A DNA stretch of 64,000 nucleotides from positions 248,001-312,000 of the forward strand of contig PLCM01000041.1 of the NCBI GenBank assembly GCA_003134765.1, written 5' to 3'. Positions 1-64,000 of this stretch are shown here, piece by piece. Below the pieces are notes generated by a model. That model was given only the letters and a program-made list of their open reading frames with translations, did no database searches and was not told where the DNA came from. Numbering within the stretch: position 1 is the stretch's first letter; every line of letters begins with the position of its first letter. This stretch comes from Spartobacteria bacterium (GTDB lineage: Bacteria; Verrucomicrobiota; Verrucomicrobiia; Chthoniobacterales; UBA10450). The position numbers and the translations under genes were made by a program.

Positions 1-696
1 GACCTGGCCGCCCATCGCCTTTGTCTTTTCGGCGCACGCTTCCCACATCATGCCGGGGCCCTTCCGCGGGTACTTGAACGAATTGATCAGGGTCTTGATC
101 ACTTTCGTTTTGTCCTTCGGTTGCCGCTTGGGCAAAAGCGCGTTCCTGATCGCACTACCTAACGAGAGGCCCTTGATTCGTTGGGCGGCCCAGTCTGCTG
201 AAATATCCTTGCAGCTCATCCCCCACACCTTTTCGGTGTAGCTTTTGAAGAAGGTGTTGAAGAGGCGTTTGCCAAATTGATTACTGACCCAGTCCTCGAA
301 ATTATTCGGGTTCTTAACGGGAAAGAGTTTTGCCTTCAGATACGAGAGCATGCACAGGGTCGACCTGCCGACGCCGAGCTTGATCAGCGCTTCGAACGCG
401 CGCAGGGGATAGGCGAAAAATTTGCCGTTATAATAAATCCGCGAGGAACGCGGCCGATTCAGCATGTCGTTCGGGAGGATCTCCATCCAGAAATCCTCGA
501 CCGCCTTCGATTTTGAGAAGAACCGGTGGCCGCCGATATCGAAATGAAATCCCTTGTAGGTCGCCGTGCGGGAGATTCCGCCCACATAGACCGGGTCGGC
601 CTCGAGCACGGTGACGGGCACGTTGTTCTTGGAAAGAAGATACGCCGCCGTCAAACCCGCCGGTCCCGCACCTATGATCGCTACGTTAGTTTTCAT
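1..696 (-). CDS. FAD-dependent amine-oxidase/UDP-galactopyranose mutase-like protein (3' part beyond window)
   Basis: The gene reads leftward from an ATG at 694-696 and runs off the window start with no stop, so only the first 232 residues are visible. They open with a dinucleotide-binding motif ([16 protein letters not shown] at about residues 7-22), then an acidic residue ending the second strand (VLEAD), and the GGxxRT and GGHRFF motifs typical of the NAD(P)-binding Rossmann/FAD family that includes protoporphyrinogen oxidase and UDP-galactopyranose mutase. The family converts or isomerises a substrate using FAD; the substrate here cannot be told. It starts 6 bases after the stop of the upstream PIG-V-like gene, so the two are probably one operon, perhaps for cell-surface glycan or lipid work. 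The family call is firm, the exact enzyme is not. Confidence 0.75.
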
Positions 697-702
697 TTGT
701 TG

Positions 703-1929
703 TTAAGCTACCCAGTTGCCCCTCGTAAAATTCCACACGTACCATCCCTGCACGCTGAGCCCAGCCGCACTGAGCAACGCGACGGCCGCCATGCCACTCG
801 CGCGCACCCACAGTCGCGGGGTCGGTAATTGATGCAAAAAATGGAGAATTGCCAGCACGATTAACGCGTGCACGCAAAATTCGTAGCGAAGCATGCTCTC
901 CATCTCCACGCAGGCCACTCCACTTACCGAAATGTAGTAAATGACCGCCGCGCAAAAATAGAAGCCGAACCGCGCAGTCCCAGCGAATTTGCGGCGGACG
1001 ACCGGGAGCAATTCACCCAGCCCAACGGCCAGCAACAGGATGCCACCCAGCGTCATCGTCATCTGACTCGCTTCCGTGGGGTTTTTCAACGCCGGAATAA
1101 GCCATCGGTAACTGGACGGTCTGAACACCGCCAGATAATCGGGGGTGATCGCCCAACCGGATTGCTGGGTAAGCATATAAATATCCCACCGGCCCCAGCG
1201 CAGGAGACAATAAAAGAAGAACGCGCCCGCGCCCATGGTAGCCCCCAACATTACCAGGACGGAGGTGCCGTAGCGCCTGAACCACGACCGCATCTCAACC
1301 AAGCCCCGCCAGCCGCTTTGAAAAACCGCCTGCACCACCGGATAGCCCGCGCACGGGATTCCCACGATCCGCGTGGCCGACATCAGCGAGCCGTGAAGCA
1401 CGGCCAGGGCCTTCGCTCCCTTTCCCTCAGCCGTGCTCCAGAACATAAAACCGAACAGCCCCATCATGAAAAGCGACTCCGAATATCCGGCCACCAGGAA
1501 AAACGCCGTCGGATGCGCCAGGATCGAGAGCGCGCCGAAGAATTGGAGGAGCGGCGATATATTCCAGCGCTCGCAGAAGAGAAAGAAGTAACTCCAGAAC
1601 CCCCACGCCGCCGCCTGGGCGGTCACGAGGAGCGCGTTGTAAATACTGAGGCGCGCGCCGTAATGCAGGATCGCCGCGATGGCCGGATACGCCGGGAAAA
1701 ACGCCACGTTCGAGACTTCCATCATTTTGTGGCTGGTGGGCGGCACCGTCGTCTCGTAGCCGCGATCGATGATGTTCGCGAACCAAAAGCTGTCGTGCTG
1801 TGCGAGCGTGTCGTAGCGATAGAAAAGCGGGCCTTCCGGCGCGATCAGGACGACGGCGACGAAAATCTGGAACAGTGTGACCATCAATCCGAGGGCCCAT
1901 GGTCTGAAGAGAATTGGCTTGGAATTCAT
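703..1929 (-). CDS. PIG-V-like multi-pass membrane glycosyltransferase
   Basis: A 408-residue integral membrane protein. I place the start at the ATG at 1927-1929 (MNSKPILFRPW), because the open frame upstream of it translates a dispersed repeat and a gene remnant. About eight to ten hydrophobic segments are visible. An early luminal loop has an acidic stretch followed by DSFWFANIIDRGY, and then FFPAYPAIAA; this order is typical of the PIG-V/mannosyltransferase (GT-C) family, which uses lipid-linked sugar donors. It probably adds a sugar to a lipid or surface glycan in the inner membrane. It lies 6 bases upstream of the FAD oxidoreductase gene on the same strand. Substrate and acceptor are unknown. 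Confidence 0.6.
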   Translation of the reverse strand: MNSKPILFRPWALGLMVTLFQIFVAVVLIAPEGPLFYRYDTLAQHDSFWFANIIDRGYETTVPPTSHKMMEVSNVAFFPAYPAIAAILHYGARLSIYNALLVTAQAAAWGFWSYFFLFCERWNISPLLQFFGALSILAHPTAFFLVAGYSESLFMMGLFGFMFWSTAEGKGAKALAVLHGSLMSATRIVGIPCAGYPVVQAVFQSGWRGLVEMRSWFRRYGTSVLVMLGATMGAGAFFFYCLLRWGRWDIYMLTQQSGWAITPDYLAVFRPSSYRWLIPALKNPTEASQMTMTLGGILLLAVGLGELLPVVRRKFAGTARFGFYFCAAVIYYISVSGVACVEMESMLRYEFCVHALIVLAILHFLHQLPTPRLWVRASGMAAVALLSAAGLSVQGWYVWNFTRGNWVA

Positions 1930-2121
1930 CGGGCCCGGTCTCGGAGGCGTCGAGGAGATACGAAACTCATCGGCATTACAAGACTGCGTCCGGGGCACCA
2001 GCGCAGTGGGCTGGAATCGCGGAAGCCGGAGAACCTGAATACCGTTTGCTGTTTTCAGAGCAAACTTTGACGACGGCGCGGCGTCTTTATTCGGAAACAG
2101 AATGCGGCCCCGAAAAAGCGC

Positions 2122-2211
2122 GTCATCCCGAGCGCAGTCGAGGGACCCGGTGGCACGTCGATCGACGCTCGCCGGAATCCCTCGACTTCGCTGCGCTCCG
2201 CTCGGGATGAC
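2122..2211. repeat. dispersed palindromic repeat, family A (90 bp)
   Basis: An imperfect palindrome with outer arms reading gtcatcccgagcg and cgctcgggatgac and inner arms carrying agtcgaggga and tccctcgact. It has the same length and layout as the copy inside ileS at 14798-14887, including the extra ctgcgctccg in the right arm. Shorter 80-bp copies lie at 23338-23417 and 52840-52919, and a half copy at 63016-63040. It has no coding role at this site; it lies in the intergenic space upstream of the PIG-V-like gene. Confidence 0.85.
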
Positions 2212-2222
2212 GGCTGCTTTGT

Positions 2223-2501
2223 CTAATACCCGCCCGTGACAGTATAACCGTCGTCCCGCAGATCCTCCGCGAGTTCGAGTTCCATTTGGAGAGCAGCCTC
2301 GTACGGCATCTGGTTCAAATGTTCGTAGAGCTCGGGCAACAACCGCATCCCATAAACGCACGGTTTCGCCGGGTTCCGCTTCGGATTCGCGCGCTAATCG
2401 TCGACTGCCGCGGCGCCCTCGCGTCGAGGAAGATACTGTTTTGATGAACTGCGTCGGGATTTTTTGCCAGTTCCCGCTGCTCTGTAACGAAGGCGCGCCA
2501 C
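2223..2501 (-). pseudogene. broken copy of the GIY-YIG-like gene at 3202-3576
   Basis: Read on the minus strand this begins VARLRYR, like the start of the intact gene (MARLRYR), and ends with RLLPELYEHLN...GYTVTGGY, nearly identical to the C-terminus of the intact gene. In between, the frame is shifted at least once, and about 28 codons are missing exactly where the intact protein has its core motif (YVGMSGL through VVEKYG). The remnant therefore cannot make an active GIY-YIG fold. It lies in the same orientation as the intact copy, about 700 bp away, with the fragment at 2531-3085 between them. Confidence 0.75.
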
Positions 2502-2530
2502 CGTGTCACCTTCCCACGAGTCGCATCCTC

Positions 2531-3085
2531 TTATGGCAGGTCATAAGCCTCCACCAATCCGACCCCCGTGGTGTTGTTCTTACCGCGCACAACTGCGGTG
2601 TAATTGCCGGGAGCGAGCGTAGCGAGAAGAGCCGATTCCCGGTCGTCGCTCGGTGGCGCTCCGGATGCCCGGATATCGGCTTCCTGGGATTGACCGGTGG
2701 CGTCGGAGATTTTCCAATTGTCATTTGTCGTAATCGTAGCGCCGTTGCCGTCGTGGAGCTCAAGCATGGGATCCTGCAGCGCTCCGGCTAGCGGGACCGA
2801 TGGCCCAATCGCCCTGACCAGGACGTTGGAGCTTCCATTCGTCGTGGGGCCGATGATGAATCCACCTATCATGATGTTGTCGTTGATATCCACAAAGCCG
2901 CGAGAGCTAATGTTAGCCAGGCGAGAATTAGCGGATTGCGAGATGTCGTATACTTCTACTACTCCAATGCCGGTGCCTCCGTTGTTCCCGCTCAGGATCG
3001 CCGTGTAAGTCGCGTTACTGGCCGGTAACGTGGCGATAATCACGGATTCTCTGTCATCGGACGGCGCAATCCCTATCGCTCGCAC
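2531..3085 (-). pseudogene. fragment of a large exported protein's C-terminal repeat domain
   Basis: The open frame (GTG at 3083-3085) encodes 184 residues that match the duplicated C-terminal module of the exported protein at 7416-11432. Shared features are RAIGPS, DPxLELHDGNG, NDNWK, APSDDRESAL and NYTAVVRGKNNTTGVGLVEAYD. It has no signal peptide and starts in the middle of a repeat unit: VVRAIG is joined directly to IAPSDDRES, as if the rest of the unit had been deleted. I read it as the 3' remnant of a larger gene. An alternative is that it is the last piece of a gene whose 5' part was lost when the flanking GIY-YIG copies arose. Its function as it stands is doubtful. Confidence 0.6.
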
Positions 3086-3201
3086 GACCGCCCCTCGCCA
3101 GTTCGGCGGCGTTATTCGATTTTCGCCGCGGCCCCGTGGCCTATCTTCTCGCTGCTGGTGATCTGCGTACCCGAATGGCCAACAGGGCCGCGGCTACAGC
3201 A

Positions 3202-3576
3202 TCAGTGCCCGCCCGTCACCGTGTACCCTTCATCCCGCAGATCCTCGGCCAGCTCCATCTCCATCTGAAGCGCGGCCTCGTACGGCATCGGGTTCAAGTG
3301 TTCGTAGAGCTCCGGCAACAGGCGGACGCCATACTTCTCCACCACCCAGGCTGCCTTGTAACCATGCTTGTGATTCTCAAACCGGTGTTCCGGCGGCAGC
3401 CCGCTCATCCCGACATACACGCACGGCTTCGCCGGATCCCGCTTCGGATTGATCCGCAGAATCGTCGGATGCCGCGCCACCTTCGGATCGAGCAGAATGA
3501 CGTAAACATTGTGATGAAATTTCGCCGCCGCCGCCTCGCTCGGATCCTCTTCCCGCCTGTATCGCAACCGCGCCAT
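3202..3576 (-). CDS. small GIY-YIG-like domain protein
   Basis: A 124-residue protein. VYVILL near residue 25 and CVYVGMSG near residue 51 could be the two short strands of a GIY-YIG nuclease domain. They are followed by EHRFENHKHGYK, which supplies the expected Arg and His, and later by an acidic helix (EAALQMEMELAEDLR). The known family makes single cuts in DNA in repair, restriction or mobile elements; nothing here shows which. It is divergently oriented from the hypothetical gene at 3659, and a broken copy lies at 2223-2501. The fold assignment is motif-based and moderate. Confidence 0.55.
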   Translation of the reverse strand: MARLRYRREEDPSEAAAAKFHHNVYVILLDPKVARHPTILRINPKRDPAKPCVYVGMSGLPPEHRFENHKHGYKAAWVVEKYGVRLLPELYEHLNPMPYEAALQMEMELAEDLRDEGYTVTGGH

Positions 3577-3658
3577 TGGATTTCACGATAGCGCAAAGGC
3601 GACCGCGCGTTCAGCCCACCGTGCCTCAAAGTGTTCGACCGGATAAATCCGTCTTTAT

Positions 3659-4414
3659 ATGCGATCAAATTCTCGCCATGATTTAACGCTCCGTATGATC
3701 AGGCGAATCGAGGACGAGCGCGCGCGCATTGCGCGCTATCAATCTACCGTGGGCGTCGCGAAGTTTTTCAACAACCGCCAGTATCACGAGGATTTCGAGT
3801 GGCTCATCCTGTCTTACCTCACAAGAGCGCTCGCCCACGCTGGCTGGAAGTGTCCTGAATACGCAGAGAAGCTCCGGCCTCCGCAGCCCGATTTTCAGAC
3901 GTATCTCACGCCGGACAAGCCCTATTGGCTTATCGAGACCACAGAAGTGTTGCCGCCAGATTATCGTCGGGGTGATTTCCACCGCGCTGTGGGAAATGGC
4001 AAAAACGGTCATGTCATTCAGGACTCGCATGCGCAGCCATGGTCCAGCTATTACCAGGTGTTCCGGACAAAACTGGCGAAACCGTATGCGTCGAGCGCTT
4101 CCCTGCTTATTTACGACGACCTGACTGCTTCGGCTTTTCCCGATTACGCGCCATGGCACGAACGCTTGTTCGCGCGACTGAAGACCTGGACCTGCGACTC
4201 GGCCACCACCTGCGATCTCACCCGATCGCAATACCAGAACATCTTTGTCGTCGATGCGAGTGGCACTGGCGCCGTCCGCCTCTACCCGCATTGGGATGTC
4301 ATTCGCGGCAGGCCGAGGCGTCACGGTCACTCGCTCAACGGAATCGTCATACCCGCCACATCCCGCGTTCGCCGTTCTGATTCACTACCGCTGACAGAGA
4401 ACCAAGATCAGTGA
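3659..4414 (+). CDS. hypothetical protein, possibly PD-(D/E)XK-like
   Basis: A protein of up to 251 residues; an internal ATG at 3695 (MIRRIEDERARI) is an equally good start. I do not recognise the family. About 80 residues in there is PDFQTYLTP followed by YWLIETTEV, which is reminiscent of the PD...(D/E)xK-type nuclease core with a terminal T in place of K; this is a weak resemblance. There is no signal peptide or membrane segment. It is divergent from the GIY-YIG-like gene (82 bases between starts) and convergent with the GlgA-like gene (stops 5 bases apart). Confidence 0.45.
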   Translation: MRSNSRHDLTLRMIRRIEDERARIARYQSTVGVAKFFNNRQYHEDFEWLILSYLTRALAHAGWKCPEYAEKLRPPQPDFQTYLTPDKPYWLIETTEVLPPDYRRGDFHRAVGNGKNGHVIQDSHAQPWSSYYQVFRTKLAKPYASSASLLIYDDLTASAFPDYAPWHERLFARLKTWTCDSATTCDLTRSQYQNIFVVDASGTGAVRLYPHWDVIRGRPRRHGHSLNGIVIPATSRVRRSDSLPLTENQDQ

Positions 4415-4418
4415 GCGA

Positions 4419-5867
4419 CTACACAGCGACGCTGCTCGCGCCGGCCAGCTCAACATAAATGCTTTCATAGCGGGCCGCCGCTTCGCTCCAGGAAAAATCG
4501 CGCGCCATCGCGCGTTCCATCAGCGTCGTCCACGTCGTTTTGTCGTGGAAAACTTCGCGGGCGCGCTTCATCGAATCCCAGAAGGCGTCGGGAGTTTTTT
4601 CGTAGCAGAGGAAACCGAATCCGGCATTGATTGTCGGGTCGTAGTCCTCGATGATCTCCTGAATGCCGCCGGTGGCGCGCGCCACGGACAGGGCGCCGTA
4701 CTTCAAACTATACATCGCGCTCAGACCGCTCGGCTCGATCTGCGATGGGATCAGCGAAATGTCCATGCCGGCCTCGATCAAGTGGGCGAGCGCTTCGTCG
4801 TAGGTTTGGCGATAGGCGAACCTCGTCGGGTATTTCCGGGCGGCGATGGCGAGCGCGGTTTCGTATCCGGCATCGCCTTCGCCGAGGATGATCAGGCGGA
4901 CGTCGTCGGAGAGAAGCCGGTCGAGTAACGGCATCAGCAACTCGAATCCTTTTTCCGGCACGAGGCGCGTGACCATTCCGAAGACTGGACCTGAGGGCCC
5001 GGGCGCAAGCTGGAGCGCGTCGAGAAGTAGCGCGCGGCAGATCATTTTGCCTTCGAGCTGCCCCGGCCCAAAGCCGCGCGGCAGGAGATGATCGGTCTCT
5101 GGATTCCAGCGTTTGTAATCGGCGCCGTTCAAAATTCCCACGAGCCGGTGCGCATGTTCGCGCAGGACGATATCGAGTTCGCACCCGCCTTCGGGGCTGA
5201 GCGTCTCGCGCCGGTAACGTTCGCTGACCGTCGTGATCTTATCGGCGAATACGATCCCGCCTTTCAGCAGGTTGAGCCGGCCGAAATACTCGACGCCGGC
5301 GGGCTTGAAATAGCGCTCGGGCAAATTCGTCAGGTCGAAATCGAGGCCCCAGAAACTCCCCTGCTCCGCCAGGTGATGGATCGTGAGCACGGTCGCGAAT
5401 GGCAATTTCTGGTCGGCCACCAGAGGCGGGATGAGCGCGGCGGCCCAATCATGGACATGGAGGATCTGCGGCGTGGGCGTCATCCGCCGGGCCAGCTCGA
5501 GCGCCGCTTTCGAAAAGAAAATGAAACGCGCGGCGTTGTCTTCGTAGGCGACGCCGTGCTCGCCGTAAATTCCGGCTCGATCAAAAAATTCGTCACAACG
5601 AATGAAGAAAGTCTGCACACCGCCGGCGGTACGGCCCTCGACAATCTCCGCGACGTGATTTTTCGCGCCGACTTGTACCTCAACGGTGATTCCGGTGTCC
5701 CGCAAATCAATGGCGGTGTTCTCGCTGATCTCGCGGTAGTAGGGCATTGCGATCGCGACCTCGTGTTTGCGCGCGCGCAGTTCCCGCGGGAGTGCCTCGA
5801 GCACGTCCACGAGCGCCGTGGCCCGTGCGAGCGGCGGCCCTTCCGCGCTAATCATCAGGATTCGCAT
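4419..5867 (-). CDS. glgA: glycogen/starch synthase-like glycosyltransferase (GT5) with altered donor motif
   Basis: A 482-residue GT5/GT-B protein with the usual GlgA length. I chose the ATG at 5865-5867 (MRILMISAEGPPL), which matches GlgA N-termini; the open frame further upstream is only repeat sequence. Family marks include HVHDWAAALIPPL, LTIHHLAEQGSFWG, ILNGADYKRWNP, VTRLVPEKGFELL, IPSQIEPSGLSAMYSLKYG and ATGGIQEI. In GlgA the enzyme extends alpha-1,4-glucan from ADP- or UDP-glucose. The N-terminal donor-binding motif K-x-G-G-L is not conserved: here residues 15-19 read R-A-T-A-L. The usual EPCGLTQ is EPSGLSA. Donor choice or activity may therefore differ. A cca gene lies upstream on the same strand, separated by a heptamer-repeat palindrome. 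Confidence 0.75.
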   Translation of the reverse strand: MRILMISAEGPPLARATALVDVLEALPRELRARKHEVAIAMPYYREISENTAIDLRDTGITVEVQVGAKNHVAEIVEGRTAGGVQTFFIRCDEFFDRAGIYGEHGVAYEDNAARFIFFSKAALELARRMTPTPQILHVHDWAAALIPPLVADQKLPFATVLTIHHLAEQGSFWGLDFDLTNLPERYFKPAGVEYFGRLNLLKGGIVFADKITTVSERYRRETLSPEGGCELDIVLREHAHRLVGILNGADYKRWNPETDHLLPRGFGPGQLEGKMICRALLLDALQLAPGPSGPVFGMVTRLVPEKGFELLMPLLDRLLSDDVRLIILGEGDAGYETALAIAARKYPTRFAYRQTYDEALAHLIEAGMDISLIPSQIEPSGLSAMYSLKYGALSVARATGGIQEIIEDYDPTINAGFGFLCYEKTPDAFWDSMKRAREVFHDKTTWTTLMERAMARDFSWSEAAARYESIYVELAGASSVAV

Positions 5868-5881
5868 GTGATTGAAAGGCA

Positions 5882-5990
5882 GAACGTCCAACGTCCAACG
5901 CTCAACGTCCAACGTCCAATTTCAGAAAAGAAATCGAACTGCGATCTCTTAGTTCGATGTTGGACTTTGGACGTTGGACGTTGGACGTTT
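5882..5990. repeat. heptamer palindromic repeat, family C (cgttgga units)
   Basis: The left arm is several copies of acgtcca/acgtccaacg and the right arm is the reverse complement (cgttgga repeated). Between them is a second, smaller inverted pair around the sequence gaaatcgaact and agttcgat. The structure lies between glgA and cca and overlaps the last 14 codons of cca. A second, longer example is at 56938-57040. It could fold into a long hairpin in RNA from either strand. Confidence 0.85.
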
Positions 5991-7325
5991 CTGCTCTTCC
6001 TCATCTGGAGGATACTCACCTTTCACCCAATCGAGCGCCCGCTCTCGAGTTGTAAGCGCTCCTTCCAACTGCCGGGTTTCCACGGCCTCAAGGATCTCCC
6101 CAAACTTCGGTCCCGGCTGCAGCCCGAGCGCGATCAGGTCGTCTCCCGTGATCAAGGGCGGCGGAATGATCGGCTCGTTCGCGAACTCCTCCTTTTTCTT
6201 CAGGAGGAATTCGTAGTTATCCATCATCGCGTGGCTGCTCGCACAATCGACCCGGTGCAGCTCCAGCTCGTCGTCGAACGTTGGCCGCGCCATGAAGCGC
6301 TTGAGTTTCGCCACCCGCATGTTCGGCACGTCCTTGAAAACCATGTGCTGCCGCACTGCTTCGACCGTGGCGTCGATCTCGGCGCGCGAAAACCGGAGCC
6401 GCTCCATGATCGCTTCCGTCATTTCCGCGCCGATCCGGTCATGGCCGTTGAAGCGAATCCGCCCTTCGTCGTCGACCATCGCCGTCGGGGGCTTGCCGAT
6501 GTCGTGAAAGAGAACGCTGAACACCAAAGGCAGCGACGCCTCGGCCGGAAGCAACTCCAGCATGATGCGCGTGTGCTTGAAGACATCGCCTTCCGGATGG
6601 AACTGCGGCGGCTGCTCGCAGCCTTTCATCTTGTCCAACTCCGGCAAAACCGCGCGCATCAAGCCGCTGGCGTCGAGCAGGTCCCAGCCACGAACGCGAT
6701 TCGGCGACAAAAAAATGCGCACCAACTCTTCGCGGATTCGCTCGGCGCTGATTTCATTGATCGACGCCGCGTTCGCCCGGACGGCGTTCCAGGTCGCCGA
6801 ATCGATCTCGAAGCCAAGAACTGTCGCAAACCGGACCGCGCGCAGCATTCGCAACCGATCCTCGGCAAAGCGCTGGGCCGGATCGCCAATCGCGCGAATC
6901 AATTTCCGCTCGAGATCCGCCCGGCCACCGACAAAGTCGATGACTTCATCCTTTTCCGGATCGAAGAACATCCCGTTAATCGTGAAGTCGCGCCGGGCCG
7001 CGTCTTCTTCCGCCGTCGCGAAATGCACTTCTACCGGGCGCCGGCCATCGAGATACGCGCCATCGGAACGGAAGGTCGCGACCTCAAACTGGAAATCGTT
7101 TTCGAGAACGACGATGACGCCGAAATGCGCGCCCACCGCGTACGTCCGCGGAAAGATTTTCTGTACGGCTTCCGGCCGCGCGTCCGTCGCGATGTCGATG
7201 TCCTTCGGGACCTGGCCGCGCAATAAATCGCGCACCGAACCGCCCGCGTAGTAGGCAGCGTGTCCCGCCGCGCGCAGCTTGCGCACGATGCCGTGGGCCG
7301 TTTGTTCCATCGCCGATTTCATCAC
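5949..7325 (-). CDS. cca: CCA tRNA nucleotidyltransferase / poly(A) polymerase family protein with HD domain
   Basis: A 458-residue class II nucleotidyltransferase. The catalytic head shows GGSVRDLLRGQ and DIDIAT (the metal-binding Asp pair), then RRDFTINGMFFD, then the RFAEDRLRMLRAVRFA motif that follows the neck region. A C-terminal HD domain carries KHTRIMLELL and LFHDIGKP. Such proteins add or repair the 3' CCA of tRNA, or in some lineages polyadenylate RNA; these cannot be separated from sequence alone. The last 14 codons (from about QKRPTSN) are read from a heptamer palindromic repeat, so the natural end of the protein has been replaced by repeat-coded residues. A 5'-end fragment of a second copy lies at 12250-12309. 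Confidence 0.85.
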   Translation of the reverse strand: MMKSAMEQTAHGIVRKLRAAGHAAYYAGGSVRDLLRGQVPKDIDIATDARPEAVQKIFPRTYAVGAHFGVIVVLENDFQFEVATFRSDGAYLDGRRPVEVHFATAEEDAARRDFTINGMFFDPEKDEVIDFVGGRADLERKLIRAIGDPAQRFAEDRLRMLRAVRFATVLGFEIDSATWNAVRANAASINEISAERIREELVRIFLSPNRVRGWDLLDASGLMRAVLPELDKMKGCEQPPQFHPEGDVFKHTRIMLELLPAEASLPLVFSVLFHDIGKPPTAMVDDEGRIRFNGHDRIGAEMTEAIMERLRFSRAEIDATVEAVRQHMVFKDVPNMRVAKLKRFMARPTFDDELELHRVDCASSHAMMDNYEFLLKKKEEFANEPIIPPPLITGDDLIALGLQPGPKFGEILEAVETRQLEGALTTRERALDWVKGEYPPDEEEQKRPTSNVQSPTSN

Positions 7326-7334
7326 GGCAAAAAT

Positions 7335-7393
7335 GTAGAGGCGCTTGTGCCAAGCGCCTAAACCAAAATAACAGGCGCGCGCCGCGCCTCTAC
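7335..7393. repeat. intergenic inverted repeat
   Basis: Arms reading gtagaggcgc and gcgcctctac surround an inner pair gcgcttg/caagcgcc. It lies between the start of cca and the end of the exported-protein gene. It has the same general design (gtag...ctac ends) as the palindromes at 34840-34901 and 62904-63012. Confidence 0.75.
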
Positions 7394-7415
7394 CTCGGAT
7401 TTTTCGCCGTCCGCT

Positions 7416-10400
7416 CTACGGCCCGGCCCCGCGCTCGTAAACTTCGACGAGCCCGTTGCCGGTGCCATTATTTAGTCCGGCCAGGATCGCGGTATAGAGT
7501 CCCGGCGGAAGAGTCGCAGCGATGGCGGACTCCTTCGGGTTACTCGGCGCCAATCCGGCAGCTATGATCTGGGCGGCCTGGACGGGATCATCCTGCCAGT
7601 CGTTGTCCGAGCGAAGCAGGACGCCATTCTGGTCGCGAAGCTCCAGCGTCGGATCCTGGAGCGGGTTCGAGACGCCGAACGAGCTCAGGCTGGGGCCGAG
7701 ACCGCGCACGACAACTCTATCGTTGTTGTTGCCGTTACCCAGAATAAAGCCTGCAATCACCACGTTGCTGCCGGTGCCAACGAAGGCCCGGGTGCTGAGG
7801 TTGGCGAGCTTCGAGACGGCGGCTGTGTCGACGTCATAGACTTCGACCAACGAAATGCCGGCCGGAGGTGTGCCCGCGTTCCCACGCACGACGGCCGTGT
7901 AATTACCGGGAGGCAACGTCGCGTCAATCGCTGATTCCAGATCATTGGTTGGCGCCAAACCATCGGCCTGGATCTGGGCTTGCTGGGAATCTTTCCAGTT
8001 GTTGTTCGAGATAGTCCCGAAGCTTCCTGGGCCATGGAGCTCCAGGGTCGGGTCGGCCAGCACCTCTGCCGACGAGAATCCGAATTTCGTTAAGGACGGT
8101 CCAATGGCTCGAATAACCACATGCTTGGGAACGCTTCCGGTAATGATGAAGCCCCCGATCCCGGCGTTATCTCCAACGTCCGTCCGCATGCGGGTCGAGA
8201 GATTGAGGGCCTGCGTCGGGGTCGCTGTTGGCGTCGCTGTTGCAGTAGCCGTTGGAGTAGCTGTGGCGGTAGCAGTCGCTGTCGGCGTAGCGGTGGCGGT
8301 CGCGGTTGGCGTAGCCGTAGCTGTTGCTGTTGGCGCAACGGTCGCTGTCGGCGTAGCGGTGGCGGTCGCGGTTGGCGTAGCCGTAGCTGTTGCTGTTGGC
8401 GCAACGGTAGCGGTGGCAGTGGCGGTAGCCGTCGGGGTAGCTGTTGGCGTAGCCGTAGCGGTTGCAGTTGGTGTCGGACTTGGGGTTGCGCCGGCGCAGG
8501 CGCCAGGTCCTGGCGTGTTGTCGATAAATCCTGAGACTGTGCCGCTGAAGGCCGACGAGTTCGTCGACCCCGTGACCGTATTGACGACGACGACGAAATT
8601 CGTCTGCGCCGGGACAGTGAACGAGTAGGCAGCCGTCCCCAGCGTTGTCCCGAGGCCGGAAACTCCGCTGTCACCCAGATAGTTCATGCACATGTTACCC
8701 GTGGGATCGCCTTGAGCGACCGGCGGAGTGTAAGAAGTCTGATAAGCCGCGCTTTCGATGTCACCGGCTCCGCCCAGGGCCGCGTTGATCGTGACGGTAA
8801 AGCACCGTGGCGCGCCGGCGTTGTTGGTAAAGGTAAACGTCTTGAAATTGCGGGTGCCGGCAGTATTGATCGGGGCCGGGCACGTCTTTCCATTGCACGT
8901 GCTCGGGTTGCCATCCCGGCCCATCCGGTCGGGCTGCGTCGAATCGCTCGTCGTCACCTGGCTGGACGGGATCGTCTGGTTCGGGCCGCCGGCACAAGTC
9001 GGGATGGTGAACGGGATCGACTTCGTTCCGCTCAAGTAGGTGAGATTGAGTGAAAGCGCGATTTCGGTGCCGCAGCCGAATGTATCCGCGACGGAGATCT
9101 TGAACGGCGTCGCGTTCGTGGCGCTCCCGTCGATGCGTATATCCGAATAGTTGGAGTTCCCGTTGACAACTGTGACACCCGGAGTCGTGGTCGTAAGGGT
9201 GGCCGAGATCGCGGTCTCTTTCGCGCAGCCATTGTTCTTGACGCCGAGATTCACGAGCACGCATTCGGCCCGGTTCACGATGCCGTTGTTGTTGCCTCCG
9301 GAATCATTAATCGTGAACCCGTTCGCCTCGAGCTTCGACGTGCCGGTCATTTGAAAATTCTGGGTGACCGTTCCGCCACCAGTCGGTGCGACCGGCACCG
9401 ACGCTGGCGTCGCTGAAGCGCAGTTGCGGTTTGGGTCCGCGGCAGTAGCGGTGTAGCTGCCGGCGGGGACAAGGATGGTGTAAACGCCGCTGGCGTTACT
9501 GGCGCCCGCGTAGCCGTTGCTCAAGGTCACTGTCACTCCGGAAATCGGAGCACCTGTCTGAGATGAAGTGATTGTGCCGGTGACAGTGCCCCACAAGCCC
9601 GCGGCCGAAGTGCAGGACGGAAACTTGTAGGTCGTGATGCGGGTGGACCAATTGAACGCGCCGTTCGTCTTTAAATACTCGTTCGTATAAAAGAAGGTGC
9701 ATTGGTCGATCGGATCGATGGTCATGGCGCTGTAGTCGCCCCAGCGATTCCCGCCGCCTTGTTGCACGCCGATGCCGGCCTGCATTTCCACCTCGGCGCC
9801 CATGGTGCCGGCAGAATCACCAGCCAGGCGACCGGTAACATAGATGCCGGGTAGAACGCTCGTGCTCGATTTGCTGTAGCCCAGGGCGATGTTGCCGTCT
9901 TTGTCCATCGCGATCGATGGCAGCCAACGGTAGTTCGTATCAATATCGTAGGTGCCGGATTGGAAAACAGTCGGCGTTGTCGTCGAGCTTCCCAGAGTTG
10001 GGTTCCGGAATTCAAACCATCTCACGGCGCCATGGTTTGCGTCGCTGCCGTTGCTGGGACCACTGCCAACGATGGACTCTTGCGTGACGTTGTTACGATA
10101 AGCCATCCGATACATGTAGTGCCCTGAAATACTGTCGAGATAGTCCACTCCCGCCGCTGGTCCAGGCTCGGGCACGCAGTCGCGGCCGTTGCTGTTGTTG
10201 ACGCACGGCGCAGCGCCGATGCCGTCCAGGATCGGAGTACCAGGAGTCACAGTGATCGTTGGAGTTGCGCCCCACACCACCGCCACTCGAAACGAATCGG
10301 TTAGGTTCGTGAGCCCGAAGTTAGGGCCAATCACAAACTCTGCCTCGCCCGCAGCCGGAGGAGTTAAACTGTCGAGATCGGCGGGGAGAAATCCGAATTC

Positions 10401-11432
10401 AGCTCCGAGGTCCTGGCTCTGCATCCGTGCCGGTTGACCAGCGATCATCGCGGCCCGCTCGAAAACGTAGATGCGCCCCGCCGTGAATGTCCCGCCGGGG
10501 TTGAACACGTGCGCACTCATGTAATAGCCATCCGGCCACATGCCCGTGTGCGGATAATCAATGAAGTTCACCTGATCGGTCACGAAGTCGTAGAGGTAAT
10601 AATCACCCGTCGCATCTGATGTCGTGGAAACGGCGACGCACTGATGGGAAGCGCTGCCGGTCGGCCCGTTGACAGCGAACTGCGAAAGTATCCAGCGGCC
10701 GGCGAGAATGTCGTAAGAGACGACGGGGTCGCCGTCATTGTGCGATGCGCAGACGCCGCCCAGCGATTGGAAAAGCGTATTCCCGGCGGCGGGACCGTAC
10801 TGGAGAGCGCCGGTCGTCTTGTTGAAGACGGCGAAGCTGGTGTTGTTCCACTGCACATATTGAGTGGAACCCACACGGCCGTTCACGTCCGGGGGATTAC
10901 TGGAAGGAGAGAACCCAAGGAGACCCACGCCGACGCCCTCGAAGGTGAGACCCGTCGGACTCGGTGCCGAGGCAAGAGGTCCCGCAACGGTCTGGAACGG
11001 TCCCTCGGGTCCGGCACTTTGCGTCGGGAGCTTCGGCGGGATCGGTTCGGGATGATAAACCTTCGGCACGCTTGCCGGATCGATCGGCGGCATGTCCCGC
11101 AGATTCGCGCTTCGAACCGCCGTGACCGGCCGCAGATCGCGCACCGGGCCGGTATAGGGGCCCACGGGTGGTTGAGTTGCTCCCGGCGGTCGCTCTGCCG
11201 GGTCCTTGTCCACCTTGATCGCTCCACCTGGTTGTGTGGACGACACTCTCCCAAGGGTCGATGCCAACCGTGTGAACCACCGGGATATATTGGTAATCTG
11301 TCCTTTTCTATCTCGCTGCTGCGTGCCCGCGAAGGCGAACAGAGTGAGCATCACTGCCGTGAGGCACAGGAGAGATACGATAAGAACCCGCCAGTTAAAG
11401 AACGCTGCGCGGTGGACACTTTTTATTTTCAT
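7416..11432 (-). CDS. large exported multi-domain protein with Thr/Ala/Pro linker and duplicated C-terminal module
   Basis: A protein of 1338 residues starting at the ATG at 11430-11432 (MKIKSVHRAAFF). A hydrophobic segment at about residues 15-37 looks like a signal or anchor. The N-terminal half (about 130-600) is a conserved Verrucomicrobia-type extracellular region that I cannot name (PPDVNGRVGSTQYVQWNN, then repeated Asp/Gly-rich strands). Next is a carboxypeptidase-regulatory-like beta domain (GTVTGTITSSQTGAPISGVT), then a region with proprotein-convertase-P-like strands, then a Thr/Ala/Pro linker of about 90 residues. Two copies of a roughly 130-residue module follow (RAIGPSL, DPTLEL, NNWKD, APTNDLESAI, NYTAVVRG). 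It is probably surface-attached or secreted. No catalytic motif is evident. Confidence 0.7.
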   Translation of the reverse strand: MKIKSVHRAAFFNWRVLIVSLLCLTAVMLTLFAFAGTQQRDRKGQITNISRWFTRLASTLGRVSSTQPGGAIKVDKDPAERPPGATQPPVGPYTGPVRDLRPVTAVRSANLRDMPPIDPASVPKVYHPEPIPPKLPTQSAGPEGPFQTVAGPLASAPSPTGLTFEGVGVGLLGFSPSSNPPDVNGRVGSTQYVQWNNTSFAVFNKTTGALQYGPAAGNTLFQSLGGVCASHNDGDPVVSYDILAGRWILSQFAVNGPTGSASHQCVAVSTTSDATGDYYLYDFVTDQVNFIDYPHTGMWPDGYYMSAHVFNPGGTFTAGRIYVFERAAMIAGQPARMQSQDLGAEFGFLPADLDSLTPPAAGEAEFVIGPNFGLTNLTDSFRVAVVWGATPTITVTPGTPILDGIGAAPCVNNSNGRDCVPEPGPAAGVDYLDSISGHYMYRMAYRNNVTQESIVGSGPSNGSDANHGAVRWFEFRNPTLGSSTTTPTVFQSGTYDIDTNYRWLPSIAMDKDGNIALGYSKSSTSVLPGIYVTGRLAGDSAGTMGAEVEMQAGIGVQQGGGNRWGDYSAMTIDPIDQCTFFYTNEYLKTNGAFNWSTRITTYKFPSCTSAAGLWGTVTGTITSSQTGAPISGVTVTLSNGYAGASNASGVYTILVPAGSYTATAADPNRNCASATPASVPVAPTGGGTVTQNFQMTGTSKLEANGFTINDSGGNNNGIVNRAECVLVNLGVKNNGCAKETAISATLTTTTPGVTVVNGNSNYSDIRIDGSATNATPFKISVADTFGCGTEIALSLNLTYLSGTKSIPFTIPTCAGGPNQTIPSSQVTTSDSTQPDRMGRDGNPSTCNGKTCPAPINTAGTRNFKTFTFTNNAGAPRCFTVTINAALGGAGDIESAAYQTSYTPPVAQGDPTGNMCMNYLGDSGVSGLGTTLGTAAYSFTVPAQTNFVVVVNTVTGSTNSSAFSGTVSGFIDNTPGPGACAGATPSPTPTATATATPTATPTATATATATVAPTATATATPTATATATPTATVAPTATATATPTATATATPTATATATATPTATATATPTATPTQALNLSTRMRTDVGDNAGIGGFIITGSVPKHVVIRAIGPSLTKFGFSSAEVLADPTLELHGPGSFGTISNNNWKDSQQAQIQADGLAPTNDLESAIDATLPPGNYTAVVRGNAGTPPAGISLVEVYDVDTAAVSKLANLSTRAFVGTGSNVVIAGFILGNGNNNDRVVVRGLGPSLSSFGVSNPLQDPTLELRDQNGVLLRSDNDWQDDPVQAAQIIAAGLAPSNPKESAIAATLPPGLYTAILAGLNNGTGNGLVEVYERGAGP
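8216..8491. repeat. low-complexity Thr/Ala/Pro-coding tract
   Basis: The minus strand encodes a run of TATATP, TATPTA and TVAPTA units built from repeated hexamer- to dodecamer-sized DNA units such as gtagctgtggcggt. Two nearly identical blocks of about 60 bp (starting near 8278 and 8344) show recent internal duplication. It acts as a flexible linker between the beta domains of the exported protein and is likely to vary in length between strains. The long open frame on the other strand is a by-product. Confidence 0.85.
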
Positions 11433-11515
11433 GGCTGAGGACCTCCGGGAGACGAGCCACAAAACCGCTTACCTGCCGGCCTGTGAGACGCCGAAAGTGT
11501 TCGTTTGCGCGCAGT

Positions 11516-11549
11516 CAGCCGCGTGTATCTTTTTGCGAAGCCCGCGTCA
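11516..11549 (+). repeat. short direct repeat, copy 1
   Basis: The sequence cagccgcgtgtatctttttg followed by cgaagcccgcgtca recurs at 12218-12252 with two small differences, in the same orientation. The two copies bracket the lipoprotein gene. Confidence 0.65.
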
Positions 11550-11561
11550 CAACTTTGATCT

Positions 11562-12101
11562 TCATTCGACAGGCGCACGGTCGAATTCGACGGCCCGCCA
11601 TGCTTTGCCGCGATGCTTGTAGGTGATCTGGACGCGATACGCCTGTTCGCCCGATGGCGTGTGCCCACTCAAATAGGCGCTTCGTTGTTCCGGGGAAATC
11701 CAGGCTGTCAGTCCACCGGAGATTCTTTCGCCTGCGCCTGGATTGAACGACGCGCGAATCGTCACCAAAACGGTGCAGGTATCACCCGAGCAAGAGATTC
11801 GCTCCGTCGTCATTTGCCGAAACGCCAACACCTCCGCGCCTCCGGCAGGACATGCCGGGCAGTCGGCAGTCGGTTTCTGCACAGAAACAACTTTCGTGGA
11901 GCGAACGAAAGCCACACAGTCTTCCCCGATCTCGTCTTCGCGCGGCTGAAGCTCGTCTTCGCCTTTTGCCACCTCCGGCCCGGCCTCGCGCGTCGCTTCC
12001 GAAGTGTTCGAACGCTTCTCGCGATCAGGCGCAGACTTCTCGGAGCAAGATGCGGTGATGATGCCCACGACCAGGATGAGGGCGGCACGACGAATATCCA
12101 T
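11562..12101 (-). CDS. hypothetical lipoprotein
   Basis: A 179-residue protein with a lipoprotein signal: a charged start (MDIRRA), a hydrophobic stretch, and a lipobox ITASC with the lipidated Cys at residue 19. A Glu/Lys/Arg-rich spacer follows, then a compact domain with several Cys (DCVAF, DCPACPAGG, RISCSGDTC) that could form disulfides in the periplasm. I do not recognise the family. It lies upstream of the exported-protein gene on the same strand (130 bases) and is bracketed by 35-bp direct repeats. Confidence 0.65.
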   Translation of the reverse strand: MDIRRAALILVVGIITASCSEKSAPDREKRSNTSEATREAGPEVAKGEDELQPREDEIGEDCVAFVRSTKVVSVQKPTADCPACPAGGAEVLAFRQMTTERISCSGDTCTVLVTIRASFNPGAGERISGGLTAWISPEQRSAYLSGHTPSGEQAYRVQITYKHRGKAWRAVEFDRAPVE

Positions 12102-12217
12102 ACGCTGTTGATCTACTCTCGTCGCCAGCCGGTGCGCGAGGCAAACTGCTTTCGCGCATGATCGCTCACTTCATCGACGGCACGTACGAGCTCTTCCGTC
12201 GCTTCTGCAATCAGAAC

Positions 12218-12252
12218 CAGCCGCGTGTATCTTTTTGCGGAAGCGCGCGTCA
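12218..12252 (+). repeat. short direct repeat, copy 2
   Basis: Second copy of the 35-bp direct repeat seen at 11516-11549. Its right end touches the cca fragment at 12250-12309. Confidence 0.65.
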
Positions 12253-12309
12253 AACTCCGCGCAATTTTCGCACGATGCCGTAAGCGCTCTGCTCCAGCGC
12301 CGATTTCAT
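12250..12309 (-). pseudogene. 5'-end fragment of a second cca-like gene
   Basis: The minus strand reads [19 protein letters not shown] and then a stop. The first 17 residues closely match residues 2-18 of the cca product at 5949-7325 (MKSAMEQTAHGIVRKLR). The DNA is also similar (gcacgatgccgt and cgccgatttcat are shared). The match ends at the 35-bp direct repeat, so this is a truncated duplicate. It sits directly in front of the antiporter gene, in the opposite orientation. Confidence 0.7.
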
Positions 12310-12348
12310 GGTAGAACTCGCGCCATTTTAACCGATAAAGTCCCGAAG

Positions 12349-13455
12349 ATGAAACCATCGCTGAACTGGTTACTACCTTTCGTTCCGGCCGCCCTGGCTC
12401 TCCGGTTCCTCCCGGGCCTGGCGAACCCGACCGCCCTTTTCATTTGCTCGGCCATTGCCATCATCCCGGTGGCCGGATGGATCGGCCGGGCGACGGAAGA
12501 ATTGGCGGCGCGGGTGGGAGAAGGGGTCGGAGGATTGTTGAACGCGACTTTCGGGAATGCGGCCGAATTAATTATCGCGGGCATCGCGCTCTCGAAAGGA
12601 CTCACCGGCGTCGTCAAGGCGTCGATCACAGGCTCGATCATCGGCAATATTCTGCTCGTCCTCGGTCTCTCCACTCTTTTTGGCGGGATCAAGCACAAGG
12701 AGCAACTCTTCAACAAATCCGGCGCCCGCACTTCGGTCGTCTCGCTGTCGCTGGCCGCGATCGCGCTCATCATCCCGACGGTCTTTCACATGGCGGCCGC
12801 GGCCAGCCCGAGCGGCTGGAGCCCGAACGTCGAGCACGAGCTTTCGTTGGGTATCGCCCTTGTCCTTTTCGTCACCTACCTTTGCGTCCTTCTCTTCACG
12901 CTCGGCACTCACAAACATTTTTTCATCGGGTGCGAAGGCGAGCTCGAAGAGGAAGTGGAGCACTGGCCGCGGATGAAATCGGTCCTGGTCCTCGTCGCGG
13001 CCACTGGAGTAGTCGCGCTTCTTTCCGAATTCCTCGTGGGAACAATCGAGGCGGTCCGCACTTCTCTCGGCATCACCGAGGTTTTCGTCGGCGTGATCGT
13101 CGTCGCGATCGTCGGGAACGCCGCCGAACATTCGACCGCCATCGTCATGGCGATGAAAAACAAGATGGATTTGAGTGTCGGGATCGCGATCGGATCCAGC
13201 CTCCAGGTCGCCCTCTTCGTCGCTCCCCTGCTCGTCTTTCTGTCCTATTTCTTCGGCCGTCCGATGAACCTCGAGTTTTCGCTGCCGGAAATTTTCGCCG
13301 TCGTCGCCTCGGTGTACATCATCTTCCAGATCAGCGGCGACGGTGAAACGAACTGGATCGAAGGCGTCCAGCTGCTCTCCGTCTATCTGATTCTCGTAAT
13401 CCTGTTTTTCTATTTGCCGGAACCGCACGTCGGGACGGAATCGCCTTTGCCCTGA
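12349..13455 (+). CDS. cax: Ca2+/H+ antiporter, CaCA family
   Basis: A 368-residue inner-membrane protein starting at the ATG at 12349 ([11 protein letters not shown]). Two alpha-repeat motifs define the CaCA/CAX family: [17 protein letters not shown] near residue 65 and [18 protein letters not shown] near residue 255, each with the conserved Asn and Glu that bind the cation. About eleven hydrophobic segments surround an acidic central loop ([11 protein letters not shown]). It probably exports Ca2+ in exchange for protons. It stands alone on this strand. A large palindromic repeat lies between its stop and the convergent lspA stop. Confidence 0.88.
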
Positions 13456-13461
13456 GCCACG

Positions 13462-13630
13462 CTGTAGCCGCCTCGCGGTGTCGAGAGGCCACAATTTGTA
13501 GGGCGTCTGTGTCAGACGCCATCCTCTTCGGCCGGCGTTTCACAGCCGTAACGCAGGCGAAACGCCGAGGCCGGGCTTTCCAACGCCCTACAATTTCGGA
13601 AAACGCCCCGACAGAGCGCCAGGGCTACAG
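13462..13630. repeat. compound intergenic palindrome, family B with nested inner palindrome
   Basis: The ends read ctgtagcc and gggctacag. Inside is a second inverted pair, gtagggcgtctg...cgccctac, with arms gtttcacagccgtaacgc. It fills the gap between the convergent cax and lspA genes and contributes the lspA stop codon (ctgTAGcc read on the minus strand). It may serve as a bidirectional terminator. Confidence 0.75.
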
Positions 13631-14101
13631 CTCCGCCGCTGACTTCCGCGACTTGAACGAATGAATAATGAAACAAAAGACCGCGATGCAGATGCAGGAG
13701 TCGGCCACGTTGAAGGCGGGCCACGGATGCGCGAGCGGCACGTGAAGATCGAAGAGAGCGAAATCGATCACGTGGCCGTGCAGGAAGCGGTCGGTCAGAT
13801 TGCCCACGATGCCCGCGAGGAGGAGGGAGAGCGAGATGTCGCGGAGCGGGTCGCGGCTCCGAGTTCGCCGGAGCAGGAGCGCGAAAACAAAAACGAACGC
13901 GACACAGGAAAGGACGATGAAAAACGTATTGTTGTTTTTGAATGAGCCGAACGCGGCGCCGTCGTTGGTCACGTTCACGATCGCAAAGAAATCTGCGATG
14001 ACGACGTGGATATCCTCCGGGTGCACAAACCGCAGGACGAACCACTTGGTGATCTGGTCCAGCAGGTAGAGCGGCAGGGAAAGCGACAGGACGTATTTCA
14101 T
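13625..14101 (-). CDS. lspA: lipoprotein signal peptidase (signal peptidase II)
   Basis: A 158-residue inner-membrane aspartic protease that removes signal peptides from lipidated prolipoproteins. The motifs are present: LDQITKWFV near residue 14, VTNDGAAFGSF (usually TxNxGAAFG), GNLTDRFLHGHVIDF with the first catalytic Asp, and FNVADSCI with the second Asp. Four hydrophobic helices are visible. I chose the ATG at 14099-14101 because it overlaps the ileS stop by 4 bases (ATGA), a common translational coupling. The stop codon comes from a palindromic repeat. The ileS-lspA pairing is a common bacterial arrangement. Confidence 0.93.
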   Translation of the reverse strand: MKYVLSLSLPLYLLDQITKWFVLRFVHPEDIHVVIADFFAIVNVTNDGAAFGSFKNNNTFFIVLSCVAFVFVFALLLRRTRSRDPLRDISLSLLLAGIVGNLTDRFLHGHVIDFALFDLHVPLAHPWPAFNVADSCICIAVFCFIIHSFKSRKSAAEL

Positions 14102-16875
14102 TTCGAGGATGTTTCTACGGCGGCCTCGCAGCGATCGCACAAATCGGGGTGGACCGCACTTTTCCCAACCGCCGGCCGATGCCGCCAGCAGCGCGCACAC
14201 TTTTGATGCGCGGTCTTTGAAATCAACGCGCTCGGTTCCTTACCGGGCTGAAGGGTCAGATCGCTCAGAATAAAAAATTCTTCGAGTTCCTCTTTTGACA
14301 CCGCCGCGATTGTTGCCTCCTCACAGGTTAACGTCACGGCGGCTTCCAACGCGTTGCCGATTAATTTGTCCTGTCTCGCCCGCTCAACCGCCTGGCCAAT
14401 CACGGCGCGAAGATTGAGTAACTGCGCCACTCGCTCACGAGCTTCCGGGTTCTGAAACTCCGCCATCTCATCCGGAAATGTCCGGACGTGGACGGAATCT
14501 TCTCCGCCCAGATAACCCCACGCTTCTTCCGCGGTGAAAACCAGGATCGGCGCGAGCAGCCGGCAGAGCGCATCGAAAATGCGATGCATGGCCGCCTGCG
14601 TCCCGCGTCGACGTGGCGAATCGGGCGCGTCGCAATACATTCGGTCCTTGGTGATGTCGACATAAAGGCTGCTCAAATCGACCGCACAGAATTGATTCAA
14701 GATGTGATAGACCTTGTGGAATTCGTACGCCGCGTATGCCGAGCGGCACTCGGCGATCACGCCCTCGAGCCGGTCTAGGATCCAGCGGTCCACAAGGGTC
14801 ATTCCGAGCGTAGTCGAGGAACCCCGTTGCACGTCGAGCGACTTTCCACGGGGTCCCTCGACTCCGCTGCGCTCCGCTCGGGATGACGAATCGCTGTCAT
14901 GCAAATTCCCAAGCAGAATCCGCAACGTGTTCCGGATCCGCCGATAGGTGTCCCCCAGACGGGTGAACATTTCCTCCGAGAACGGAACGTCGTCCGTGTA
15001 ATTGATGCTGCTCACCCACAACCGGACGATGTCGGCGCCGTGTTTCGCCACGAAATGGCCGGCATCCATCGGCTTGCTGTAGCTGCTTGATTTTGAAATC
15101 TTCTTTCCATCGACATCGACCACAAAACCGTGGGTGACGCAGGTCTTGTAGGGAGAACGATTGTGCAGCGCGATGCTCGTCATGAGAGACGATTGAAACC
15201 AGCCGCGGTGCTGATCGGTCGCTTCGAGGTACATGTCCGCCGGGTCGCGCAGCTCCGGATTTGTCGCCAAAACGGCATAATGCGACACGCCGGAATCGAT
15301 CCAGACATCGATCGTATCGGTGCGATGGCGAGTGCCCTCCGGCAATCCCAACTCGCGCGCCAGGGCCGCATCATCGAGCTCGAACCAGACATTCGAGCCT
15401 CGTTGCGCCACAGCGTCCGCGAGCTTGCGGATGTATTTCGGATCGAGAATCGTCTCGCCACTGGCAGAATAAAAAACGGGCAGCGGGACACCCCAGCTCC
15501 GTTGGCGCGAGATCACCCAGTCGGGCCGCGATTCCACCGTGCCGGAGATGCGGTTCTCGCCCCAGGGCGGAATCCAGTGGACGCCTTTGATGGCGGTGAG
15601 CGCGTTCGTACGAAGCGCGTCGATCCGGATGAAAAATTGTTCCACTGCGCGAAAGATGATTGGCGTCTTCGATCGCCAGCAATACGGATACGAGTGCTGA
15701 TAAGCGGATGCACTGATAAGCATCCCTTTTTCACGGAGCAGCGCGACGATGTCGGCGTTCGCGTCAAAAACATATTTGCCGGTGAGATTCGGCAACCCCG
15801 CTTCGTCCGTGTACCGACCATGGTCATCGACCGGCGATAGAATCTGAAGCCCGTGTTTCCGCCCCAACGAGTAATCGTCTTCACCATGACCAGGGGCGAT
15901 GTGAACGGCGCCCGTTCCGGTATCCATGGTGACAAAGTCGGCGGCGAAAATCGAGGAAGTGCGCGGCAAAAATGGATGTTGCGCGGTGACGCCTTCCAGC
16001 TTTCCTCCCGGAAACGAATTGATCGGCTCGCCCGTCGGCTCAAATCCCGTCGCGGCGCAAAATGCTTCCACGAGCGTGGCCGCGAGGACGAACGTTTCGG
16101 AAACACCCTCCTTCCGAAACTCCCGCATTACGTAAAGCTCTTTCGGATGCACCGCGATCGCGAGATTGGCCGGCAACGTCCAGGGCGTCGTCGTCCAAAT
16201 CGCGATGCTTGCCTTCCCCGCGAGATCGCCGCTGACGATCGGAAACTTCACGTAGACCGTCGTATCTTCGCGGTCCTGGTATTCGACTTCGGCCTCGGCG
16301 AGCGCGGTCTGCGCGCCGGTGCTCCAGAAGACGGGCTTCAGGCTTTCGTAAACGAGCCCTTTCTCGACGAAGACCGCAAAGGCGCGGAGAATTTCCGCTT
16401 CATATCCCGGGGCCATGGTCAGGTAGGGATGTTCCCAATCGCCAAAGACCCCGAGCCGCTTGAATTGCTCGCGCTGGATGCCGATGAATTTTCTCGCGAA
16501 GGCCTCCGATTTTTTCCGCACCTCGAGCGGGGAAAGGCCGCGCGATTCTTTCACGACCTTGTATTCGATCGGCAAGCCGTGGCAATCCCAGCCCGGCAGA
16601 TAGGGCGCGCGAAAGCCCGCCATGCTTTTCGATTTCACGACAAGGTCCTTGAGAATTTTGTTGAGCGCGGTGCCCATGTGGACGTCGCCGTTCGCAAAGG
16701 GCGGCCCGTCGTGCAGGACGAATAATTCGGCTCCCGTCCGCGCTTTCTGGATCTGCGCGTAGAGGCCGGAGGCTTCCCACTTTTTGAGCATCTCCGGTTC
16801 ACGCGTCGTCAGACTTGCCTTCATCGGGAAATCCGTTTTCGGCAGATTAAGCGTCTCTTTGTAATTCTGGCTCAT
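14098..16875 (-). CDS. ileS: isoleucyl-tRNA synthetase with a repeat-coded insertion
   Basis: A class I aminoacyl-tRNA synthetase of about 925 residues that charges tRNA-Ile and edits Val. The signature HIGH is HMGT here (PPFANGDVHMGTALNK), and KMSKS is KISKS (DGKKISKSSS); both are seen as natural variants. The editing domain (WTTTPWTLPANLAI) and the C-terminal zinc finger (CARCWRHRP...CDRC) are intact. I chose the ATG at 16873-16875 (MSQNYKETLNLPKTDFPM). Residues 663-692, between GNLHDSD and the conserved VDRWILDRL, are encoded by a 90-bp dispersed palindromic repeat inserted in-frame. It is coupled to lspA. Confidence 0.95.
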   Translation of the reverse strand: MSQNYKETLNLPKTDFPMKASLTTREPEMLKKWEASGLYAQIQKARTGAELFVLHDGPPFANGDVHMGTALNKILKDLVVKSKSMAGFRAPYLPGWDCHGLPIEYKVVKESRGLSPLEVRKKSEAFARKFIGIQREQFKRLGVFGDWEHPYLTMAPGYEAEILRAFAVFVEKGLVYESLKPVFWSTGAQTALAEAEVEYQDREDTTVYVKFPIVSGDLAGKASIAIWTTTPWTLPANLAIAVHPKELYVMREFRKEGVSETFVLAATLVEAFCAATGFEPTGEPINSFPGGKLEGVTAQHPFLPRTSSIFAADFVTMDTGTGAVHIAPGHGEDDYSLGRKHGLQILSPVDDHGRYTDEAGLPNLTGKYVFDANADIVALLREKGMLISASAYQHSYPYCWRSKTPIIFRAVEQFFIRIDALRTNALTAIKGVHWIPPWGENRISGTVESRPDWVISRQRSWGVPLPVFYSASGETILDPKYIRKLADAVAQRGSNVWFELDDAALARELGLPEGTRHRTDTIDVWIDSGVSHYAVLATNPELRDPADMYLEATDQHRGWFQSSLMTSIALHNRSPYKTCVTHGFVVDVDGKKISKSSSYSKPMDAGHFVAKHGADIVRLWVSSINYTDDVPFSEEMFTRLGDTYRRIRNTLRILLGNLHDSDSSSRAERSGVEGPRGKSLDVQRGSSTTLGMTLVDRWILDRLEGVIAECRSAYAAYEFHKVYHILNQFCAVDLSSLYVDITKDRMYCDAPDSPRRRGTQAAMHRIFDALCRLLAPILVFTAEEAWGYLGGEDSVHVRTFPDEMAEFQNPEARERVAQLLNLRAVIGQAVERARQDKLIGNALEAAVTLTCEEATIAAVSKEELEEFFILSDLTLQPGKEPSALISKTAHQKCARCWRHRPAVGKSAVHPDLCDRCEAAVETSSK
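14798..14887. repeat. family A palindromic repeat inserted in-frame in ileS
   Basis: Arms gtcattccgagcg and cgctcgggatgac with inner tagtcgagga and tccctcgact. It is 90 bp, exactly 30 codons, and adds the residues SSSRAERSGVEGPRGK and SLDVQRGSSTTLGM to IleS. It is the same length as the intergenic copy at 2122-2211 and has the same extra ctgcgctccg in one arm. Confidence 0.88.
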
Positions 16876-16938
16876 GCGCGGAGCGGCGAGGCTAACATCC
16901 GAGGCGGTCGGGCGCAACGGAACGGCCGATCACTCTGG

Positions 16939-17045
16939 ATAGCGCGCGCGTCTCGCGCGTTGGTTTCGGCGTCTCGCCGAAACAGGCTTCCGAGAAAGTT
17001 CGCGACGGCGAGACACCGTCGCCCCCACGCGAGACGCGTGCGCTA
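16939..17045. repeat. intergenic nested palindrome
   Basis: Outer arms tagcgcgcgcgtctcgcg and cgcgagacgcgtgcgcta enclose inner pairs tttcggcgtctcgccgaaa and gcgacggcgagacaccgtcg. It lies between the divergent starts of ileS and addB, so it is not a terminator for either. Confidence 0.75.
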
Positions 17046-17099
17046 CCAGAATCCTGATGCACGCGACTTCATATCTCGCGCCGCGCATTCTGCTAAAGT

Positions 17100-20000
17100 G
17101 TGGATGTGAAACGAAAGGCTGTTCTGCACATCGCCTCATCTCCGCGGGAGGCGTGGGAGGGAGCAATCTTGCCGTGGTTCCGCAAGGTGCTTCCACTTTC
17201 ATGGAAGCAAGACCTGCCGTCGTTGGTCGTCGTGCCGACGCGAAGCCACGCGCATGCGCTTAAGGGCCGTCTCCTCGAGGAGGGTCATTCCCATCTCGGC
17301 ATTCAATTCGTCACCCCAGCGAGATTGCGCGACCTGCTTCGCGACGAGCACGATCACGCGTTGCCACCGCTCGAGCATCTCCGTCTACTCCTGGCGGTAG
17401 CGGCCGAGGAAACTCTGCGCGAATCGACCGAAGACGAAACCAACGCCGATCATCTGGCTGCAAAAGCGGTCGTGCGGGCGCCGGATCATCTATTGCGCAC
17501 ACTCGACCGCCTTGAAATTGCCGGCTGGGATTTCGAGCAGCTCGGTCTGAATTCGTTTCGACCGATTGCCCGGCGTTTTCGGGACCGATTACGCGCCTGT
17601 CGTTTCTCCGATGCGGCCCAGTTTGATCGTGGACTCCTGGCCCGCTCGGTCTCGGACCCACCGCACTTCGCGAATCTCCTGATCTGCGGTTTCGACGCCG
17701 CCCATTGGCCGCAATGGTTCCTCTTGCGGGCGGCTGTCCACGCCAGCGAACAAACGACGGTAGTGCTCGAAGAACCGCGCGGTGAACTTGTCGATTCCGA
17801 CCTTTGCTGGATTGGCTCGTGGGAGGAAACCCTCGGAGAAGCACAACGGGCCGCCAGGCACACCCACATGCCGGTCGATTCGCTTTTCAGCGAAGCGGAG
17901 ATGCGCGGAGCGGCGCAGCCCACAATGCGTTTCGATTTTCTCATCGGCACGAACACATCGGAACAGGCCGAAGCGATCGCAGCCCAATGCGTTTGTTATC
18001 TCGCAGAAAAAAAGTGCGTGCGCGTCGGCGTGATTTTTCCTGGTGCCGGCGCGTTGCCCCGTTTGGTCTCGAGTGCCCTTGCGCGGCTCGAGATCCCGCA
18101 CAACGACGGCCTTGCCCATATCGTTCCGGGAATTTTTGAATCGGCCGAGTGGCAGGCGTGGCTGGAATTACAGCGGGCGCCGCGGCTCAACTCTTTCCTC
18201 CGTTTCCTGAACGCGCTGCAGGACCCGGCCGTTTTGTCACCCAATCTCAGCCGTTCCGCGCTAGAGAAAGCCCTCGTGGAAAGCTACTCAGCGGTGCTGC
18301 TCGATGATCTCGAAATCCTGCGCGAGTTCTGCGCGGCGGGAGACGACAAATTCCAATCGACCGCCGCCGCTCTAGGTTCGCTGCATTTTCTTCCATCGCG
18401 CACTACGCTGGTGCAGTTCCTCGAACAAACCCAGGCCTCTCTCTCGCATCTCGGCTGGACCCAGCACGCTTTTGAAATCGCGACCGTGAGCCGGGATTGG
18501 CCAGACCATTTCGACGCATTCTTTTCGCGCGCCCTTTTCCTGCGCTGGCTCGGAGAAACCGCGGCCACTTTCGGCGCCGGCCGCGATCCCGCGGGAGACC
18601 ATCCCTACGCCCGGGTCCAATTACTCACCGTCCCGCACGCGCAGAACCAGGAATGGTCGCACCTCATTTTCGGCGGCTGGAACGAAGGCGCCTGGCCGCC
18701 GCCGGCCGCCGTGGAGTTTGCCCGCACAGAAGAAATTCGCGTCTTTAACTCCGGCGTCCAGCGGCTGAACAAACGCGCCGCCCGCCAGGGAAGCCAGGGT
18801 GAAGGCCACACGAGTATTCGCGAAAACCATTCGCTCTATCTCGGACCGATTGAACAACGCGCCATCGCCCTTCGCCAATTCGACGCCTTGCTCGAATCCA
18901 CCAGCGAAGCGGTCACACTCGCAGCCAGCCTCGTCCGGGAGGACGCTCCCGAGCGCTGGTGGAATCCGAGCGAATCATTCACGCAGCTTTATCGCAAAAA
19001 ACAGCTTCAACCACTGACGCAGGCGGTTTTGAAGGGTTTGCAACGCGCGACCGCGAAGTGGGTGGAGGGTGCTCGTCAACTGGCGCCAGGCCCCAAGGCC
19101 CGACCCGCCGATGTTCGGCCTGCCTTGGACGCCTTTAACGCCCGCCGCGATCCGCTAAAACCCGCCGGCGAGTACGATTTCGCCCTCCGGCCTGACACAT
19201 CGTATCGACCGGTTCCGAGACTGAGCGTAACCGATCTCGAGCGAATGGTCTCGTCACCCGCCATCGTCTGGATGAAACGCTTTCTCGGTGTCGAAGCGCC
19301 GGAAGACACCTCGAATCCGTGGGCGACAACCAGTGGCAAATGGGTCCATCGCTGGCTCGCGAGCATTGGTGAAATCAAAGATGGGAAAATCTTCGCCCGC
19401 TTCCCCTCACCGGCTCAAATCGACGAACGCGTTTGTGTTGCCGCTGATGAACGTCGCGCCACACTGGAACAACTTTGTGAGTCGCTGGGCAAAGTTGTGC
19501 CGGACTGGTGGAACTCCGGCTGGCTCAACGCCCGCTATCTGGCACGCCGGCTCGGCGCCAGGATCGCAAACACGGAAGGCTGGAACTGGATGGCCCCGGA
19601 GTTTTCCATCGGTGGGGAAGGTCCGATAAAGATAACCCGCGAAGTGGAGCTGATTCTTCGCGGCCAGATCGATCTCATTCTCGCGCAAAACGACACGGCC
19701 GATTTTGCCGGGAAAAAATTCTGGATCATTGATTACAAAACCGGCTCCACCAGGGAGCTGAAAAATTCCGATCTCCACGACAATCTCGTCAAAGGCACAA
19801 TCCTGCAGCTCGGACTCTATTCTCTGGCCCTGCGAGAACTTGGCGCCAGCGAAGTAGAAATGAGCATCCTCTCGCTCGCCGTGAAAAGTGTCGCGCCCCA
19901 ACTGGCGGTCACGGCTCTGGCGGACCACACAACCGTCTTCGCCGACCTGGCGGAAATGCAGCGGACCGGCGTTTTCGGAATGAAAGGCGAAGTGCGCCCG

Positions 20001-20126
20001 GCGTTCGGTTACAGCGCCCCCTACCCGCTCGCGACCCTGCCGATCGACAACGACCTCCTGGAAGACAAATGGGCGCTCACCCATCCGAACCTCGTGCTCG
20101 AAAAAGAGGAGTGGGAAATATGGTGA
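17100..20126 (+). CDS. addB: AddB-like subunit: inactivated helicase-like and PD-(D/E)XK nuclease
   Basis: A 1008-residue protein, likely partner of the AddA-like helicase next to it; together they would process double-strand ends for recombination. The start is a GTG at 17100 (MDVKRKAVLHIASS). The N-terminus (LVVVPTRSHAHALKGRL) resembles AddB/RecC-type proteins rather than a true ATPase. Near the C-terminus the RGQIDLIL and FWIIDYKTGS motifs give the Asp and the D-x-K of a PD-(D/E)XK nuclease. The Cys residues that hold an iron-sulfur cluster in Bacillus AddB are not seen: the usual Cys before PF is Ser here, and the C-terminus (KEEWEIW) has no CxxC. The last 7 bases overlap addA. Confidence 0.75.
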   Translation: MDVKRKAVLHIASSPREAWEGAILPWFRKVLPLSWKQDLPSLVVVPTRSHAHALKGRLLEEGHSHLGIQFVTPARLRDLLRDEHDHALPPLEHLRLLLAVAAEETLRESTEDETNADHLAAKAVVRAPDHLLRTLDRLEIAGWDFEQLGLNSFRPIARRFRDRLRACRFSDAAQFDRGLLARSVSDPPHFANLLICGFDAAHWPQWFLLRAAVHASEQTTVVLEEPRGELVDSDLCWIGSWEETLGEAQRAARHTHMPVDSLFSEAEMRGAAQPTMRFDFLIGTNTSEQAEAIAAQCVCYLAEKKCVRVGVIFPGAGALPRLVSSALARLEIPHNDGLAHIVPGIFESAEWQAWLELQRAPRLNSFLRFLNALQDPAVLSPNLSRSALEKALVESYSAVLLDDLEILREFCAAGDDKFQSTAAALGSLHFLPSRTTLVQFLEQTQASLSHLGWTQHAFEIATVSRDWPDHFDAFFSRALFLRWLGETAATFGAGRDPAGDHPYARVQLLTVPHAQNQEWSHLIFGGWNEGAWPPPAAVEFARTEEIRVFNSGVQRLNKRAARQGSQGEGHTSIRENHSLYLGPIEQRAIALRQFDALLESTSEAVTLAASLVREDAPERWWNPSESFTQLYRKKQLQPLTQAVLKGLQRATAKWVEGARQLAPGPKARPADVRPALDAFNARRDPLKPAGEYDFALRPDTSYRPVPRLSVTDLERMVSSPAIVWMKRFLGVEAPEDTSNPWATTSGKWVHRWLASIGEIKDGKIFARFPSPAQIDERVCVAADERRATLEQLCESLGKVVPDWWNSGWLNARYLARRLGARIANTEGWNWMAPEFSIGGEGPIKITREVELILRGQIDLILAQNDTADFAGKKFWIIDYKTGSTRELKNSDLHDNLVKGTILQLGLYSLALRELGASEVEMSILSLAVKSVAPQLAVTALADHTTVFADLAEMQRTGVFGMKGEVRPAFGYSAPYPLATLPIDNDLLEDKWALTHPNLVLEKEEWEIW

Positions 20127-23100
20127 GGCCGAGCGATGAGTCGGCCCGCGCGCGTTTTGCCACCGAACTTTCCCGGAACTTTTCGGTCGTCGCTTCGGCC
20201 GGCTCGGGCAAGACGACGGCGATCACGCAACGTGTCCTGTCTCTCGCTCGCGCTGCCGACGCCGTGAAAACGCTGCCGCGCCTCGTGGTGGTCACCTTTG
20301 CGAATCGCGCCGCAGACGAAATGCAGCAGCGAGCCCGACAGATCTTGCTCGACGAGAATTTGGGAGCCGATGTGCAGACCGCCTTCAATCGCGCGTTCTT
20401 CGGCACGATCCACTCTTTCTGCATGAAGTTACTGACCGATTTCGGTCATCACCTGGGATTGCCCGCGCCGCTCGAACTGCTGAGTGATGACGATGACTTA
20501 TGGGCGGAATTCAGGCAAAGCCAGACCCGCATCGGCCACTCGTTGAAGGAAGCTGATCGCGCCACGCTTTTGCGTCTGGTCCAGGCGCGCGATTTGATGG
20601 AACTGGCACGGCGCGCGGGTTCAGCGGTCCTCTCCGTGCCGGAATTGCCGCCGTTCCCGAAGCTCGATTTCGCCGGGGTTTATGCCCAGGTCGATCAGCG
20701 TGGTCGCGACAACATCAGGAAATCCCAGGCCGAATTATGCGAATGGGAAAAACGTTATGCGGGTGATTGGGAGTATCTGCGCTGGCCGCCTTGTTTCACT
20801 GCGGACAACTCCGCCTTCACCCAACTTTGGCGGCAGAAATTCTCCCCACTGCGCCAATGGGTCGGCGATGCCGCCACCTGCGTTGCGGCCGAGGTGCAGC
20901 ACGCCTACCGCGATTTTCGCCTGGAACGCGGCCTCGTCACCTATGGCGATCAGATCGCGCTTGCGAAAGAACTACTTCAGCATCCGCAGGCGGCGGCGCG
21001 GATTCGCGAGGAAAATTTTGTTGTGATTCTCGATGAAGCGCAGGACACCGAGCCCGCCCAGTTTTCGGTCCTGCTTGAATCGACGCGGCCAATCGCTGCG
21101 ACCGGCGATTGGATGGAAACGCGCGCCGATCCTCCAGAGCCCGGCCACTTCTGCATGGTCGGCGATTTTCAGCAATCGATTTACCGGGAGCGCGCCGACC
21201 TCCCTTACTACCGCGCGGTCCACGATGCCCTTGTGAACGATGCCGGAGGGGAGGCGCTGACCTTTTCGGTCACGTTTCGGCTCGACGAAGAGCAGTTGAA
21301 ATTCGTCAACGAAACGTTCCGCGAAATCCTGAATGACACCGCGGGACAGGTCCGCTTCGTGGAACTGCATCCGAGTCCTGAAATTCTTCCCGGAAGAGTG
21401 ATTCGGGTTCCGCTCTTGGCCAAAGAGTTATTATCGGATGGCAAAAAGCGGAAGGATTACCAGAAGGCCCGGATCGAAGCGGACTACCTGGCGCAATGGA
21501 TCAAAGACACCGGGCTGAAAAAACTCTCCGCCGATTCATGGCGCGAAGTCGCGATTCTCTGCCCGCGGAAAGCCTGGCTGCAAACAATGGCGGCGGCATT
21601 GCGGCGCCTCGGTCTGCCGGTATCGATTCAATCCGAGCGCGATGTCAAAGGCGACAGTCCGGCCTACGCCTGGCTTACCGCGCTGTTGACGGTCATGACA
21701 GATCCACGCAACGCCTACGAAATCGTCGGCGTGCTCCGCGAAATTTTCGGCGTCTCCGATCATGACCTCGCGGTTTTTTCCAAAGTCCAGAAATCCAGTT
21801 TCCGCATCGACGAAGTGTCGGCGGCGACCGGCAAGGTCTCCTCGCACCTGCGCACCCTGGCAGAAATCCGTCGGCGCACGGGCGGACTGGCTCTCTTCGA
21901 TGCCGTCATCCTCATCGTCGGCGAAACCCAGCTCCGCGACCGTTTACTCGTCCTGCCCGCGACGGAGTTCGGCGATCTTGCGCGAGAACTCGACGCCCTG
22001 CTCGCGCAGGCGGCCGAAACAGAGACCGGCGGGATGATTCTCCCCGAGTTTGCCGAACGGCTCCGCAACGATTTTACCGCCGCGAGGGCGGTCCGTTTCT
22101 CCGCCGATGACAACGCCATTCAGCTTATCACTTCCCACAAAGCCAAAGGCTCGGAGTGGCAGGCGGTCATCGTACCTTTCCTTGCCCGCGATCTGCGCCC
22201 GCCGTCGGCGTCGTACCCGCATTTCGTAAAGTCACCGGACAGCGGTCGCCTTGTTCTCGCGCTCGGCAAAGAAGACAAGTCAAAGGAGTTGAAAGAAACC
22301 ATCGAGCGCGCCCAGGCGCAGGAACTGGAGCGCCTCCTCTACGTGGCTACGACGCGGGCGCGCCGGACGCTTGTGCTCGCTCTCGATCAGGAGATTTTTT
22401 CGACCGCGGAAGGCAAACTCCCGAGAATGGCGCAGTTGCGCCGGCTAATTCAAAACGCGGACTCTTATTCCGGTGAATTCGACGGAACCAGTCGAACAAT
22501 TGAAAACGTCGAAGATTCCGAAACCGTTACGGCTTTTTCCGAGAAGATTACCGGGCCAATCGAACCTTTGGGTTCCCGGCAGCTCAAAAGCGCACAGAGG
22601 CGCGGAGAGGAATTTATCCACAAATTTGTTCCGAGCGCGCTCGAGGAGGAAATTGATCTCGAACTGCGCCCGCATCCACGACTCGACAATCCGGCGACAC
22701 TCTACGGCCGGTGGTGGCACCAGCTTTTCGAACGCCTGGATTGGAAAGGCGGAGTCGAGTCCGCCCAGGAACTGTTCGACCGACGCCTGCCGACTTCTCC
22801 AGACCCGAAGGCCGCGACAAGAGATTGGAACGCAACGCGCGCGAAGTTATTCCACCATGCCAGTATCACCCGCTTCCTTTCGCGCGCGGAGACGCGGTTT
22901 CACCGCGAGTTTCCCTTCTCCTGGCTAATCAACGATCGCACCGTGCTGGAAGGCGTCATCGACTCACTCATGGTCGATCGCGACGCCGGCCGGTGTTTGC
23001 TCCTTGATTGGAAGACAAACCGGATCAAGCCAGGCGACGAGGAGAAACTCCGAAAACGGTATCGATCGCAGATCGCAGCCTATTGGAAAGCCGTCTCGGA

Positions 23101-23248
23101 AATAACAAAACTCGACGTCGACGCCGGCATCTTCGCCACGGCGACTGGTGAGTTTATCGGCTATTCCGCGAAGGAACTCGAAGCGGAATGGGACCGGCTG
23201 CGATCGTTGCCCCCGGAGGAGCTCGGCGAACAAATCTCTCCACTGTAG
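20120..23248 (+). CDS. addA: AddA/RecB-like UvrD-family helicase-nuclease
   Basis: A 1042-residue superfamily 1 helicase starting at the ATG at 20120, overlapping addB. Motifs in order: Walker A ASAGSGKTTAITQR (Lys31), VVTFANRAADEMQQR, FGTIHSFC, DEAQDTEPAQF, MVGDFQQSIYRERAD, then late motifs LITSHKAKGSEWQAV and VATTRARRTLVLA. A C-terminal RecB-type nuclease domain shows EGVIDSLM and LLLDWKTNR. It should unwind and cut DNA ends during repair and foreign-DNA turnover. The two-gene layout with a nuclease domain on each subunit is AddAB/RexAB-like rather than RecBCD. Its stop codon TAG lies in the first arm of a palindromic repeat (ctgTAGccgcg). Confidence 0.85.
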   Translation: MVRPSDESARARFATELSRNFSVVASAGSGKTTAITQRVLSLARAADAVKTLPRLVVVTFANRAADEMQQRARQILLDENLGADVQTAFNRAFFGTIHSFCMKLLTDFGHHLGLPAPLELLSDDDDLWAEFRQSQTRIGHSLKEADRATLLRLVQARDLMELARRAGSAVLSVPELPPFPKLDFAGVYAQVDQRGRDNIRKSQAELCEWEKRYAGDWEYLRWPPCFTADNSAFTQLWRQKFSPLRQWVGDAATCVAAEVQHAYRDFRLERGLVTYGDQIALAKELLQHPQAAARIREENFVVILDEAQDTEPAQFSVLLESTRPIAATGDWMETRADPPEPGHFCMVGDFQQSIYRERADLPYYRAVHDALVNDAGGEALTFSVTFRLDEEQLKFVNETFREILNDTAGQVRFVELHPSPEILPGRVIRVPLLAKELLSDGKKRKDYQKARIEADYLAQWIKDTGLKKLSADSWREVAILCPRKAWLQTMAAALRRLGLPVSIQSERDVKGDSPAYAWLTALLTVMTDPRNAYEIVGVLREIFGVSDHDLAVFSKVQKSSFRIDEVSAATGKVSSHLRTLAEIRRRTGGLALFDAVILIVGETQLRDRLLVLPATEFGDLARELDALLAQAAETETGGMILPEFAERLRNDFTAARAVRFSADDNAIQLITSHKAKGSEWQAVIVPFLARDLRPPSASYPHFVKSPDSGRLVLALGKEDKSKELKETIERAQAQELERLLYVATTRARRTLVLALDQEIFSTAEGKLPRMAQLRRLIQNADSYSGEFDGTSRTIENVEDSETVTAFSEKITGPIEPLGSRQLKSAQRRGEEFIHKFVPSALEEEIDLELRPHPRLDNPATLYGRWWHQLFERLDWKGGVESAQELFDRRLPTSPDPKAATRDWNATRAKLFHHASITRFLSRAETRFHREFPFSWLINDRTVLEGVIDSLMVDRDAGRCLLLDWKTNRIKPGDEEKLRKRYRSQIAAYWKAVSEITKLDVDAGIFATATGEFIGYSAKELEAEWDRLRSLPPEELGEQISPL

Positions 23249-23327
23249 CCGCGTCCCTGTGGGACGCGTGAGATCGACGCTGATATTGAAATACGCGCGG
23301 CTTACGTCGCCCACAGGCGACGGCTAG
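23243..23327. repeat. family B palindromic repeat at the end of addA
   Basis: Ends ctgtagccgcgtccctgtgg and ccacaggcgacggctag. The left arm supplies the addA stop codon. It is followed 10 bases later by a family A repeat (23338-23417), and both sit between the convergent addA and inositol-phosphate synthase genes. Confidence 0.8.
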
Positions 23328-23337
23328 AGAAAACGCT

Positions 23338-23417
23338 GTCATCCCGAGCGAAGTCGAGGGATCCCGTTGCATGTCGCACGATTTTTGCCGGGATCCCTCG
23401 ACTTCGCTCGGGATGAC
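23338..23417. repeat. family A palindromic repeat (80 bp)
   Basis: Arms gtcatcccgagcgaagtcga and tcgacttcgctcgggatgac are perfect inverted copies of 20 bases, followed inward by gggatcccg and cgggatccc. This is the cleanest copy in the window. Confidence 0.9.
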
Positions 23418-23435
23418 CTGCTGTTCGTGGGTGAA

Positions 23436-24539
23436 CTAGCTCTCGCGCTTGCCGGCGATGAAGTCTTCAACGCTGCGATGGGCCTCGTCGTCGGTCATCT
23501 GCTGGGGCGGATGCTTCGAGAAATAAGCGGAGGCGGAATGGAGAACGCCGCCCTGGCCGCGATCCAGCGCCAGCTTGCAACAGCGGATCGCATCGATGGC
23601 CACACCGGCGGAGTTCGGCGAATCCTCGACAGAAAGTTTCACGTCCAGCTCCATCGGCACGTCGCCAAAGAGTTTTCCCTCGACGCGGATGAAACAGATC
23701 TTGTTATCGTTCTGCCATGGGACGTAATCACTCGGGCCGATGTGGATGTTCTCGTCAGCCAGCCGGGTGCCGATGACGGATTGCACAGCCTCAGTCTTGG
23801 AAGTTTTCTTCGAGGCGAGCCGGCTCCGGTTCAGCATGTTCAGAAAATCGGTGTTACCGCCGGTGTTGAGTTGATAGGTGCGCTCGACTTTTACGCCGCG
23901 CTTCCGGAAGAGATCGACGATGGTGCGGTGCAAAACCGTCGCGCCCATCTGGGCTTTGATGTCGTCGCCGACGATCGGCAGGTTTTTGTCGGCGAAACGC
24001 TTCGCCCAGACGGGATCGCTGGCGATGAAGACCGGGATGTTGTTGACGAACCCAAGCCCGGCTTCGAGCGCGCAGGCGGCGTAGAAGCGCGTGGCCTCCT
24101 CGGAGCCGACCGGCAGATAATTCACCATGATCTCAGCGCCGGATTTTCGCAGCTCTTCGATGATCTGCTCGCGGGTCGATTCCTTCTCCAGCGGGAGGAA
24201 GGTCCGGGCGGCATCGTAATCCTTCATGTGCTCGGCGCATCCGTCGAATACGCAGCCCATCATCACGATGGCCCCCGTCGGCGCGATTTTGTCGCAAAAA
24301 ACCTTCGTGCAATTCGGGGCGGAGAAAATCGCTTCCGCGGCGTCGAGCCCGACCTTGCGGCGGTCGATATCAAACGCCGCGACCACTTCGATATCCTGGG
24401 GCTCGTAAGGCCCGATCTTGCGATGCATCAGGCCGACGTCGGAGCCATTTCCGGAAGGACGGTCGTAAAAGTTGATGCCCTGAAGGAGCGAACTGAAACA
24501 ATTCCCCACCCCGACGACGGCGATTCTGATTTTGTTCAT
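23436..24539 (-). CDS. ino1: myo-inositol-1-phosphate synthase
   Basis: A 367-residue protein of the bacterial/archaeal short MIPS type. It opens with an NAD-binding motif (VGVGNCFSSLLQGINFY), then DIEVVAAFDIDRRKVG, and has VNYLPVGSEEATRFYA, GDDIKAQMGATVLHRT, YQLNTGGNTDFLNML and KLSVEDSPNSAGVAIDAIR, all hallmarks of the family. The enzyme turns glucose-6-phosphate into inositol-1-phosphate using NAD, the entry point for inositol lipids and solutes. The IPCT-like and CDP-alcohol transferase genes 11-14 kb to the right could use its product. It is monocistronic as far as can be seen, and convergent with addA. Confidence 0.93.
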   Translation of the reverse strand: MNKIRIAVVGVGNCFSSLLQGINFYDRPSGNGSDVGLMHRKIGPYEPQDIEVVAAFDIDRRKVGLDAAEAIFSAPNCTKVFCDKIAPTGAIVMMGCVFDGCAEHMKDYDAARTFLPLEKESTREQIIEELRKSGAEIMVNYLPVGSEEATRFYAACALEAGLGFVNNIPVFIASDPVWAKRFADKNLPIVGDDIKAQMGATVLHRTIVDLFRKRGVKVERTYQLNTGGNTDFLNMLNRSRLASKKTSKTEAVQSVIGTRLADENIHIGPSDYVPWQNDNKICFIRVEGKLFGDVPMELDVKLSVEDSPNSAGVAIDAIRCCKLALDRGQGGVLHSASAYFSKHPPQQMTDDEAHRSVEDFIAGKRES

Positions 24540-24735
24540 TACAGGAAAACTCCGAAACTAGCTGCAGCTGATCGTCCGGAGCAAGAAAGTTGTCACAATA
24601 TTGCCATATCTGCCGAGCGCAAATCCAGAGGTGGCAGTGGCGAAACAGCGGCAAATGGGGGATTATGGAGCTTGGAAGGGGCGGCGGAAGGGGATTTTGA
24701 TTGAAAAACCATAGGCTGCCACTGAGATAGAAACC

Positions 24736-26109
24736 ATGTGGCGCTTCGCCGGGCTCGTCATTTTACCATTTGTTTGCGCGACCCTCCGCGCCGCCGCTCC
24801 CTCTTATACGGTCGAGGAAGCAGTTGCGGCCGCGAAAAAAGGGAATGCCGAAATCCTGATGGCCGCGAAACAACTCGAGGCAGCGAAGGGCGGTGTGGTC
24901 GAGGCGCGCGCCGGGTTCCTGCCCGGTGTGATTTCGACTGGTCTTCTCCAGAAGAGGGAGCGCGTGGAAGCATCGCGGCTTCGCTCGGATGATTACGACG
25001 CCTCCCTTCGTGTCGTCCAGAATCTTTACACCGGCGGCGCAATTACGAGCCAGCTCTCCATCGCGCGTTTGAATGAGGAAAAGCGCGCCCTTGAATATCA
25101 GGCCCTGGTCAACCGCGTCTCGATGGATGTCCGGCTGGCATTTTACGACGTCCTCCTGAATCGCGCGAAAATCCGCGTGCGCGAACAATCGGTGCGGGTT
25201 TTCGAAGAAGAACTCAAGACACAACGGGAACGTTTCGAGACAGGGACCGTCGGTTCGCTCAACGTCAGCCGCGCCGAAGTGGCCCTGGCGAACGAACAGC
25301 CGGAGCTGATCGACGCCCAGACGAGCCTGCAGAATTCCGAGCTGCGGCTCGGTCAATTGATCGGCGTGGATTCTTCTGGAAAGCCGATGTCCGCGGAGGC
25401 GGCCGGGGAATTGCAATACGCACCGAAACACCCTGAGCTCAACGAATGCCTCGCCTACGCCGACGTGACGCGGCCGGAAATCCGGGCGCGCCAGATCGAC
25501 GTCGAAATCGAAAACCAGCAATTGATCCTCGATCGCAGTGCGACGCGGCCTCGCGTCGAAGCCTATGCTGGTTACGAAGCTTACAGTGAGCGGGATCCGG
25601 CAGTCGGTCCGGAGTTCAACCATGGTTTCATCGTCGGCCTCAATGCGACGTGGCATATTTTCGACGGCTTCGCCACCCGCGGCCGACTCCAGGCCACCCG
25701 GGCCCGGCGCGACGCGGCGTTGCATGCCCTGGAAGCGGCGAAGCTCTCGGTTTCCTCCGATGTGCGCAGCGCCTTCCTCGATATCCAACAAGCCGATCGG
25801 GTTCTCCAATCCGAGACGCGCAACGTGCAGAACGCGGATGAAGCGCTCGAGATCGCGAAGGGAAATCTGGGGGCTGGGCTCGGAACGCAGCTCGATATTC
25901 TGCAAGCCGCCGCCGATGTAACCCGCACCCGCACCACTCGTTTCGGCGCGATCTATCTGCATAACGTGGCGCTGGCCCGACTCGCCCGGGCCTGCGCGCG
26001 CGAGCCCAACTCGCTTGGTTTCGCCCCCAAGATTTCGCAAAATCCTCCGGGCACAAAACCGGTCCTTGAAGTCGCGGCGCCGCCGGCAACGCTTGGAGGC
26101 GGCCGATGA
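24736..26109 (+). CDS. TolC-family outer-membrane efflux protein (first copy)
   Basis: A 457-residue protein with an N-terminal signal peptide (LVILPFVCATLRAAA, cleavage around residue 20). It consists of two halves of long amphipathic helices, with repeat boundary sequences such as YTGGAITSQLSIARLN and FDGFATRGRLQATRARRDA, typical of the TolC/OEP family. It should form the outer-membrane duct of the export system encoded downstream. Its ATG-initiated frame overlaps the next TolC gene by 4 bases (ATGA). Confidence 0.85.
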   Translation: MWRFAGLVILPFVCATLRAAAPSYTVEEAVAAAKKGNAEILMAAKQLEAAKGGVVEARAGFLPGVISTGLLQKRERVEASRLRSDDYDASLRVVQNLYTGGAITSQLSIARLNEEKRALEYQALVNRVSMDVRLAFYDVLLNRAKIRVREQSVRVFEEELKTQRERFETGTVGSLNVSRAEVALANEQPELIDAQTSLQNSELRLGQLIGVDSSGKPMSAEAAGELQYAPKHPELNECLAYADVTRPEIRARQIDVEIENQQLILDRSATRPRVEAYAGYEAYSERDPAVGPEFNHGFIVGLNATWHIFDGFATRGRLQATRARRDAALHALEAAKLSVSSDVRSAFLDIQQADRVLQSETRNVQNADEALEIAKGNLGAGLGTQLDILQAAADVTRTRTTRFGAIYLHNVALARLARACAREPNSLGFAPKISQNPPGTKPVLEVAAPPATLGGGR

Positions 26110-27470
26110 CCCAAAACGCGACGAGTCCCCGAAGTTGTTTGCGTTATCGCGCGTTCCTTATCCTTGCTGCACTTGCAAGCGGATTTGTTTTGTCGCCTAT
26201 TCAAGGACTCACGCTCGACGCCGCGCTCTCCCGCACGCTGGAAAAAAACCCCGAGATCATCCAGGCGCGAATCGCTCTCGAACAGGCAGCCGGCCGCCGT
26301 CTCGTTTTCCGTTCCACCACGCTGCCCGACGTTAGGATACAGGGCCTCGCGGGTGTTCAAGGCGGCAAACGCGCGGACGAACCGACAATTCGGCCGTTCG
26401 CCTTTGCTCGCGGCTTTTTTAACCAGCCGTTATTCGACGCAGCGATGCCGGCTTCCCGGCGCCGCGGCAATCTCGAAGTGCTGATCGCACAACAGCGTTT
26501 GAATGTCGCGATCGTCGAGCAGCTGCACACCGCGCGGGTCGCCTTCTACACGGCCCTTTACAACGATTCTCTGCGCGCTCTCGGCGAAGCCCAGCGGGAA
26601 CGTCTTTCGCAAAATGTCACGACCCAGTCGGAACGTTATCGCGCCGGACAGACGGACCGCGCCGCGATCATGAGCGCCCAATTGCTTGAACGTGAGCTGG
26701 AACCGCATATTCAGGAAGTGGAGCGCGGATACGAGGGCGCGTTGCTCACCCTCGCCGCCGCGATGGGTGACGACGCCAGCCAGCCCGCCGCTACGCTTCG
26801 CCCCGACGGCCAGCTGCAGTTTGCCACTCTGAACTACGACCTCGGGTCGGAGACATCCGCCGCCCTCTCCCAACGCGCCGATCTCCAGCTCGCCCGCCTC
26901 CTGGTTCGGGCCGCCGCCGAGGACCAGCGAATTATTGCGGCCCAATATTATCCAGCGCTCGATGCGACGATTACCGGCCTCGGGATTCCGGTGACCGTCC
27001 GGACCGCCAATAGCGGTTCCGCGCTCGCTTCGAACGACGTTCTTTCCTCAGAGATCGCCGGCGGCGTCTCGATGACCTGGCGGGTGGTCGACAATGGTAA
27101 AGTTGCCGGCCAGGTAGCCCGGCAACGGGCCATTCGCGAGACGAACGAGATTTCGCTCCGCCAACTGGAAGCGAACGTCTCCCTCGATTTGAAACGGATC
27201 TCGAACAACCTCCACGCGATCGAAGGCCGATGGAAAGCGCTCAGCGCGGCCGTGTCGGGCGCGGAACAGAACGTGACTGTGGTGCAACGGACCCTGGTCG
27301 AAGGCCTCTCCTCCCAACTGGAGTTCCGAACCGCCGAAAGCAGTTTTCTCGAAACGAAGAGCGCCCTGCTTTCCGCCGCCTACCAGCAAAACGTGGCGCG
27401 CGCCGAATGGGACCGCACGACGGGCCGCTATTTTCAATTTTCGAACGACACCGGAGGAAACTCGCATTAG
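26106..27470 (+). CDS. TolC-family outer-membrane efflux protein (second copy)
   Basis: A 454-residue protein with a signal peptide (FLILAALASGFVLSP) and OEP helices (ALSRTLEKNPEIIQARIALEQ, then AARLEDA-like heptads and LVEGLSSQLEFRTAESSFLE). It is not a close copy of the gene before it, so the two may form a mixed trimer or serve different partners. It abuts the adaptor gene directly (stop TAG, then start TTG at 27471). Confidence 0.82.
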   Translation: MTQNATSPRSCLRYRAFLILAALASGFVLSPIQGLTLDAALSRTLEKNPEIIQARIALEQAAGRRLVFRSTTLPDVRIQGLAGVQGGKRADEPTIRPFAFARGFFNQPLFDAAMPASRRRGNLEVLIAQQRLNVAIVEQLHTARVAFYTALYNDSLRALGEAQRERLSQNVTTQSERYRAGQTDRAAIMSAQLLERELEPHIQEVERGYEGALLTLAAAMGDDASQPAATLRPDGQLQFATLNYDLGSETSAALSQRADLQLARLLVRAAAEDQRIIAAQYYPALDATITGLGIPVTVRTANSGSALASNDVLSSEIAGGVSMTWRVVDNGKVAGQVARQRAIRETNEISLRQLEANVSLDLKRISNNLHAIEGRWKALSAAVSGAEQNVTVVQRTLVEGLSSQLEFRTAESSFLETKSALLSAAYQQNVARAEWDRTTGRYFQFSNDTGGNSH

Positions 27471-28637
27471 TTGCAGCCGTTGAAGCTCCCGCGCTCGAAA
27501 AATCTTATTCTCGCCGGAATCGCCGCCGTGCTGGTGATCCTGGCGATCATTTACTTTGCGACGCTGCCGGTCGCGGAAGTCGCGATCGTGCAACGCGGCA
27601 CCGCTATCTCGGCCATCTACGGCACGGTGCGAATCGAACCGTCGCTCGTGCTGCCCGTGCGCGCGCAAAACGCGGGGTTCATCCAGCTGGCGGAAGTTCT
27701 CTCGGCCGGACGCGGCGCAATCGGCCGCAGTGTCGAGAAAGGCGAACTCCTCGCAACGATCGCCGATGAAGCCACAGCCCGGCAATTGAAACAGGCGCGT
27801 GCTGACCTCCAGGCGGCGACGCAACGCGCGGAGCTCCCCTTGCCTTCCGCGGAGGCGCTCAAAGTCGCCGAGGACAATTTGGGCCGGCTCGAAAAACTGA
27901 CCGGGCTCAGCAACGTGCCGCAGGTCGAGTTTGAAAAAGCGAAGAGCGAAGTGAACCGCCTCAAGGCCTTGGTCGAGACGGAGCGGATCGAACGCGATCG
28001 CAATCTCGCCGCGCTCGATGAAACGGCCAAAAAACTCGAAGCCCAGATGAAAAACTCCGAGATTCGCTCGCCGGTGGACGGCTTGTTGACCGGGATCAAG
28101 ACGATCGATGGCGAGCTGGTCGCCGAACGCGCCGAGCTGTTCACTGTTTCCTCCCGAAAAAATTATGTGCGCGGCGAAGTGGACGAAGAGGACGTCGGCG
28201 AAGTGAAAGTCGGGATGGAAGCGATTGTGCAAGTTTACGCGTTTCGCACCCGGACTTTTCGCGCCAAAGTCGCCGCGATCCAGCCCGCCGCCGACGTGGA
28301 GACACAGCGTTACACCATCGTGCTCGATCTCGAAAACCCGCCCGAAAATCTGATGGCTGGCATGACCGGCGAGATGAATATCATCACCGGCACGCACGAA
28401 AATGCGCTCCTCCTGCCGACGCGCGCGCTCCTCATCGATCAAGCGCTCATTGTTAAACACGGCATTGTCCAGTCGCGCACCGTCAAAGTCGGTTATCGCA
28501 CCCTCGATTTTTCCGAAATCCTGGACGGCCTCTCCGAAGGCGATCGCGCCGTGCTTTCCGACCAGGACAAATTGCGACCGGGCCGGCCGGTGCGGCAGCG
28601 CGTCACCAAGGTTACGCCGCGAGTGGACCTCCGGTGA
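27471..28637 (+). CDS. RND/ABC-type periplasmic adaptor (HlyD/MacA family)
   Basis: A 388-residue membrane-fusion protein. One N-terminal transmembrane segment (LILAGIAAVLVILAIIYF), a lipoyl-like half, a coiled-coil hairpin (about residues 95-190, rich in Glu, Lys and Leu), then the second lipoyl half (IRSPVDGLLTGIKTIDGEL) and a beta-barrel domain (GMTGEMNIITG) are visible. It links the inner-membrane permease to the TolC duct. Starts at TTG directly after the second TolC stop and overlaps the permease start by 4 bases (GTGA). Confidence 0.88.
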   Translation: MQPLKLPRSKNLILAGIAAVLVILAIIYFATLPVAEVAIVQRGTAISAIYGTVRIEPSLVLPVRAQNAGFIQLAEVLSAGRGAIGRSVEKGELLATIADEATARQLKQARADLQAATQRAELPLPSAEALKVAEDNLGRLEKLTGLSNVPQVEFEKAKSEVNRLKALVETERIERDRNLAALDETAKKLEAQMKNSEIRSPVDGLLTGIKTIDGELVAERAELFTVSSRKNYVRGEVDEEDVGEVKVGMEAIVQVYAFRTRTFRAKVAAIQPAADVETQRYTIVLDLENPPENLMAGMTGEMNIITGTHENALLLPTRALLIDQALIVKHGIVQSRTVKVGYRTLDFSEILDGLSEGDRAVLSDQDKLRPGRPVRQRVTKVTPRVDLR

Positions 28638-29875
28638 CCCCTCCCCTTTACATCGCGCTCAGGTTTCTCCGCCATCGCAGGCGGTCCTTTATCCTTAGCC
28701 TTTCCGGCGTCGTTTTCGGAGTCGCCATTTTTATTTGCACGCAGGCCCAGACCCAGGGATTTGCCCAAAACTTCATCGACTCGACTCTCGGAAGCAACGG
28801 AGCCCTTCTTCTTCGCTCACGCTTCCAATCCGCCACGACAGGCCTGCTCGTTCCGCCGAAAAACGTCCGTAATCCGAATCAACCGCGACGCCACTCGATC
28901 GATGGAATAACCAACGCGTCCGAAATCATGCGCATCAGCCGGCAGTTCGCGGACGTCGCCGCCTGCTCTGCCGTCTTGCGCGGGACTGTCAGCGCCCGGG
29001 CCGGCTTCGATAACGCCACGGTGGATCTGTTCGGCATCGACGCCGTGTCGCACCTCCAAACGACCAACCTTGCCCAGCAGATTACCAGCGGTGACCTCGA
29101 CGATTTTCGCAACAATCCCAACGCCGTTATCATCGGGTCGCGTCTGGCCGAAGCGATGCAGGTGGTCCCGGGCGACGCTGTCCAGTTGCTTTCGCCCGGT
29201 GGGGAATATCGGCGTTTCACGATCGCCGCGACCGCGCGGAGTGGTGTGGGCGTCGTCGATTCCGTCAGAGTTTATTGTCACGTTCGGGTTGCGCAGACGC
29301 TGCTGCGGAAACCGTTTCCCGCCTCGATGATCGTTTACAAATTGCGCGATCCCGAGCGCGCCCCGGCCGTGGCCCGCGCTTTCGAAGATCTGTTTCAACA
29401 CGACGCGCAAAGCTGGCAGGACCGGGAGGAAGCTAACCTTCAGCTCTTCGTCACTGTGCGGGTCTCCGCCGCCATCACGGTCTCGTTGATTATTCTCCTG
29501 GCCGGGTTCGGAATTTTTAATGTGCTCACCATGTCGGTCCTGTCGAAAATCAAGGAGATCGCGATCCTGCGTTCGATGGGTTACCGCGCCCGCGATATCT
29601 CCGCCATCTTCCTCTGGCAAGGCGCCATGATCGCCGCCGCCGGGTCCGTGATCGGATGCCTCGCAGGCGCCGCCTTCACCTGGGGCGTCTCAAAAATCCC
29701 GATTCAGGTCCGCGGCCTCTTGTACGCGAACCATTTTCTCGTGACCTGGGACTGGCACCATTACCTGTGGGCCACCGTGCTCGCCATCGTCGCCGTCTTC
29801 ATCGCCAGCTACGTCCCCGCCCGCCGCGCCGCCCAACTCGCGCCCGTCGCTACCCTTCGCGGCTCGAGCGCCTAG
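28634..29875 (+). CDS. ABC transporter permease, FtsX/MacB type
   Basis: A 413-residue permease that starts with GTG. One membrane segment at the N-terminus (FILSLSGVVFGVAIFICTQ), a large periplasmic domain, then three C-terminal membrane segments with the FtsX-type signature (SLIILLAGFGIFNVLTMSVL, KEIAILRSMGYRARDI, PARRAAQLAPVATLRG). MacB-type permeases work as mechanotransmitters that drive export through an adaptor and TolC; the ATPase here is a separate gene at 31149. The four genes from 24736 form a tight operon with overlapping ends. Confidence 0.88.
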   Translation: MTPPLYIALRFLRHRRRSFILSLSGVVFGVAIFICTQAQTQGFAQNFIDSTLGSNGALLLRSRFQSATTGLLVPPKNVRNPNQPRRHSIDGITNASEIMRISRQFADVAACSAVLRGTVSARAGFDNATVDLFGIDAVSHLQTTNLAQQITSGDLDDFRNNPNAVIIGSRLAEAMQVVPGDAVQLLSPGGEYRRFTIAATARSGVGVVDSVRVYCHVRVAQTLLRKPFPASMIVYKLRDPERAPAVARAFEDLFQHDAQSWQDREEANLQLFVTVRVSAAITVSLIILLAGFGIFNVLTMSVLSKIKEIAILRSMGYRARDISAIFLWQGAMIAAAGSVIGCLAGAAFTWGVSKIPIQVRGLLYANHFLVTWDWHHYLWATVLAIVAVFIASYVPARRAAQLAPVATLRGSSA

Positions 29876-29887
29876 GTGCTTTCTCCT

Positions 29888-29970
29888 CTGTAGCCGCGTC
29901 CCTGTGGCACGCGCCGGGACAGGACGCGGCCAGGTTCACAGACACGCCGCCCACAGGGCGGCGGCTACAG
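29888..29970. repeat. family B palindromic repeat
   Basis: Ends ctgtagccgcgtccctgtgg and ccacagggcggcggctacag. It separates the permease gene from the radical SAM gene and could act as a terminator between them. Confidence 0.85.
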
Positions 29971-30033
29971 AAGACCAATTCAGCATGACAGCGAGAGGCA
30001 ATTCCCGTAAAGTCAAAAAACGCAGCCAACTCC

Positions 30034-31110
30034 ATGAACTTGCTCGACAAAATCGGCCGGGAATTTTCCGGCTACAACCTGCTCGAATCGGGCAAGCGGC
30101 TTTTTGATCGCAAGCCGCTCCAGTGCAGCCTCTACCTGACCGATCGGTGCAACCTCGATTGTTCCTATTGCACCGAATACGACAACTCGCGGCCGCATCC
30201 AAAGCTGGAGGACCTGAAGGTCTGGATCAAAAAGATCCGCGATTTGGGCACCATGCGGATTGCGCTGGTCGGCGGGGAACCACTGATGCATCCGGACGTG
30301 GTCGAGATCGTCCGCTACTGCCGCGAACTGGGATTTGCCACCAGCCTGACAACCAATGGGTTTCTCCTCACCCGAAAATTATTGAAGCAACTCGAGGAAG
30401 CGGGCCTCCAGGTGATGCAAATCAGCGTCGACCGGATGACGCCAAGCCCCATCACGAAGAAATCGTTTAAGACGATTTTGCCGAAGCTCGATTACTTCAA
30501 GGATTCGAAGATCAGCCTCCATATCACGGGCGTGATCTGCGCGGACACGTTGCCGGAATCGAAGGCCGTGCTCGAAACCGGTTTGTCACGCGGGATCCCG
30601 ACCGAAGTGCGGCTGGTCCATGCCGATCCGCTTAGCCGGTTCCGAGTCGAGCGCGGGTCGAAAGAAGAACTGGAGGCGTTCATCGATTCGATGATCGAAC
30701 GGAAGCGACGCGGTGAAAGAATTCACACGAACGAAGCGATCCTTCAGTACCAGAAGAGCCTCCTGCGGAACGAGCCGGTCGATTGGACCTGCATGGCGGG
30801 CTACAAACTTTTCTTCGTCTCGGCGCAGGGAAAATTTTGGGAGTGCAGCATGGTCCACACGGAAAAGCACATCATGGATGTGACGCTCGATGATCTTTAC
30901 GCGAACTACCGAAAGAAAAGCTGCCAGCAAGGATGCGGTGTTTATTGCGCGGTCAGCACGTCGCTGCTCGTGCAGAACCCGGCAAGCGTGATCACGAAGG
31001 AAGTTGTCAATCGCGCAAGGCGCATCCCGGGTCTGATCCGGCACGCGGTCCGTTCGTCCGAACCGGCCGAGCCGGGTCAACCGATTCAGCCTGCGCAGGC
31101 CGAGGTCTAA
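30034..31110 (+). CDS. radical SAM protein with a cysteine-rich C-terminal region
   Basis: A 358-residue protein with the radical SAM motif CNLDCSYC (Cys39, 43, 46), which binds the 4Fe-4S cluster that cleaves S-adenosylmethionine. It is followed by GGEPLMHP (usual GGEPL) and TTNGFLLT. The C-terminal part has further Cys (TCMAGYK, WECSM, SCQQGCGVYC) that suggest an extra cluster of SPASM or twitch type. Substrate unknown. It lies between the export permease and the export ATPase, so it may modify what is exported or belong to an adjacent lipid pathway. I did not find a small precursor-peptide gene next to it. Confidence 0.8.
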   Translation: MNLLDKIGREFSGYNLLESGKRLFDRKPLQCSLYLTDRCNLDCSYCTEYDNSRPHPKLEDLKVWIKKIRDLGTMRIALVGGEPLMHPDVVEIVRYCRELGFATSLTTNGFLLTRKLLKQLEEAGLQVMQISVDRMTPSPITKKSFKTILPKLDYFKDSKISLHITGVICADTLPESKAVLETGLSRGIPTEVRLVHADPLSRFRVERGSKEELEAFIDSMIERKRRGERIHTNEAILQYQKSLLRNEPVDWTCMAGYKLFFVSAQGKFWECSMVHTEKHIMDVTLDDLYANYRKKSCQQGCGVYCAVSTSLLVQNPASVITKEVVNRARRIPGLIRHAVRSSEPAEPGQPIQPAQAEV

Positions 31111-31148
31111 AACTACCGGCGACCGAATCCGAATTTGCGAGGCGCCTA

Positions 31149-31880
31149 ATGCTCATGAACGCCGAAGTTTCGCTCAGCTGCGAAGGGATCGAGCGTTTCC
31201 TGGGCGAAGATGATTCGCGCGTGCATGCGTTGCGCGGAGTCTCGCTGCAACTTGAACGCGGCACCGTCCACGCAGTCGTCGGCCCCTCCGGCTGCGGCAA
31301 GAGCACCCTGCTTTATATCCTGGGATTGCTCGATCACGCAGACAGCGGCTGGGTCACGATCGAAAACGAAGCAGTCTCGCACCTGGTCGATGACGCGCTC
31401 GCGCGGAAACGGAACGAGCTGCTCGGCTTCATCTTCCAATTCCATTTTCTCCTCGAGGATTTCACCGCGCAGGAAAACGTGATGATCCCGATGCGGCGCC
31501 TGGCCGTATTGAGCGAAGAGCAAATGCTCGAGCGCTCCGCGCACCTGCTCGATGCCGTCGGACTCGGCAGCAAATTGAAGCGGCCAAGCCGGCACCTCTC
31601 CGGCGGTGAACAACAGCGCGTGGCCGTGGCGCGCGCGCTCGCCAATAATCCCAGCGTGATTCTCGCAGATGAGCCGACCGGAAATCTCGACAGCGCAAAT
31701 TCGCGCCGTGCCTTCGAGTTGCTCCAAAGAATTGTGCAGGAAGAACGGAAAGCTTTGCTCCTCGTCACGCACAATCCCGAGATCGCCGAGGCGTGCGATT
31801 GGATCCACGAAATGCAAGATGGCCGCATCGTGGAAAGTCACTCACGCGGTCACCGCATCTCGGTGCGGGCGGGCGCCTGA
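31149..31880 (+). CDS. ABC transporter ATPase, LolD/MacB type
   Basis: A 243-residue ATPase. Walker A is GPSGCGKS (about residues 45-52), the Q-loop lies in GFIFQFHFLLEDFTAQENV, the signature is LSGGEQQR, Walker B is VILADEPTG with NLDS, and the switch His is in LLVTHNPEIA. The long open frame upstream (from 30933) is a shadow of the radical SAM gene. The ATG at 31149 or 31155 is the likely start, 38-44 bases after the radical SAM stop. It is the likely motor for the permease at 28634. It lies 3 bases from the stop of the convergent flippase. Confidence 0.88.
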   Translation: MLMNAEVSLSCEGIERFLGEDDSRVHALRGVSLQLERGTVHAVVGPSGCGKSTLLYILGLLDHADSGWVTIENEAVSHLVDDALARKRNELLGFIFQFHFLLEDFTAQENVMIPMRRLAVLSEEQMLERSAHLLDAVGLGSKLKRPSRHLSGGEQQRVAVARALANNPSVILADEPTGNLDSANSRRAFELLQRIVQEERKALLLVTHNPEIAEACDWIHEMQDGRIVESHSRGHRISVRAGA

Positions 31881-31883
31881 CCT

Positions 31884-33455
31884 CTACTCGCGACCTCTCT
31901 CCGGCTCCGTTCCTTCCGCTTTTTTTCTTTTGAAGAGCTGATCGAGAACAGCACGATCGTTCGGATCCAATCCGAAAACGCGCCAGGCGATGAAATATCC
32001 TGCAAGGTAAACTCCGGCGGCTGCCAGCTCCGACCACCATCCATGAATCGCGAAGCGGATGAGCAAAGCGACAGGGAGGGCGGCGAGCGCGGCGACCCAC
32101 GGTTTGACCAAGGCTCGCCACGGCCAACGCCAGTCGACGAGCCAGGAGATCTCGATCCATCGGAGCACCCCCTTAATCAGATAGGGCGAGAAAATCCCGA
32201 GCGCCGCACCGAGAGCGCCGAACGCTGGAATTAGCAACAAATTCAAACCGATGGCGGCAACGAAGGCGATGGTGGAGTTCATCAAATTAATCTTCGGCCG
32301 CGCGACCATCAGAATCGTTTCGCCCAGGCCCACGAACGCATTCAGAGCGCAACCCCCTCCGATGACCGCCGCCCACACGCCACCGCGGTGGAAGGAAGGA
32401 CCAAAAATCGTCATGATCGCGCCCCCCGCCAGAGCGAAAACGACGACCGCTGGCAGCAATAGCGCCAGCATCCAGCGCGCGAGGTATGCGTAACTCGCCT
32501 CAGCCTCGCGGATCCGGCCGGCTGCGATTTGGCGTGCGACGATGGGCGTAAAGATCGGTGTAAAAGACTGGCTCACCTTACGCAGGCCACCCGCCACCTC
32601 CACCGCCGCCGCGTAGATACCCAGCGTCTCGAGGGTTACCCCAGGCGCGCGTCCCACAAACCAGCCGAGCATGATGAGGTCGATGCGCATGATGCCGATA
32701 TTGAGCAAGTCGTAGAGGGCGATCGGCGCCGAGGCCCGCAGGAGCTGAGGCACGAGGTCAACGTTAGGTGAACGCGTTATCGGTGTGAACGTGAATAAAC
32801 GTCGCGCCAGCGTGAAAGCGACGAGCCCGGAAGCGACTGTCCCAGCGATGACGGCGATTTCCGGCGCCAGTTCTCTCACACCGAGCGCAAACGCCATAAG
32901 GAGCGCAGCCGCCGTGCCGAGGCTGTCGGTTAGGCCCCGCGAATAGATGTCGTGGTGCATCACCATCATGCCACGCGACAAGGCCGTGCTTACGCGGTAA
33001 AGCGTGACGCCGGGTAAGGCCAGCAGCATCACTGCGGTCGCTCGCACAAATTCCGGCCGCACTCCGATGGATGGCCCGAAAGTCCAGACGGCCCAAAATC
33101 CGCCGATCGCCAGAAGAACGCTGCTACCGAAGGAGACTGCGAGCGCCGTCTTCATGACCCGGCGGCTGCTGGCGCGGTCGCCCACTCCCTCCGCTTGTGC
33201 GATGAACGCGATCGCACTGTAGTCGAATCCGAGCGTGGAAAACTTGCTCAGCAGATCCATCGTCGCCCACGCGAGACCAAAGACGCCCAGGGCCACACTG
33301 CCGAGCAGCCGCGCGACCAGAAAGGTGAAAATCCCGCGAAGGTTGGACGCAAGAAATGCGATCGTGTTGATGAACGCGCCGCGGGCGAGCGCCGCTCCGT
33401 CCGCGGAATGGTCGCGCGCTGACCTCTGAGAGTCCGAATCGGCAGTTCGAGACAT
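31884..33455 (-). CDS. polysaccharide/lipid-linked flippase-like protein (MATE/Wzx fold)
   Basis: A 523-residue membrane protein with about twelve to fourteen hydrophobic segments, an N-terminal GAFINTIAFLASNLRGIFTF stretch and LGFDYSAIAFIAQAEG, typical of Wzx/MurJ-like flippases. It would move a lipid-linked sugar or similar across the inner membrane. It sits 4 bases after the stop of the GT1 gene, so the pair form an operon. The ATPase gene ends 3 bases away on the other strand. Confidence 0.75.
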   Translation of the reverse strand: MSRTADSDSQRSARDHSADGAALARGAFINTIAFLASNLRGIFTFLVARLLGSVALGVFGLAWATMDLLSKFSTLGFDYSAIAFIAQAEGVGDRASSRRVMKTALAVSFGSSVLLAIGGFWAVWTFGPSIGVRPEFVRATAVMLLALPGVTLYRVSTALSRGMMVMHHDIYSRGLTDSLGTAAALLMAFALGVRELAPEIAVIAGTVASGLVAFTLARRLFTFTPITRSPNVDLVPQLLRASAPIALYDLLNIGIMRIDLIMLGWFVGRAPGVTLETLGIYAAAVEVAGGLRKVSQSFTPIFTPIVARQIAAGRIREAEASYAYLARWMLALLLPAVVVFALAGGAIMTIFGPSFHRGGVWAAVIGGGCALNAFVGLGETILMVARPKINLMNSTIAFVAAIGLNLLLIPAFGALGAALGIFSPYLIKGVLRWIEISWLVDWRWPWRALVKPWVAALAALPVALLIRFAIHGWWSELAAAGVYLAGYFIAWRVFGLDPNDRAVLDQLFKRKKAEGTEPERGRE

Positions 33456-33459
33456 AACG

Positions 33460-34605
33460 TCAGCGTTTGCGGGATGCCGCGTCGTGATAAACGTCGAGCG
33501 TCTCGCGCGTGCATTGATCCCAGGAAAAATCTCGAGACCGGGACAATCCTTGCTCGCTAAGCGAGCGGCGCAATTCTGGCGACTTCACAAGATCACGCAG
33601 CGCGGTCGCCAACCGGTCGACATTGTCAGGCGGCACCAACAGGGCTGCACCCCCTGTAATTTCGCGGAACGCTGGGATATCGCTCGCGACAACCGGACAA
33701 CCGCTAGCCATCGCCTCGACAACTGGCAGTCCAAATCCTTCGTAATTCGACGGCTGAACCAGAGCGCCGGCACATTGGATTAGCTTTACGACATTTTCCC
33801 TGCTCACCGCTTCGAGCCAGACAAGGCGATCGGCGACCTGCAAACGACTTGCGAGCCTAACGAGTTCATCGCGCGACCGACGGGACTGCAAAAGAACAAG
33901 CCGCCACGGGCGCGGAACTGTTCTCGCGAAGGCAGCGATTGCCAAGTCATGACGTTTTGTCGGTATATTCACGCCGACGAGCAGGAGGTAAGGTGACTCG
34001 TCTCCGATGAGCCTTGCCATCTCCTTCCGCGCCGTCTCCAAGTCGTTAGGCGGTTCAAAACATGTGTCAGGTGCCTCCCATATCACCGACACGCGCTTCG
34101 CCGCGTCCGGCGCGAGCGCACAAATCCGATCAGCGGTCGCCTTTGTTGGAGTAATCAAACAAGTCGCATCAGACAGAGCGCGCCAGACGGCTTGTTGATA
34201 GTATTTGCTCTTAAACGCGCGCTCTATTCGTGGCAGATGGAGCCCAGGGTGCTCGATCGACATGACGTCGTGGATCGTGACCACGCTCGCGCACGGTATC
34301 TTGCGTGGCAGCACATTGTGCGGGCTGTGAAACACATCGACATCACTGAATGACGCGTAACGGCGAGGCCAGAATAATGTCAGCGGGGAACTCGGTCCCG
34401 GGCGAACAATCACGTCGGAAGTATTGGATGCGTGCGACAATGGACGTGGCGCCAAGCGATGTGCCCAGAAGAGGAATCGATCGAGCGGGGCGGACGTTGG
34501 CAGGCGATCAACCAATGCCTGCACATAAACGCCGATGCCGCTCGGTCGTTCGCGAATATATCGCGCGTCAACTGCCACCGAAATCGATTTCTGGTGTTCT
34601 GGCAT
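33460..34605 (-). CDS. glycosyltransferase, GT4/GT1-like
   Basis: A 381-residue GT-B glycosyltransferase. The ATG at 34603-34605 (MPEHQKSISVAVDARYI) is the likely start; the open frame upstream is non-coding remnants. Marks include GIGVYVQALVDRL, FHSPHNVLP, the inter-domain LLVGVNIPTKRHDLAIAAF, and the acceptor-side E-x7-E motif in NYEGFGLPVVEAMASGCPVV. It probably adds a hexose to a lipid-linked or surface glycan. Forms an operon with the flippase. Confidence 0.82.
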   Translation of the reverse strand: MPEHQKSISVAVDARYIRERPSGIGVYVQALVDRLPTSAPLDRFLFWAHRLAPRPLSHASNTSDVIVRPGPSSPLTLFWPRRYASFSDVDVFHSPHNVLPRKIPCASVVTIHDVMSIEHPGLHLPRIERAFKSKYYQQAVWRALSDATCLITPTKATADRICALAPDAAKRVSVIWEAPDTCFEPPNDLETARKEMARLIGDESPYLLLVGVNIPTKRHDLAIAAFARTVPRPWRLVLLQSRRSRDELVRLASRLQVADRLVWLEAVSRENVVKLIQCAGALVQPSNYEGFGLPVVEAMASGCPVVASDIPAFREITGGAALLVPPDNVDRLATALRDLVKSPELRRSLSEQGLSRSRDFSWDQCTRETLDVYHDAASRKR

Positions 34606-34659
34606 CGGTGCAGTGGTTAAAATAGGAATGACCCGGAAGCAACCGGCAACCGCCCCTTC

Positions 34660-34740
34660 ATGAAACGTGTTTATTACCGGGACGATCGCCGGGATCGGTC
34701 TGGCTACCGAGAAACTACTCGTCGCGCGCGGAGGCGTCGC
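34660..34740 (+). pseudogene. 5'-end fragment of the SDR gene at 34928
   Basis: After ATGAAACG, a single-base shift gives VFITGTIAGIGLATEKLLVARG, which matches the start of the SDR product (VFITGASAGIGLATAKLLAERG). The similarity fades after about 80 bases. It lies 268 bases upstream of the intact gene in the same orientation. The rest of the space between 34606 and 34927 holds only this and the palindrome at 34840-34901. Confidence 0.7.
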
Positions 34741-34839
34741 GGGCCAAGTGATTTCCGCGGCGCGTTCCTTCTCGTTTACGGTGCCGCGTGGCCTTGGTAT
34801 TGCCGATCGCAACCCAGCTTCCCCCATGATCGATTCAAT

Positions 34840-34901
34840 TGTAGGGTGAGGCGTTGCCTTGCCCTGCAAAAACGAGCGGCAAGCTAACAACTTGCCCTAC
34901 A
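34840..34901. repeat. intergenic inverted repeat upstream of the SDR gene
   Basis: Ends gtaggg and ccctac, with inner cttgccct and agcggcaag pairing. It lies just upstream of the SDR start. Confidence 0.7.
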
Positions 34902-34927
34902 AATTTGCCGGACAATCATTAGGAAGG

Positions 34928-35737
34928 ATGAAGCGCGTATTCATCACTGGCGCGAGTGCCGGCATCGGGTTGGCAACGGCGAAGCTGCTGGCCGAACGGG
35001 GCGACGAAGTCTGGGGAACGTCGCGCGATATCGCGCGTGTTCCGCAACTTCCACGGCTCCACGCAGTGCGGCTCGACCTCAGCGAAAACATCTCATTAGG
35101 CGAAAGTTTCCAGCGAGCGCTCCGCGAAGCGGGCCATTTCGATGTCGTCATCAACAATGCCGGAAGCGGCCACTTTGGGCCGGGCGAACATCTTTCGGCT
35201 GAGGCAGTGCAGGCGCAATTTCAAACCGTCTTCTTCGCGCACGTCGAGCTTTGCCGTCTCGCTTTGGCTTCGATGCGGATCCACGGCAGCGGGCGGATCA
35301 TTAACGTCACGTCGCTTGCGTCGCGGTTACCCGTTCCATTCATGGCCGCCTATAACGCGGCGAAAGCCGCCATGGCTTCCTTCGTCATGTCGCTTCAGCT
35401 CGAACTGGCCGGATCGGACATTCGCGTGATCGATCTCCAGCCGGCGGACATTTGCACCAGCTTCAACGACGCGGTCGCTCGAACCGACAGCGGCGATCCG
35501 CGTTACACGGGACTCGTCGAACACGCCTGGAGAGTGGTGGAAAAAAACATGCAAGCCGCGCCGCAACCGGACCTGGTCGCGCGGGGCATCGCGAAATTGA
35601 TCGATGCGACTAATCCTCCCGCGCGCGTCACCATCGGCGGAACGTTTCAAGCAGCCGTCGCGCCGTTCATCCTTCGTTTCCTTCCGCAACGCACCCTCAT
35701 CTGGGGCTTGAAGAAATATTACCAGCTGCCGAATTGA
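34928..35737 (+). CDS. short-chain dehydrogenase; candidate 3-ketosphinganine reductase
   Basis: A 269-residue SDR. NAD(P)-binding TGASAGIGLA at residues 8-17, NNAG near residue 78, catalytic Ser in VTSLASR, and the YNAAK pair (Tyr and Lys). RBS-like aggaagg sits directly before the ATG at 34928. The C-terminal tail (LPQRTLIWGLKKYYQL) looks like those of ketosphinganine/acyl-chain SDRs, but I cannot fix the substrate. Its stop overlaps the start of the cytidylyltransferase-like gene by 4 bases (TTGA), so the two are co-translated. Context suggests a step in making the sphingoid base. That step is inference. Confidence 0.55.
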   Translation: MKRVFITGASAGIGLATAKLLAERGDEVWGTSRDIARVPQLPRLHAVRLDLSENISLGESFQRALREAGHFDVVINNAGSGHFGPGEHLSAEAVQAQFQTVFFAHVELCRLALASMRIHGSGRIINVTSLASRLPVPFMAAYNAAKAAMASFVMSLQLELAGSDIRVIDLQPADICTSFNDAVARTDSGDPRYTGLVEHAWRVVEKNMQAAPQPDLVARGIAKLIDATNPPARVTIGGTFQAAVAPFILRFLPQRTLIWGLKKYYQLPN

Positions 35738-36453
35738 AAATAAGCGACGCGGTGATTTTGATGGCGGGGACCGGTTCGCGCCTGCGCGGCTCGACGGAGA
35801 CGATCGCAAAGCCGCTTATTCCGATCGCCGACCGGCCGCTGATCTCCTACGCGATTGACGCATTCGATGAAGCCGGGGTGGAGACGATCCACGCTGTCGT
35901 CGGCCCCAACGGAGAGGAACTGGCGGCGGCGGTCGCGCTGCTTCTGCCTCCCCATATGCGATTCCACGCGATTCCGAACCCGAACTGGCAAAAACAAAAC
36001 GGCGTCTCGCTTCTCGCGGCGGCGGGCCGCGTTCGGTCGCCCTTCTGTCTCGCGATGGGCGACCATCTCTTCGAACGGTCGATCCTGGATCAACTGCTTG
36101 CCCAGGCCGATCCCACGCGACTCAATCTCGCCATCGACCGGAAGATCGCTTCGATCTTCGATCTGGAAGACGCGATGAAAATTCGCACGGAAGGGAACCG
36201 GATCGTCGGCATCGGGAAGAACCTTAATAACTTCAACGCGATCGACACCGGCATCTTCATTTGTCCGGAAATCATCTTCGAATATTTGCGGCGCGTTTTG
36301 AAAGACGGCGACTGCAGCCTGGCGGACAGCGTTCGGCTGATGGCTGAGGAAGGGAATGCGCTCGCGATTGATATCGGCGTTGCCTGGTGGCAGGACGTGG
36401 ATACGCCGGAAATGCTGGCGCGCGCCGAACAGGAAGCAGCTCGGCTTCTGTAG
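35734..36453 (+). CDS. nucleotidyltransferase resembling inositol-1-phosphate cytidylyltransferase
   Basis: A 239-residue protein with an NTP-transferase fold. The start is TTG at 35734. Nucleotide-binding AGTGSRLRGS lies at 11-20, the KPLIP motif at 26-30, MGDH at 108-111 and WWQDVDTPEMLARA near the C-terminus. MGDH, the pattern DLEDAMKIRTEGNRIVGIGK and the final DVDT match what I recall of archaeal and bacterial inositol-1-phosphate cytidylyltransferases. That enzyme makes CDP-inositol from CTP and inositol-1-phosphate. It is coupled to the SDR, and ends in a palindromic repeat that supplies the TAG stop. Another sugar-phosphate nucleotidyltransferase is the main alternative. Confidence 0.68.
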   Translation: MKISDAVILMAGTGSRLRGSTETIAKPLIPIADRPLISYAIDAFDEAGVETIHAVVGPNGEELAAAVALLLPPHMRFHAIPNPNWQKQNGVSLLAAAGRVRSPFCLAMGDHLFERSILDQLLAQADPTRLNLAIDRKIASIFDLEDAMKIRTEGNRIVGIGKNLNNFNAIDTGIFICPEIIFEYLRRVLKDGDCSLADSVRLMAEEGNALAIDIGVAWWQDVDTPEMLARAEQEAARLL

Positions 36454-36528
36454 CCGCCGCCCTGTGGGCGGCGTGTTGGCGAGCGATAATGGACTCAACC
36501 GGCGCTTCGCACAGCGAAGCGGCTACAG
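36448..36528. repeat. family B palindromic repeat between convergent genes
   Basis: Ends ctgtagccgccgccctgtgg and cacagcgaagcggctacag. Each end carries a TAG: the left one ends the cytidylyltransferase-like gene and the right one (read on the minus strand) ends the CDP-alcohol transferase. It may act as a bidirectional terminator. Confidence 0.88.
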
Positions 36529-37743
36529 GGCCGAGCGTGCCCGCCACGCGAGCGCCAGACTCACCGCCGTCACCAAAAGCAGCAGATGTAAAATGAGGGC
36601 CGGCAACCCCACCCCCGCCAGGAAAACAAAGAAGAGCACCGCGACATCGCGTTTCGTAATCTGCATGAGTAGGAAGGCGAATTTCTCTCCGAACATGAGG
36701 AGGCCCGAACGCTCGACCAGTTCGCGATGGCGTGGATAAAGGGCAGGACCTAACGAATCCAATTTTGCCGCGGACGCGGGTACTGCTTTCCGAGTCGCGA
36801 GATAAGTTTCATTCACTACGATCAGGCCGCCCGCGGTGATTCCTTCAAGCAGATAGAACCAACCGGAACCACCGTGAAAATGCGCCTGTCGAGAAAGCCC
36901 AAATCCGAGACCGACGACGAGAAGGACGTTGCTCGCGACGTCGAAGAGATCGTCGAGCTGCCGTCCGCGCTCGCTTTCCATGAATTTCGCGCGGGCGATC
37001 TCCCCATCACAGCCGTCCAAGACGCTGAATACCTGAAACAGGATGAGGCCGAGGAAAAACGACCAGTAGGTTCCGTGACTCAAGACGAGCGCCGCCACGA
37101 TCGGAATGGGAAAAATCAGCCAGGTCCACGCGTTCGGCGTGGTGGTGAATCTCAGCAGGAGCCGTGTGATCGCGCGGGAAATCGGACGATTCAGATATCG
37201 CGACACGAAACCATCCTGGGATTTGCGGCTGCCACGCAGGAACTTCGTTTCGATGCGATCGATCGCGTTCCCATCGGTGATGAACTCCCACGCTCCGTCG
37301 ACTGAACGTGGTAGTGACTCCGTTAGCCGACGATAAATCTCCCAGCTTTCCTTATCACTCGGAGGGACTTGCTTCCGCACGTCCCCAGAATCAGAAAGTG
37401 AGTCCCCAAGAGAAATGGAACGCGCGGAAGCGCCTCCCTCCGAGAGTAAACGGCCAACGGCTCTTCGATAGAGGAAGAGTCGTGTGCTCAGAATAAGATC
37501 ATAAGGTTGGCCATCGAGATCGGTCGAGAAAGCGACCTTGGTGAGTCGTGGATTGTCCGGGATCCAGCGCTGGGATTGATCGAGAACGGGGTGCCAGAAA
37601 ATGCCGACGAGTACGGGCGCGGTCTCCTTGTTCTCAATGGCGAATTCGTCGATGGAGAGTGCGATCCGTTCCAATTGGCGCAATCCGGCCACCAGCCAAT
37701 CCGCCGATTCGTCGGCCAGAACCAGGACGCGCCGCCGGTTCAT
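36523..37743 (-). CDS. CDP-alcohol phosphotransferase with extended N-terminus (DIPPS-like)
   Basis: A 406-residue protein. The CDP-alcohol phosphotransferase signature is complete: D243-x2-D246-G-x2-A-R251, G260, D264 and D268 (the sequence VLDGCDGEIAR and GRQLDDLFDVA). Several membrane helices surround it. The linker SQDGFVSRYLNRPISR directly before the helices matches my recollection of di-myo-inositol-phosphate phosphate synthases and related fused enzymes. The N-terminal 170 residues look like a degraded nucleotidyltransferase domain or unrelated. It would join CDP-inositol (or another CDP-alcohol) to an acceptor alcohol in the membrane. It overlaps the GNAT gene by 4 bases (ATGA at 37740-37743). 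Confidence 0.75.
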   Translation of the reverse strand: MNRRRVLVLADESADWLVAGLRQLERIALSIDEFAIENKETAPVLVGIFWHPVLDQSQRWIPDNPRLTKVAFSTDLDGQPYDLILSTRLFLYRRAVGRLLSEGGASARSISLGDSLSDSGDVRKQVPPSDKESWEIYRRLTESLPRSVDGAWEFITDGNAIDRIETKFLRGSRKSQDGFVSRYLNRPISRAITRLLLRFTTTPNAWTWLIFPIPIVAALVLSHGTYWSFFLGLILFQVFSVLDGCDGEIARAKFMESERGRQLDDLFDVASNVLLVVGLGFGLSRQAHFHGGSGWFYLLEGITAGGLIVVNETYLATRKAVPASAAKLDSLGPALYPRHRELVERSGLLMFGEKFAFLLMQITKRDVAVLFFVFLAGVGLPALILHLLLLVTAVSLALAWRARSAL

Positions 37744-38891
37744 TGCACCGACGCAAGAAGGCGCCGATAAATCCGGTAGGTCTTATATTTTTCGGCGCCG
37801 ATGGCTTCGAGGAAGCGATTCATCATGTAGTTATTTTCCAGAATCAGGCTGCATTCGCCGATGAATCCGCGTTTGAGCATGGCTTCCTCGATAATGTGCA
37901 ATACCAGCATTTCGGCGATCCCGTGCCGGCGATACTTCGGAACCACGCCGAGCGCGACGAGCCGGACCGTTTTCAACCGGCTCTTGTGGTAGAGCAATTT
38001 CGCGAGCCCGATCGGCAAACCAAAGGTCGTCAGGCGCCCGTTGATTTTCTTGAACGCCGCATTGATGTCCGGCACGCAGAGAATGAACCCGACCGGTTCA
38101 CCCTCGATCTCCGCCAGCCAGATCAGTTCCGACAGAACGATCGGCTTCAGCTCCTTGGTCATGAAGTCGAATTCCTTTTCGGTGAAGGCGACGAAGCCCC
38201 AATTATTCCGCCACGCTTGATTGTAGATGTCGCGGATCAGCCTGCCTTCCGCGTTAATGTTGCGCAGATTTGCGGTGCGAAAAGTTACGTCGCCGCGCCG
38301 TTTTTTCAGCGCTCCGGCGAGACGGCGGAGGCGCTCGGCCGCATCCGCCGGATTCGCAAACCACCAGGCGTAAAGGTCCATCGCTTTCTCAAAGCCCCAT
38401 CGCTCGATCAGCCCGCCGTAATACGGTGGATTATGCGAGGTAAGGAGCATGGGCGGGAATTGAAACCCGTCGATGAGCAGACCACAGACATAGTTCGTCG
38501 AATAATCGATCGGCCCCATGATCTCGTCACGCCCGAGCCCGCGCAGCCACCCGGCGGCCGCATCGAACAGGGCGTTCGCCACTTCCTGATCGTCGACCGA
38601 TTCAAACATCCCGAAGCAACCGACGTTCGACCCGTGAAGAGCGTTGTAGTTGGGATCATCGCTCGCCATGATGCGCCCGACGATTTCGCCGGCCCGCCGC
38701 GCCAGAAAAAGCTCTGCCTTTCCGTGCTCATAAAACGGATGCTTTTCTCGATCGAGGAATTCCTTGCGCTCCAGCAGGAGCGGCGGCACCCAGGCGGGAT
38801 CGTTCTCGTAAATGCGCCAGGGGAATTTGATGAAAGCATCGCGCTCGGCGTGCGAAGCAACCCGGATAGTTTCAATTTGAGCCACGGCCAT
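37740..38891 (-). CDS. large GNAT-family N-acyltransferase; candidate bacterial ceramide synthase
   Basis: A 383-residue protein. The ATG at 38889-38891 (MAVAQIETIRV) is chosen because the preceding ATG at 38945 has no sign of use. The acetyl/acyl-CoA motif A of GNAT lies in LGVVPKYRRHGIAEML, followed by NYMMNRFLEAIGAEKY. The N-terminal half (FPWRIYENDPAWVPPLL and GRDEIMGPIDYSTNY) is a pattern seen in large GNAT proteins of about 380 residues, but I cannot assign substrate. As I recall, the bacterial ceramide synthase described in Caulobacter is an unrelated-to-eukaryote acyltransferase of this general class. Direct coupling to a CDP-alcohol phosphotransferase and the nearby SPT support a lipid role, by inference. 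Confidence 0.5.
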   Translation of the reverse strand: MAVAQIETIRVASHAERDAFIKFPWRIYENDPAWVPPLLLERKEFLDREKHPFYEHGKAELFLARRAGEIVGRIMASDDPNYNALHGSNVGCFGMFESVDDQEVANALFDAAAGWLRGLGRDEIMGPIDYSTNYVCGLLIDGFQFPPMLLTSHNPPYYGGLIERWGFEKAMDLYAWWFANPADAAERLRRLAGALKKRRGDVTFRTANLRNINAEGRLIRDIYNQAWRNNWGFVAFTEKEFDFMTKELKPIVLSELIWLAEIEGEPVGFILCVPDINAAFKKINGRLTTFGLPIGLAKLLYHKSRLKTVRLVALGVVPKYRRHGIAEMLVLHIIEEAMLKRGFIGECSLILENNYMMNRFLEAIGAEKYKTYRIYRRLLASVQ

Positions 38892-39025
38892 AACCTTGCC
38901 TTGAGCGAAGCCTGTCTGCCAGTCCCAAGGAACGGAGATTTTCAAGCGCAGACCCCAAAACGGCGGTCAAAACCGTCCTTCCCTGACTTGCAGCCACGAA
39001 GAAAGGGAGTACAACCAACGGCCTT

Positions 39026-39901
39026 GTGACGCGCCGCGACAGCCAGCCAGTTCCCGCGCACGGTCTCTCCTCCAAAGCTATCGAAATCGAGGAGCTGACT
39101 GACGTTTACTTTTTCCGCCCGGCCGGCTTGCTTATCGCTCACGGCGCCCGGGTCGTCGGAACGACGCCGATCGGTCTCACGATGCTGGGGGCTCTGGTGG
39201 GAATTGCCGGCGGTGCCCTGCTCTACGACCAGCGCCTTGGGCTGTTCGGATTCGCGCTTCTCATTCTCCACGGAATCATCGACTCCGCGGATGGCCAACT
39301 CGCGCGCATGACCGGGCAGGTCACCGAGTTAGGTCGCGTGCTCGACGGCGTCGGCGGCTACGTCACCCACATCGCCATCTACGTCGGGATCACCGCCGGA
39401 CTTCTTCATCGCGGCGCGCCCCGCACGATTCTCCTTTGGGCGGGGTTAGCCGCGCTGGCGAATGTTGCCCAGGCCCAGATGTACGAATTTTACCGGCATC
39501 ATTACAAGACCATCGTAACAAAGAGATCCCTGCCGCTCGACAACCCGGACGGGATAAACTCGGCCTGGATCGCCTGGCTCTATCGTGGGTATCTCAATAT
39601 TCAGCGAATGAGCAACGGCCACCATGTCGAGGTGGAATCGGCTCTTGCGTCGCGTTTGATTGAGGGCGTCGTGCGGGAGGGAGATGTGACTTTGTACCGG
39701 CAGAGTTTTTACGGACCCGTGCGGGGTTGGAATTTGCTCGGCGACAACACCCGGTTCTACGCCATCGGCCTCCTCACTCTGTTCCATCGAATCGACCTTT
39801 TTTTCGCTTTCATCCTGCTGCCAATGAATCTGGCGCTGGTCGGGCTCTGGATCTGGCAACGGAGTGCCGATCGCCGATTTCTCGCTAGGGTGTTTACCTA
39901 A
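39026..39901 (+). CDS. CDP-alcohol phosphotransferase family protein lacking the last catalytic Asp
   Basis: A 291-residue membrane protein starting with GTG at 39026, in the divergent gap opposite the GNAT gene. The motif reads D86-SA-D89-G90-QL-A93-R94, then G103, D107, but the fourth Asp of the family (D4, the catalytic base) is Gly111 (LDGVGG). Several hydrophobic segments are visible. It should act on CDP-activated alcohol and a lipid or polyol acceptor if active; the missing Asp leaves activity open. It is the first gene of a compact six-gene operon with HAD phosphatase, nucleotidyltransferase, ATP-grasp, aminotransferase and dehydrogenase genes. Confidence 0.7.
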   Translation: MTRRDSQPVPAHGLSSKAIEIEELTDVYFFRPAGLLIAHGARVVGTTPIGLTMLGALVGIAGGALLYDQRLGLFGFALLILHGIIDSADGQLARMTGQVTELGRVLDGVGGYVTHIAIYVGITAGLLHRGAPRTILLWAGLAALANVAQAQMYEFYRHHYKTIVTKRSLPLDNPDGINSAWIAWLYRGYLNIQRMSNGHHVEVESALASRLIEGVVREGDVTLYRQSFYGPVRGWNLLGDNTRFYAIGLLTLFHRIDLFFAFILLPMNLALVGLWIWQRSADRRFLARVFT

Positions 39902-39912
39902 TTTTCCTTCGC

Positions 39913-40614
39913 ATGGTTCGCACGATCCTTTTTGACATGGGCGGCACTCTCGATGGCGACGGTCTTCATTGGCTGGATCGGTTCGTCGCCTTCTACCGAA
40001 GTTTCGGCGTCGACCTCCCGCGTGAATCGATTCGCCTCGCTTTCGACGAAGCCGAACGCCGCGCGGCCACGGATGAACTCATCGCGTCCGCGGATTTCCG
40101 GCAGATGATCGAACGCCATGTGAAATGGCAGCTTGAACAACTGGGCTTGGAAAACCGCGGACTCGAGCAAGATCTCGTCGGGGCTTTTATTCCGCCAGTC
40201 CGCAAGGCGGCGGCCGCCAACATGATCTTACTCGCCGACCTGGTGGCCCGCGGTCTCGAGCTTGGCGTTGTCTCGAACGGTTGCGGGAACGTTGAGAAAT
40301 TGTGCGCCGATTTCGGTTACACTCCCTTTCTTTCCGTGATCGTGGACTCGCGCTGCGTCGGACTTTTCAAACCAGACCCCGCAATCTTCCTTCATGCCGC
40401 CGGGAAGCTCGGCCGTGATCCGGGCGAAATCATGATGGTAGGAGATTCGTTCGATCGCGATGTCCGGCCGGCGAAACAAATCGGGATGAAGACCGCGTGG
40501 CTCCAGGGACTTGAATCGCGAACTTGTCCCGAACCTTCATTGGTCGATCTCCATCTTCGCCAGCTGGCAGACCTACCCGGCGCTTTGGCAGCTCTCTCAC
40601 CAGCGTTGGCATGA
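39913..40614 (+). CDS. HAD-superfamily hydrolase with altered motif I
   Basis: A 233-residue HAD protein. Motif I is DMGGTLDGDG, with the nucleophile Asp but Gly where the acid/base Asp of the DxD usually lies; motif II is VVSNG, motif III Lys is in GLFKPDP, and motif IV is GDSFDRDV. Most likely a phosphatase of a sugar or polyol phosphate, if active. It starts 11 bases after the CDP-alcohol transferase and overlaps the next gene by 4 bases (ATGA). Confidence 0.75.
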   Translation: MVRTILFDMGGTLDGDGLHWLDRFVAFYRSFGVDLPRESIRLAFDEAERRAATDELIASADFRQMIERHVKWQLEQLGLENRGLEQDLVGAFIPPVRKAAAANMILLADLVARGLELGVVSNGCGNVEKLCADFGYTPFLSVIVDSRCVGLFKPDPAIFLHAAGKLGRDPGEIMMVGDSFDRDVRPAKQIGMKTAWLQGLESRTCPEPSLVDLHLRQLADLPGALAALSPALA

Positions 40615-41348
40615 ACGCATCCGGGACATCGCTTCGGGCGGGGATTTTGGCGGCGGGGCGCGGCGAAAGATTGCGGAAGGGAACCTCCGATCTGAAACCG
40701 CTCGTCAAGGTAGCCGGAGAAACCTTGATCGAGCGGGTCTTGAACTCGATGTCAGAAGGCGGCGCAACGGAGGTGACCGTCATCATCAACGAAGATTCCC
40801 GGACGGTCCGGGATCATGTCGCGAAACGGGAATGGCCCTTCGCGTTGCGCTGGATCTTCGAAACGACCCCTACTTCGATGCACAGTTTTCTTCGGCTGGT
40901 CGAAACCCTGGCCGCCGATGGAAACGTCGGGCCATTTTTGCTTTCCACCGTCGATACCGTGGCGGGCGCGCAAACCTACGCTCGCTTTTTCGCTGAAGCG
41001 CGACAGCTCGAACAGGCGACCGTGACCCTGGCGCTCACTTCGCCGGGAGATGACGAGAAACCGCTGCTCGTGCGAACGGCTTCGAACGATTCGCGCGTCG
41101 TCGCGATCGGTGAAGCCGCGGCCCCATCGGACTACGCCACGGCCGGCATCTACGCCGTGCGCCCGATCATTCTTCGCGAAGCCGAAGCCGCGCGGCGCGA
41201 TGGAATCGATACCCTGCGAAAGTTTCTCGGGCGTCTGCTCGATCGCGGCTATCACCTGGCCGGAATTCCGATTTCACGGTCGATCGATGTCGATCATCCC
41301 AAGGATATTGAAACCGCCGAAATATTTCTCCGGGGCGCGCAAAGATGA
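40611..41348 (+). CDS. nucleotidyltransferase (NTP-sugar/polyol type)
   Basis: A 245-residue protein with the NTP-transferase start GILAAGRGERLR and the KPLV motif, and a C-terminal DVDHPKDIETA similar to the end of the other cytidylyltransferase-like gene. I chose the ATG at 40611, which overlaps the HAD stop. It is a second, divergent nucleotidyltransferase that could activate a polyol or sugar phosphate for the CDP-alcohol transferase at 39026. Whether it uses CTP cannot be told. Confidence 0.68.
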   Translation: MNASGTSLRAGILAAGRGERLRKGTSDLKPLVKVAGETLIERVLNSMSEGGATEVTVIINEDSRTVRDHVAKREWPFALRWIFETTPTSMHSFLRLVETLAADGNVGPFLLSTVDTVAGAQTYARFFAEARQLEQATVTLALTSPGDDEKPLLVRTASNDSRVVAIGEAAAPSDYATAGIYAVRPIILREAEAARRDGIDTLRKFLGRLLDRGYHLAGIPISRSIDVDHPKDIETAEIFLRGAQR

Positions 41349-42157
41349 AACGCCTTCTTGGATTGTATCGCGAAAAGCAGTATTCGCCCGGCCGTCACCA
41401 GTCGAACGACGCGCTGCTTCTCGACCAGATCGCGCACCGGCTCCGGGAACGGGAATTCGCCGTCGACCTCATGACCTTGGAGGAAGCAAACGGAGTGCGG
41501 TCGGAGGCCGCCCTGGTTTTCTCGATGTGCCAGGGGAGATCGGCCCTTGAAAGTCTGGCCCAGTGGGAGCGCGACGGCGTGAAAATCATCAACAGCCCGC
41601 TCGCCGCGCTCAATACCCATCGCGATCGTTTGCCGTCGTTAATGGTCCAGGAGCGGATCCCGTTTCCTCAGACGCACTTGGTGAACACGAACGAAAGCGC
41701 GGATCCGCATTCGCTCGATCTCAACGGCGGCATCTGGCTGAAACGCGGCAATGTCCACGCCTCCGTTACGGCCGATGTGCAATGGATCGATTCGCGCGAG
41801 CGCCTGGAAACCGGGCTGGCGGATTTTTCGGGGCGCGGCATCGACCTGGCCGCATTGCAGGCGCATCGGGCGGGCGACGAGATAAAATTCTACGGCGTGG
41901 CCGGTCGCGCGTTCTTTCACTGGTTTTATGCCGGAAACCCGCGCAAGTATCCTTTCGATTCTTCGGAACTGCAGAATTTGGGCAATCAAGCGGCCGCCGC
42001 GGCCGGGCTCGACATTTTTGGCGGCGACATCATCGTATCGTCCTCGGGAGAATTGACCTTGATCGATCTAAATGATTGGCCATCGTTCGCCCCCTGCCGG
42101 GAACGCGCGTCTTATGTCATCGCCGATTTCATTACAAAACGTGTCCATGCCAGCTAA
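41345..42157 (+). CDS. ATP-grasp-like protein
   Basis: A 270-residue protein. The C-terminal half has the layout of an ATP-grasp ligase: a lysine in IWLKRGNVHAS, the KFYGVAGRAFFHWF strand and LTLIDLNDWPSFAPCRE with the metal-binding Asp/Asn (D-x-N). The N-terminal half is a Rossmann-like lead-in. Such enzymes join a carboxylate to an amine or thiol with ATP. It could add an amino acid to an amine made by the aminotransferase next to it. Overlaps both neighbours. Confidence 0.6.
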   Translation: MKRLLGLYREKQYSPGRHQSNDALLLDQIAHRLREREFAVDLMTLEEANGVRSEAALVFSMCQGRSALESLAQWERDGVKIINSPLAALNTHRDRLPSLMVQERIPFPQTHLVNTNESADPHSLDLNGGIWLKRGNVHASVTADVQWIDSRERLETGLADFSGRGIDLAALQAHRAGDEIKFYGVAGRAFFHWFYAGNPRKYPFDSSELQNLGNQAAAAAGLDIFGGDIIVSSSGELTLIDLNDWPSFAPCRERASYVIADFITKRVHAS

Positions 42158-43463
42158 GGCCGAAAGCCCATCTCGTCCGCGCACGAAAGCGCTTTTCGAT
42201 CAAGAACAGCAGTTCATCGCGCCCGGCGTGCAGACGATCGCGTTATTGTCCAAACTGGCGATCGCTCATGGCAGCGGCGCGACGCTGACCGATCTCGACG
42301 GTCGCACCTATCTCGACCTGAACGCCGGCGTTTCCGTGGCCAGTCTCGGCCACGCCCATCCAAAATATGTCGCAGCCCTCACGAAGCAGCTTGGCGCGGT
42401 CACTGTCGGCAGTTTCACTTCCGCGCCGCGCGCCGAACTCGTCAGGGTGATCGCGGAGCTGGCGCCGGGCGAGTTGTCGCGCACCCAATTCTTCAGCGGT
42501 GGCGCCGAAGCGGTCGAAGCAGGGATCAGACTGGCCCGCTCGTTCACGAAACGGACGGACGTGGTCGGTTTTACCGGCGGCTTTCACGGGAAAACGGCGG
42601 GCGTTCTGCCAATCTCGGATGTCGATTGGAAAACCCTGATTGGCCCGCTGCCGTCCGGCCATCACCTCGCGCCCTACGCCGATCCAACAAAATTCGACGG
42701 CTCGCCGGATGAATGCCGCGAAGACGCTATCAAGAATCTGCGGCGCGTGATCGAAGAAGAAGTGGGGGGACGCCCGGCTGTGATTGTGATCGAACCGATC
42801 CAGGGAACGGCGGGCAACATCGTGCCGCCTCCGGGTTTTCTCCGCGAGGTCCGCGATGTCGCGCAGGAATACGGCGCGTTATTGCTCGCCGACGAAATGA
42901 TCACCGGGTTCGGCCGCACGGGGACATTGTTCGGGTGCAATCATGATGAAGTCGCTCCCGATATCATGACGCTTGGAAAAGGAATGGCGGCCGGATTTCC
43001 AGTGAGCGCGCTGGTTTCAACTGACGAGATCATGGCAGCCAAACCGTTTTCGCTGCCCAGCGCCTCGTCTTCAAGCTACGGAGGAAATCCGCTCGCCGCG
43101 GCCGCCGCCCTGATCACGATCCAGACAATTCTGGGCGACAAGCTCGTGGAAAATTCGGAACGGGTCGGGCGTCTGCTTCGTGACGGATTCCAAAGACTGG
43201 CGGCGAAGCGCCGGTCCATTGCGAACGTGAGAGGACGAGGCCTCCTGATCGGGTTCGATCTCGTGACCGATCAGCAAACCAACACGCCGCTGCCGAAGGA
43301 GAGATGCATCGAGTTCTTCCAGCGCGGTTTGGCTGAGGGCCTCATCATGATGAGTTACACGCCGCGCGTTCGCGTCCATCCGCCCCTCATTCTTTCCGTC
43401 GAGCAGGCAAATTCCGCGCTCGAAATCATCGACCGCGTGCTCGAGCGATTCGAAGCAGAATAG
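42147..43463 (+). CDS. class III PLP aminotransferase
   Basis: A protein of 438 residues from the ATG at 42147 (MPAKAESPS); an upstream ATG at 42114 would add 11. Marks of the class: GTAGNIVPPPGFL, LLADEMITGFGRTG, and TLGKGMAAGFPVSAL with the PLP lysine. It resembles acetylornithine/GABA/glutamate-1-semialdehyde-type aminotransferases. Acts with the dehydrogenase after it, perhaps to make an amine from a keto-polyol (for example an inosose to inosamine step). That substrate is inference. Confidence 0.85.
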   Translation: MPAKAESPSRPRTKALFDQEQQFIAPGVQTIALLSKLAIAHGSGATLTDLDGRTYLDLNAGVSVASLGHAHPKYVAALTKQLGAVTVGSFTSAPRAELVRVIAELAPGELSRTQFFSGGAEAVEAGIRLARSFTKRTDVVGFTGGFHGKTAGVLPISDVDWKTLIGPLPSGHHLAPYADPTKFDGSPDECREDAIKNLRRVIEEEVGGRPAVIVIEPIQGTAGNIVPPPGFLREVRDVAQEYGALLLADEMITGFGRTGTLFGCNHDEVAPDIMTLGKGMAAGFPVSALVSTDEIMAAKPFSLPSASSSSYGGNPLAAAAALITIQTILGDKLVENSERVGRLLRDGFQRLAAKRRSIANVRGRGLLIGFDLVTDQQTNTPLPKERCIEFFQRGLAEGLIMMSYTPRVRVHPPLILSVEQANSALEIIDRVLERFEAE

Positions 43464-43466
43464 ACC

Positions 43467-44441
43467 GTGCTGCGCGGCGCGATAATCGGTTTTGGCGCGG
43501 TCGCGGAAAACGGGCACTCACTGGCCTACGCGGGGTCGCCCGAAGCGAAAATCGTGGCCGTGGTCGATCGGACGGAAACACGCCGGAAAGCCGCCGAAAA
43601 ATCTCTGCCGTCCATTGCGACATTCGCCACCATCGAAGAATTATCGGACGGCCCCGAGATCGACTTTGTGGATATCTGCACGCCCCCGTCCCTGCATGGC
43701 GCGCCAATGCTCCAGGCCCTTGCCTGCGGCTGGAATGTCCTGTGCGAAAAGCCACTTCTCCTCAATCTCGACGAGCTCGACAAAGTGCGAACGCTGGCCC
43801 GGAAGTCGGGTCGAGCCGTCGTGCCCGTCCACAACTGGAAGTACGCACCGATCATCCGACGCGCGACCGATGCCCTGCGCTCGGGCGCTATTGGATCGCT
43901 GCGTGAAATCGAAATCGAAACGCTGCGCATCGAGGATTGCGTGGCCGCGGATCCGGCTCATCCGAATTGGCGACGCGACCCTTCCATTGCGGGCGGCGGT
44001 GTCCTGATGGATCACGGCTGGCACTCCGTCTATCTCGCACGCCATTGGTTCGGAGAAGATCCGGTCGCAGTGGAAGCGGCGCTGCATCGGCCAACGCCGG
44101 GCGGAATTGAGGACGAAGCAACGTTAACTCTGCATTTTCCAAATGGTCGCGCGAAAATCTTCCTGACCTGGCGGGCCGATCGGCGGCAAAACACGATCCG
44201 ACTGAGCGGAGACCACGGAACAATCGCGATCGACGACGATACGCTCAGGATCGGCGACGAAGAAATCCGATTCGAGAGCGCATTATCCGCCGGGTCGCAT
44301 CACGCCGACTGGTTTGCCGCCATGTTGCCAGATGTGATCGCGAAGTTTCGCTCGCCGGAAACCTCGCGAGAATCTTTTGAAGAAGCCGCGCTCTGTCTTT
44401 CAGTGATTCGATGTGCCTACGAGCTGCCGGTCCGCCTCTAA
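43467..44441 (+). CDS. Gfo/Idh/MocA-family dehydrogenase
   Basis: A 324-residue oxidoreductase with GTG start 3 bases after the aminotransferase. The NAD-binding IIGFGAVAENG, the CEKPL motif and the DHGWHSVYLARHWFG catalytic stretch are present. This family includes inositol and sugar dehydrogenases and could supply a keto-polyol to the aminotransferase. The last 42 bases overlap, in the opposite direction, the 3' end of the fatty-acid hydroxylase gene. Confidence 0.82.
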   Translation: MLRGAIIGFGAVAENGHSLAYAGSPEAKIVAVVDRTETRRKAAEKSLPSIATFATIEELSDGPEIDFVDICTPPSLHGAPMLQALACGWNVLCEKPLLLNLDELDKVRTLARKSGRAVVPVHNWKYAPIIRRATDALRSGAIGSLREIEIETLRIEDCVAADPAHPNWRRDPSIAGGGVLMDHGWHSVYLARHWFGEDPVAVEAALHRPTPGGIEDEATLTLHFPNGRAKIFLTWRADRRQNTIRLSGDHGTIAIDDDTLRIGDEEIRFESALSAGSHHADWFAAMLPDVIAKFRSPETSRESFEEAALCLSVIRCAYELPVRL

Positions 44442-45116
44442 CGAACCGGGCTCCGCCGCCGGGCGCGACGCCCTGGTGCCGAAAACGTAATCCCAAAGCG
44501 GCGAGCTGACACCATAGCCGACGTGGTCGTCGTCGTAGTGATGCCGCATGTGATACTTCTTCAGCCAGAGCCACACCCCACGTTTCATCGAAAAATGGTG
44601 CGTCGCGTAGTGCAGCATGTCGTAGAAAAGATAGCCGCCGAGGAATCCGGCAAACGCCGCCGGCGCGACGCGGCCGAACAGGAGCACAAACACTCCGTAA
44701 AAGAAAAGCGCGAGCGGAATACTCACTATCGGCGGCATCACGAGGCGGCTGGCGTCTTTCGGATAATCGTGGTGCACGCCATGAAGGAGAAAGTGAAACT
44801 GTTTTCCCAGGCGGCTGGTCGGTTGATAATGGAAAACCCAGCGGTGCATCGTGTATTCGACCAGGCTCCAGATAAGATTTCCGAGGAGGAAAAGGCCGGC
44901 GATCACGGTGATCGCCATGGCTCGCTGCCGCGCCGCGAGATCGAGCATGAAGCCAACCACCGGCAGGTAAATCACCAGGGGCGTGAGGGGGTGAACATGG
45001 GAGAAAAATTCCAGGAACCGGCTCTCAAACATGCGGACCGATTCGTTTTTGTTCGAGACGTAACGCTGCCCCATACGCTTTACGATGCTCAGTTCTCCCG
45101 CCGCATCAATGCGCAT
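44400..45116 (-). CDS. fatty-acid 2-hydroxylase-like (FA2H/Scs7 type) membrane enzyme
   Basis: A protein of 238 residues from the ATG at 45114-45116, which overlaps the end of the SPT-like gene; an ATG at 45074 is an alternative. The di-iron/zinc histidine clusters of the FA2H/sterol-desaturase family are all here: H91 and H96 in HRWVFH, H108, H112, H115 and H116 in HFLLHGVHH, H169, H173 and H174 in HYATHH, and H189, H192 and H193 in HMRHH. The sequence around them (LWLKKYHMRHHYDD, GVSSPLWDYVFGT) matches eukaryotic FA2H closely by recollection. There is no cytochrome b5 domain. It would hydroxylate the C2 of the acyl chain of a ceramide or fatty acid in the membrane. Confidence 0.75.
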   Translation of the reverse strand: MRIDAAGELSIVKRMGQRYVSNKNESVRMFESRFLEFFSHVHPLTPLVIYLPVVGFMLDLAARQRAMAITVIAGLFLLGNLIWSLVEYTMHRWVFHYQPTSRLGKQFHFLLHGVHHDYPKDASRLVMPPIVSIPLALFFYGVFVLLFGRVAPAAFAGFLGGYLFYDMLHYATHHFSMKRGVWLWLKKYHMRHHYDDDHVGYGVSSPLWDYVFGTRASRPAAEPGSLEADRQLVGTSNH

Positions 45117-46419
45117 GCTCCAGCTGGGGGAGCTGCGCCGGCAGGAGCGTGTCTGAAAGAATATTGAGCGCCTCATCGAGATCGGCGCGGGTGTGGTTCG
45201 CGGTCACGCAGGCGCGGAAACAGATTTTGTCCTGCGGGACGGCCGGATAATCGACAGGCGCGACCCAGAGCCCGCGCTGGCGCAATTCATGGCCGAGCTG
45301 ATACAAACGCTCGCGATCCCCGATCACGATCGGCATGATGTAAGTCGTCGAGTCACCGGTATCGATGCCGAGCGAATTGAGCTGGGCGTGAAAATATTCA
45401 GCGTTTTCCCAGAGCCGGCTCCGCAATTCCGGCCGGGTCGTTCCGAGTTCGAGCGCCTTCAGGATGCCAGCGACCACCACGGGCGGCAGCGCGCAGGAAT
45501 AAACATAGGGATGTGAATAGAACCGCAGGTAATCGAGCGTTTCTCGTGAACCCGCGACGAAGCCACCCATCGCCCCGAACGCCTTCGAGAAGGTCCCGTA
45601 AAGAATCTGCACCCTCCTTTCCACGCCGAAATGCTCCACCGCCCCGCGGCCATTTTCGCCGCACGCGAGCATCGAATGCGCTTCGTCGACGAAGACCTGC
45701 GCCTCATGCGCGTCCGCCACATCCATCACCTCGTTCAAATGGCCGAAATCGCCGTCCATGGAATAAATACCTTCGACGATCACCAACTTTCGTTTTCCTT
45801 TGTGGCGCGAGAGAGCGGCGTCGAGCGACTCCGCATCGTTATGATCGAACCGCTCGCAGCGGGTCCGCGCCAGGACCGCTCCGTCACGCAGACTCAGGTG
45901 TGAACGGTTGTCCATGACGGCGACGTCGGACTTTCGCAACAGTCCTGAGATCGCTCCAAGCGCGCCACCAAACCCGCTGTTAAAAAGCATCGCATCCTCG
46001 TAACCGAGAAATTCCGCCATCCGTTTTTCCAGCTGGCGGTGGAGATCGCTCATGCCGGACAGAACGGGCGAGCCGCACGCGCCCAGACCGTGGGTGGCCA
46101 ACGCTTCGCGGGCGGCCGCGATCACCTCGGGGTGATTCGCCAGGCCGAGATAATTGTAGGAAGAAAAATTGATTACCGGAAGTGATTTGCCGCGGTAGTT
46201 CAAAGTCGTCCGCGCCTCAGCCGGACCGAGCAGGACCGGCTCATACAACTCGACGGCCCTCTCGATGGCGCGATGCCATTTCGTAAACGCCGGCGGCGGC
46301 TTCAACGGATCTTTGCTGTCACCCACCAAAAAGTCGCCCAGGCTAAATTTGTTCGGATCGCTTTCGACCGTGGGATTGGCCCCATTTTCCGGCGCTGAAG
46401 AATCTGGATTCAGTGGCAT
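45106..46419 (-). CDS. spt: serine palmitoyltransferase-like alpha-oxoamine synthase
   Basis: A 437-residue PLP enzyme. Key residues: His174 in NRSHLSLRDG (ring-stacking), Asp245 and His248 in FVDEAHS, and PLP Lys279 in GTFSKAFGAMGG. The F-S-K-A-F sequence is closer to serine palmitoyltransferase LCB2 (FTKSF) than to the T-L-G-K-A-F-G of 8-amino-7-oxononanoate synthase. An N-terminal arm of about 65 residues precedes the fold. The enzyme would condense serine with an acyl-CoA or acyl-ACP to make a ketosphinganine. Its 3' end overlaps the hydroxylase gene; the GT9 gene lies 199 bases upstream on the same strand. It could also serve another alpha-oxoamine pathway. Confidence 0.72.
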   Translation of the reverse strand: MPLNPDSSAPENGANPTVESDPNKFSLGDFLVGDSKDPLKPPPAFTKWHRAIERAVELYEPVLLGPAEARTTLNYRGKSLPVINFSSYNYLGLANHPEVIAAAREALATHGLGACGSPVLSGMSDLHRQLEKRMAEFLGYEDAMLFNSGFGGALGAISGLLRKSDVAVMDNRSHLSLRDGAVLARTRCERFDHNDAESLDAALSRHKGKRKLVIVEGIYSMDGDFGHLNEVMDVADAHEAQVFVDEAHSMLACGENGRGAVEHFGVERRVQILYGTFSKAFGAMGGFVAGSRETLDYLRFYSHPYVYSCALPPVVVAGILKALELGTTRPELRSRLWENAEYFHAQLNSLGIDTGDSTTYIMPIVIGDRERLYQLGHELRQRGLWVAPVDYPAVPQDKICFRACVTANHTRADLDEALNILSDTLLPAQLPQLEHAH

Positions 46420-46618
46420 ATCGGGAAGGTGCGCCGCTCGGACGCCTGACGATTATTCGTAACGTAGCGAATGAGGCGCCACGCAGCCGCGTTCGCCAGG
46501 ATGGTCATTCGATTGAGCAGGCCGACAAAATAAGGGACCTGACGCAAAACGTCCATAAATAAATCGACCCGCCTGTGGGCCCGGGGTGTTCCAGACCTCA
46601 GGCGCGGGCGCCGGCAGG

Positions 46619-47860
46619 TTAGAGATAGCTTTGGGTGCCGTTGATCGTGCGATAGGTCACTCCGCCTTCCATGACCCGCAACGAAGTTTCCAGCACCTGG
46701 GAGGGGGCGAGAGTTTGCAGACAAAGGTTGTTCTGGCAACGCGAACGCTTGTTGTTCAGGAAACTGATGCACGGACTGCAGTGAAAAAACGTGTAAAGAA
46801 TCACGCAATTGCCGAGCGGTCCGTAGACGAAGGGCGAGTCGGTGCTAAAAAGCGCGACGATCGGGGTCTGAGTGAGTGAGGCAAAGTGAACCGGGCCGTT
46901 ATCGTTGCTGATAAGTAACTGGGAAAAGTTGATGAGCTCGACGAGCTCGGTCAGCGACCGGGTGCGTCCGCAGAAATTGCGGCAGCGCTTGTCGTTTACC
47001 GCCTCGGCAATTGCTTCGCAGGTCGCCGCATTTTCAGGAACCCCAATCAACAAAACGCGAATCTCAGCTGGCCGGGCGAGCAATTCGCTCACGACCCGGA
47101 TGTAGTGGCCGACCGGATAATTTCTGATCGCGAGATTGGGGCCCACGTCCGGATTTACTAGAACGAGCGGACCCTCCTGCCAATCGGGAAACACTTCCCT
47201 GACGCCGGTTTTCATCTGCGACGCCAGCCCGGCATCGGATTCGAAGACCGGCACGGAGATCTCCCCACTTTCTACGGGCCCCTTGTAGTTGGGATAATGC
47301 TGCTTGTCGGCCAGCGCCACCTTGCATAACGCGAGAAGATTTTTCGCGATGTGCGCGTTCTGGTTGAAGGCGCACGGAACGTCGATGAGATCGCCGCGGT
47401 AGAGTCCCTCATATTCATAACGATAAAAACCCGCGGTTTGCCGTGCGCCGACCAGGAATGAAGTGATAGCCGATAGCCGGGTGAACTTGTCGAAATCAAC
47501 CACGAGGTCGAACCGCATTCGGCGCAAAGATCCGAGGAGGGCGATCAGGGAGGAAAGAAAGCGCACCATACTTTTCGCTTCGACCCCGTGGATGTTTTCC
47601 TCGGACACCAATCCAAGAAGCTTCCAGGACTCCTTGCTTCCACTCGCGCAAAGAACGTGAAGCTCTGCTTCAGGGCACCGGCTTGTAACATATTTTAATG
47701 CCGAATAGGCCATGATGGCCGCCCCCATTTCGAAGAATTCGATAAACAGGATGCGCCGGGGCCCGGACGGTCTTCGTCTCCGCTTGAAAAGCGAGAGCAG
47801 ACCGCAGACGACCTGCCCCGGATATCGATCGATGAAGCGCAGAAGTCCTGATTCCTTCAC
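46619..47860 (-). CDS. glycosyltransferase family 9-like (heptosyltransferase type)
   Basis: A 413-residue GT-B protein with the GT9 pattern: a start strand RRILFIEFFEMGAAIMAYSA, VNPDVGPNLAIRNYP, RNFCGRTRSLTELVELI and LLISNDNGPVHFASLTQTP (the donor-binding end). GT9 enzymes add heptose or related sugars to lipopolysaccharide cores. Near the C-terminus an unusual Cys-rich strip (FHCSPCISF, RCQNNLCLQ) is seen. It may glycosylate a sphingolipid or LPS; not known. Divergent from the GT39-like gene. Confidence 0.75.
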   Translation of the reverse strand: MKESGLLRFIDRYPGQVVCGLLSLFKRRRRPSGPRRILFIEFFEMGAAIMAYSALKYVTSRCPEAELHVLCASGSKESWKLLGLVSEENIHGVEAKSMVRFLSSLIALLGSLRRMRFDLVVDFDKFTRLSAITSFLVGARQTAGFYRYEYEGLYRGDLIDVPCAFNQNAHIAKNLLALCKVALADKQHYPNYKGPVESGEISVPVFESDAGLASQMKTGVREVFPDWQEGPLVLVNPDVGPNLAIRNYPVGHYIRVVSELLARPAEIRVLLIGVPENAATCEAIAEAVNDKRCRNFCGRTRSLTELVELINFSQLLISNDNGPVHFASLTQTPIVALFSTDSPFVYGPLGNCVILYTFFHCSPCISFLNNKRSRCQNNLCLQTLAPSQVLETSLRVMEGGVTYRTINGTQSYL

Positions 47861-47944
47861 GGAGGAGGAGTATGGGTCGGCCCGGAAAAGATGCCAGCGG
47901 GCATTGCTCTTGCCGCTGATGCACTCCCTCCCTAAGAAAAGGAG

Positions 47945-49444
47945 ATGCTAACCCGAGCGTTTCGATTCGCCGCGCTCGGGATCGTTTTGCTCACGGTCGC
48001 GATCCGCCTTCCTTCGCTGCAACATCCACAGGCGATCGACGATGAGGAGCCCTATTCCGTCGTCGCCAATGAGATCGTGGATGGAGGCCGGCCCTACATC
48101 GACGCCGTGGATCGCAAGCCGCCCCTTCTCTTCTGGACGTATGCGGCCGTCTTCAAGATCGCGGGAAAATATAACTGGATGGCGCTGCACGCCGTTGCGC
48201 TCCTGTGGACGCTCGGAACGATGGCCAGCCTTTATGCGATCGGCAGGCAGTTGTTCAATCGCGCCACCGGGTTGGTGGCGGCGCTTCTTTACAGCGCATT
48301 CCAATCCTGGGCAGTCGCGAAGAATCTCGCTTTCAACGGCGAGATGTTAATGAATCTGCCCCTCGTCTGGGCCTGGAGCATCGCGTTTGGGCCGAGCTCC
48401 TCGAAATTGCGACCCGAGCTTTTCGCTGCCGGAGTCCTGCTTTGCGCAGGATTCCTTCTCAAACAACCGGCCGCGATCGCGGCGGTGCCGCTTGGAATTT
48501 ATCTCCTTCTTCCGAGCTATCGAACGAGTCGTGGGATCACCAAATCAATCTCCTTCGTTCAGGCCACAATGCTCACGGCCGGATTTTTCGCCGCGCTCGG
48601 CCTGGTGGCAATCGTCCTCGCCCGCCAGGGCATCTTGCGCGACGCGTTCTATTGGACCTTCACCAGCCACGACATTCCACACGTGTTCTGGGAGACCGGC
48701 ATTCTTCACACCCTGGCTTTCATCGGCGCCTGTCTGCCGCTGGTGGTAGGTGCCGGGATGGCGTTCCGAGACCGAAATGGTTTGTGGGCAACGAGGAAGC
48801 CTGAACGCGCGGCGCTTTTCGGATTACTGGTCGCCTCTGTAATTGGGGCGGCGGCGGGAGCGCGATTTTATCCTCACTACTATATTCAGTTGGTCCCACC
48901 CCTCGCCCTCCTCGCGGCGCCGCATTACGCCCAACTCTGGGGCAACAGGACCGAGCCGCGCGTCTGGTTCTTTCGACCGGCGGTCATGGCCGGATGGCTG
49001 ACGGTCACCGTGATCGCATTCTCGTTCGCGCATTGGAAATTATTGGCTGGAAATCGCGAGTCTTTGGAGACGGCGCGCCATCTTTTGGAGCACTCCGCGC
49101 CTAACGACAGGATCTTCGTCTGGGGCCGCAGCGCCGCGGGAGTCTATCTCCAGGCGCAGCGCCGTCCCGCGAGCCGCTACATCCTTACATTTCCGCTTAC
49201 GGGATTAGTTTTCGGTGCCGATCTCCCGGGCGTGGACACGCGCAATCGCATCATGCCGGGCGCGTGGGATAAACTCGAAGAAGATTTCCGGCAACACCCG
49301 CCCAGGTTCATTGTGGATCTCACGGCCGGTTCCGATCCGCAATATCCGGTGCGCGATTTTCCGGTGTTATCCAAGCTCCTGGCGGAACGCTACGAACCAG
49401 TGGCGCATACCAGGGAGGGTCTGGTTTTTCAAATGCGACCGTAA
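47945..49444 (+). CDS. GT39/ArnT-like membrane glycosyltransferase
   Basis: A 499-residue multi-pass membrane protein. An early acidic pair in QAIDDEEPYSVVANEIVDGG sits in the first outer loop, as in GT-C enzymes of the GT39/83 (PMT, ArnT) family; many hydrophobic segments follow. It would transfer a sugar from a lipid-linked donor to a lipid or protein. Its stop codon (49442-49444) touches the stop of the convergent desaturase gene with no gap. Confidence 0.65.
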   Translation: MLTRAFRFAALGIVLLTVAIRLPSLQHPQAIDDEEPYSVVANEIVDGGRPYIDAVDRKPPLLFWTYAAVFKIAGKYNWMALHAVALLWTLGTMASLYAIGRQLFNRATGLVAALLYSAFQSWAVAKNLAFNGEMLMNLPLVWAWSIAFGPSSSKLRPELFAAGVLLCAGFLLKQPAAIAAVPLGIYLLLPSYRTSRGITKSISFVQATMLTAGFFAALGLVAIVLARQGILRDAFYWTFTSHDIPHVFWETGILHTLAFIGACLPLVVGAGMAFRDRNGLWATRKPERAALFGLLVASVIGAAAGARFYPHYYIQLVPPLALLAAPHYAQLWGNRTEPRVWFFRPAVMAGWLTVTVIAFSFAHWKLLAGNRESLETARHLLEHSAPNDRIFVWGRSAAGVYLQAQRRPASRYILTFPLTGLVFGADLPGVDTRNRIMPGAWDKLEEDFRQHPPRFIVDLTAGSDPQYPVRDFPVLSKLLAERYEPVAHTREGLVFQMRP

Positions 49445-50434
49445 TCAGACGAGACCGAGATGCTGAGGCCGCGAGCCTATCGGATGAAGATCGTTCGACC
49501 GCTCGACGCGCGAAAACAAGGTGTAGCGCGGGTCGAACAAAAACTGCATCAGCAACCGGCTCCAGGAAGAATGCGACCGCAATGAATCGTAAAATTCCGG
49601 GGCCAGCGCCCGTAATTTCGGCAGATTATTCCAGGCGATCGACGGGAAATCGTGGTGTTCGTTATGGTAACCCACGTTGAGCGCAACCCGGTTGATCGGC
49701 CCGTAGTAGCTGAACGTTTCCTGGTCCGGATCGAGAGTGTAGTGCTCCTGCACCCAGCGCGCTCCAACGGGGTGAAGGCCGATGGAAAAGAAAAAGGAAC
49801 ACCCCAGATACCAGAGGCCGGCCCAGCCGGAGAAGTAGAAAACCGCAAGATTGAAGACAACGGCGCAGAGGAGATTAGCGACGGTCCAGGCGTTCCAAAG
49901 CGTGATCGCTTTCAAACGCGGCGGCCGCGTCATCTGAAAAACGGGAAACAAGAACAGCCAGAAAGCCTTGCTGTACCATTTGTTGCTGATCAGCCGCGCC
50001 TCCCATTGGCTGGGGATGTCGGCGTCCGATTCGTAGTCTCCTTGATGGGCGTGGTGTTTGAGGTGGTAAACGCCAAAACCGATTGCGCCGGGAAAGAGGT
50101 TCGGCAGATCGGCGACGATGGCGACAAGCTTGTTCAGGATCTTACTCCGAAAGACGAGATTGTGGGTGGCATCGTGGATAATGACGTAGGTGCAATGGTT
50201 GGCGAAAGCTCCGAACCCATAGGCAACGATCAAGCTCACCCACCAGCCCTGGGGACCGAGCCGGGAAATGCCATAAGCGATCGCAACTTGAACCACCAGG
50301 ACCAGCGCGGCCACGAGCGCGGTATAGGGATTCCGGCGCATCAGGGAGCGGACTTCCGGGTGCGCCTTCAGGATCGCGCGCGTTCGCTGGGGATGCGGTT
50401 GTTCGAATTCGGCGTGGTAAAAAGTCTCTTGCAT
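49445..50434 (-). CDS. sphingolipid delta-4 desaturase-like (DEGS/dihydroceramide desaturase)
   Basis: A 329-residue membrane desaturase, the length of animal DEGS1. I chose the ATG at 50432-50434 (MQETFYHAEFEQPH). The three histidine boxes are H87-DAT-H91, H124-LK-H127-H128 and H257-NE-H260-H261. The surrounding sequence is strikingly like DEGS by recollection: an N-terminal HPEVRSLM, then ETFSYYGPINRVALNVGYHN, EHHDFP, LPKLRALAPEFYDSL and SHSSW. DEGS puts a 4,5-trans double bond into dihydroceramide, using electrons from a cytochrome b5 system and oxygen. Bacterial membrane fatty-acid desaturases generally lack this C-terminal block. It supports a desaturated sphingoid base here, together with the SPT gene 3 kb away. 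Confidence 0.78.
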   Translation of the reverse strand: MQETFYHAEFEQPHPQRTRAILKAHPEVRSLMRRNPYTALVAALVLVVQVAIAYGISRLGPQGWWVSLIVAYGFGAFANHCTYVIIHDATHNLVFRSKILNKLVAIVADLPNLFPGAIGFGVYHLKHHAHQGDYESDADIPSQWEARLISNKWYSKAFWLFLFPVFQMTRPPRLKAITLWNAWTVANLLCAVVFNLAVFYFSGWAGLWYLGCSFFFSIGLHPVGARWVQEHYTLDPDQETFSYYGPINRVALNVGYHNEHHDFPSIAWNNLPKLRALAPEFYDSLRSHSSWSRLLMQFLFDPRYTLFSRVERSNDLHPIGSRPQHLGLV

Positions 50435-50580
50435 CGCGCGCCTCCAAAATAGCGGATTCGGCGCGCAAATTCCACTCTCATTCCCAACCAACCGGACATC
50501 GTTGCTGTCTCGGAAATCGCGACGAACCGACTAAATCGTTGGACGTGCGCTTTGAACGATGGCTCAATCCCGGTAGACAA

Positions 50581-50781
50581 ATGAAGCGAGAATTGAAACC
50601 GGAAGAACGCGCGGCGGTCGTTGACGCCCTTATTGCTCGTGATCGAGTGAAGGCGACTAGTATTTATCTGTCCGCGACAGAGGGCAATTTATCAGAGGCT
50701 CAGAAATTTATTTCGACCCTTAGAGCCGAGATAACATCAACTGGCGTAGGCTCCCTCACGAACGCGCCTTCCCTGTCGTAG
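50581..50781 (+). CDS. small hypothetical protein, possibly L7/L12 C-terminal-like
   Basis: A 66-residue protein from ATG 50581 (MKRELKPEERAAVVDALIAR). The middle (ALIARDRVKATSIYLSATEG and LSEAQKFISTL) has a helix-turn-helix pattern seen in small proteins related to the ribosomal L7/L12 C-terminal domain. It lacks strong evidence beyond length, an open frame and that pattern. Divergent from the desaturase gene. Confidence 0.4.
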   Translation: MKRELKPEERAAVVDALIARDRVKATSIYLSATEGNLSEAQKFISTLRAEITSTGVGSLTNAPSLS

Positions 50782-50963
50782 CTGATTGGATCGGCGCCCA
50801 CACCGCCCGGCGCAGTCTGGCGTCGGTGATGCAAATTCTGGGGGAACACGCACCACCAGCTGTCTCTTCGCCCCTCAGAGCGTGAGAGACCGCATCTTTT
50901 GCTGAAAGCCTGGCGTCTGCGATCAACCCCTAGTGCTTCCCTCCGGCCGCGCCCGCTGTCGAT

Positions 50964-51245
50964 TCAGTGCCACGGGCGCACTAGAACAGTCTGCCCGGGA
51001 TCGAGCGGACCGATATGCTCAAGAATTTGCTTATAATCGGGATGAGTGGGCGGATATTCGAGCAATCCTTCCCCGCAGCCGCCGCCGCCTGGGAACTCGG
51101 CCCGCAAGCGCAAGACAATTGTTCGATCGGATTTCATCTCTGCGGTTCCAATAGGGGCCTCGTTCTTTTGATCGCCGCCGGGAGCTGCCGCGACAATGCT
51201 GAAGGTCAGAAAAACGCCAAAGAAGATGGAACGAAGTTTTTTCAT
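50964..51245 (-). CDS. small exported hypothetical protein
   Basis: A 93-residue protein from ATG 51243-51245 (MKKLRSIFFGVF). A signal peptide with Lys/Arg start and hydrophobic core ends around AAAPG. The mature part is short, with YPPTHPDYKQILEHIGPL, which looks like a conserved motif of small exported proteins in these bacteria, and an odd Gly-rich GGGGCGEG stretch. Function unknown. The neighbouring gap 50782-50963 holds nothing that I can recognise. Confidence 0.5.
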   Translation of the reverse strand: MKKLRSIFFGVFLTFSIVAAAPGGDQKNEAPIGTAEMKSDRTIVLRLRAEFPGGGGCGEGLLEYPPTHPDYKQILEHIGPLDPGQTVLVRPWH

Positions 51246-51354
51246 CAGGTGTAACACGAACAAGAGCACATCAAATTGCGGCCGACGCCCGTTCGCAAGA
51301 CTGCCATGCTCCCGTTTGGGTGAGTAGTCCCAGGGGAGACTTTTACCTATGAAA

Positions 51355-51427
<73 letters not shown>

Positions 51428-51520
51428 AGGGAAAGCGGGGGCAATATCAGAAGCACACCCCTGGGTTGCAAGTTATTTGCCAACCCGGATCACGGAACAT
51501 CCGCTACTCATACGCACTGC

Positions 51521-52816
51521 TCAATGGTGAGATGCTAACTCGAGCACGACCGTCGCCGTCCGGACGGTGGCGCCGCGGTGCCGGGCCAGGACGGATTGAG
51601 CGTTCGCCACCAGAAGCAAGGCTGCTTCCCGATCGCGCAGAAGCCAGGCGATTTGTTGCTGAAGAGAATTCGGATCGCGCACCTGCACTGCCGCCTTGTT
51701 CACGACGAGCGCCTGGGCGAGCGCGGAAAAATTTTCCATGTGCGGGCCGAAAAGAACGGGTTTGCCCGCGAGAATCGGCTCGACCGGGTTTTGACCGCCG
51801 CGCGCGGTGAGGCTCTTGCCGACAAAAACAATCGTGGCCACGGCGTACCAATGCTGGAGCTCGCCAGTGGTATCGAGGAGAAGACACTCCGGGGGCGAAT
51901 CTCGCGTGCCGCCGGCTTCGCTCCGCAGGCAGACGTTCAGGCCAAGCCGTTCGAGGCGTCCACGAATTTCTCCGGCACGTTCCACGTGTCGCGGGGCGAC
52001 GATCAACGTAAAAGCCGGGAAGTCGGCTCGAAGGCGTTGAAAGATTTCGCCGAGGATTTCCTCTTCGCCGGCGTGGGTGCTTCCTCCGAAAAGGATCGGG
52101 CTGTCGCGATCGATTCCAAAGCTGCGCAAGATTTCGAGGGGAAGATTGGGATTCAGCCGCACATCCGCGGGATCGTACTTAATGCTGCCGATGTGATGAA
52201 TCCGGTCCGGCGGAATTCCAAGCGCGACCCAGCGCTGGACGTCCCCGGGTTCCTGAACGCAAACCGCGTCAAGACAGCGAAACGTTGGTCCAATGAGAGA
52301 ACGAAAACGCTGAAAGCGCGCTTCGGATCGCGTCGACAGGCGCGCGTTGACCAGGGCAAGCGGAATTCGACGGCCGCGCGCTTCCGCGGCAAGGTTCGGC
52401 CAAACTTCGGCTTCGACCAACACGATCCGGATCGGCCGAATCGCCGCAAAGGCGCGGCGCATGATCGGCCAGAAATCCAGCGGACTGTAGAGGATTTCCA
52501 TCCTTTCGTTCGCCTCCGAGTTCGCGACCTGGAATCCGGTCGTCGTGGTGGTGGTGAGCACGCAGAAAATCTCCGGATCGAGTTGCCGGAGTTTGGAAGA
52601 CAACTTTAGGGCAATCGCAACTTCGCCGACGCTGACCGCGTGGATCCAGGTGCAGCGATGCGATGCGAGCCGGGTCCGAACTTCCGCCTCATAAAAACCA
52701 AAGCGTTGTCCAAATTTGTGCCGGTAATTGCCGCGCCGGACCAGCTTGGTGATCTGCCCGGGAAGAAAAAAGAGCAGGCCGAGCGGATAGAAAAGGTTGT
52801 AGAAAAATCGGATCAT
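51521..52816 (-). CDS. waaA: 3-deoxy-D-manno-octulosonic acid transferase
   Basis: A 431-residue GT30 enzyme that adds KDO to lipid A precursor at the inner membrane. Start at ATG 52814-52816 (MIRFFYNLFYPLGLLFFL), giving one N-terminal hydrophobic anchor; the much longer open frame upstream is a shadow of rsmD and the AsmA-like gene. Family marks: WIHAVSVGEV near residue 57, VLVEAEVWPNL, GSIKYDP, GGSTHAGEEE, APRHVERAGEI and GGQNPVEPILAGKPVLFGPH. It indicates a lipopolysaccharide outer membrane, at least a KDO-lipid A core. Next to tRNA-Glu. Confidence 0.92.
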   Translation of the reverse strand: MIRFFYNLFYPLGLLFFLPGQITKLVRRGNYRHKFGQRFGFYEAEVRTRLASHRCTWIHAVSVGEVAIALKLSSKLRQLDPEIFCVLTTTTTTGFQVANSEANERMEILYSPLDFWPIMRRAFAAIRPIRIVLVEAEVWPNLAAEARGRRIPLALVNARLSTRSEARFQRFRSLIGPTFRCLDAVCVQEPGDVQRWVALGIPPDRIHHIGSIKYDPADVRLNPNLPLEILRSFGIDRDSPILFGGSTHAGEEEILGEIFQRLRADFPAFTLIVAPRHVERAGEIRGRLERLGLNVCLRSEAGGTRDSPPECLLLDTTGELQHWYAVATIVFVGKSLTARGGQNPVEPILAGKPVLFGPHMENFSALAQALVVNKAAVQVRDPNSLQQQIAWLLRDREAALLLVANAQSVLARHRGATVRTATVVLELASHH

Positions 52817-52839
52817 GAGAGGGCCGCAATCAAGCTTCT

Positions 52840-52919
52840 GTCGTGTCGAGCGAAGTCGAGACATCCCGGCGGAGCTTATCAGTGCCATCACGGGATTCCT
52901 CGACTTCGCTCGGAATGAC
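52840..52919. repeat. family A palindromic repeat, overlapping the 3' end of rsmD
   Basis: Arms gtcgtgtcgagcgaagtcga and tcgacttcgctcggaatgac. It lies between waaA and rsmD; its right part is translated as the last residues of RsmD (RHSERSRGIP) and supplies the stop codon. Confidence 0.88.
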
Positions 52920-53469
52920 GGAAACGCTGCAGAAACAACACTTCGGTGGCGCCATATTTCTTCGCGCGAGTGATCTCCCACAACGACGCCGCCGGCAACT
53001 TTTCTCCCGGCCGTTTTTCCAACACGAAAACTCCGGACGGTTCCAGCATCGCGGCCAGTTCGGCGTTTTCGAGCAACAGGGCTGTGAATTCGCCGCCTGA
53101 CTTTGCTTTCTCGTACGGCGGGTCGGCGAAAATGATCCGAAACGGCTGCTTCACTTGAGCCGACCGAAGGAAAGCGAAGACGTCCTGCTTGCGGACACGA
53201 CCCGCGAGTTTGACGCGCGCGAGATTGCGCTCGATAACCGCCACCGCGGCAGTGTTCTCTTCCACAAACAGGGCCGAGGCCGCTCCGCGACTGAGCGCTT
53301 CGATGCCGAGCGCTCCTGAACCCGCAAACAAATCGAGAACCCGCGCTCCGATTATTTCCTCCGCAAGGCTGGAGAAAATCGCAGATTTCACTCGATCCAT
53401 CGTCGGCCGGACACCGGTCTTCGGCACCTCGAGCTGAATGCCACCGGCTGCTCCGGCAATCACTCTCAT
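52888..53469 (-). CDS. rsmD: 16S rRNA (guanine966-N2)-methyltransferase
   Basis: A 193-residue methyltransferase. It opens MRVIAGAAGG, then PTMDRVKSAIFSSL, the SAM-binding DLFAGSGALGIEALSRGA and the catalytic DPPY. It methylates G966 of 16S rRNA. The start codon overlaps the stop of the AsmA-like gene by 4 bases (ATGA). The last ten residues are read from a dispersed palindromic repeat. Confidence 0.92.
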   Translation of the reverse strand: MRVIAGAAGGIQLEVPKTGVRPTMDRVKSAIFSSLAEEIIGARVLDLFAGSGALGIEALSRGAASALFVEENTAAVAVIERNLARVKLAGRVRKQDVFAFLRSAQVKQPFRIIFADPPYEKAKSGGEFTALLLENAELAAMLEPSGVFVLEKRPGEKLPAASLWEITRAKKYGATEVLFLQRFRHSERSRGIP

Positions 53470-55010
53470 GGCGATACGCCCGGCGACGGGGATGTTGCCG
53501 GCGGTGACGGTGAAACACTGCTTGCCGGTGCGGCCGCCGCAGCATCTTCCGCGGCCTTTTTCTTTTTCTCGGACTTGCCGCCGCCCATCAAACCGGTAAT
53601 CACGCTGCTGAGGTCCTTGAGATCGCGGCCAATCAGTTTGTCCATCAGGTTGGTCTTGGGCCGGCCCACCGTGCCGCTGACCTGGAAATTCACCGCGGTG
53701 TAACCCGGATCGTCGATCGGCTTAAAATTTTCCCGGATGGCGCGAAAGAGCTGGCTGCGCATTTTTTCATTCACGGCCAGCTGCGATTCGAGCTGAAGTT
53801 TTCCATCGAAGGACACAGTGCCGATCGCGGTGAGCCGAATGTTCTCGGACCGAAAGACGAGCTCGTCGATCGTCACCACACCCGGATTGATGTGATACTT
53901 CACCTGCGCCTGGTCCAGACGCAGTTGCTGAAGCTCCTGGATTTGGAGCAATTGGCCCAGCGCGACGAGCAGGCTGTATTGCCGAACCTGCCCATCGTGC
54001 AAAATGATTTCGCCAGAACCGGAAAGGGCGTTCGGATCCGCCGTCTTGCCGGTCGCATCGAGATGGCCCTCGAGCTTGCCGGTCACCGTGCCGAGGACCC
54101 CGCCGGCTTCCGTGATGATCCGGTCCGCCTGCACATCCTTGAACTTAATGCTGACCGTAAAGGGCGAATCCTCAGCCTGGGGCTGGATCGTGAAGCGGCC
54201 ATTGATCTGGCCTTCGCCGGCCCGCGCCGTGATCTGCGAAAAATCGAGCTCGGTGGAATCATAATGCAACGGCGACTCGAGCTGCTGGAGGAAAAAACGG
54301 TCGCGAAGCGATGTCTTCGCGATCGTGATGTTTCCACTCAAATCCGTCGCGGTGCGGAAACTCGAGCGGAAGCCGACTTCATCGAAGGTGGCCACGCTTT
54401 GCCGTTTCTCATCGAGGAAACGGAACCGCGCCCGGACCACGTTGACGCGCTGGATTTCGGGCGTGAACGACGTCGGTTTGTTCTCAGCCTGCGCCGGAAG
54501 TGGGGACACGAGGTTCGCCGGCCTCTCCTGCACGACCACTTTTTCTGCCGGCGACGGGACGGAAGCCGGGACCTCGGGCGGCGCGGGCTTCTCCGGGGAA
54601 ATCGTTTTGGCCCGCGCGGGCGGCAGGGATGGGAGCCGCCACTTGCCATTTGAATTCTGCGCCCAAACGACCTCCGGGTTAATCAACGAAATTTCCTTGA
54701 TAACGAGCTGGCCTCCGAAGAGGGATGAAAAACGAATGCGGAGTCGAAATGTTTTTGCCGTCAGGAAATCAGGAGAAACACCGGGCTGGCTCTGCGGAAT
54801 CGTGATGCCGGTCAGTTTCAGTCCAGCCCAGGGGGTAACGCTAATGCGCTGGATCCGAAGGGTAGCACCGAGCCGCTGGCTGAGTTCCTGCTGAATCCTC
54901 GCTTGTGTCCCGTGCGACTGCACATACATGTTCACGCCAATCAGAATGAGCAGCGCCACGCCTACGATCAGTCCCAGCGCGATCAGCAAAATCCGGCTCA
55001 TTTTTTTCAC
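53466..55010 (-). CDS. AsmA-like protein
   Basis: A 514-residue protein with one N-terminal membrane anchor (LLIALGLIVGVALLILIGV), then an AsmA N-terminal pattern (YVQSHGTQARIQQELSQRLG, ATLRIQRISVTPWAGLKLTG) and C-terminal conserved strands (INGRFTIQPQAEDSPF, SGSGEIILHDGQV, TAIGTVSFDGKLQLESQLAV). A Pro/Lys-rich stretch of about 60 residues sits near residue 130, and the end is an Ala/Pro/Ser tail. AsmA-like proteins are thought to bridge membranes for lipid transfer. It is upstream of rsmD and coupled to it. An ATG at 54999-55001 is an alternative start. Confidence 0.75.
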   Translation of the reverse strand: MKKMSRILLIALGLIVGVALLILIGVNMYVQSHGTQARIQQELSQRLGATLRIQRISVTPWAGLKLTGITIPQSQPGVSPDFLTAKTFRLRIRFSSLFGGQLVIKEISLINPEVVWAQNSNGKWRLPSLPPARAKTISPEKPAPPEVPASVPSPAEKVVVQERPANLVSPLPAQAENKPTSFTPEIQRVNVVRARFRFLDEKRQSVATFDEVGFRSSFRTATDLSGNITIAKTSLRDRFFLQQLESPLHYDSTELDFSQITARAGEGQINGRFTIQPQAEDSPFTVSIKFKDVQADRIITEAGGVLGTVTGKLEGHLDATGKTADPNALSGSGEIILHDGQVRQYSLLVALGQLLQIQELQQLRLDQAQVKYHINPGVVTIDELVFRSENIRLTAIGTVSFDGKLQLESQLAVNEKMRSQLFRAIRENFKPIDDPGYTAVNFQVSGTVGRPKTNLMDKLIGRDLKDLSSVITGLMGGGKSEKKKKAAEDAAAAAPASSVSPSPPATSPSPGVSP

Positions 55011-55066
55011 GCCGGAAGGTTACGCCGCCGGAGTTTGAAGAAAAGACCGGAAACCTTGTTTTCTCC

Positions 55067-55930
55067 GTGAAAGACACCGTCGTTATTTTGAATCCGGCGG
55101 CGCGCGGCGCCCGAACGCAACGTTTGCGCGCGCAGGTGGAGAAGATCGCGCGCGGAGCAACTCTCTGCGCGACCGCGCACTCGGGCGACGCCGAAGTGCT
55201 GGCGCGGCATGCCGCCATTGAAGGTTATCGAAGAATCGTGGCCGCCGGCGGCGACGGGACGATCAACGAGATCGTGAACGGAATTGCCGGCCGCAACGTT
55301 GCCCTCGGCCTGCTGCCAATCGGCACCATGAATGTCTTCGCCACCGAGCTGGGACTGCCATCGAACAATCTCGCGCACTGCTGGAAAATCATTCAGGACA
55401 ATCGGACGCGCCGGGTCGATCTCCCGAGCGCGAACGGAAAGCACTTCGTGCAACTGGCGGGCGTGGGTCTCGATGCCCAGGCGGTGAAGGAAACCAGCCG
55501 CGCTTTCAAACGGAACTTTGGACCGCTCAGCTATCTTATCTGCGCCGCGCAAATCGCCTCCCGCCCACCGCCGCTTCTGCGGATCGAGTCGGAGGACGCG
55601 GTCACGAAGGAAGGCTCCTTTGTCCTGGTCGGAAACGGCCGCCTGTACGGGGGACGGCTTCCGTTTTTCAAGCAGGCTTTGATGACCGACGGCCTCCTGG
55701 ATGTGATTGTGTTCAAGCGACTAAGCTACGTTGATATCATCCGCTACCTGCAAAACGTGGTATTCACCCCGCAAATTTCGTCGCCGGAAGTCGAGTACTT
55801 CCAGACGAAGCGGCTCCGGGTCAGCAGCGAGGAAATGGTGCCCGTGGAGGTCGACGGCGAGCTGATCGGCAATTGTCCGGTGGAATTCAAGGTCCGCGCG
55901 GGCGGCTTGCGCGTGCTCACGCCGCTGTAG
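55067..55930 (+). CDS. diacylglycerol/sphingosine kinase family protein (DagK/LCB5 type)
   Basis: A 287-residue lipid kinase with GTG start (MKDTVVILNPAARGAR). The family signature AAGGDGTINEIVNGI lies near residue 62, followed by LGLLPIGTMNVFA and AGVGLDAQAV; DGLLDVIVF and VPVEVDGELIGNCPVEF are at the C-terminal end. It phosphorylates a lipid alcohol: diacylglycerol, sphingoid base or ceramide. Given the sphingolipid-type genes to the left, a sphingoid or ceramide kinase is possible. It is divergent from the AsmA-like gene. Confidence 0.85.
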   Translation: MKDTVVILNPAARGARTQRLRAQVEKIARGATLCATAHSGDAEVLARHAAIEGYRRIVAAGGDGTINEIVNGIAGRNVALGLLPIGTMNVFATELGLPSNNLAHCWKIIQDNRTRRVDLPSANGKHFVQLAGVGLDAQAVKETSRAFKRNFGPLSYLICAAQIASRPPPLLRIESEDAVTKEGSFVLVGNGRLYGGRLPFFKQALMTDGLLDVIVFKRLSYVDIIRYLQNVVFTPQISSPEVEYFQTKRLRVSSEEMVPVEVDGELIGNCPVEFKVRAGGLRVLTPL

Positions 55931-56070
55931 GTGGATCGAGTCCCGCCACCGCGGGACCGCTTGAGGTTAATAATGGCGGCTTTGCCGCTTTAGTTTTGAC
56001 ATCGCACGACGAGCGCACGATCCACCAGAATCCATCGACAACGAATTTTCGTTGCGATACGATTGGGGAC

Positions 56071-56901
56071 ATGCGCCTGTCCGGCCGGAAACCTTCGCCG
56101 ATTACACAGCGCTGGACCCAGCGGCCGCGGGTGGTCCTGCTCGCGTTGATCGGGCTCAACCTCGCGGTCTTCGTCGCGCAATTGTTTCTCGATGCCTACC
56201 AGCCGGGTTTTGTCCGCGAATACCTCGCCCTGAGCGATCACGGGCTCCGCTCCGCTTATGGCTGGCAATTCATCAGCGCTGCTTTCCTGCACGACGGCCC
56301 CTGGCATCTGCTCGGAAACATGTTCCTCCTCTACCTCCTCGGACGCGATGTGGAATCAATCATCGGTCAGCGGCATTTTCTCTTCCTTTATCTGACGGGC
56401 ACGCTCGCGGGGGAGCTTGGCCATTTATTCCTGATGCCGGAAAGCTCGGCTTTGCTGGCTGCGTCCGGCGGACCGGCAGCGGTCGTGGTCGCCTACGCGG
56501 CGATCCTGCCGGAGCTGGAATTAACCTCCGTGATGCTTTTCCTGCTCCCGATTCGCCTGAAAGCGAAACACCTCGCTTATGGAGCATTCGTCCTTGCCAC
56601 TCTCGGGGTTATTTTCGACCGGACCGCGACCGTCGCACACAGCTCCTTCCTCGGCGGCTGTATCGGCGGGTGGTGTTACGCGCACCTCCTCGGCTTCGGT
56701 CGTCCTTCGATCCTCCAACGAGCGCTTTCGCAGCGCCGCGCCGAGGCCGAACGCTACCGCGCGATGACGGCCGAACAATTCATCGCCGAGGAAATCGATC
56801 CATTGCTGGACAAAATTTCCCGGGAAGGAATCGGCAGCCTCACACGCGCCGAATGCCGGTTATTGGCCCGGGCTCGCGACAAGATGGCGGGGGAAGGTTA
56901 G
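56071..56901 (+). CDS. rhomboid family intramembrane serine protease
   Basis: A 276-residue membrane protein starting at ATG 56071 (MRLSGRKPSP). The open frame upstream of that ATG is unlikely coding. HLLGNMFLLYLLG carries the HxxxN motif. The nucleophile Ser is in AASGG and the catalytic His in VAHSSFLGG. A C-terminal cytosolic helix follows (IAEEIDPLLDKISREG and TRAECRLLARARD). It would cleave membrane proteins in the bilayer. Confidence 0.82.
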   Translation: MRLSGRKPSPITQRWTQRPRVVLLALIGLNLAVFVAQLFLDAYQPGFVREYLALSDHGLRSAYGWQFISAAFLHDGPWHLLGNMFLLYLLGRDVESIIGQRHFLFLYLTGTLAGELGHLFLMPESSALLAASGGPAAVVVAYAAILPELELTSVMLFLLPIRLKAKHLAYGAFVLATLGVIFDRTATVAHSSFLGGCIGGWCYAHLLGFGRPSILQRALSQRRAEAERYRAMTAEQFIAEEIDPLLDKISREGIGSLTRAECRLLARARDKMAGEG

Positions 56902-56937
56902 CCTATATCTCCGTAGTCGTTGGGCGCCCCTCAGAAA

Positions 56938-57040
56938 CGTCCAACGTCCAACGTTCAATGAAAAGCGGTGCATCATCGCTTCTCTGATTTCGACGTTGGA
57001 CGTTGGACGTTGGACGTTGGACGTTGGACGTTGGACGTTC
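56938..57040. repeat. heptamer palindromic repeat, family C
   Basis: The right arm is six to seven tandem copies of cgttgga (56992-57040). The left arm has several reverse-complement units (cgtccaa). It lies between the rhomboid gene and glnE, and an open frame extends through it into glnE but is not part of that protein. Confidence 0.9.
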
Positions 57041-57076
57041 TGCCTTTCGTTCTGCAGAGATGCTCGTTTCGCGCTG

Positions 57077-59806
57077 ATGAACCTACCGGACTGGATCCAA
57101 AAAAAATCCGCGGGCACCCTGAATCCCGCGCAGGTTCAAAACACTCTCCAGCGAATCGCGGAAAACTGGCCAACGGACGCGACGCCTTTGGCTAATTTGC
57201 TCGAGCAATTTCCCCTCGGCGAGGCGTCACTGCTTCATCTCATCTCCGTCTCCAGCGTTTGCGCGGCGCGATTGATCCGGCACCCGGACATTCTTCCCTG
57301 GCTCGCGCGTCCCGAGGTTTCTGACTCACCGCGTGGCTTCCGGGCGATGCTCGTCGACCTGCAAAGGACCGGAGAGGGCTCGACCTTTGCGGGTAATTTC
57401 CAGGCGCTCCGGTTTTGGAAGGGCCGGGAGATGACACGGATTGCGTTGCGCGAAGTGGCGGGAGCCGCGCCGCTCGAGGAAACGACCCTCGAGCTGTCGC
57501 AGCTGGCCGAAATTTGCCTGCGCGAAGTCTACACTTACTGGGATAGCGAACTGCGCAGCCGGCGCGGCGGGCCCGAAACGCCCTTCACGATTCTGGGTCT
57601 GGGAAAACTCGGCGGCCGCGAGTTGAACCACAGCTCCGACATCGATGTGATTTTTGTCTACGGCGAGGAGGGACAAATATCGCCGACCCTGACCTATCAC
57701 GAGTGGTTTAATCAGCTCGGCGCGAAAATTATTGAAACCTTCGCGGCCCACGATTCGGCGGGAGCGCTCTTCCGGATCGACCTGCGCCTTCGGCCCGAGG
57801 GGACGGCGGGACCGCTGGCCCGCTCGATCGACAGCATGGAAAATTATTATGCGGGTTTTGGCGAGACCTGGGAACGGCTTGCCCTTATCAAGGCGCGCGG
57901 AATAGCAGGGAACCGCGAGCTCGCCTACGAGTTTCTCCGGCAGCACCAGCCGTTCATTTTTCCCAAGAGTCCCACCCGGGATGTCCTCGAAGAAATTGGC
58001 GCGATCAAACGGCGGATCGAGCGGGACATTGTTGGCCCCGAAAACATCGAGCGGGACGTGAAATTGGGGGCGGGCGGGATTCGCGAAATTGAATTTGTGG
58101 TTCAGGCCCTGCAACTGTTGCACGGCGCGCGGCACGCCTTTCTCCAGGAGACGAGCACGTTGAAAGTGTTGCCCGTCCTCGCGGACCTCGAATTGCTCCC
58201 GCATGGCGAAGCCCGCCTTCTCGAGGATGCTTATCGCTTTCTCCGCAGCGTCGAGCACCGGCTCCAGATCGAAGCGGAACAACAGACCCACACCGTCCCG
58301 GAAAATCCGGATGAGTTGCGGCGGCTCTCGGGCAGCCTTGGGTTTTCGTCCGCGGAAAAATTCAAGGCGACGTTGCGCGTCCACATGCAGCAGGTGCGCG
58401 CCGTCTTCCGCCGGGTGATCTCGACGCCGAATGGTCTCGCGCCATCCACGGAGGAGACCGCGGCCATATTTCGCAATGAAAAAGCGGCGGCCAAATCGCT
58501 GGCGGACCTGGCGAAGGCCCCGGGCGGTTCTCACGTCGCGCCGCGGACGCGCCAGGTGTTGCGAAACTTGCGGCCCCTTTTGTTTCGCCAGCTTGAACGG
58601 GCCGCGGATCCCGATACAACGCTCAATCAATTTATCAGGTTCGTCGAAGCCTATGGGCTGCGCAGCATGCTTTTCGAATTACTGGTGGTGAATCCAAAGC
58701 TGCTCGAGCTGCTCGTGAAAACACTGGATGCCAGCCGGCATGCGGGTGATTTGCTTATTCGCCGGCCACAGTTGCTGGAAGAGATTACCCGGCCCGGAAT
58801 GCTCGATCGCGAGCTGGACCTCGCCCAACATCTCAAACGACTCGAAGCGCTGAAGGTCGGCGCCGATTCGCTCGATCTCCTGCGTGCCTACCGGCAAACT
58901 CAGCTGCTCCGAATCTTCCTTCGCGACATTCTCGGTCTCGCGGAGCTCTCTTCGGTTTTCGCCGAACATTCGGCGTTGGCCGAGGCATGCCTGGTTTTCG
59001 TGAATCGATTGCGCGGAAGCGAAAGCGATCTCACGATCGTGGCGTTGGGAAAATTTGGCGGTGGCGAAATTGGTTACGGCGCCGATCTCGATGTGATCTT
59101 TGTGGGCGAAGACGTGCGCGCCGCGCAGCACCTCACGGTGGCCATGGCGCAACCGACCGCTGAAGGCAGTATCTGGACCATCGACGCCCGGCTGCGGCCC
59201 GACGGCGAGAAAGGGATTCTTTGCTGCTCGCTCATGGCTTACGAAACCTATTATCGAACGCGCGCCCAGCTCTGGGAAGCGCAGGCGCTCACCCGCGCGC
59301 GACCGATCGCAGGCCCGCTTCAAAATGAATTCATGGATCTCGCCCGGAATGTGTGGCGGGTCGCGGGAGAGCGTTTGGATTTGTTCGCCCAGATCGACGC
59401 GATGCTTCAGCGCATCCGGCGGGATCGAGGGAGCGCCTCCGATGAGCTGGATTTCAAAACGGGGACCGGCGGATTAATTGAAGCCGAATTCCTGGTCCAG
59501 GCGCTGCAAATGCGCACCGGAATTTGGAATCCGCAAATGATCGGCGCTCTCCGCCAGCTCGCTGAAGCGGACGTGATGAACAAGGACGACACCGAAATGC
59601 TGCGGAAGCATTACGAATATCTGCGATCGATCGGATCGATTCTGCAGCGCTGGGAGAATAAGAGCGTCTCGATTTTGCCGGCGGACAAGACCGAACAGGA
59701 AAAACTCGCCGTCCGCGCCGGAGCAAAGAGTCTCGATGACTTTGCGCAAGCGTATCGCGAGGCGCGCTCAGGTATTCACGCGATTTACTCGCGATACCTG
59801 CGCTGA
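57077..59806 (+). CDS. glnE: glutamine synthetase adenylyltransferase-like, two-domain
   Basis: A protein of about 909 residues starting at the ATG at 57077 (MNLPDWIQKKSAG). Two nucleotidyltransferase domains are present: GLGKLGGRELNHSSDIDVIF near residue 176 and LGKFGGGEIGYGADLDVIF near residue 656, each with the metal-binding Asp-x-Asp. Between them lie HSIDSMENYY- and GAGGIREIEFVVQALQLLHG-type stretches. GlnE adds and removes AMP on glutamine synthetase to tune nitrogen assimilation. The extra 27 residues upstream of this ATG come from the heptamer repeat and are unlikely to be real. Confidence 0.88.
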   Translation: MNLPDWIQKKSAGTLNPAQVQNTLQRIAENWPTDATPLANLLEQFPLGEASLLHLISVSSVCAARLIRHPDILPWLARPEVSDSPRGFRAMLVDLQRTGEGSTFAGNFQALRFWKGREMTRIALREVAGAAPLEETTLELSQLAEICLREVYTYWDSELRSRRGGPETPFTILGLGKLGGRELNHSSDIDVIFVYGEEGQISPTLTYHEWFNQLGAKIIETFAAHDSAGALFRIDLRLRPEGTAGPLARSIDSMENYYAGFGETWERLALIKARGIAGNRELAYEFLRQHQPFIFPKSPTRDVLEEIGAIKRRIERDIVGPENIERDVKLGAGGIREIEFVVQALQLLHGARHAFLQETSTLKVLPVLADLELLPHGEARLLEDAYRFLRSVEHRLQIEAEQQTHTVPENPDELRRLSGSLGFSSAEKFKATLRVHMQQVRAVFRRVISTPNGLAPSTEETAAIFRNEKAAAKSLADLAKAPGGSHVAPRTRQVLRNLRPLLFRQLERAADPDTTLNQFIRFVEAYGLRSMLFELLVVNPKLLELLVKTLDASRHAGDLLIRRPQLLEEITRPGMLDRELDLAQHLKRLEALKVGADSLDLLRAYRQTQLLRIFLRDILGLAELSSVFAEHSALAEACLVFVNRLRGSESDLTIVALGKFGGGEIGYGADLDVIFVGEDVRAAQHLTVAMAQPTAEGSIWTIDARLRPDGEKGILCCSLMAYETYYRTRAQLWEAQALTRARPIAGPLQNEFMDLARNVWRVAGERLDLFAQIDAMLQRIRRDRGSASDELDFKTGTGGLIEAEFLVQALQMRTGIWNPQMIGALRQLAEADVMNKDDTEMLRKHYEYLRSIGSILQRWENKSVSILPADKTEQEKLAVRAGAKSLDDFAQAYREARSGIHAIYSRYLR

Positions 59807-59896
59807 CCACATAACCCTGATCCTAACCTTCTCCCTCAGGGCGAAGGAACTGGGGGCGACGCGGATGAAATTTGAGCGGGACCGCACGCCTCCAAC

Positions 59897-59972
59897 CTGT
59901 AGCCGCTTCGCTGTGCGAAGAGTGAGAGAGATCGACGCGAAAGGAACGCTTCGCACAGCGAAGCGGCTACAG
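59897..59972. repeat. family B palindromic repeat
   Basis: Ends ctgtagccgcttcgctgtgc and gcacagcgaagcggctacag are inverted copies of 20 bases. It lies between glnE and the DUF4112-like gene, which are convergent. Confidence 0.9.
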
Positions 59973-59981
59973 AAGTCAGAT

Positions 59982-60518
59982 TCAGCGACCTGAGAGCAAA
60001 CGCACCATTGCCCCGAGAATCAGGAAACTAATCGCCAATCCTGCGCAGACGACGACAAAGAGAACGCCGAGAACGAAAAGCCAGTCACTTCGGCCCGCAA
60101 CGCTCGGACCGAGGCGGTGGTTCTTGATGATTTCGTAATTGCGCGCGTTTGACTTAAACCAAAACGAGAAGGCACGCCAATCACCGGAACGACCCCCCCG
60201 ACCTCGTTAACCAGGATATTGAGGGCCCATGCGCGAGAGAAGAATCTTCGGCACTCCAAGTCGAACCGCCTGAATGAGCGCAAAGGCGGAAACCAAGGCC
60301 GAGCTGGTATCGCCGATTCCCGGGATGAGGCCGATCAACGGATCGAGTCCAAACCGGAACTGGGTGCCGGGAACGCGGATGATTTCGCCCATGATCAGCG
60401 CGATCCATTTGAAGAGCGGCTCCAAGGCCCTGGCGCTTTCGCTTTTCTTCCGGCGGGAGAACCTCCCAGTCGAGAATTTTCGGCTCTCGATTTTCGATTG
60501 CACTGTCAACCGATCCAA
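59982..60518 (-). pseudogene. DUF4112-like membrane protein gene with two frame breaks
   Basis: The first frame encodes a start region then PGTQFRFGLDPLIGLIPGIG, the hallmark of small membrane proteins resembling DUF4112, and runs into a stop after RMGPQYPG (near 60207). A +1 shift continues it as ALNILVNEVGGVVPVIG, and a compensating -1 shift near 60187 continues it as AFSFWFKSNARNYEIIKNHR, then two membrane segments and a stop at 59982-59984. All three segments together would give an intact protein of about 178 residues. It is therefore a recent pseudogene, a sequencing error, or a gene read by frameshifting. The start (TTG at 60518) is uncertain. Confidence 0.65.
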
Positions 60519-60551
60519 ATCGAAAATTGCCGATCGAGATTCGAAAATGAA

Positions 60552-61928
60552 CTAACCGGGAATGCCCTTCAGCATCTGTTCGTTCGTCGGGAATTTCTTC
60601 ACGAACATGAGCAGACGCTCGATCGCTTCCCCGGGCTTGTGGCCCGCGAGGCCGCGCCGGATCAAATTGATCTTTTCCAGTTCCCACGGCTGGAGGAGCA
60701 ATTCCTCACGCCGGGTGCCGGAAAGAAAAATATCCACGGCCGGGTAAATGCGCTGGTCGCTGATTTTGCGATCCAGCACCATTTCCATGTTCCCGGTGCC
60801 CTTGAATTCCTGAAAGATCAGTTCATCCATCCGGCTGCCAGTCTCGATCAGGGCCGTGGCAACGATGGTGAGCGAACCAGCCTCCTCCGTGTTGCGCGCC
60901 GCGGAGAATAGTTTTCGCGGCGTTTCCATGGCTCGCGCATCGATACCACCACTCATGGTGCGTCCGCCCCCACCCATCGCGTTGTTAAACGCGCGGGCCG
61001 TGCGCGTAATCGAGTCGAGCAGGATAAACACATCTTTGCCGGCTTCGACGAGGCGTTTGGCCCGCTCGACCGCGAGCTGGGCGATGCGGGTATGGCTCTT
61101 GATGTCGCTGTCGTTCGAGCTGGCCATGATCTCGGCCTGTGGGCAGGAACGCCGGAAATCGGTCACTTCTTCCGGCCGTTCGTCGACCAGCAGGATGATC
61201 AGCTTCATCTCCGGATGATTTTTTACCACGGCGTCCGCAATGTGATGGAGCAAGGTCGTCTTGCCCGTGCGGGGCGGCGCCACAATCAAGCCGCGCTGGC
61301 CCATGCCCAGCGGCGTCATCAAGTCCATGATCCGCGTCGTGTAACGATCGGGGACAGTCTCCAGCTTAATCTTGCGATTGGGGTTGATCGTCGTCAGCTC
61401 TTCGAAAGGGCGCAGTCCCTGGTATTTCGTTGGCTCTTCTTCGTTGATCTTGTTGAGCCGGATGAGCTGCGGTCCGCGATTCCCGCGACGCGTCTCACCA
61501 TAAACCCACATGCCATCACGCAAGGCGAAGCGGCGCACGATCTCCGGCGTAACGAAAATATCGTTCGGCGTCTGGACGAAGTTTCGCTTCGCGTCGCGCA
61601 AGAAACCAAAGCCCTTACCCGAGATCTCGATGATGCCATCGCCGAATTCTGGTTCGCGTTCGACTTCGCCGTTCTGCGACGGCGTTCCCTCGCCACGCAT
61701 CGATTCATCACGCGGGTCGCCTTCATTCACCCGCGGAGCGCCCGCGGTTTCGTCAGATAAACCCGGCTCGGGCCGATCGGCGGGGCCATTGAGATCCCCG
61801 CGCTGTTCCTGCGGGCCTCGATCACGCGGGGCGTTGTGCCGCCGGGGGAATCGCCGGCGTGGACGCCGCGGACGGTCCGACTGAGTGTCGGTTTGCGGCG
61901 ATGGCTGGTTATCGTTTTCTTCGCTCAT
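60552..61928 (-). CDS. rho: transcription termination factor Rho
   Basis: A 458-residue protein starting at ATG 61926-61928 (MSEENDNQPSP). An Arg/Pro/Glu-rich unstructured arm of about 90 residues precedes the RNA-binding domain (GFGFLR and NDIFVTPEIVRRF). The ATPase core has Walker A PPRTGKTTLL (rather than the more usual PPxAGKT), LLVDERPEEVTDFRR, LLDSITRTARAFN and GGGRTMSGGID. The Q and R loops are intact. Rho terminates transcription at unstructured RNA. Confidence 0.95.
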   Translation of the reverse strand: MSEENDNQPSPQTDTQSDRPRRPRRRFPRRHNAPRDRGPQEQRGDLNGPADRPEPGLSDETAGAPRVNEGDPRDESMRGEGTPSQNGEVEREPEFGDGIIEISGKGFGFLRDAKRNFVQTPNDIFVTPEIVRRFALRDGMWVYGETRRGNRGPQLIRLNKINEEEPTKYQGLRPFEELTTINPNRKIKLETVPDRYTTRIMDLMTPLGMGQRGLIVAPPRTGKTTLLHHIADAVVKNHPEMKLIILLVDERPEEVTDFRRSCPQAEIMASSNDSDIKSHTRIAQLAVERAKRLVEAGKDVFILLDSITRTARAFNNAMGGGGRTMSGGIDARAMETPRKLFSAARNTEEAGSLTIVATALIETGSRMDELIFQEFKGTGNMEMVLDRKISDQRIYPAVDIFLSGTRREELLLQPWELEKINLIRRGLAGHKPGEAIERLLMFVKKFPTNEQMLKGIPG

Positions 61929-61991
61929 AAAATGCAGAGATTCATCTCGTTTGCTGCCGGAGCCGCGGCCGCCCTTCAAACCGGCGGCGTG

Positions 61992-62747
61992 TTACACCGG
62001 CAATTTTGCCAGCAATTCGTCGGGGATATCTAAGTTGGAATAGACGTTTTGGACGTCGTCGTCTTCTTCGAGGCTATCGCACAGGCGCAAGATCTGCAGC
62101 GCGACGGCCTCATCATGGACCGGAACTGTCGTATCTGGAATAAAAGTAAACTTCTGCCCATCGGTGGCGACGCCCGCGTTCTTGAGCGCCTCAGCTACTG
62201 CGTAGAGCTGGTCGTGGGAAGTGGTAATAACATACTGTTCCTCCTCCGTTGTCAACTCTTCCGCGCCGGCCTCCAGGGCCAGCTCAAAAATCCGCTCCTC
62301 CTCGATGGAACCCCGCGGCACCGTGATCCTCCCCTTCTTATGGAACATATAGGAAACACTGCCGCTCGAAGCGAGGTTGCCCTGGTTTCGGGCGAAAATG
62401 CTCCGGATTTCCGCAGCGGTGCGGTTTTTGTTATCGGTCGCCGCCTCCACGATCACAGCCACGCCGCCGGGGGCGTAGCCTTCGTAGACAATCTCGTCAA
62501 AATGCTGCGCCTCCATCCCCTCGCCCGTGCCCCGCTTGATCGCCCGCTCGATGTTGTCGTTGGGCATGCTTTGCGCGCGGGCCGACAGGATCGCGCTCCG
62601 CAGACGCGCGTTGCCGTCGGGATCGCCTCCGCCTGACTTGGCCGCGATGGTGATTTCGCGGGAAAGTTTGCTGAAGAGCGCGCCCCGTTTCGTATCGATT
62701 GCGCCCTTGAAGCGCTTAACTTTGGACCATTTGCTGTGTCCCGCCAT
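61992..62747 (-). CDS. yebC: YebC/PmpR family protein
   Basis: A 251-residue protein, the usual length. Starts MAGHSKWSKVKRFKGAID with the conserved MAGHSKW motif, then NIERAIKRGTGEG and YEGYAPGGVAVIVEAATDNKNRT. YebC family members act as transcription regulators or in translation of poly-proline stretches. It is upstream of rho on the same strand (63 bases between). Confidence 0.95.
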   Translation of the reverse strand: MAGHSKWSKVKRFKGAIDTKRGALFSKLSREITIAAKSGGGDPDGNARLRSAILSARAQSMPNDNIERAIKRGTGEGMEAQHFDEIVYEGYAPGGVAVIVEAATDNKNRTAAEIRSIFARNQGNLASSGSVSYMFHKKGRITVPRGSIEEERIFELALEAGAEELTTEEEQYVITTSHDQLYAVAEALKNAGVATDGQKFTFIPDTTVPVHDEAVALQILRLCDSLEEDDDVQNVYSNLDIPDELLAKLPV

Positions 62748-62903
62748 GAGATGGGAATTCTAAGTTGCCGGACAGACCTGTGTTCTTTCGGGAACCCGGA
62801 AAGCCTCGATGAGAAATCGTTATCGAGGAGGCAAAGTAACGATGGGAATTAAACCGCTTGTGGCGGTTCTTGTCAACAATTCTGCGCGGCCCGTCGTCAA
62901 CTG

Positions 62904-63012
62904 GTAGGGACGCCGCGTTCGCCGCTGGACGAACTCGCCGTGGCGCGCTGCGGGGTCCGGTTCGCTCGCTAACCGGCGAAGGGACTCGGACGGCGCAGCG
63001 CGCCGTCCCTAC
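62904..63012. repeat. intergenic nested palindrome in the yebC-typA gap
   Basis: Ends gtagggacg and cgtccctac with inner cggcgcagcgcgccg. It fills most of the 301-base gap 62748-63048, which holds no gene. A half copy of the family A repeat follows at 63016-63040, near the typA stop. Confidence 0.75.
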
Positions 63013-63015
63013 CTC

Positions 63016-63040
63016 GTCATCCCGAGCGAAGTCGAGGGAC
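63016..63040. repeat. half copy of family A palindromic repeat
   Basis: Only the left arm, gtcatcccgagcgaagtcga followed by gggac, is present. It lies 8 bases beyond the typA stop codon, in line with its 3' end. Confidence 0.75.
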
Positions 63041-63048
63041 GACCCGAA

Positions 63049-64000
63049 TTACGCCGCGTTTTGGGCCCGCTTCCGCGCCGTTGGATTGAGGATGCGTTTG
63101 CGGAGACGGAGCGATTTCGGGGTCGCTTCCACGAACTCATCCGAGCTGATGTATTCAATCGCGCGCTCGAGGGTCATGCGCAGCGGCGCTTCCAGCTGGA
63201 TGCCCTTGCCGTCGCCCTGGCTGCGCATGTTCGTGAGATGCTTCGCCTTGCAGGGATTCACCGGGAGGTCTTCCTGTCGCGCGTTTTCGCCGACGATCAT
63301 ACCTGCGTAAATTTCCTCCTGCGGACCGACGAAAAGTTTGCCGCGCGCCTGGATATTGTTCAACGCGTAGGCGGTACTGATCCCCGGTTCCATGGAAACC
63401 ATGACCCCGCGCGTCCGGCCTTCGAGTTCTCCCTTGAAGGGCGCGTATTCGCGAAAGAGATGGCTCATCAATCCTTCGCCGCGAGTCAGGTTAACCAGGT
63501 CGCTCTCGAAACCGATCAACCCGCGCGTCGGGATGATCGCTTCCACGGAAACCCGGCTCACGTGGTGATCCATGCTTACGACCTCGCCCTTTCGCGCCGC
63601 CAGAGTTTGCAAAACATCGCCGAGATTGTCGTTGGGAACCTCGACATAAAGATTTTCGAGGGGCTCCAGGAGCGAGCCGTTTTCGTCGCGTTGATAAATA
63701 ACCTCCGGCCGCGAAACCATGACTTCGTAACCTTCCCGGCGCATTTGCTCGACCAGGATCGCGATCTGCATTTCACCGCGCGCATTGATTTCGAAAGCGC
63801 CGGCGGCTTCGGTCTCTTTCATCTGGAGCGAGACATTGGCCCGGGTCTCACGAACCAGGCGTTCCTTGACGTGGCGCGCGGTCACAAATTTTCCTTCGCG
63901 TCCGGCGAACGGCGAATCGTTCACCAGGATCCGCATCCGGATGGTCGGCGGATCGATGTCGACGAACTGGAGCGGTGGATGCTCTTCCCGATCCGTCAGA
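63049..64000 (-). CDS. typA: GTP-binding protein TypA/BipA (5' part beyond window)
   Basis: The gene runs leftward and enters from the window's right edge, so only the last 316 codons are here. The visible part has VDIDPPTIRMRILVNDSPFA (usual VxVDEPTxxM), then FxVNDSPF-type beta domain III, GEMQIAILVEQMRREGYEV, IPTRGLIGFESDL, RTRGVMVSME and the C-terminal YISSDEFVEATPKSLRLRKR. TypA binds the ribosome and helps growth under stress and low temperature. The annotated ATG at 63936 is internal, not the real start. Confidence 0.93.
   Translation of the reverse strand, partial: LTDREEHPPLQFVDIDPPTIRMRILVNDSPFAGREGKFVTARHVKERLVRETRANVSLQMKETEAAGAFEINARGEMQIAILVEQMRREGYEVMVSRPEVIYQRDENGSLLEPLENLYVEVPNDNLGDVLQTLAARKGEVVSMDHHVSRVSVEAIIPTRGLIGFESDLVNLTRGEGLMSHLFREYAPFKGELEGRTRGVMVSMEPGISTAYALNNIQARGKLFVGPQEEIYAGMIVGENARQEDLPVNPCKAKHLTNMRSQGDGKGIQLEAPLRMTLERAIEYISSDEFVEATPKSLRLRKRILNPTARKRAQNAA

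What the first reader, a model, noticed from the sequence alone, without database searches (positions are those of the whole stretch)
34928..50434. Candidate bacterial pathway for an inositol-phosphate sphingolipid with eukaryote-like tailoring enzymes
Within 16 kb, plus ino1 at 23436-24539, the window has: an SPT-type enzyme, an SDR that could be the ketosphinganine reductase, a large GNAT acyltransferase that could be the ceramide synthase, an FA2H-like hydroxylase, a DEGS-like delta-4 desaturase, an IPCT-like cytidylyltransferase and a DIPPS-like CDP-alcohol phosphotransferase. Read as a pathway: inositol-1-phosphate to CDP-inositol, then transfer onto a 2-hydroxy, 4-unsaturated ceramide. 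I know of bacterial inositol lipids made by phosphatidylinositol-phosphate-synthase routes, but not of a CDP-inositol route joined to DEGS/FA2H homologs. Novelty is not tested. The alternative is separate inositol solute and lipid functions that happen to be adjacent.
Basis: partly seen in the sequence, partly recalled or inferred. Interest (0 to 1): 0.88.

Follow-up and report, generated by a model that had tools for sequence, protein, structure and literature searches.

The report
Bacterial inositol-sphingolipid gene supercluster
A soil-type verrucomicrobial genome carries a conserved set of neighbouring genes that looks able to build a eukaryote-style sphingolipid with an inositol-type head group, a kind of lipid best known from fungi and plants and so far shown in few bacteria.

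Summary
The genes are real and mostly as described. SPT-like, KDSR-like SDR, GNAT (likely bacterial ceramide synthase), Scs7/FA2H-like hydroxylase, DEGS-type desaturase, IPCT-like cytidylyltransferase (NT1) and DIPPS/AF2299-like phosphotransferase (PT1) lie in an order largely conserved in the window's family, with ino1 in the neighbourhood.

(2) The window's genus has an extra cassette (HAD, NT2, ATP-grasp-like, aminotransferase, Gfo/Idh). PT2, HAD, NT2 and the ATP-grasp-like gene are homologous to a Bacteroidetes set that fits the published 'alternative' inositol-lipid cluster, so a CDP-inositol route to ceramide was already proposed, unproven. (3) A Saprospiraceae contig joins homologues of desaturase, hydroxylase, SPT and GNAT to MIPS, PIP synthase and an IPC-synthase-like gene; 14 of 19 proteobacterial loci carry SPT-GNAT-desaturase.

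An inositol-type phosphoceramide with optional 2-hydroxyl and delta-4 tailoring is the best reading. The head group is open: two nucleotidyltransferases, several phosphotransferases, and window PT2 lacks the fourth signature Asp. No chemistry is shown. New variant of a known kind.

The parts
23436..24539 (-). ino1, inositol-3-phosphate synthase (source of inositol phosphate)
   Evidence: Pfam PF01658 127.4 bits; TIGR03450 429.4 bits, cut-off 638; orthologues mostly 80-95% identical in the family, 6.8-23.8 kb (start to start) from NT1 in the 18 of 44 double carriers where both share a contig
24736..26109 (+). TolC-type outer-membrane efflux protein 1 (possible exporter part)
   Evidence: OEP PF02321; beside ino1 in relatives
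26106..27470 (+). TolC-type outer-membrane efflux protein 2
   Evidence: OEP PF02321
27471..28637 (+). HlyD-type membrane-fusion protein
   Evidence: HlyD_D23
28634..29875 (+). MacB/FtsX-type ABC permease
   Evidence: FtsX, MacB_PCD
31200..31880 (+). ABC ATPase (start approximate)
   Evidence: ABC_tran; found in 11 of 20 neighbourhoods
31884..33455 (-). Wzx/MATE-type flippase-like protein
   Evidence: Polysacc_synt; homologues (46-85%) in 15 of 20 neighbourhoods
33460..34890 (-). GT4-type glycosyltransferase (optional)
   Evidence: Glycos_transf_1; beside SDR in some relatives (L044, L051, L054, L055)
34928..35737 (+). SDR, candidate 3-ketosphinganine reductase
   Evidence: adh_short; NCBIfam KdsR second-best, 173.8 of 400
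35734..36453 (+). NT1, IPCT-like, candidate CTP:inositol-1-phosphate cytidylyltransferase
   Evidence: 2xme E 8.8e-20 with motifs kept; NCBIfam
36523..37743 (-). PT1, DIPPS/AF2299-like CDP-alcohol phosphotransferase with an N-terminal domain of unproven fold
   Evidence: 4o6m, 4mnd; signature DGCDGEIARAKFMESERGRQLDDLFD
37740..38945 (-). GNAT acyltransferase, candidate bacterial ceramide synthase (likely start about 38891)
   Evidence: PF00583; near SPT-like genes in Verrucomicrobia, Alphaproteobacteria, a Saprospiraceae contig and a Rubrobacter plasmid
39026..39901 (+). PT2, CDP-alcohol phosphotransferase homologous to that of a Bacteroidetes inositol-lipid-type cluster; fourth signature Asp is Gly
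   Evidence: PF01066; motif; AlphaFold model pLDDT 79.5, top fold matches CDP-alcohol phosphotransferases at E 1.5e-3 and above
39913..40614 (+). HAD hydrolase of the genus-specific cassette
   Evidence: PF00702; 28-35% to HAD of three Bacteroidetes records
40611..41348 (+). NT2, second nucleotidyltransferase (likely start 40611)
   Evidence: NTP_transf_3; 32-35% to NT of three Bacteroidetes records
41345..42157 (+). ATP-grasp-like protein
   Evidence: R2K_3 E 0.012, under cut-off; 29-34% to the unnamed gene in three Bacteroidetes records
42072..43463 (+). class III aminotransferase
   Evidence: Aminotran_3 327.2 bits
43467..44441 (+). Gfo/Idh/MocA oxidoreductase
   Evidence: GFO_IDH_MocA; iolG model 74.9 of 355
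44400..45074 (-). FA2H/Scs7-like, candidate ceramide fatty-acid 2-hydroxylase (likely start 45074; the open frame runs to 45176)
   Evidence: PF04116; Scs7 4zr1 E 4.2e-32
45106..46419 (-). serine palmitoyltransferase-like alpha-oxoamine synthase
   Evidence: neighbours
46619..47860 (-). GT9-type glycosyltransferase (not conserved at this place)
   Evidence: PF01075
47945..49444 (+). GT39-like (PMT_2) glycosyltransferase, near the desaturase or SPT in several relatives
   Evidence: PF13231; L039, L050, L053
49445..50434 (-). DEGS-type sphingolipid desaturase (likely start 50434)
   Evidence: PF00487 and PF08557; histidines of three boxes invariant in 15 sequences

Best explanation
A supercluster for making, and perhaps exporting, an inositol-type phosphosphingolipid. 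SPT condenses an acyl thioester with serine; the SDR reduces the ketone and the GNAT N-acylates (order not known), giving dihydroceramide. The Scs7-like enzyme adds a 2-hydroxyl to the acyl chain and the DEGS-type enzyme a delta-4 double bond, where these genes are present. Ino1 makes inositol phosphate, NT1 turns it into CDP-inositol, and a CDP-alcohol phosphotransferase (PT2-type in most relatives, because it sits between SPT and GNAT, and/or PT1) moves phosphoinositol onto ceramide. The second phosphotransferase may add a further phospho-cyclitol, as tandem phosphoglycerates are found in Caulobacter CPG2. In the window's genus the HAD-NT2-ATP-grasp-AT3-Gfo/Idh cassette adds or replaces a head group, perhaps an aminated cyclitol. 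Shown: gene content, homology, conserved order, independent co-clustering. Inferred: every substrate, the order of steps, the head group and export.
For: Order SDR-NT1-PT1-GNAT-PT2-SPT-FA2H-DES, or most of it, in relatives; linkage counts. NT1 is nearest to IPCT with NGxSLL, MGDH, IGKxL, DTG and DVDT kept; PT1 is nearest to AF2299 and DIPPS. ino1 lies in the same neighbourhood, beside an efflux set, and directly next to GNAT in one genome (L047). The hydroxylase's only PDB relatives are Scs7; the desaturase carries PF08557. Independent clusters: Saprospiraceae L120 has PIP synthase (354.5, cut-off 350), desaturase, hydroxylase, a phosphoinositol-dihydroceramide-synthase-like gene (276.5, cut-off 480), an SPT over the curated cut-off (681.4, cut-off 640), GNAT, an epimerase-type reductase and MIPS; in 19 of 19 proteobacterial loci of the 80 fetched, the desaturase lies with an SPT-like gene, 14 of them as SPT-GNAT-DES. 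PT2, HAD, NT2 and the ATP-grasp-like gene match a Bacteroidetes gene set that lies beside MIPS in 2 of 3 records viewed.
Against: No chemistry. The SPT-like protein is under every NCBIfam SPT cut-off and BioF is its top model; the tree separates it from KBL but does not join it firmly to the SPT of L120, and held no BioF. Presence of NT1 and of ino1 is not associated within the family (p 0.52), though both lie within 24 kb in the 18 of 44 double carriers where they share a contig. The desaturase was not found in G003 and G031, both 97% complete, and no FA2H match lies in their neighbourhoods. Window PT2 lacks the fourth signature Asp, whose change to Asn nearly abolishes activity in a PIP synthase (PMC4634129, passages). 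Two nucleotidyltransferases, and a PT1 replaced by a related gene in some genera, leave donor and acceptor open. Of 80 desaturase loci 38 show no SPT-like gene on the stretch held; 6 of these are verrucomicrobial contigs that end close by, the rest Bacteroidota and Ignavibacteria. A DesA-family protein of Caulobacter is reported as a ceramide acyl hydroxylase (PMC11324152, passage), so a desaturase-family protein need not desaturate.
Confidence: 0.68

Rival explanations
1. Same ceramide pathway, but the head group is not plain phosphoinositol: NT1, NT2 or both activate another polyol or cyclitol phosphate (for example an aminated inositol, or glycerate as in Caulobacter), so the product is a different anionic or zwitterionic phosphosphingolipid.
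For: NT2 lacks the IPCT motifs and shares others with the Bacteroidetes NT; AT3 and Gfo/Idh in the cassette; CpgD of Caulobacter activates phosphoglycerate (PMC12275187, abstract).
Against: NT1 is closest to IPCT among solved structures and ino1 sits in the same neighbourhood; the Bacteroidetes relatives of NT2 sit beside MIPS in 2 of the 3 records viewed.
Confidence: 0.2
2. Heaver-type order: CDP-inositol first goes to diacylglycerol, and phosphoinositol is then passed to ceramide by another enzyme (proposed: the HAD protein).
For: Proposed for the homologous Bacteroidetes cluster (PMC9246714, passages).
Against: No HAD match (tblastn, E<=1e-8) in the 15 neighbourhoods without the cassette, although PT2 sits between SPT and GNAT in 14 of them; only the stretches held were looked at.
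Confidence: 0.08
3. Two unrelated functions side by side: an inositol solute pathway (di-myo-inositol phosphate) and a sphingolipid pathway.
For: NT1 and PT1 resemble the IPCT and DIPPS of hyperthermophile solute synthesis.
Against: Interleaved gene order kept across the family; MIPS joined to SPT, DES and FA2H in an unrelated phylum; PT2 is of a lipid-cluster type.
Confidence: 0.04
4. Variant on the tailoring only: the DEGS-type protein hydroxylates (C4 of the base or the acyl chain) instead of making a delta-4 double bond, so the lipid is a phytoceramide-type or differently hydroxylated one.
For: A DesA-family desaturase/hydroxylase of Caulobacter, CC_0202, is reported to hydroxylate the amide-linked acyl chain (PMC11324152, passage); DEGS-family C4-hydroxylases exist in eukaryotes (recalled).
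Against: PF08557, the delta-4 desaturase domain, is over cut-off; a separate Scs7-like hydroxylase is encoded next door. Sequence alone does not settle it; CC_0202 itself was not compared.
Confidence: 0.3

Closest known systems
Bacteroidetes 'alternative' inositol-lipid cluster (NT, CDP-alcohol PT, HAD beside MIPS; Heaver et al. 2022, PMC9246714)
   Same: PT2, HAD, NT2 and the ATP-grasp-like gene are homologous (28-41%) to a set in P. nigrescens, B. finegoldii and P. distasonis that fits the published description; proposed to make CDP-inositol and PI-dihydroceramide
   Different: Here joined to SPT, GNAT, DES and FA2H, with a second IPCT-like NT1 and a DIPPS-like PT1, plus AT3 and Gfo/Idh; ino1 is of another type and about 14.5 kb from PT2; HAD found only in the cassette-bearing neighbourhoods
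B. thetaiotaomicron PIP-synthase / PI-DHC-synthase route (BT_1522-1526)
   Same: End product class (inositol phosphoceramide); MIPS
   Different: No PAP2-family protein was seen in the Pfam scans of the interval's genes; CTP would activate the head group, not the diacylglycerol. The Saprospiraceae cluster L120 has genes of this route with DES and FA2H
Caulobacter CPG2 pathway (Spt, bCerS, CerR, CpgA-D)
   Same: Ceramide core by SPT and an acyltransferase; a cytidylyltransferase and a proposed CDP-alcohol PT for the head group (PMC12275187, PMC11324152)
   Different: Phosphoglycerate head group; ceramide kinase; the SDR here is KDSR-like, while CerR is an epimerase-type reductase (recalled)
IPCT/DIPPS of hyperthermophiles (2xme, 4mnd, AF2299 4o6m)
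   Same: NT1 and PT1 are nearest to these among solved structures
   Different: Split into two genes, in a sphingolipid neighbourhood
Eukaryotic DEGS and FA2H/Scs7 with IPC synthase (fungal and plant inositol sphingolipids)
   Same: Homologous tailoring enzymes and a predicted similar product
   Different: Different ceramide synthase and head-group transferase; no cytochrome b5 domain on the hydroxylase

Membership tests
Serine palmitoyltransferase | PLP-lysine motif of SPT type (motif meaning recalled, compared with call results) | tested here: inconclusive
   GTFSKAFGAMGG, near GTFSKSLASIGG of the L120 SPT and unlike GTLGKALGGASGG of three KBL; no BioF reference was compared
Serine palmitoyltransferase | Score over a curated SPT model | tested here: not met
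   318.3 bits against 640 and 500; BioF top with 343.8 of 426. The paralogue in the same genome is a clear KBL, 659.7 of 493
Serine palmitoyltransferase | Linked to acyltransferase and other ceramide genes | tested here: met
3-ketosphinganine reductase (KdsR) | Score over the curated KdsR model | tested here: not met
   173.8 of 400, second-best of 206 models
Bacterial ceramide synthase (bCerS) | Acyltransferase (here GNAT) encoded near SPT | tested here: met
   no curated bCerS model matched and no reference sequence was at hand
Bacterial ceramide synthase (bCerS) | N-acylation activity | not testable with these tools
   needs enzymology
DEGS sphingolipid delta-4 desaturase | PF08557 over cut-off and three histidine boxes | tested here: met
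   39.4 bits of 23; the histidines of HDATH, HLKHH and HNEHH are invariant in 15 sequences
FA2H/Scs7 | FA_hydroxylase domain closest to Scs7 with aligned histidines | tested here: met
FA2H/Scs7 | N-terminal cytochrome b5 domain (recalled; absent in some members) | tested here: not met
   258 aa, only PF04116 found
IPCT | Closest solved relative and motifs | tested here: met
   2xme E 8.8e-20
IPCT | CTP:inositol-1-phosphate activity | not testable with these tools
   needs enzymology
CDP-alcohol phosphotransferase (PT1) | D1xxD2GxxAR...GxxxD3xxxD4 | tested here: met
CDP-alcohol phosphotransferase (PT2) | D1xxD2GxxAR...GxxxD3xxxD4 | tested here: not met
   D4 is Gly in the window and in G004, G006, G007; kept in G001, G002, G003 and in 35 of 35 non-cassette sequences, some from the same genome twice. 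Fold matches are of the family but none at E<=0.001
Heaver alternative inositol-lipid cluster | NT, CDP-alcohol PT and HAD homologues together | tested here: met
Heaver alternative inositol-lipid cluster | MIPS directly beside them | tested here: not met
   ino1 ends 14.5 kb from PT2 and is only 23-25% alike over about 200 residues

The most novel reading that the evidence does not exclude
These soil bacteria make a mature, eukaryote-like inositol sphingolipid (2-hydroxy, delta-4, perhaps glycosylated) by a CDP-head-group chemistry that eukaryotes do not use for it, load it with two different phospho-cyclitol head groups in the window's genus (phosphoinositol and a modified, perhaps aminated, cyclitol), and export it through a dedicated TolC/HlyD/MacB system encoded in the same supercluster.
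Probability: 0.2. Interest if true: 0.85.

Novelty: new variant of a known kind. Interest (0 to 1): 0.72.

Why it matters
One soil lipidome study calls sphingolipids common in fungi and less so in bacteria, found 2-hydroxylated ceramides raised in dry soil and tied them to a bacterium only by correlation (PMC9969633, passages). The window's family, whose members include MAGs named Candidatus Udaeobacter with SPT, GNAT, PT2, desaturase and hydroxylase genes (L076, whose NT1 match is interrupted by stops in the same genome), gives a concrete bacterial source to test. The clusters also bear on how head groups are put onto bacterial ceramides: they place the phosphotransferase type of the unproven Bacteroidetes route between SPT and the acyltransferase, and they link homologues of DEGS and FA2H to inositol-lipid genes in two phyla, which matters for the origin of eukaryotic sphingolipid tailoring.

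Tried and rejected
Considered and rejected: that the SPT-like gene is the cell's KBL (a separate gene, L136, scores 659.7 over the KBL cut-off of 493). That the cluster is a solute pathway (see rivals). That PT1 is essential: in genomes of several genera a related gene (such as L041:10736-12034), in some with a radical SAM gene, sits in its place.

Led nowhere: AlphaFold of PT1 was poor (pLDDT 56.5), so its N-terminal domain was not identified by fold; 'pdb_via' was not available. The desaturase has no relative among PLSDB plasmids and no useful PDB sequence match. In the rows listed by paper searches I saw no title or abstract start on a bacterial DEGS homologue or on an inositol sphingolipid of Verrucomicrobia; most of these lists were capped (for instance 20 of 653, 20 of 109, 15 of 5,348), only open-licence PMC papers were searched, and I saw passages of nine papers and the outline with abstract and introduction of one. 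Against novelty, one of these papers already counts 22 Verrucomicrobiota MAGs with Spt-like proteins (PMC11334938). Stankeviciute 2022 was not held; Jorge 2015 was seen only as a reference.

Rows left out of counts: positions were typed by hand from the listings. For PT1 five of 46 genomes (G043, G050, G054, G055, G069) and weak extra rows were left out; for the PT1-like substitute only 13 of 44 genomes were used, those whose copy lies with the cluster or on an NT1 contig (G045, 84% identical but with no NT1 found, was left out); for ino1 14 of 69 genomes that have only 53-58% copies were left out, 6 of them outside the family; for SPT all copies of about 36-41% identity were left out. The statement that all counted genes fall inside the family holds after these cuts. 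The phylum search with a non-cassette PT2 did not find the window's own PT2 at its threshold, so its 3 of 387 undercounts cassette-type PT2.

Full report
Where it is. The window is part of a 4.05 Mb, 93.9% complete genome. The taxon of the window itself is inferred from these.

The observation. The strongest single assignments are the hydroxylase, whose only relatives among solved structures are yeast Scs7, the desaturase, which carries the sphingolipid delta-4 desaturase domain PF08557 over cut-off and invariant histidines of three boxes, and NT1, whose best solved relative is the A. fulgidus inositol-1-phosphate cytidylyltransferase with its motifs kept. PT1 is nearest to AF2299 and the DIPPS half of 4mnd. 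Weaker are the SDR (KdsR model second, 173.8 of 400), the GNAT (no bCerS model matched, no PDB hit) and the SPT-like protein, which by NCBIfam is nearest to BioF and under every cut-off, although phmmer puts SPT 3a2b first by a few bits over KBL (259.2 and 254.7).

Conservation. In 20 neighbourhoods from other genomes of the family SPT, GNAT and PT2 were found in 20, NT1 in 18, SDR in 17, DES in 14, PT1 in 13 and FA2H in 12 (L052's GNAT match is only 25% and on the other strand, and some stretches end at a contig end). The usual order is SDR-NT1-PT1-GNAT-PT2-SPT-FA2H-DES; L046 is an exception, with SPT at the far end. In the counts (117 relatives, 73 in the family, after the cuts told under Tried and rejected) SPT and PT2 share a contig in 56 of 56 double carriers; SPT and DES in 35 of 41; NT1 and PT1 or its substitute in 50 of 53; NT1 and SPT in 42 of 55 (41 within 12 kb); NT1 and ino1 in 18 of 44, all within 24 kb. 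Presence of NT1 and ino1 is not associated within the family (p 0.52), which I put down to fragmented, incomplete MAGs but cannot prove. In an even sample of 387 genomes of the phylum a PT2 of the non-cassette type is found in 3 (the window's own PT2 is missed at that threshold) and the desaturase in 4, the family members drawn included. So within the phylum the supercluster looks like a trait of this one family.

The wider supercluster. Between ino1 and the SDR the window has two TolC-type proteins, a HlyD-type protein, a MacB-type permease, a radical SAM gene, an ABC ATPase, a flippase-like protein and a GT4. The run ino1-TolC-TolC-HlyD-MacB-ABC recurs beside the sphingolipid genes in L047, L140 and L141; in L040 and L139 the efflux part is there and ino1 lies just outside the stretch; L138 shows ino1-TolC-TolC and then ends, with the ABC gene on the other side. 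In L047 ino1 is the direct neighbour of GNAT. Export of the lipid is an inference from this; for Caulobacter no sphingolipid flippase or transporter had been identified (PMC11087976, passages).

Independent clusters. A scan of the genome collection with the desaturase alignment confirmed 586 relatives, 80 kept. An SPT-like gene lies on the stretch in 42 of the 80: 22 of the family's type (one record labelled Acidobacteria), 19 of 19 proteobacterial ones (Methylocapsa, Methylocella, Beijerinckia and others, 14 as SPT-GNAT-DES) and one Saprospiraceae. That last one, L120, reads PIP synthase (over cut-off), desaturase, hydroxylase, a PAP2 protein of the phosphoinositol-dihydroceramide-synthase kind (under cut-off), an SPT over the curated cut-off, GNAT, an epimerase-type reductase, and MIPS. 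Its desaturase and hydroxylase are 51% identical to the window's. PIP synthase also flanks the desaturase in L118 and L135. So the link between DEGS/FA2H homologues and inositol-sphingolipid genes stands outside this family, with another head-group chemistry. The other Bacteroidota and Ignavibacteria loci show the desaturase without SPT on the stretch, which weakens any claim that it always works with a local SPT.

The second module. PT2 and the cassette HAD-NT2-ATP-grasp-AT3-Gfo/Idh are in G000, G001, G002, G003, G004, G006 and G007, that is 7 of the 8 genus members in the sample, and not in G005 or in the other neighbourhoods fetched from the family. A tblastn of the ATP-grasp-like gene against plasmid records hit four Bacteroidetes records, of which I viewed three. 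In Prevotella nigrescens and Bacteroides finegoldii it lies with an NDP-sugar synthase, a CDP-alcohol phosphotransferase, HAD and inositol-3-phosphate synthase, and in Parabacteroides distasonis with the same set but no MIPS on the stretch. Identities are 32-35% for NT2, 29-34% for the ATP-grasp-like gene, 28-35% for HAD; the Bacteroidetes phosphotransferases match two non-cassette PT2 (30-41%) better than the window's (31% over 288 residues in B. finegoldii, shorter matches in the others). A member of the same phylum, G244, has the whole set NT, ATP-grasp, PT, HAD and MIPS on one short contig (L157). This set fits the 'alternative' cluster of Heaver et al. (passages). Their model had the phosphotransferase act on diacylglycerol and HAD act as the ceramide step; here no HAD match was found in the 15 non-cassette neighbourhoods while PT2 sits between SPT and GNAT in 14 of them, which favours direct transfer to ceramide. 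This is a genomic argument, not a test.

A caution on PT2. The window's PT2 has Gly in place of the fourth Asp of the CDP-alcohol phosphotransferase signature; so do G004, G006 and G007, while G001, G002, G003 and 35 of 35 non-cassette sequences keep it (the same genome can appear under two locus ids). In the three Bacteroidetes proteins the Asp is one residue later. In a PIP synthase the D4 to Asn change nearly abolished activity (PMC4634129, passages). PT2 here may use another base, act on another substrate, or be inactive, in which case PT1 would do the transfer. The AlphaFold model (pLDDT 79.5) is most like AF2299 and PgsA1 (E about 1.5e-3, none under 1e-3).

Verdict. The locus most likely encodes an inositol-type phosphosphingolipid pathway. 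It is not categorically new: bacterial inositol phosphoceramide, a CDP-activated ceramide head group, a proposed CDP-inositol route and Spt-like genes in Verrucomicrobiota are in print. What I did not meet in print is the combination: its fixed order in a soil family, DEGS and Scs7-type tailoring joined to it, the double head-group module and the conserved efflux set.

Noticed in passing
39026-39901 +: PT2 lacks the fourth signature Asp (LDGVGG) in the window and three same-genus genomes but not in three others with the same cassette.
   Followed up: partly
L120:6814-15350: Saprospiraceae cluster with PIP synthase, DEGS-type desaturase, Scs7-type hydroxylase, IPC-synthase-like PAP2 protein, SPT over the curated cut-off, GNAT, epimerase-type reductase and MIPS: an independent inositol-sphingolipid locus.
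   Followed up: yes
24736-29875 +: Two TolC-type proteins, HlyD and MacB conserved beside ino1: possible lipid exporter.
   Followed up: partly
L041:10736-12034; also near ABC in L137, L047, L140, L141: CDP-alcohol phosphotransferases with a weak NTase-like N-terminal part that replace PT1 in some genera and occur as a further copy near the cluster in others; no match in the window's genome at E<=1e-20.
   Followed up: partly
L157 (G244): A genome of another family of the phylum has NT, ATP-grasp-like, CDP-alcohol PT, HAD and MIPS together, 31-54% identical to the Bacteroidetes set.
   Followed up: partly
L136:948-2162 (G000:C1, about 16 kb beyond the window end): A clear KBL paralogue of the SPT-like gene in the same genome.
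   Followed up: yes
37740-38945 -: The GNAT is about 38-41% identical to proteins annotated YghO (E. coli and Pseudomonas records), which suggests YghO-type proteins may be acyltransferases of the same kind.
   Followed up: no
17100-23248 +: PD-(D/E)XK nuclease protein followed by a UvrD-type helicase with a PD-(D/E)XK domain, of AddB/AddA kind.
   Followed up: no
L158:9113-12700 (G234): Desaturase, epimerase-type reductase, GNAT and hydroxylase together in another family of the phylum, with no SPT-like match on the 20 kb stretch.
   Followed up: partly
51354-51428 -: tRNA-Glu (TTC) shortly beyond the desaturase.
   Followed up: no
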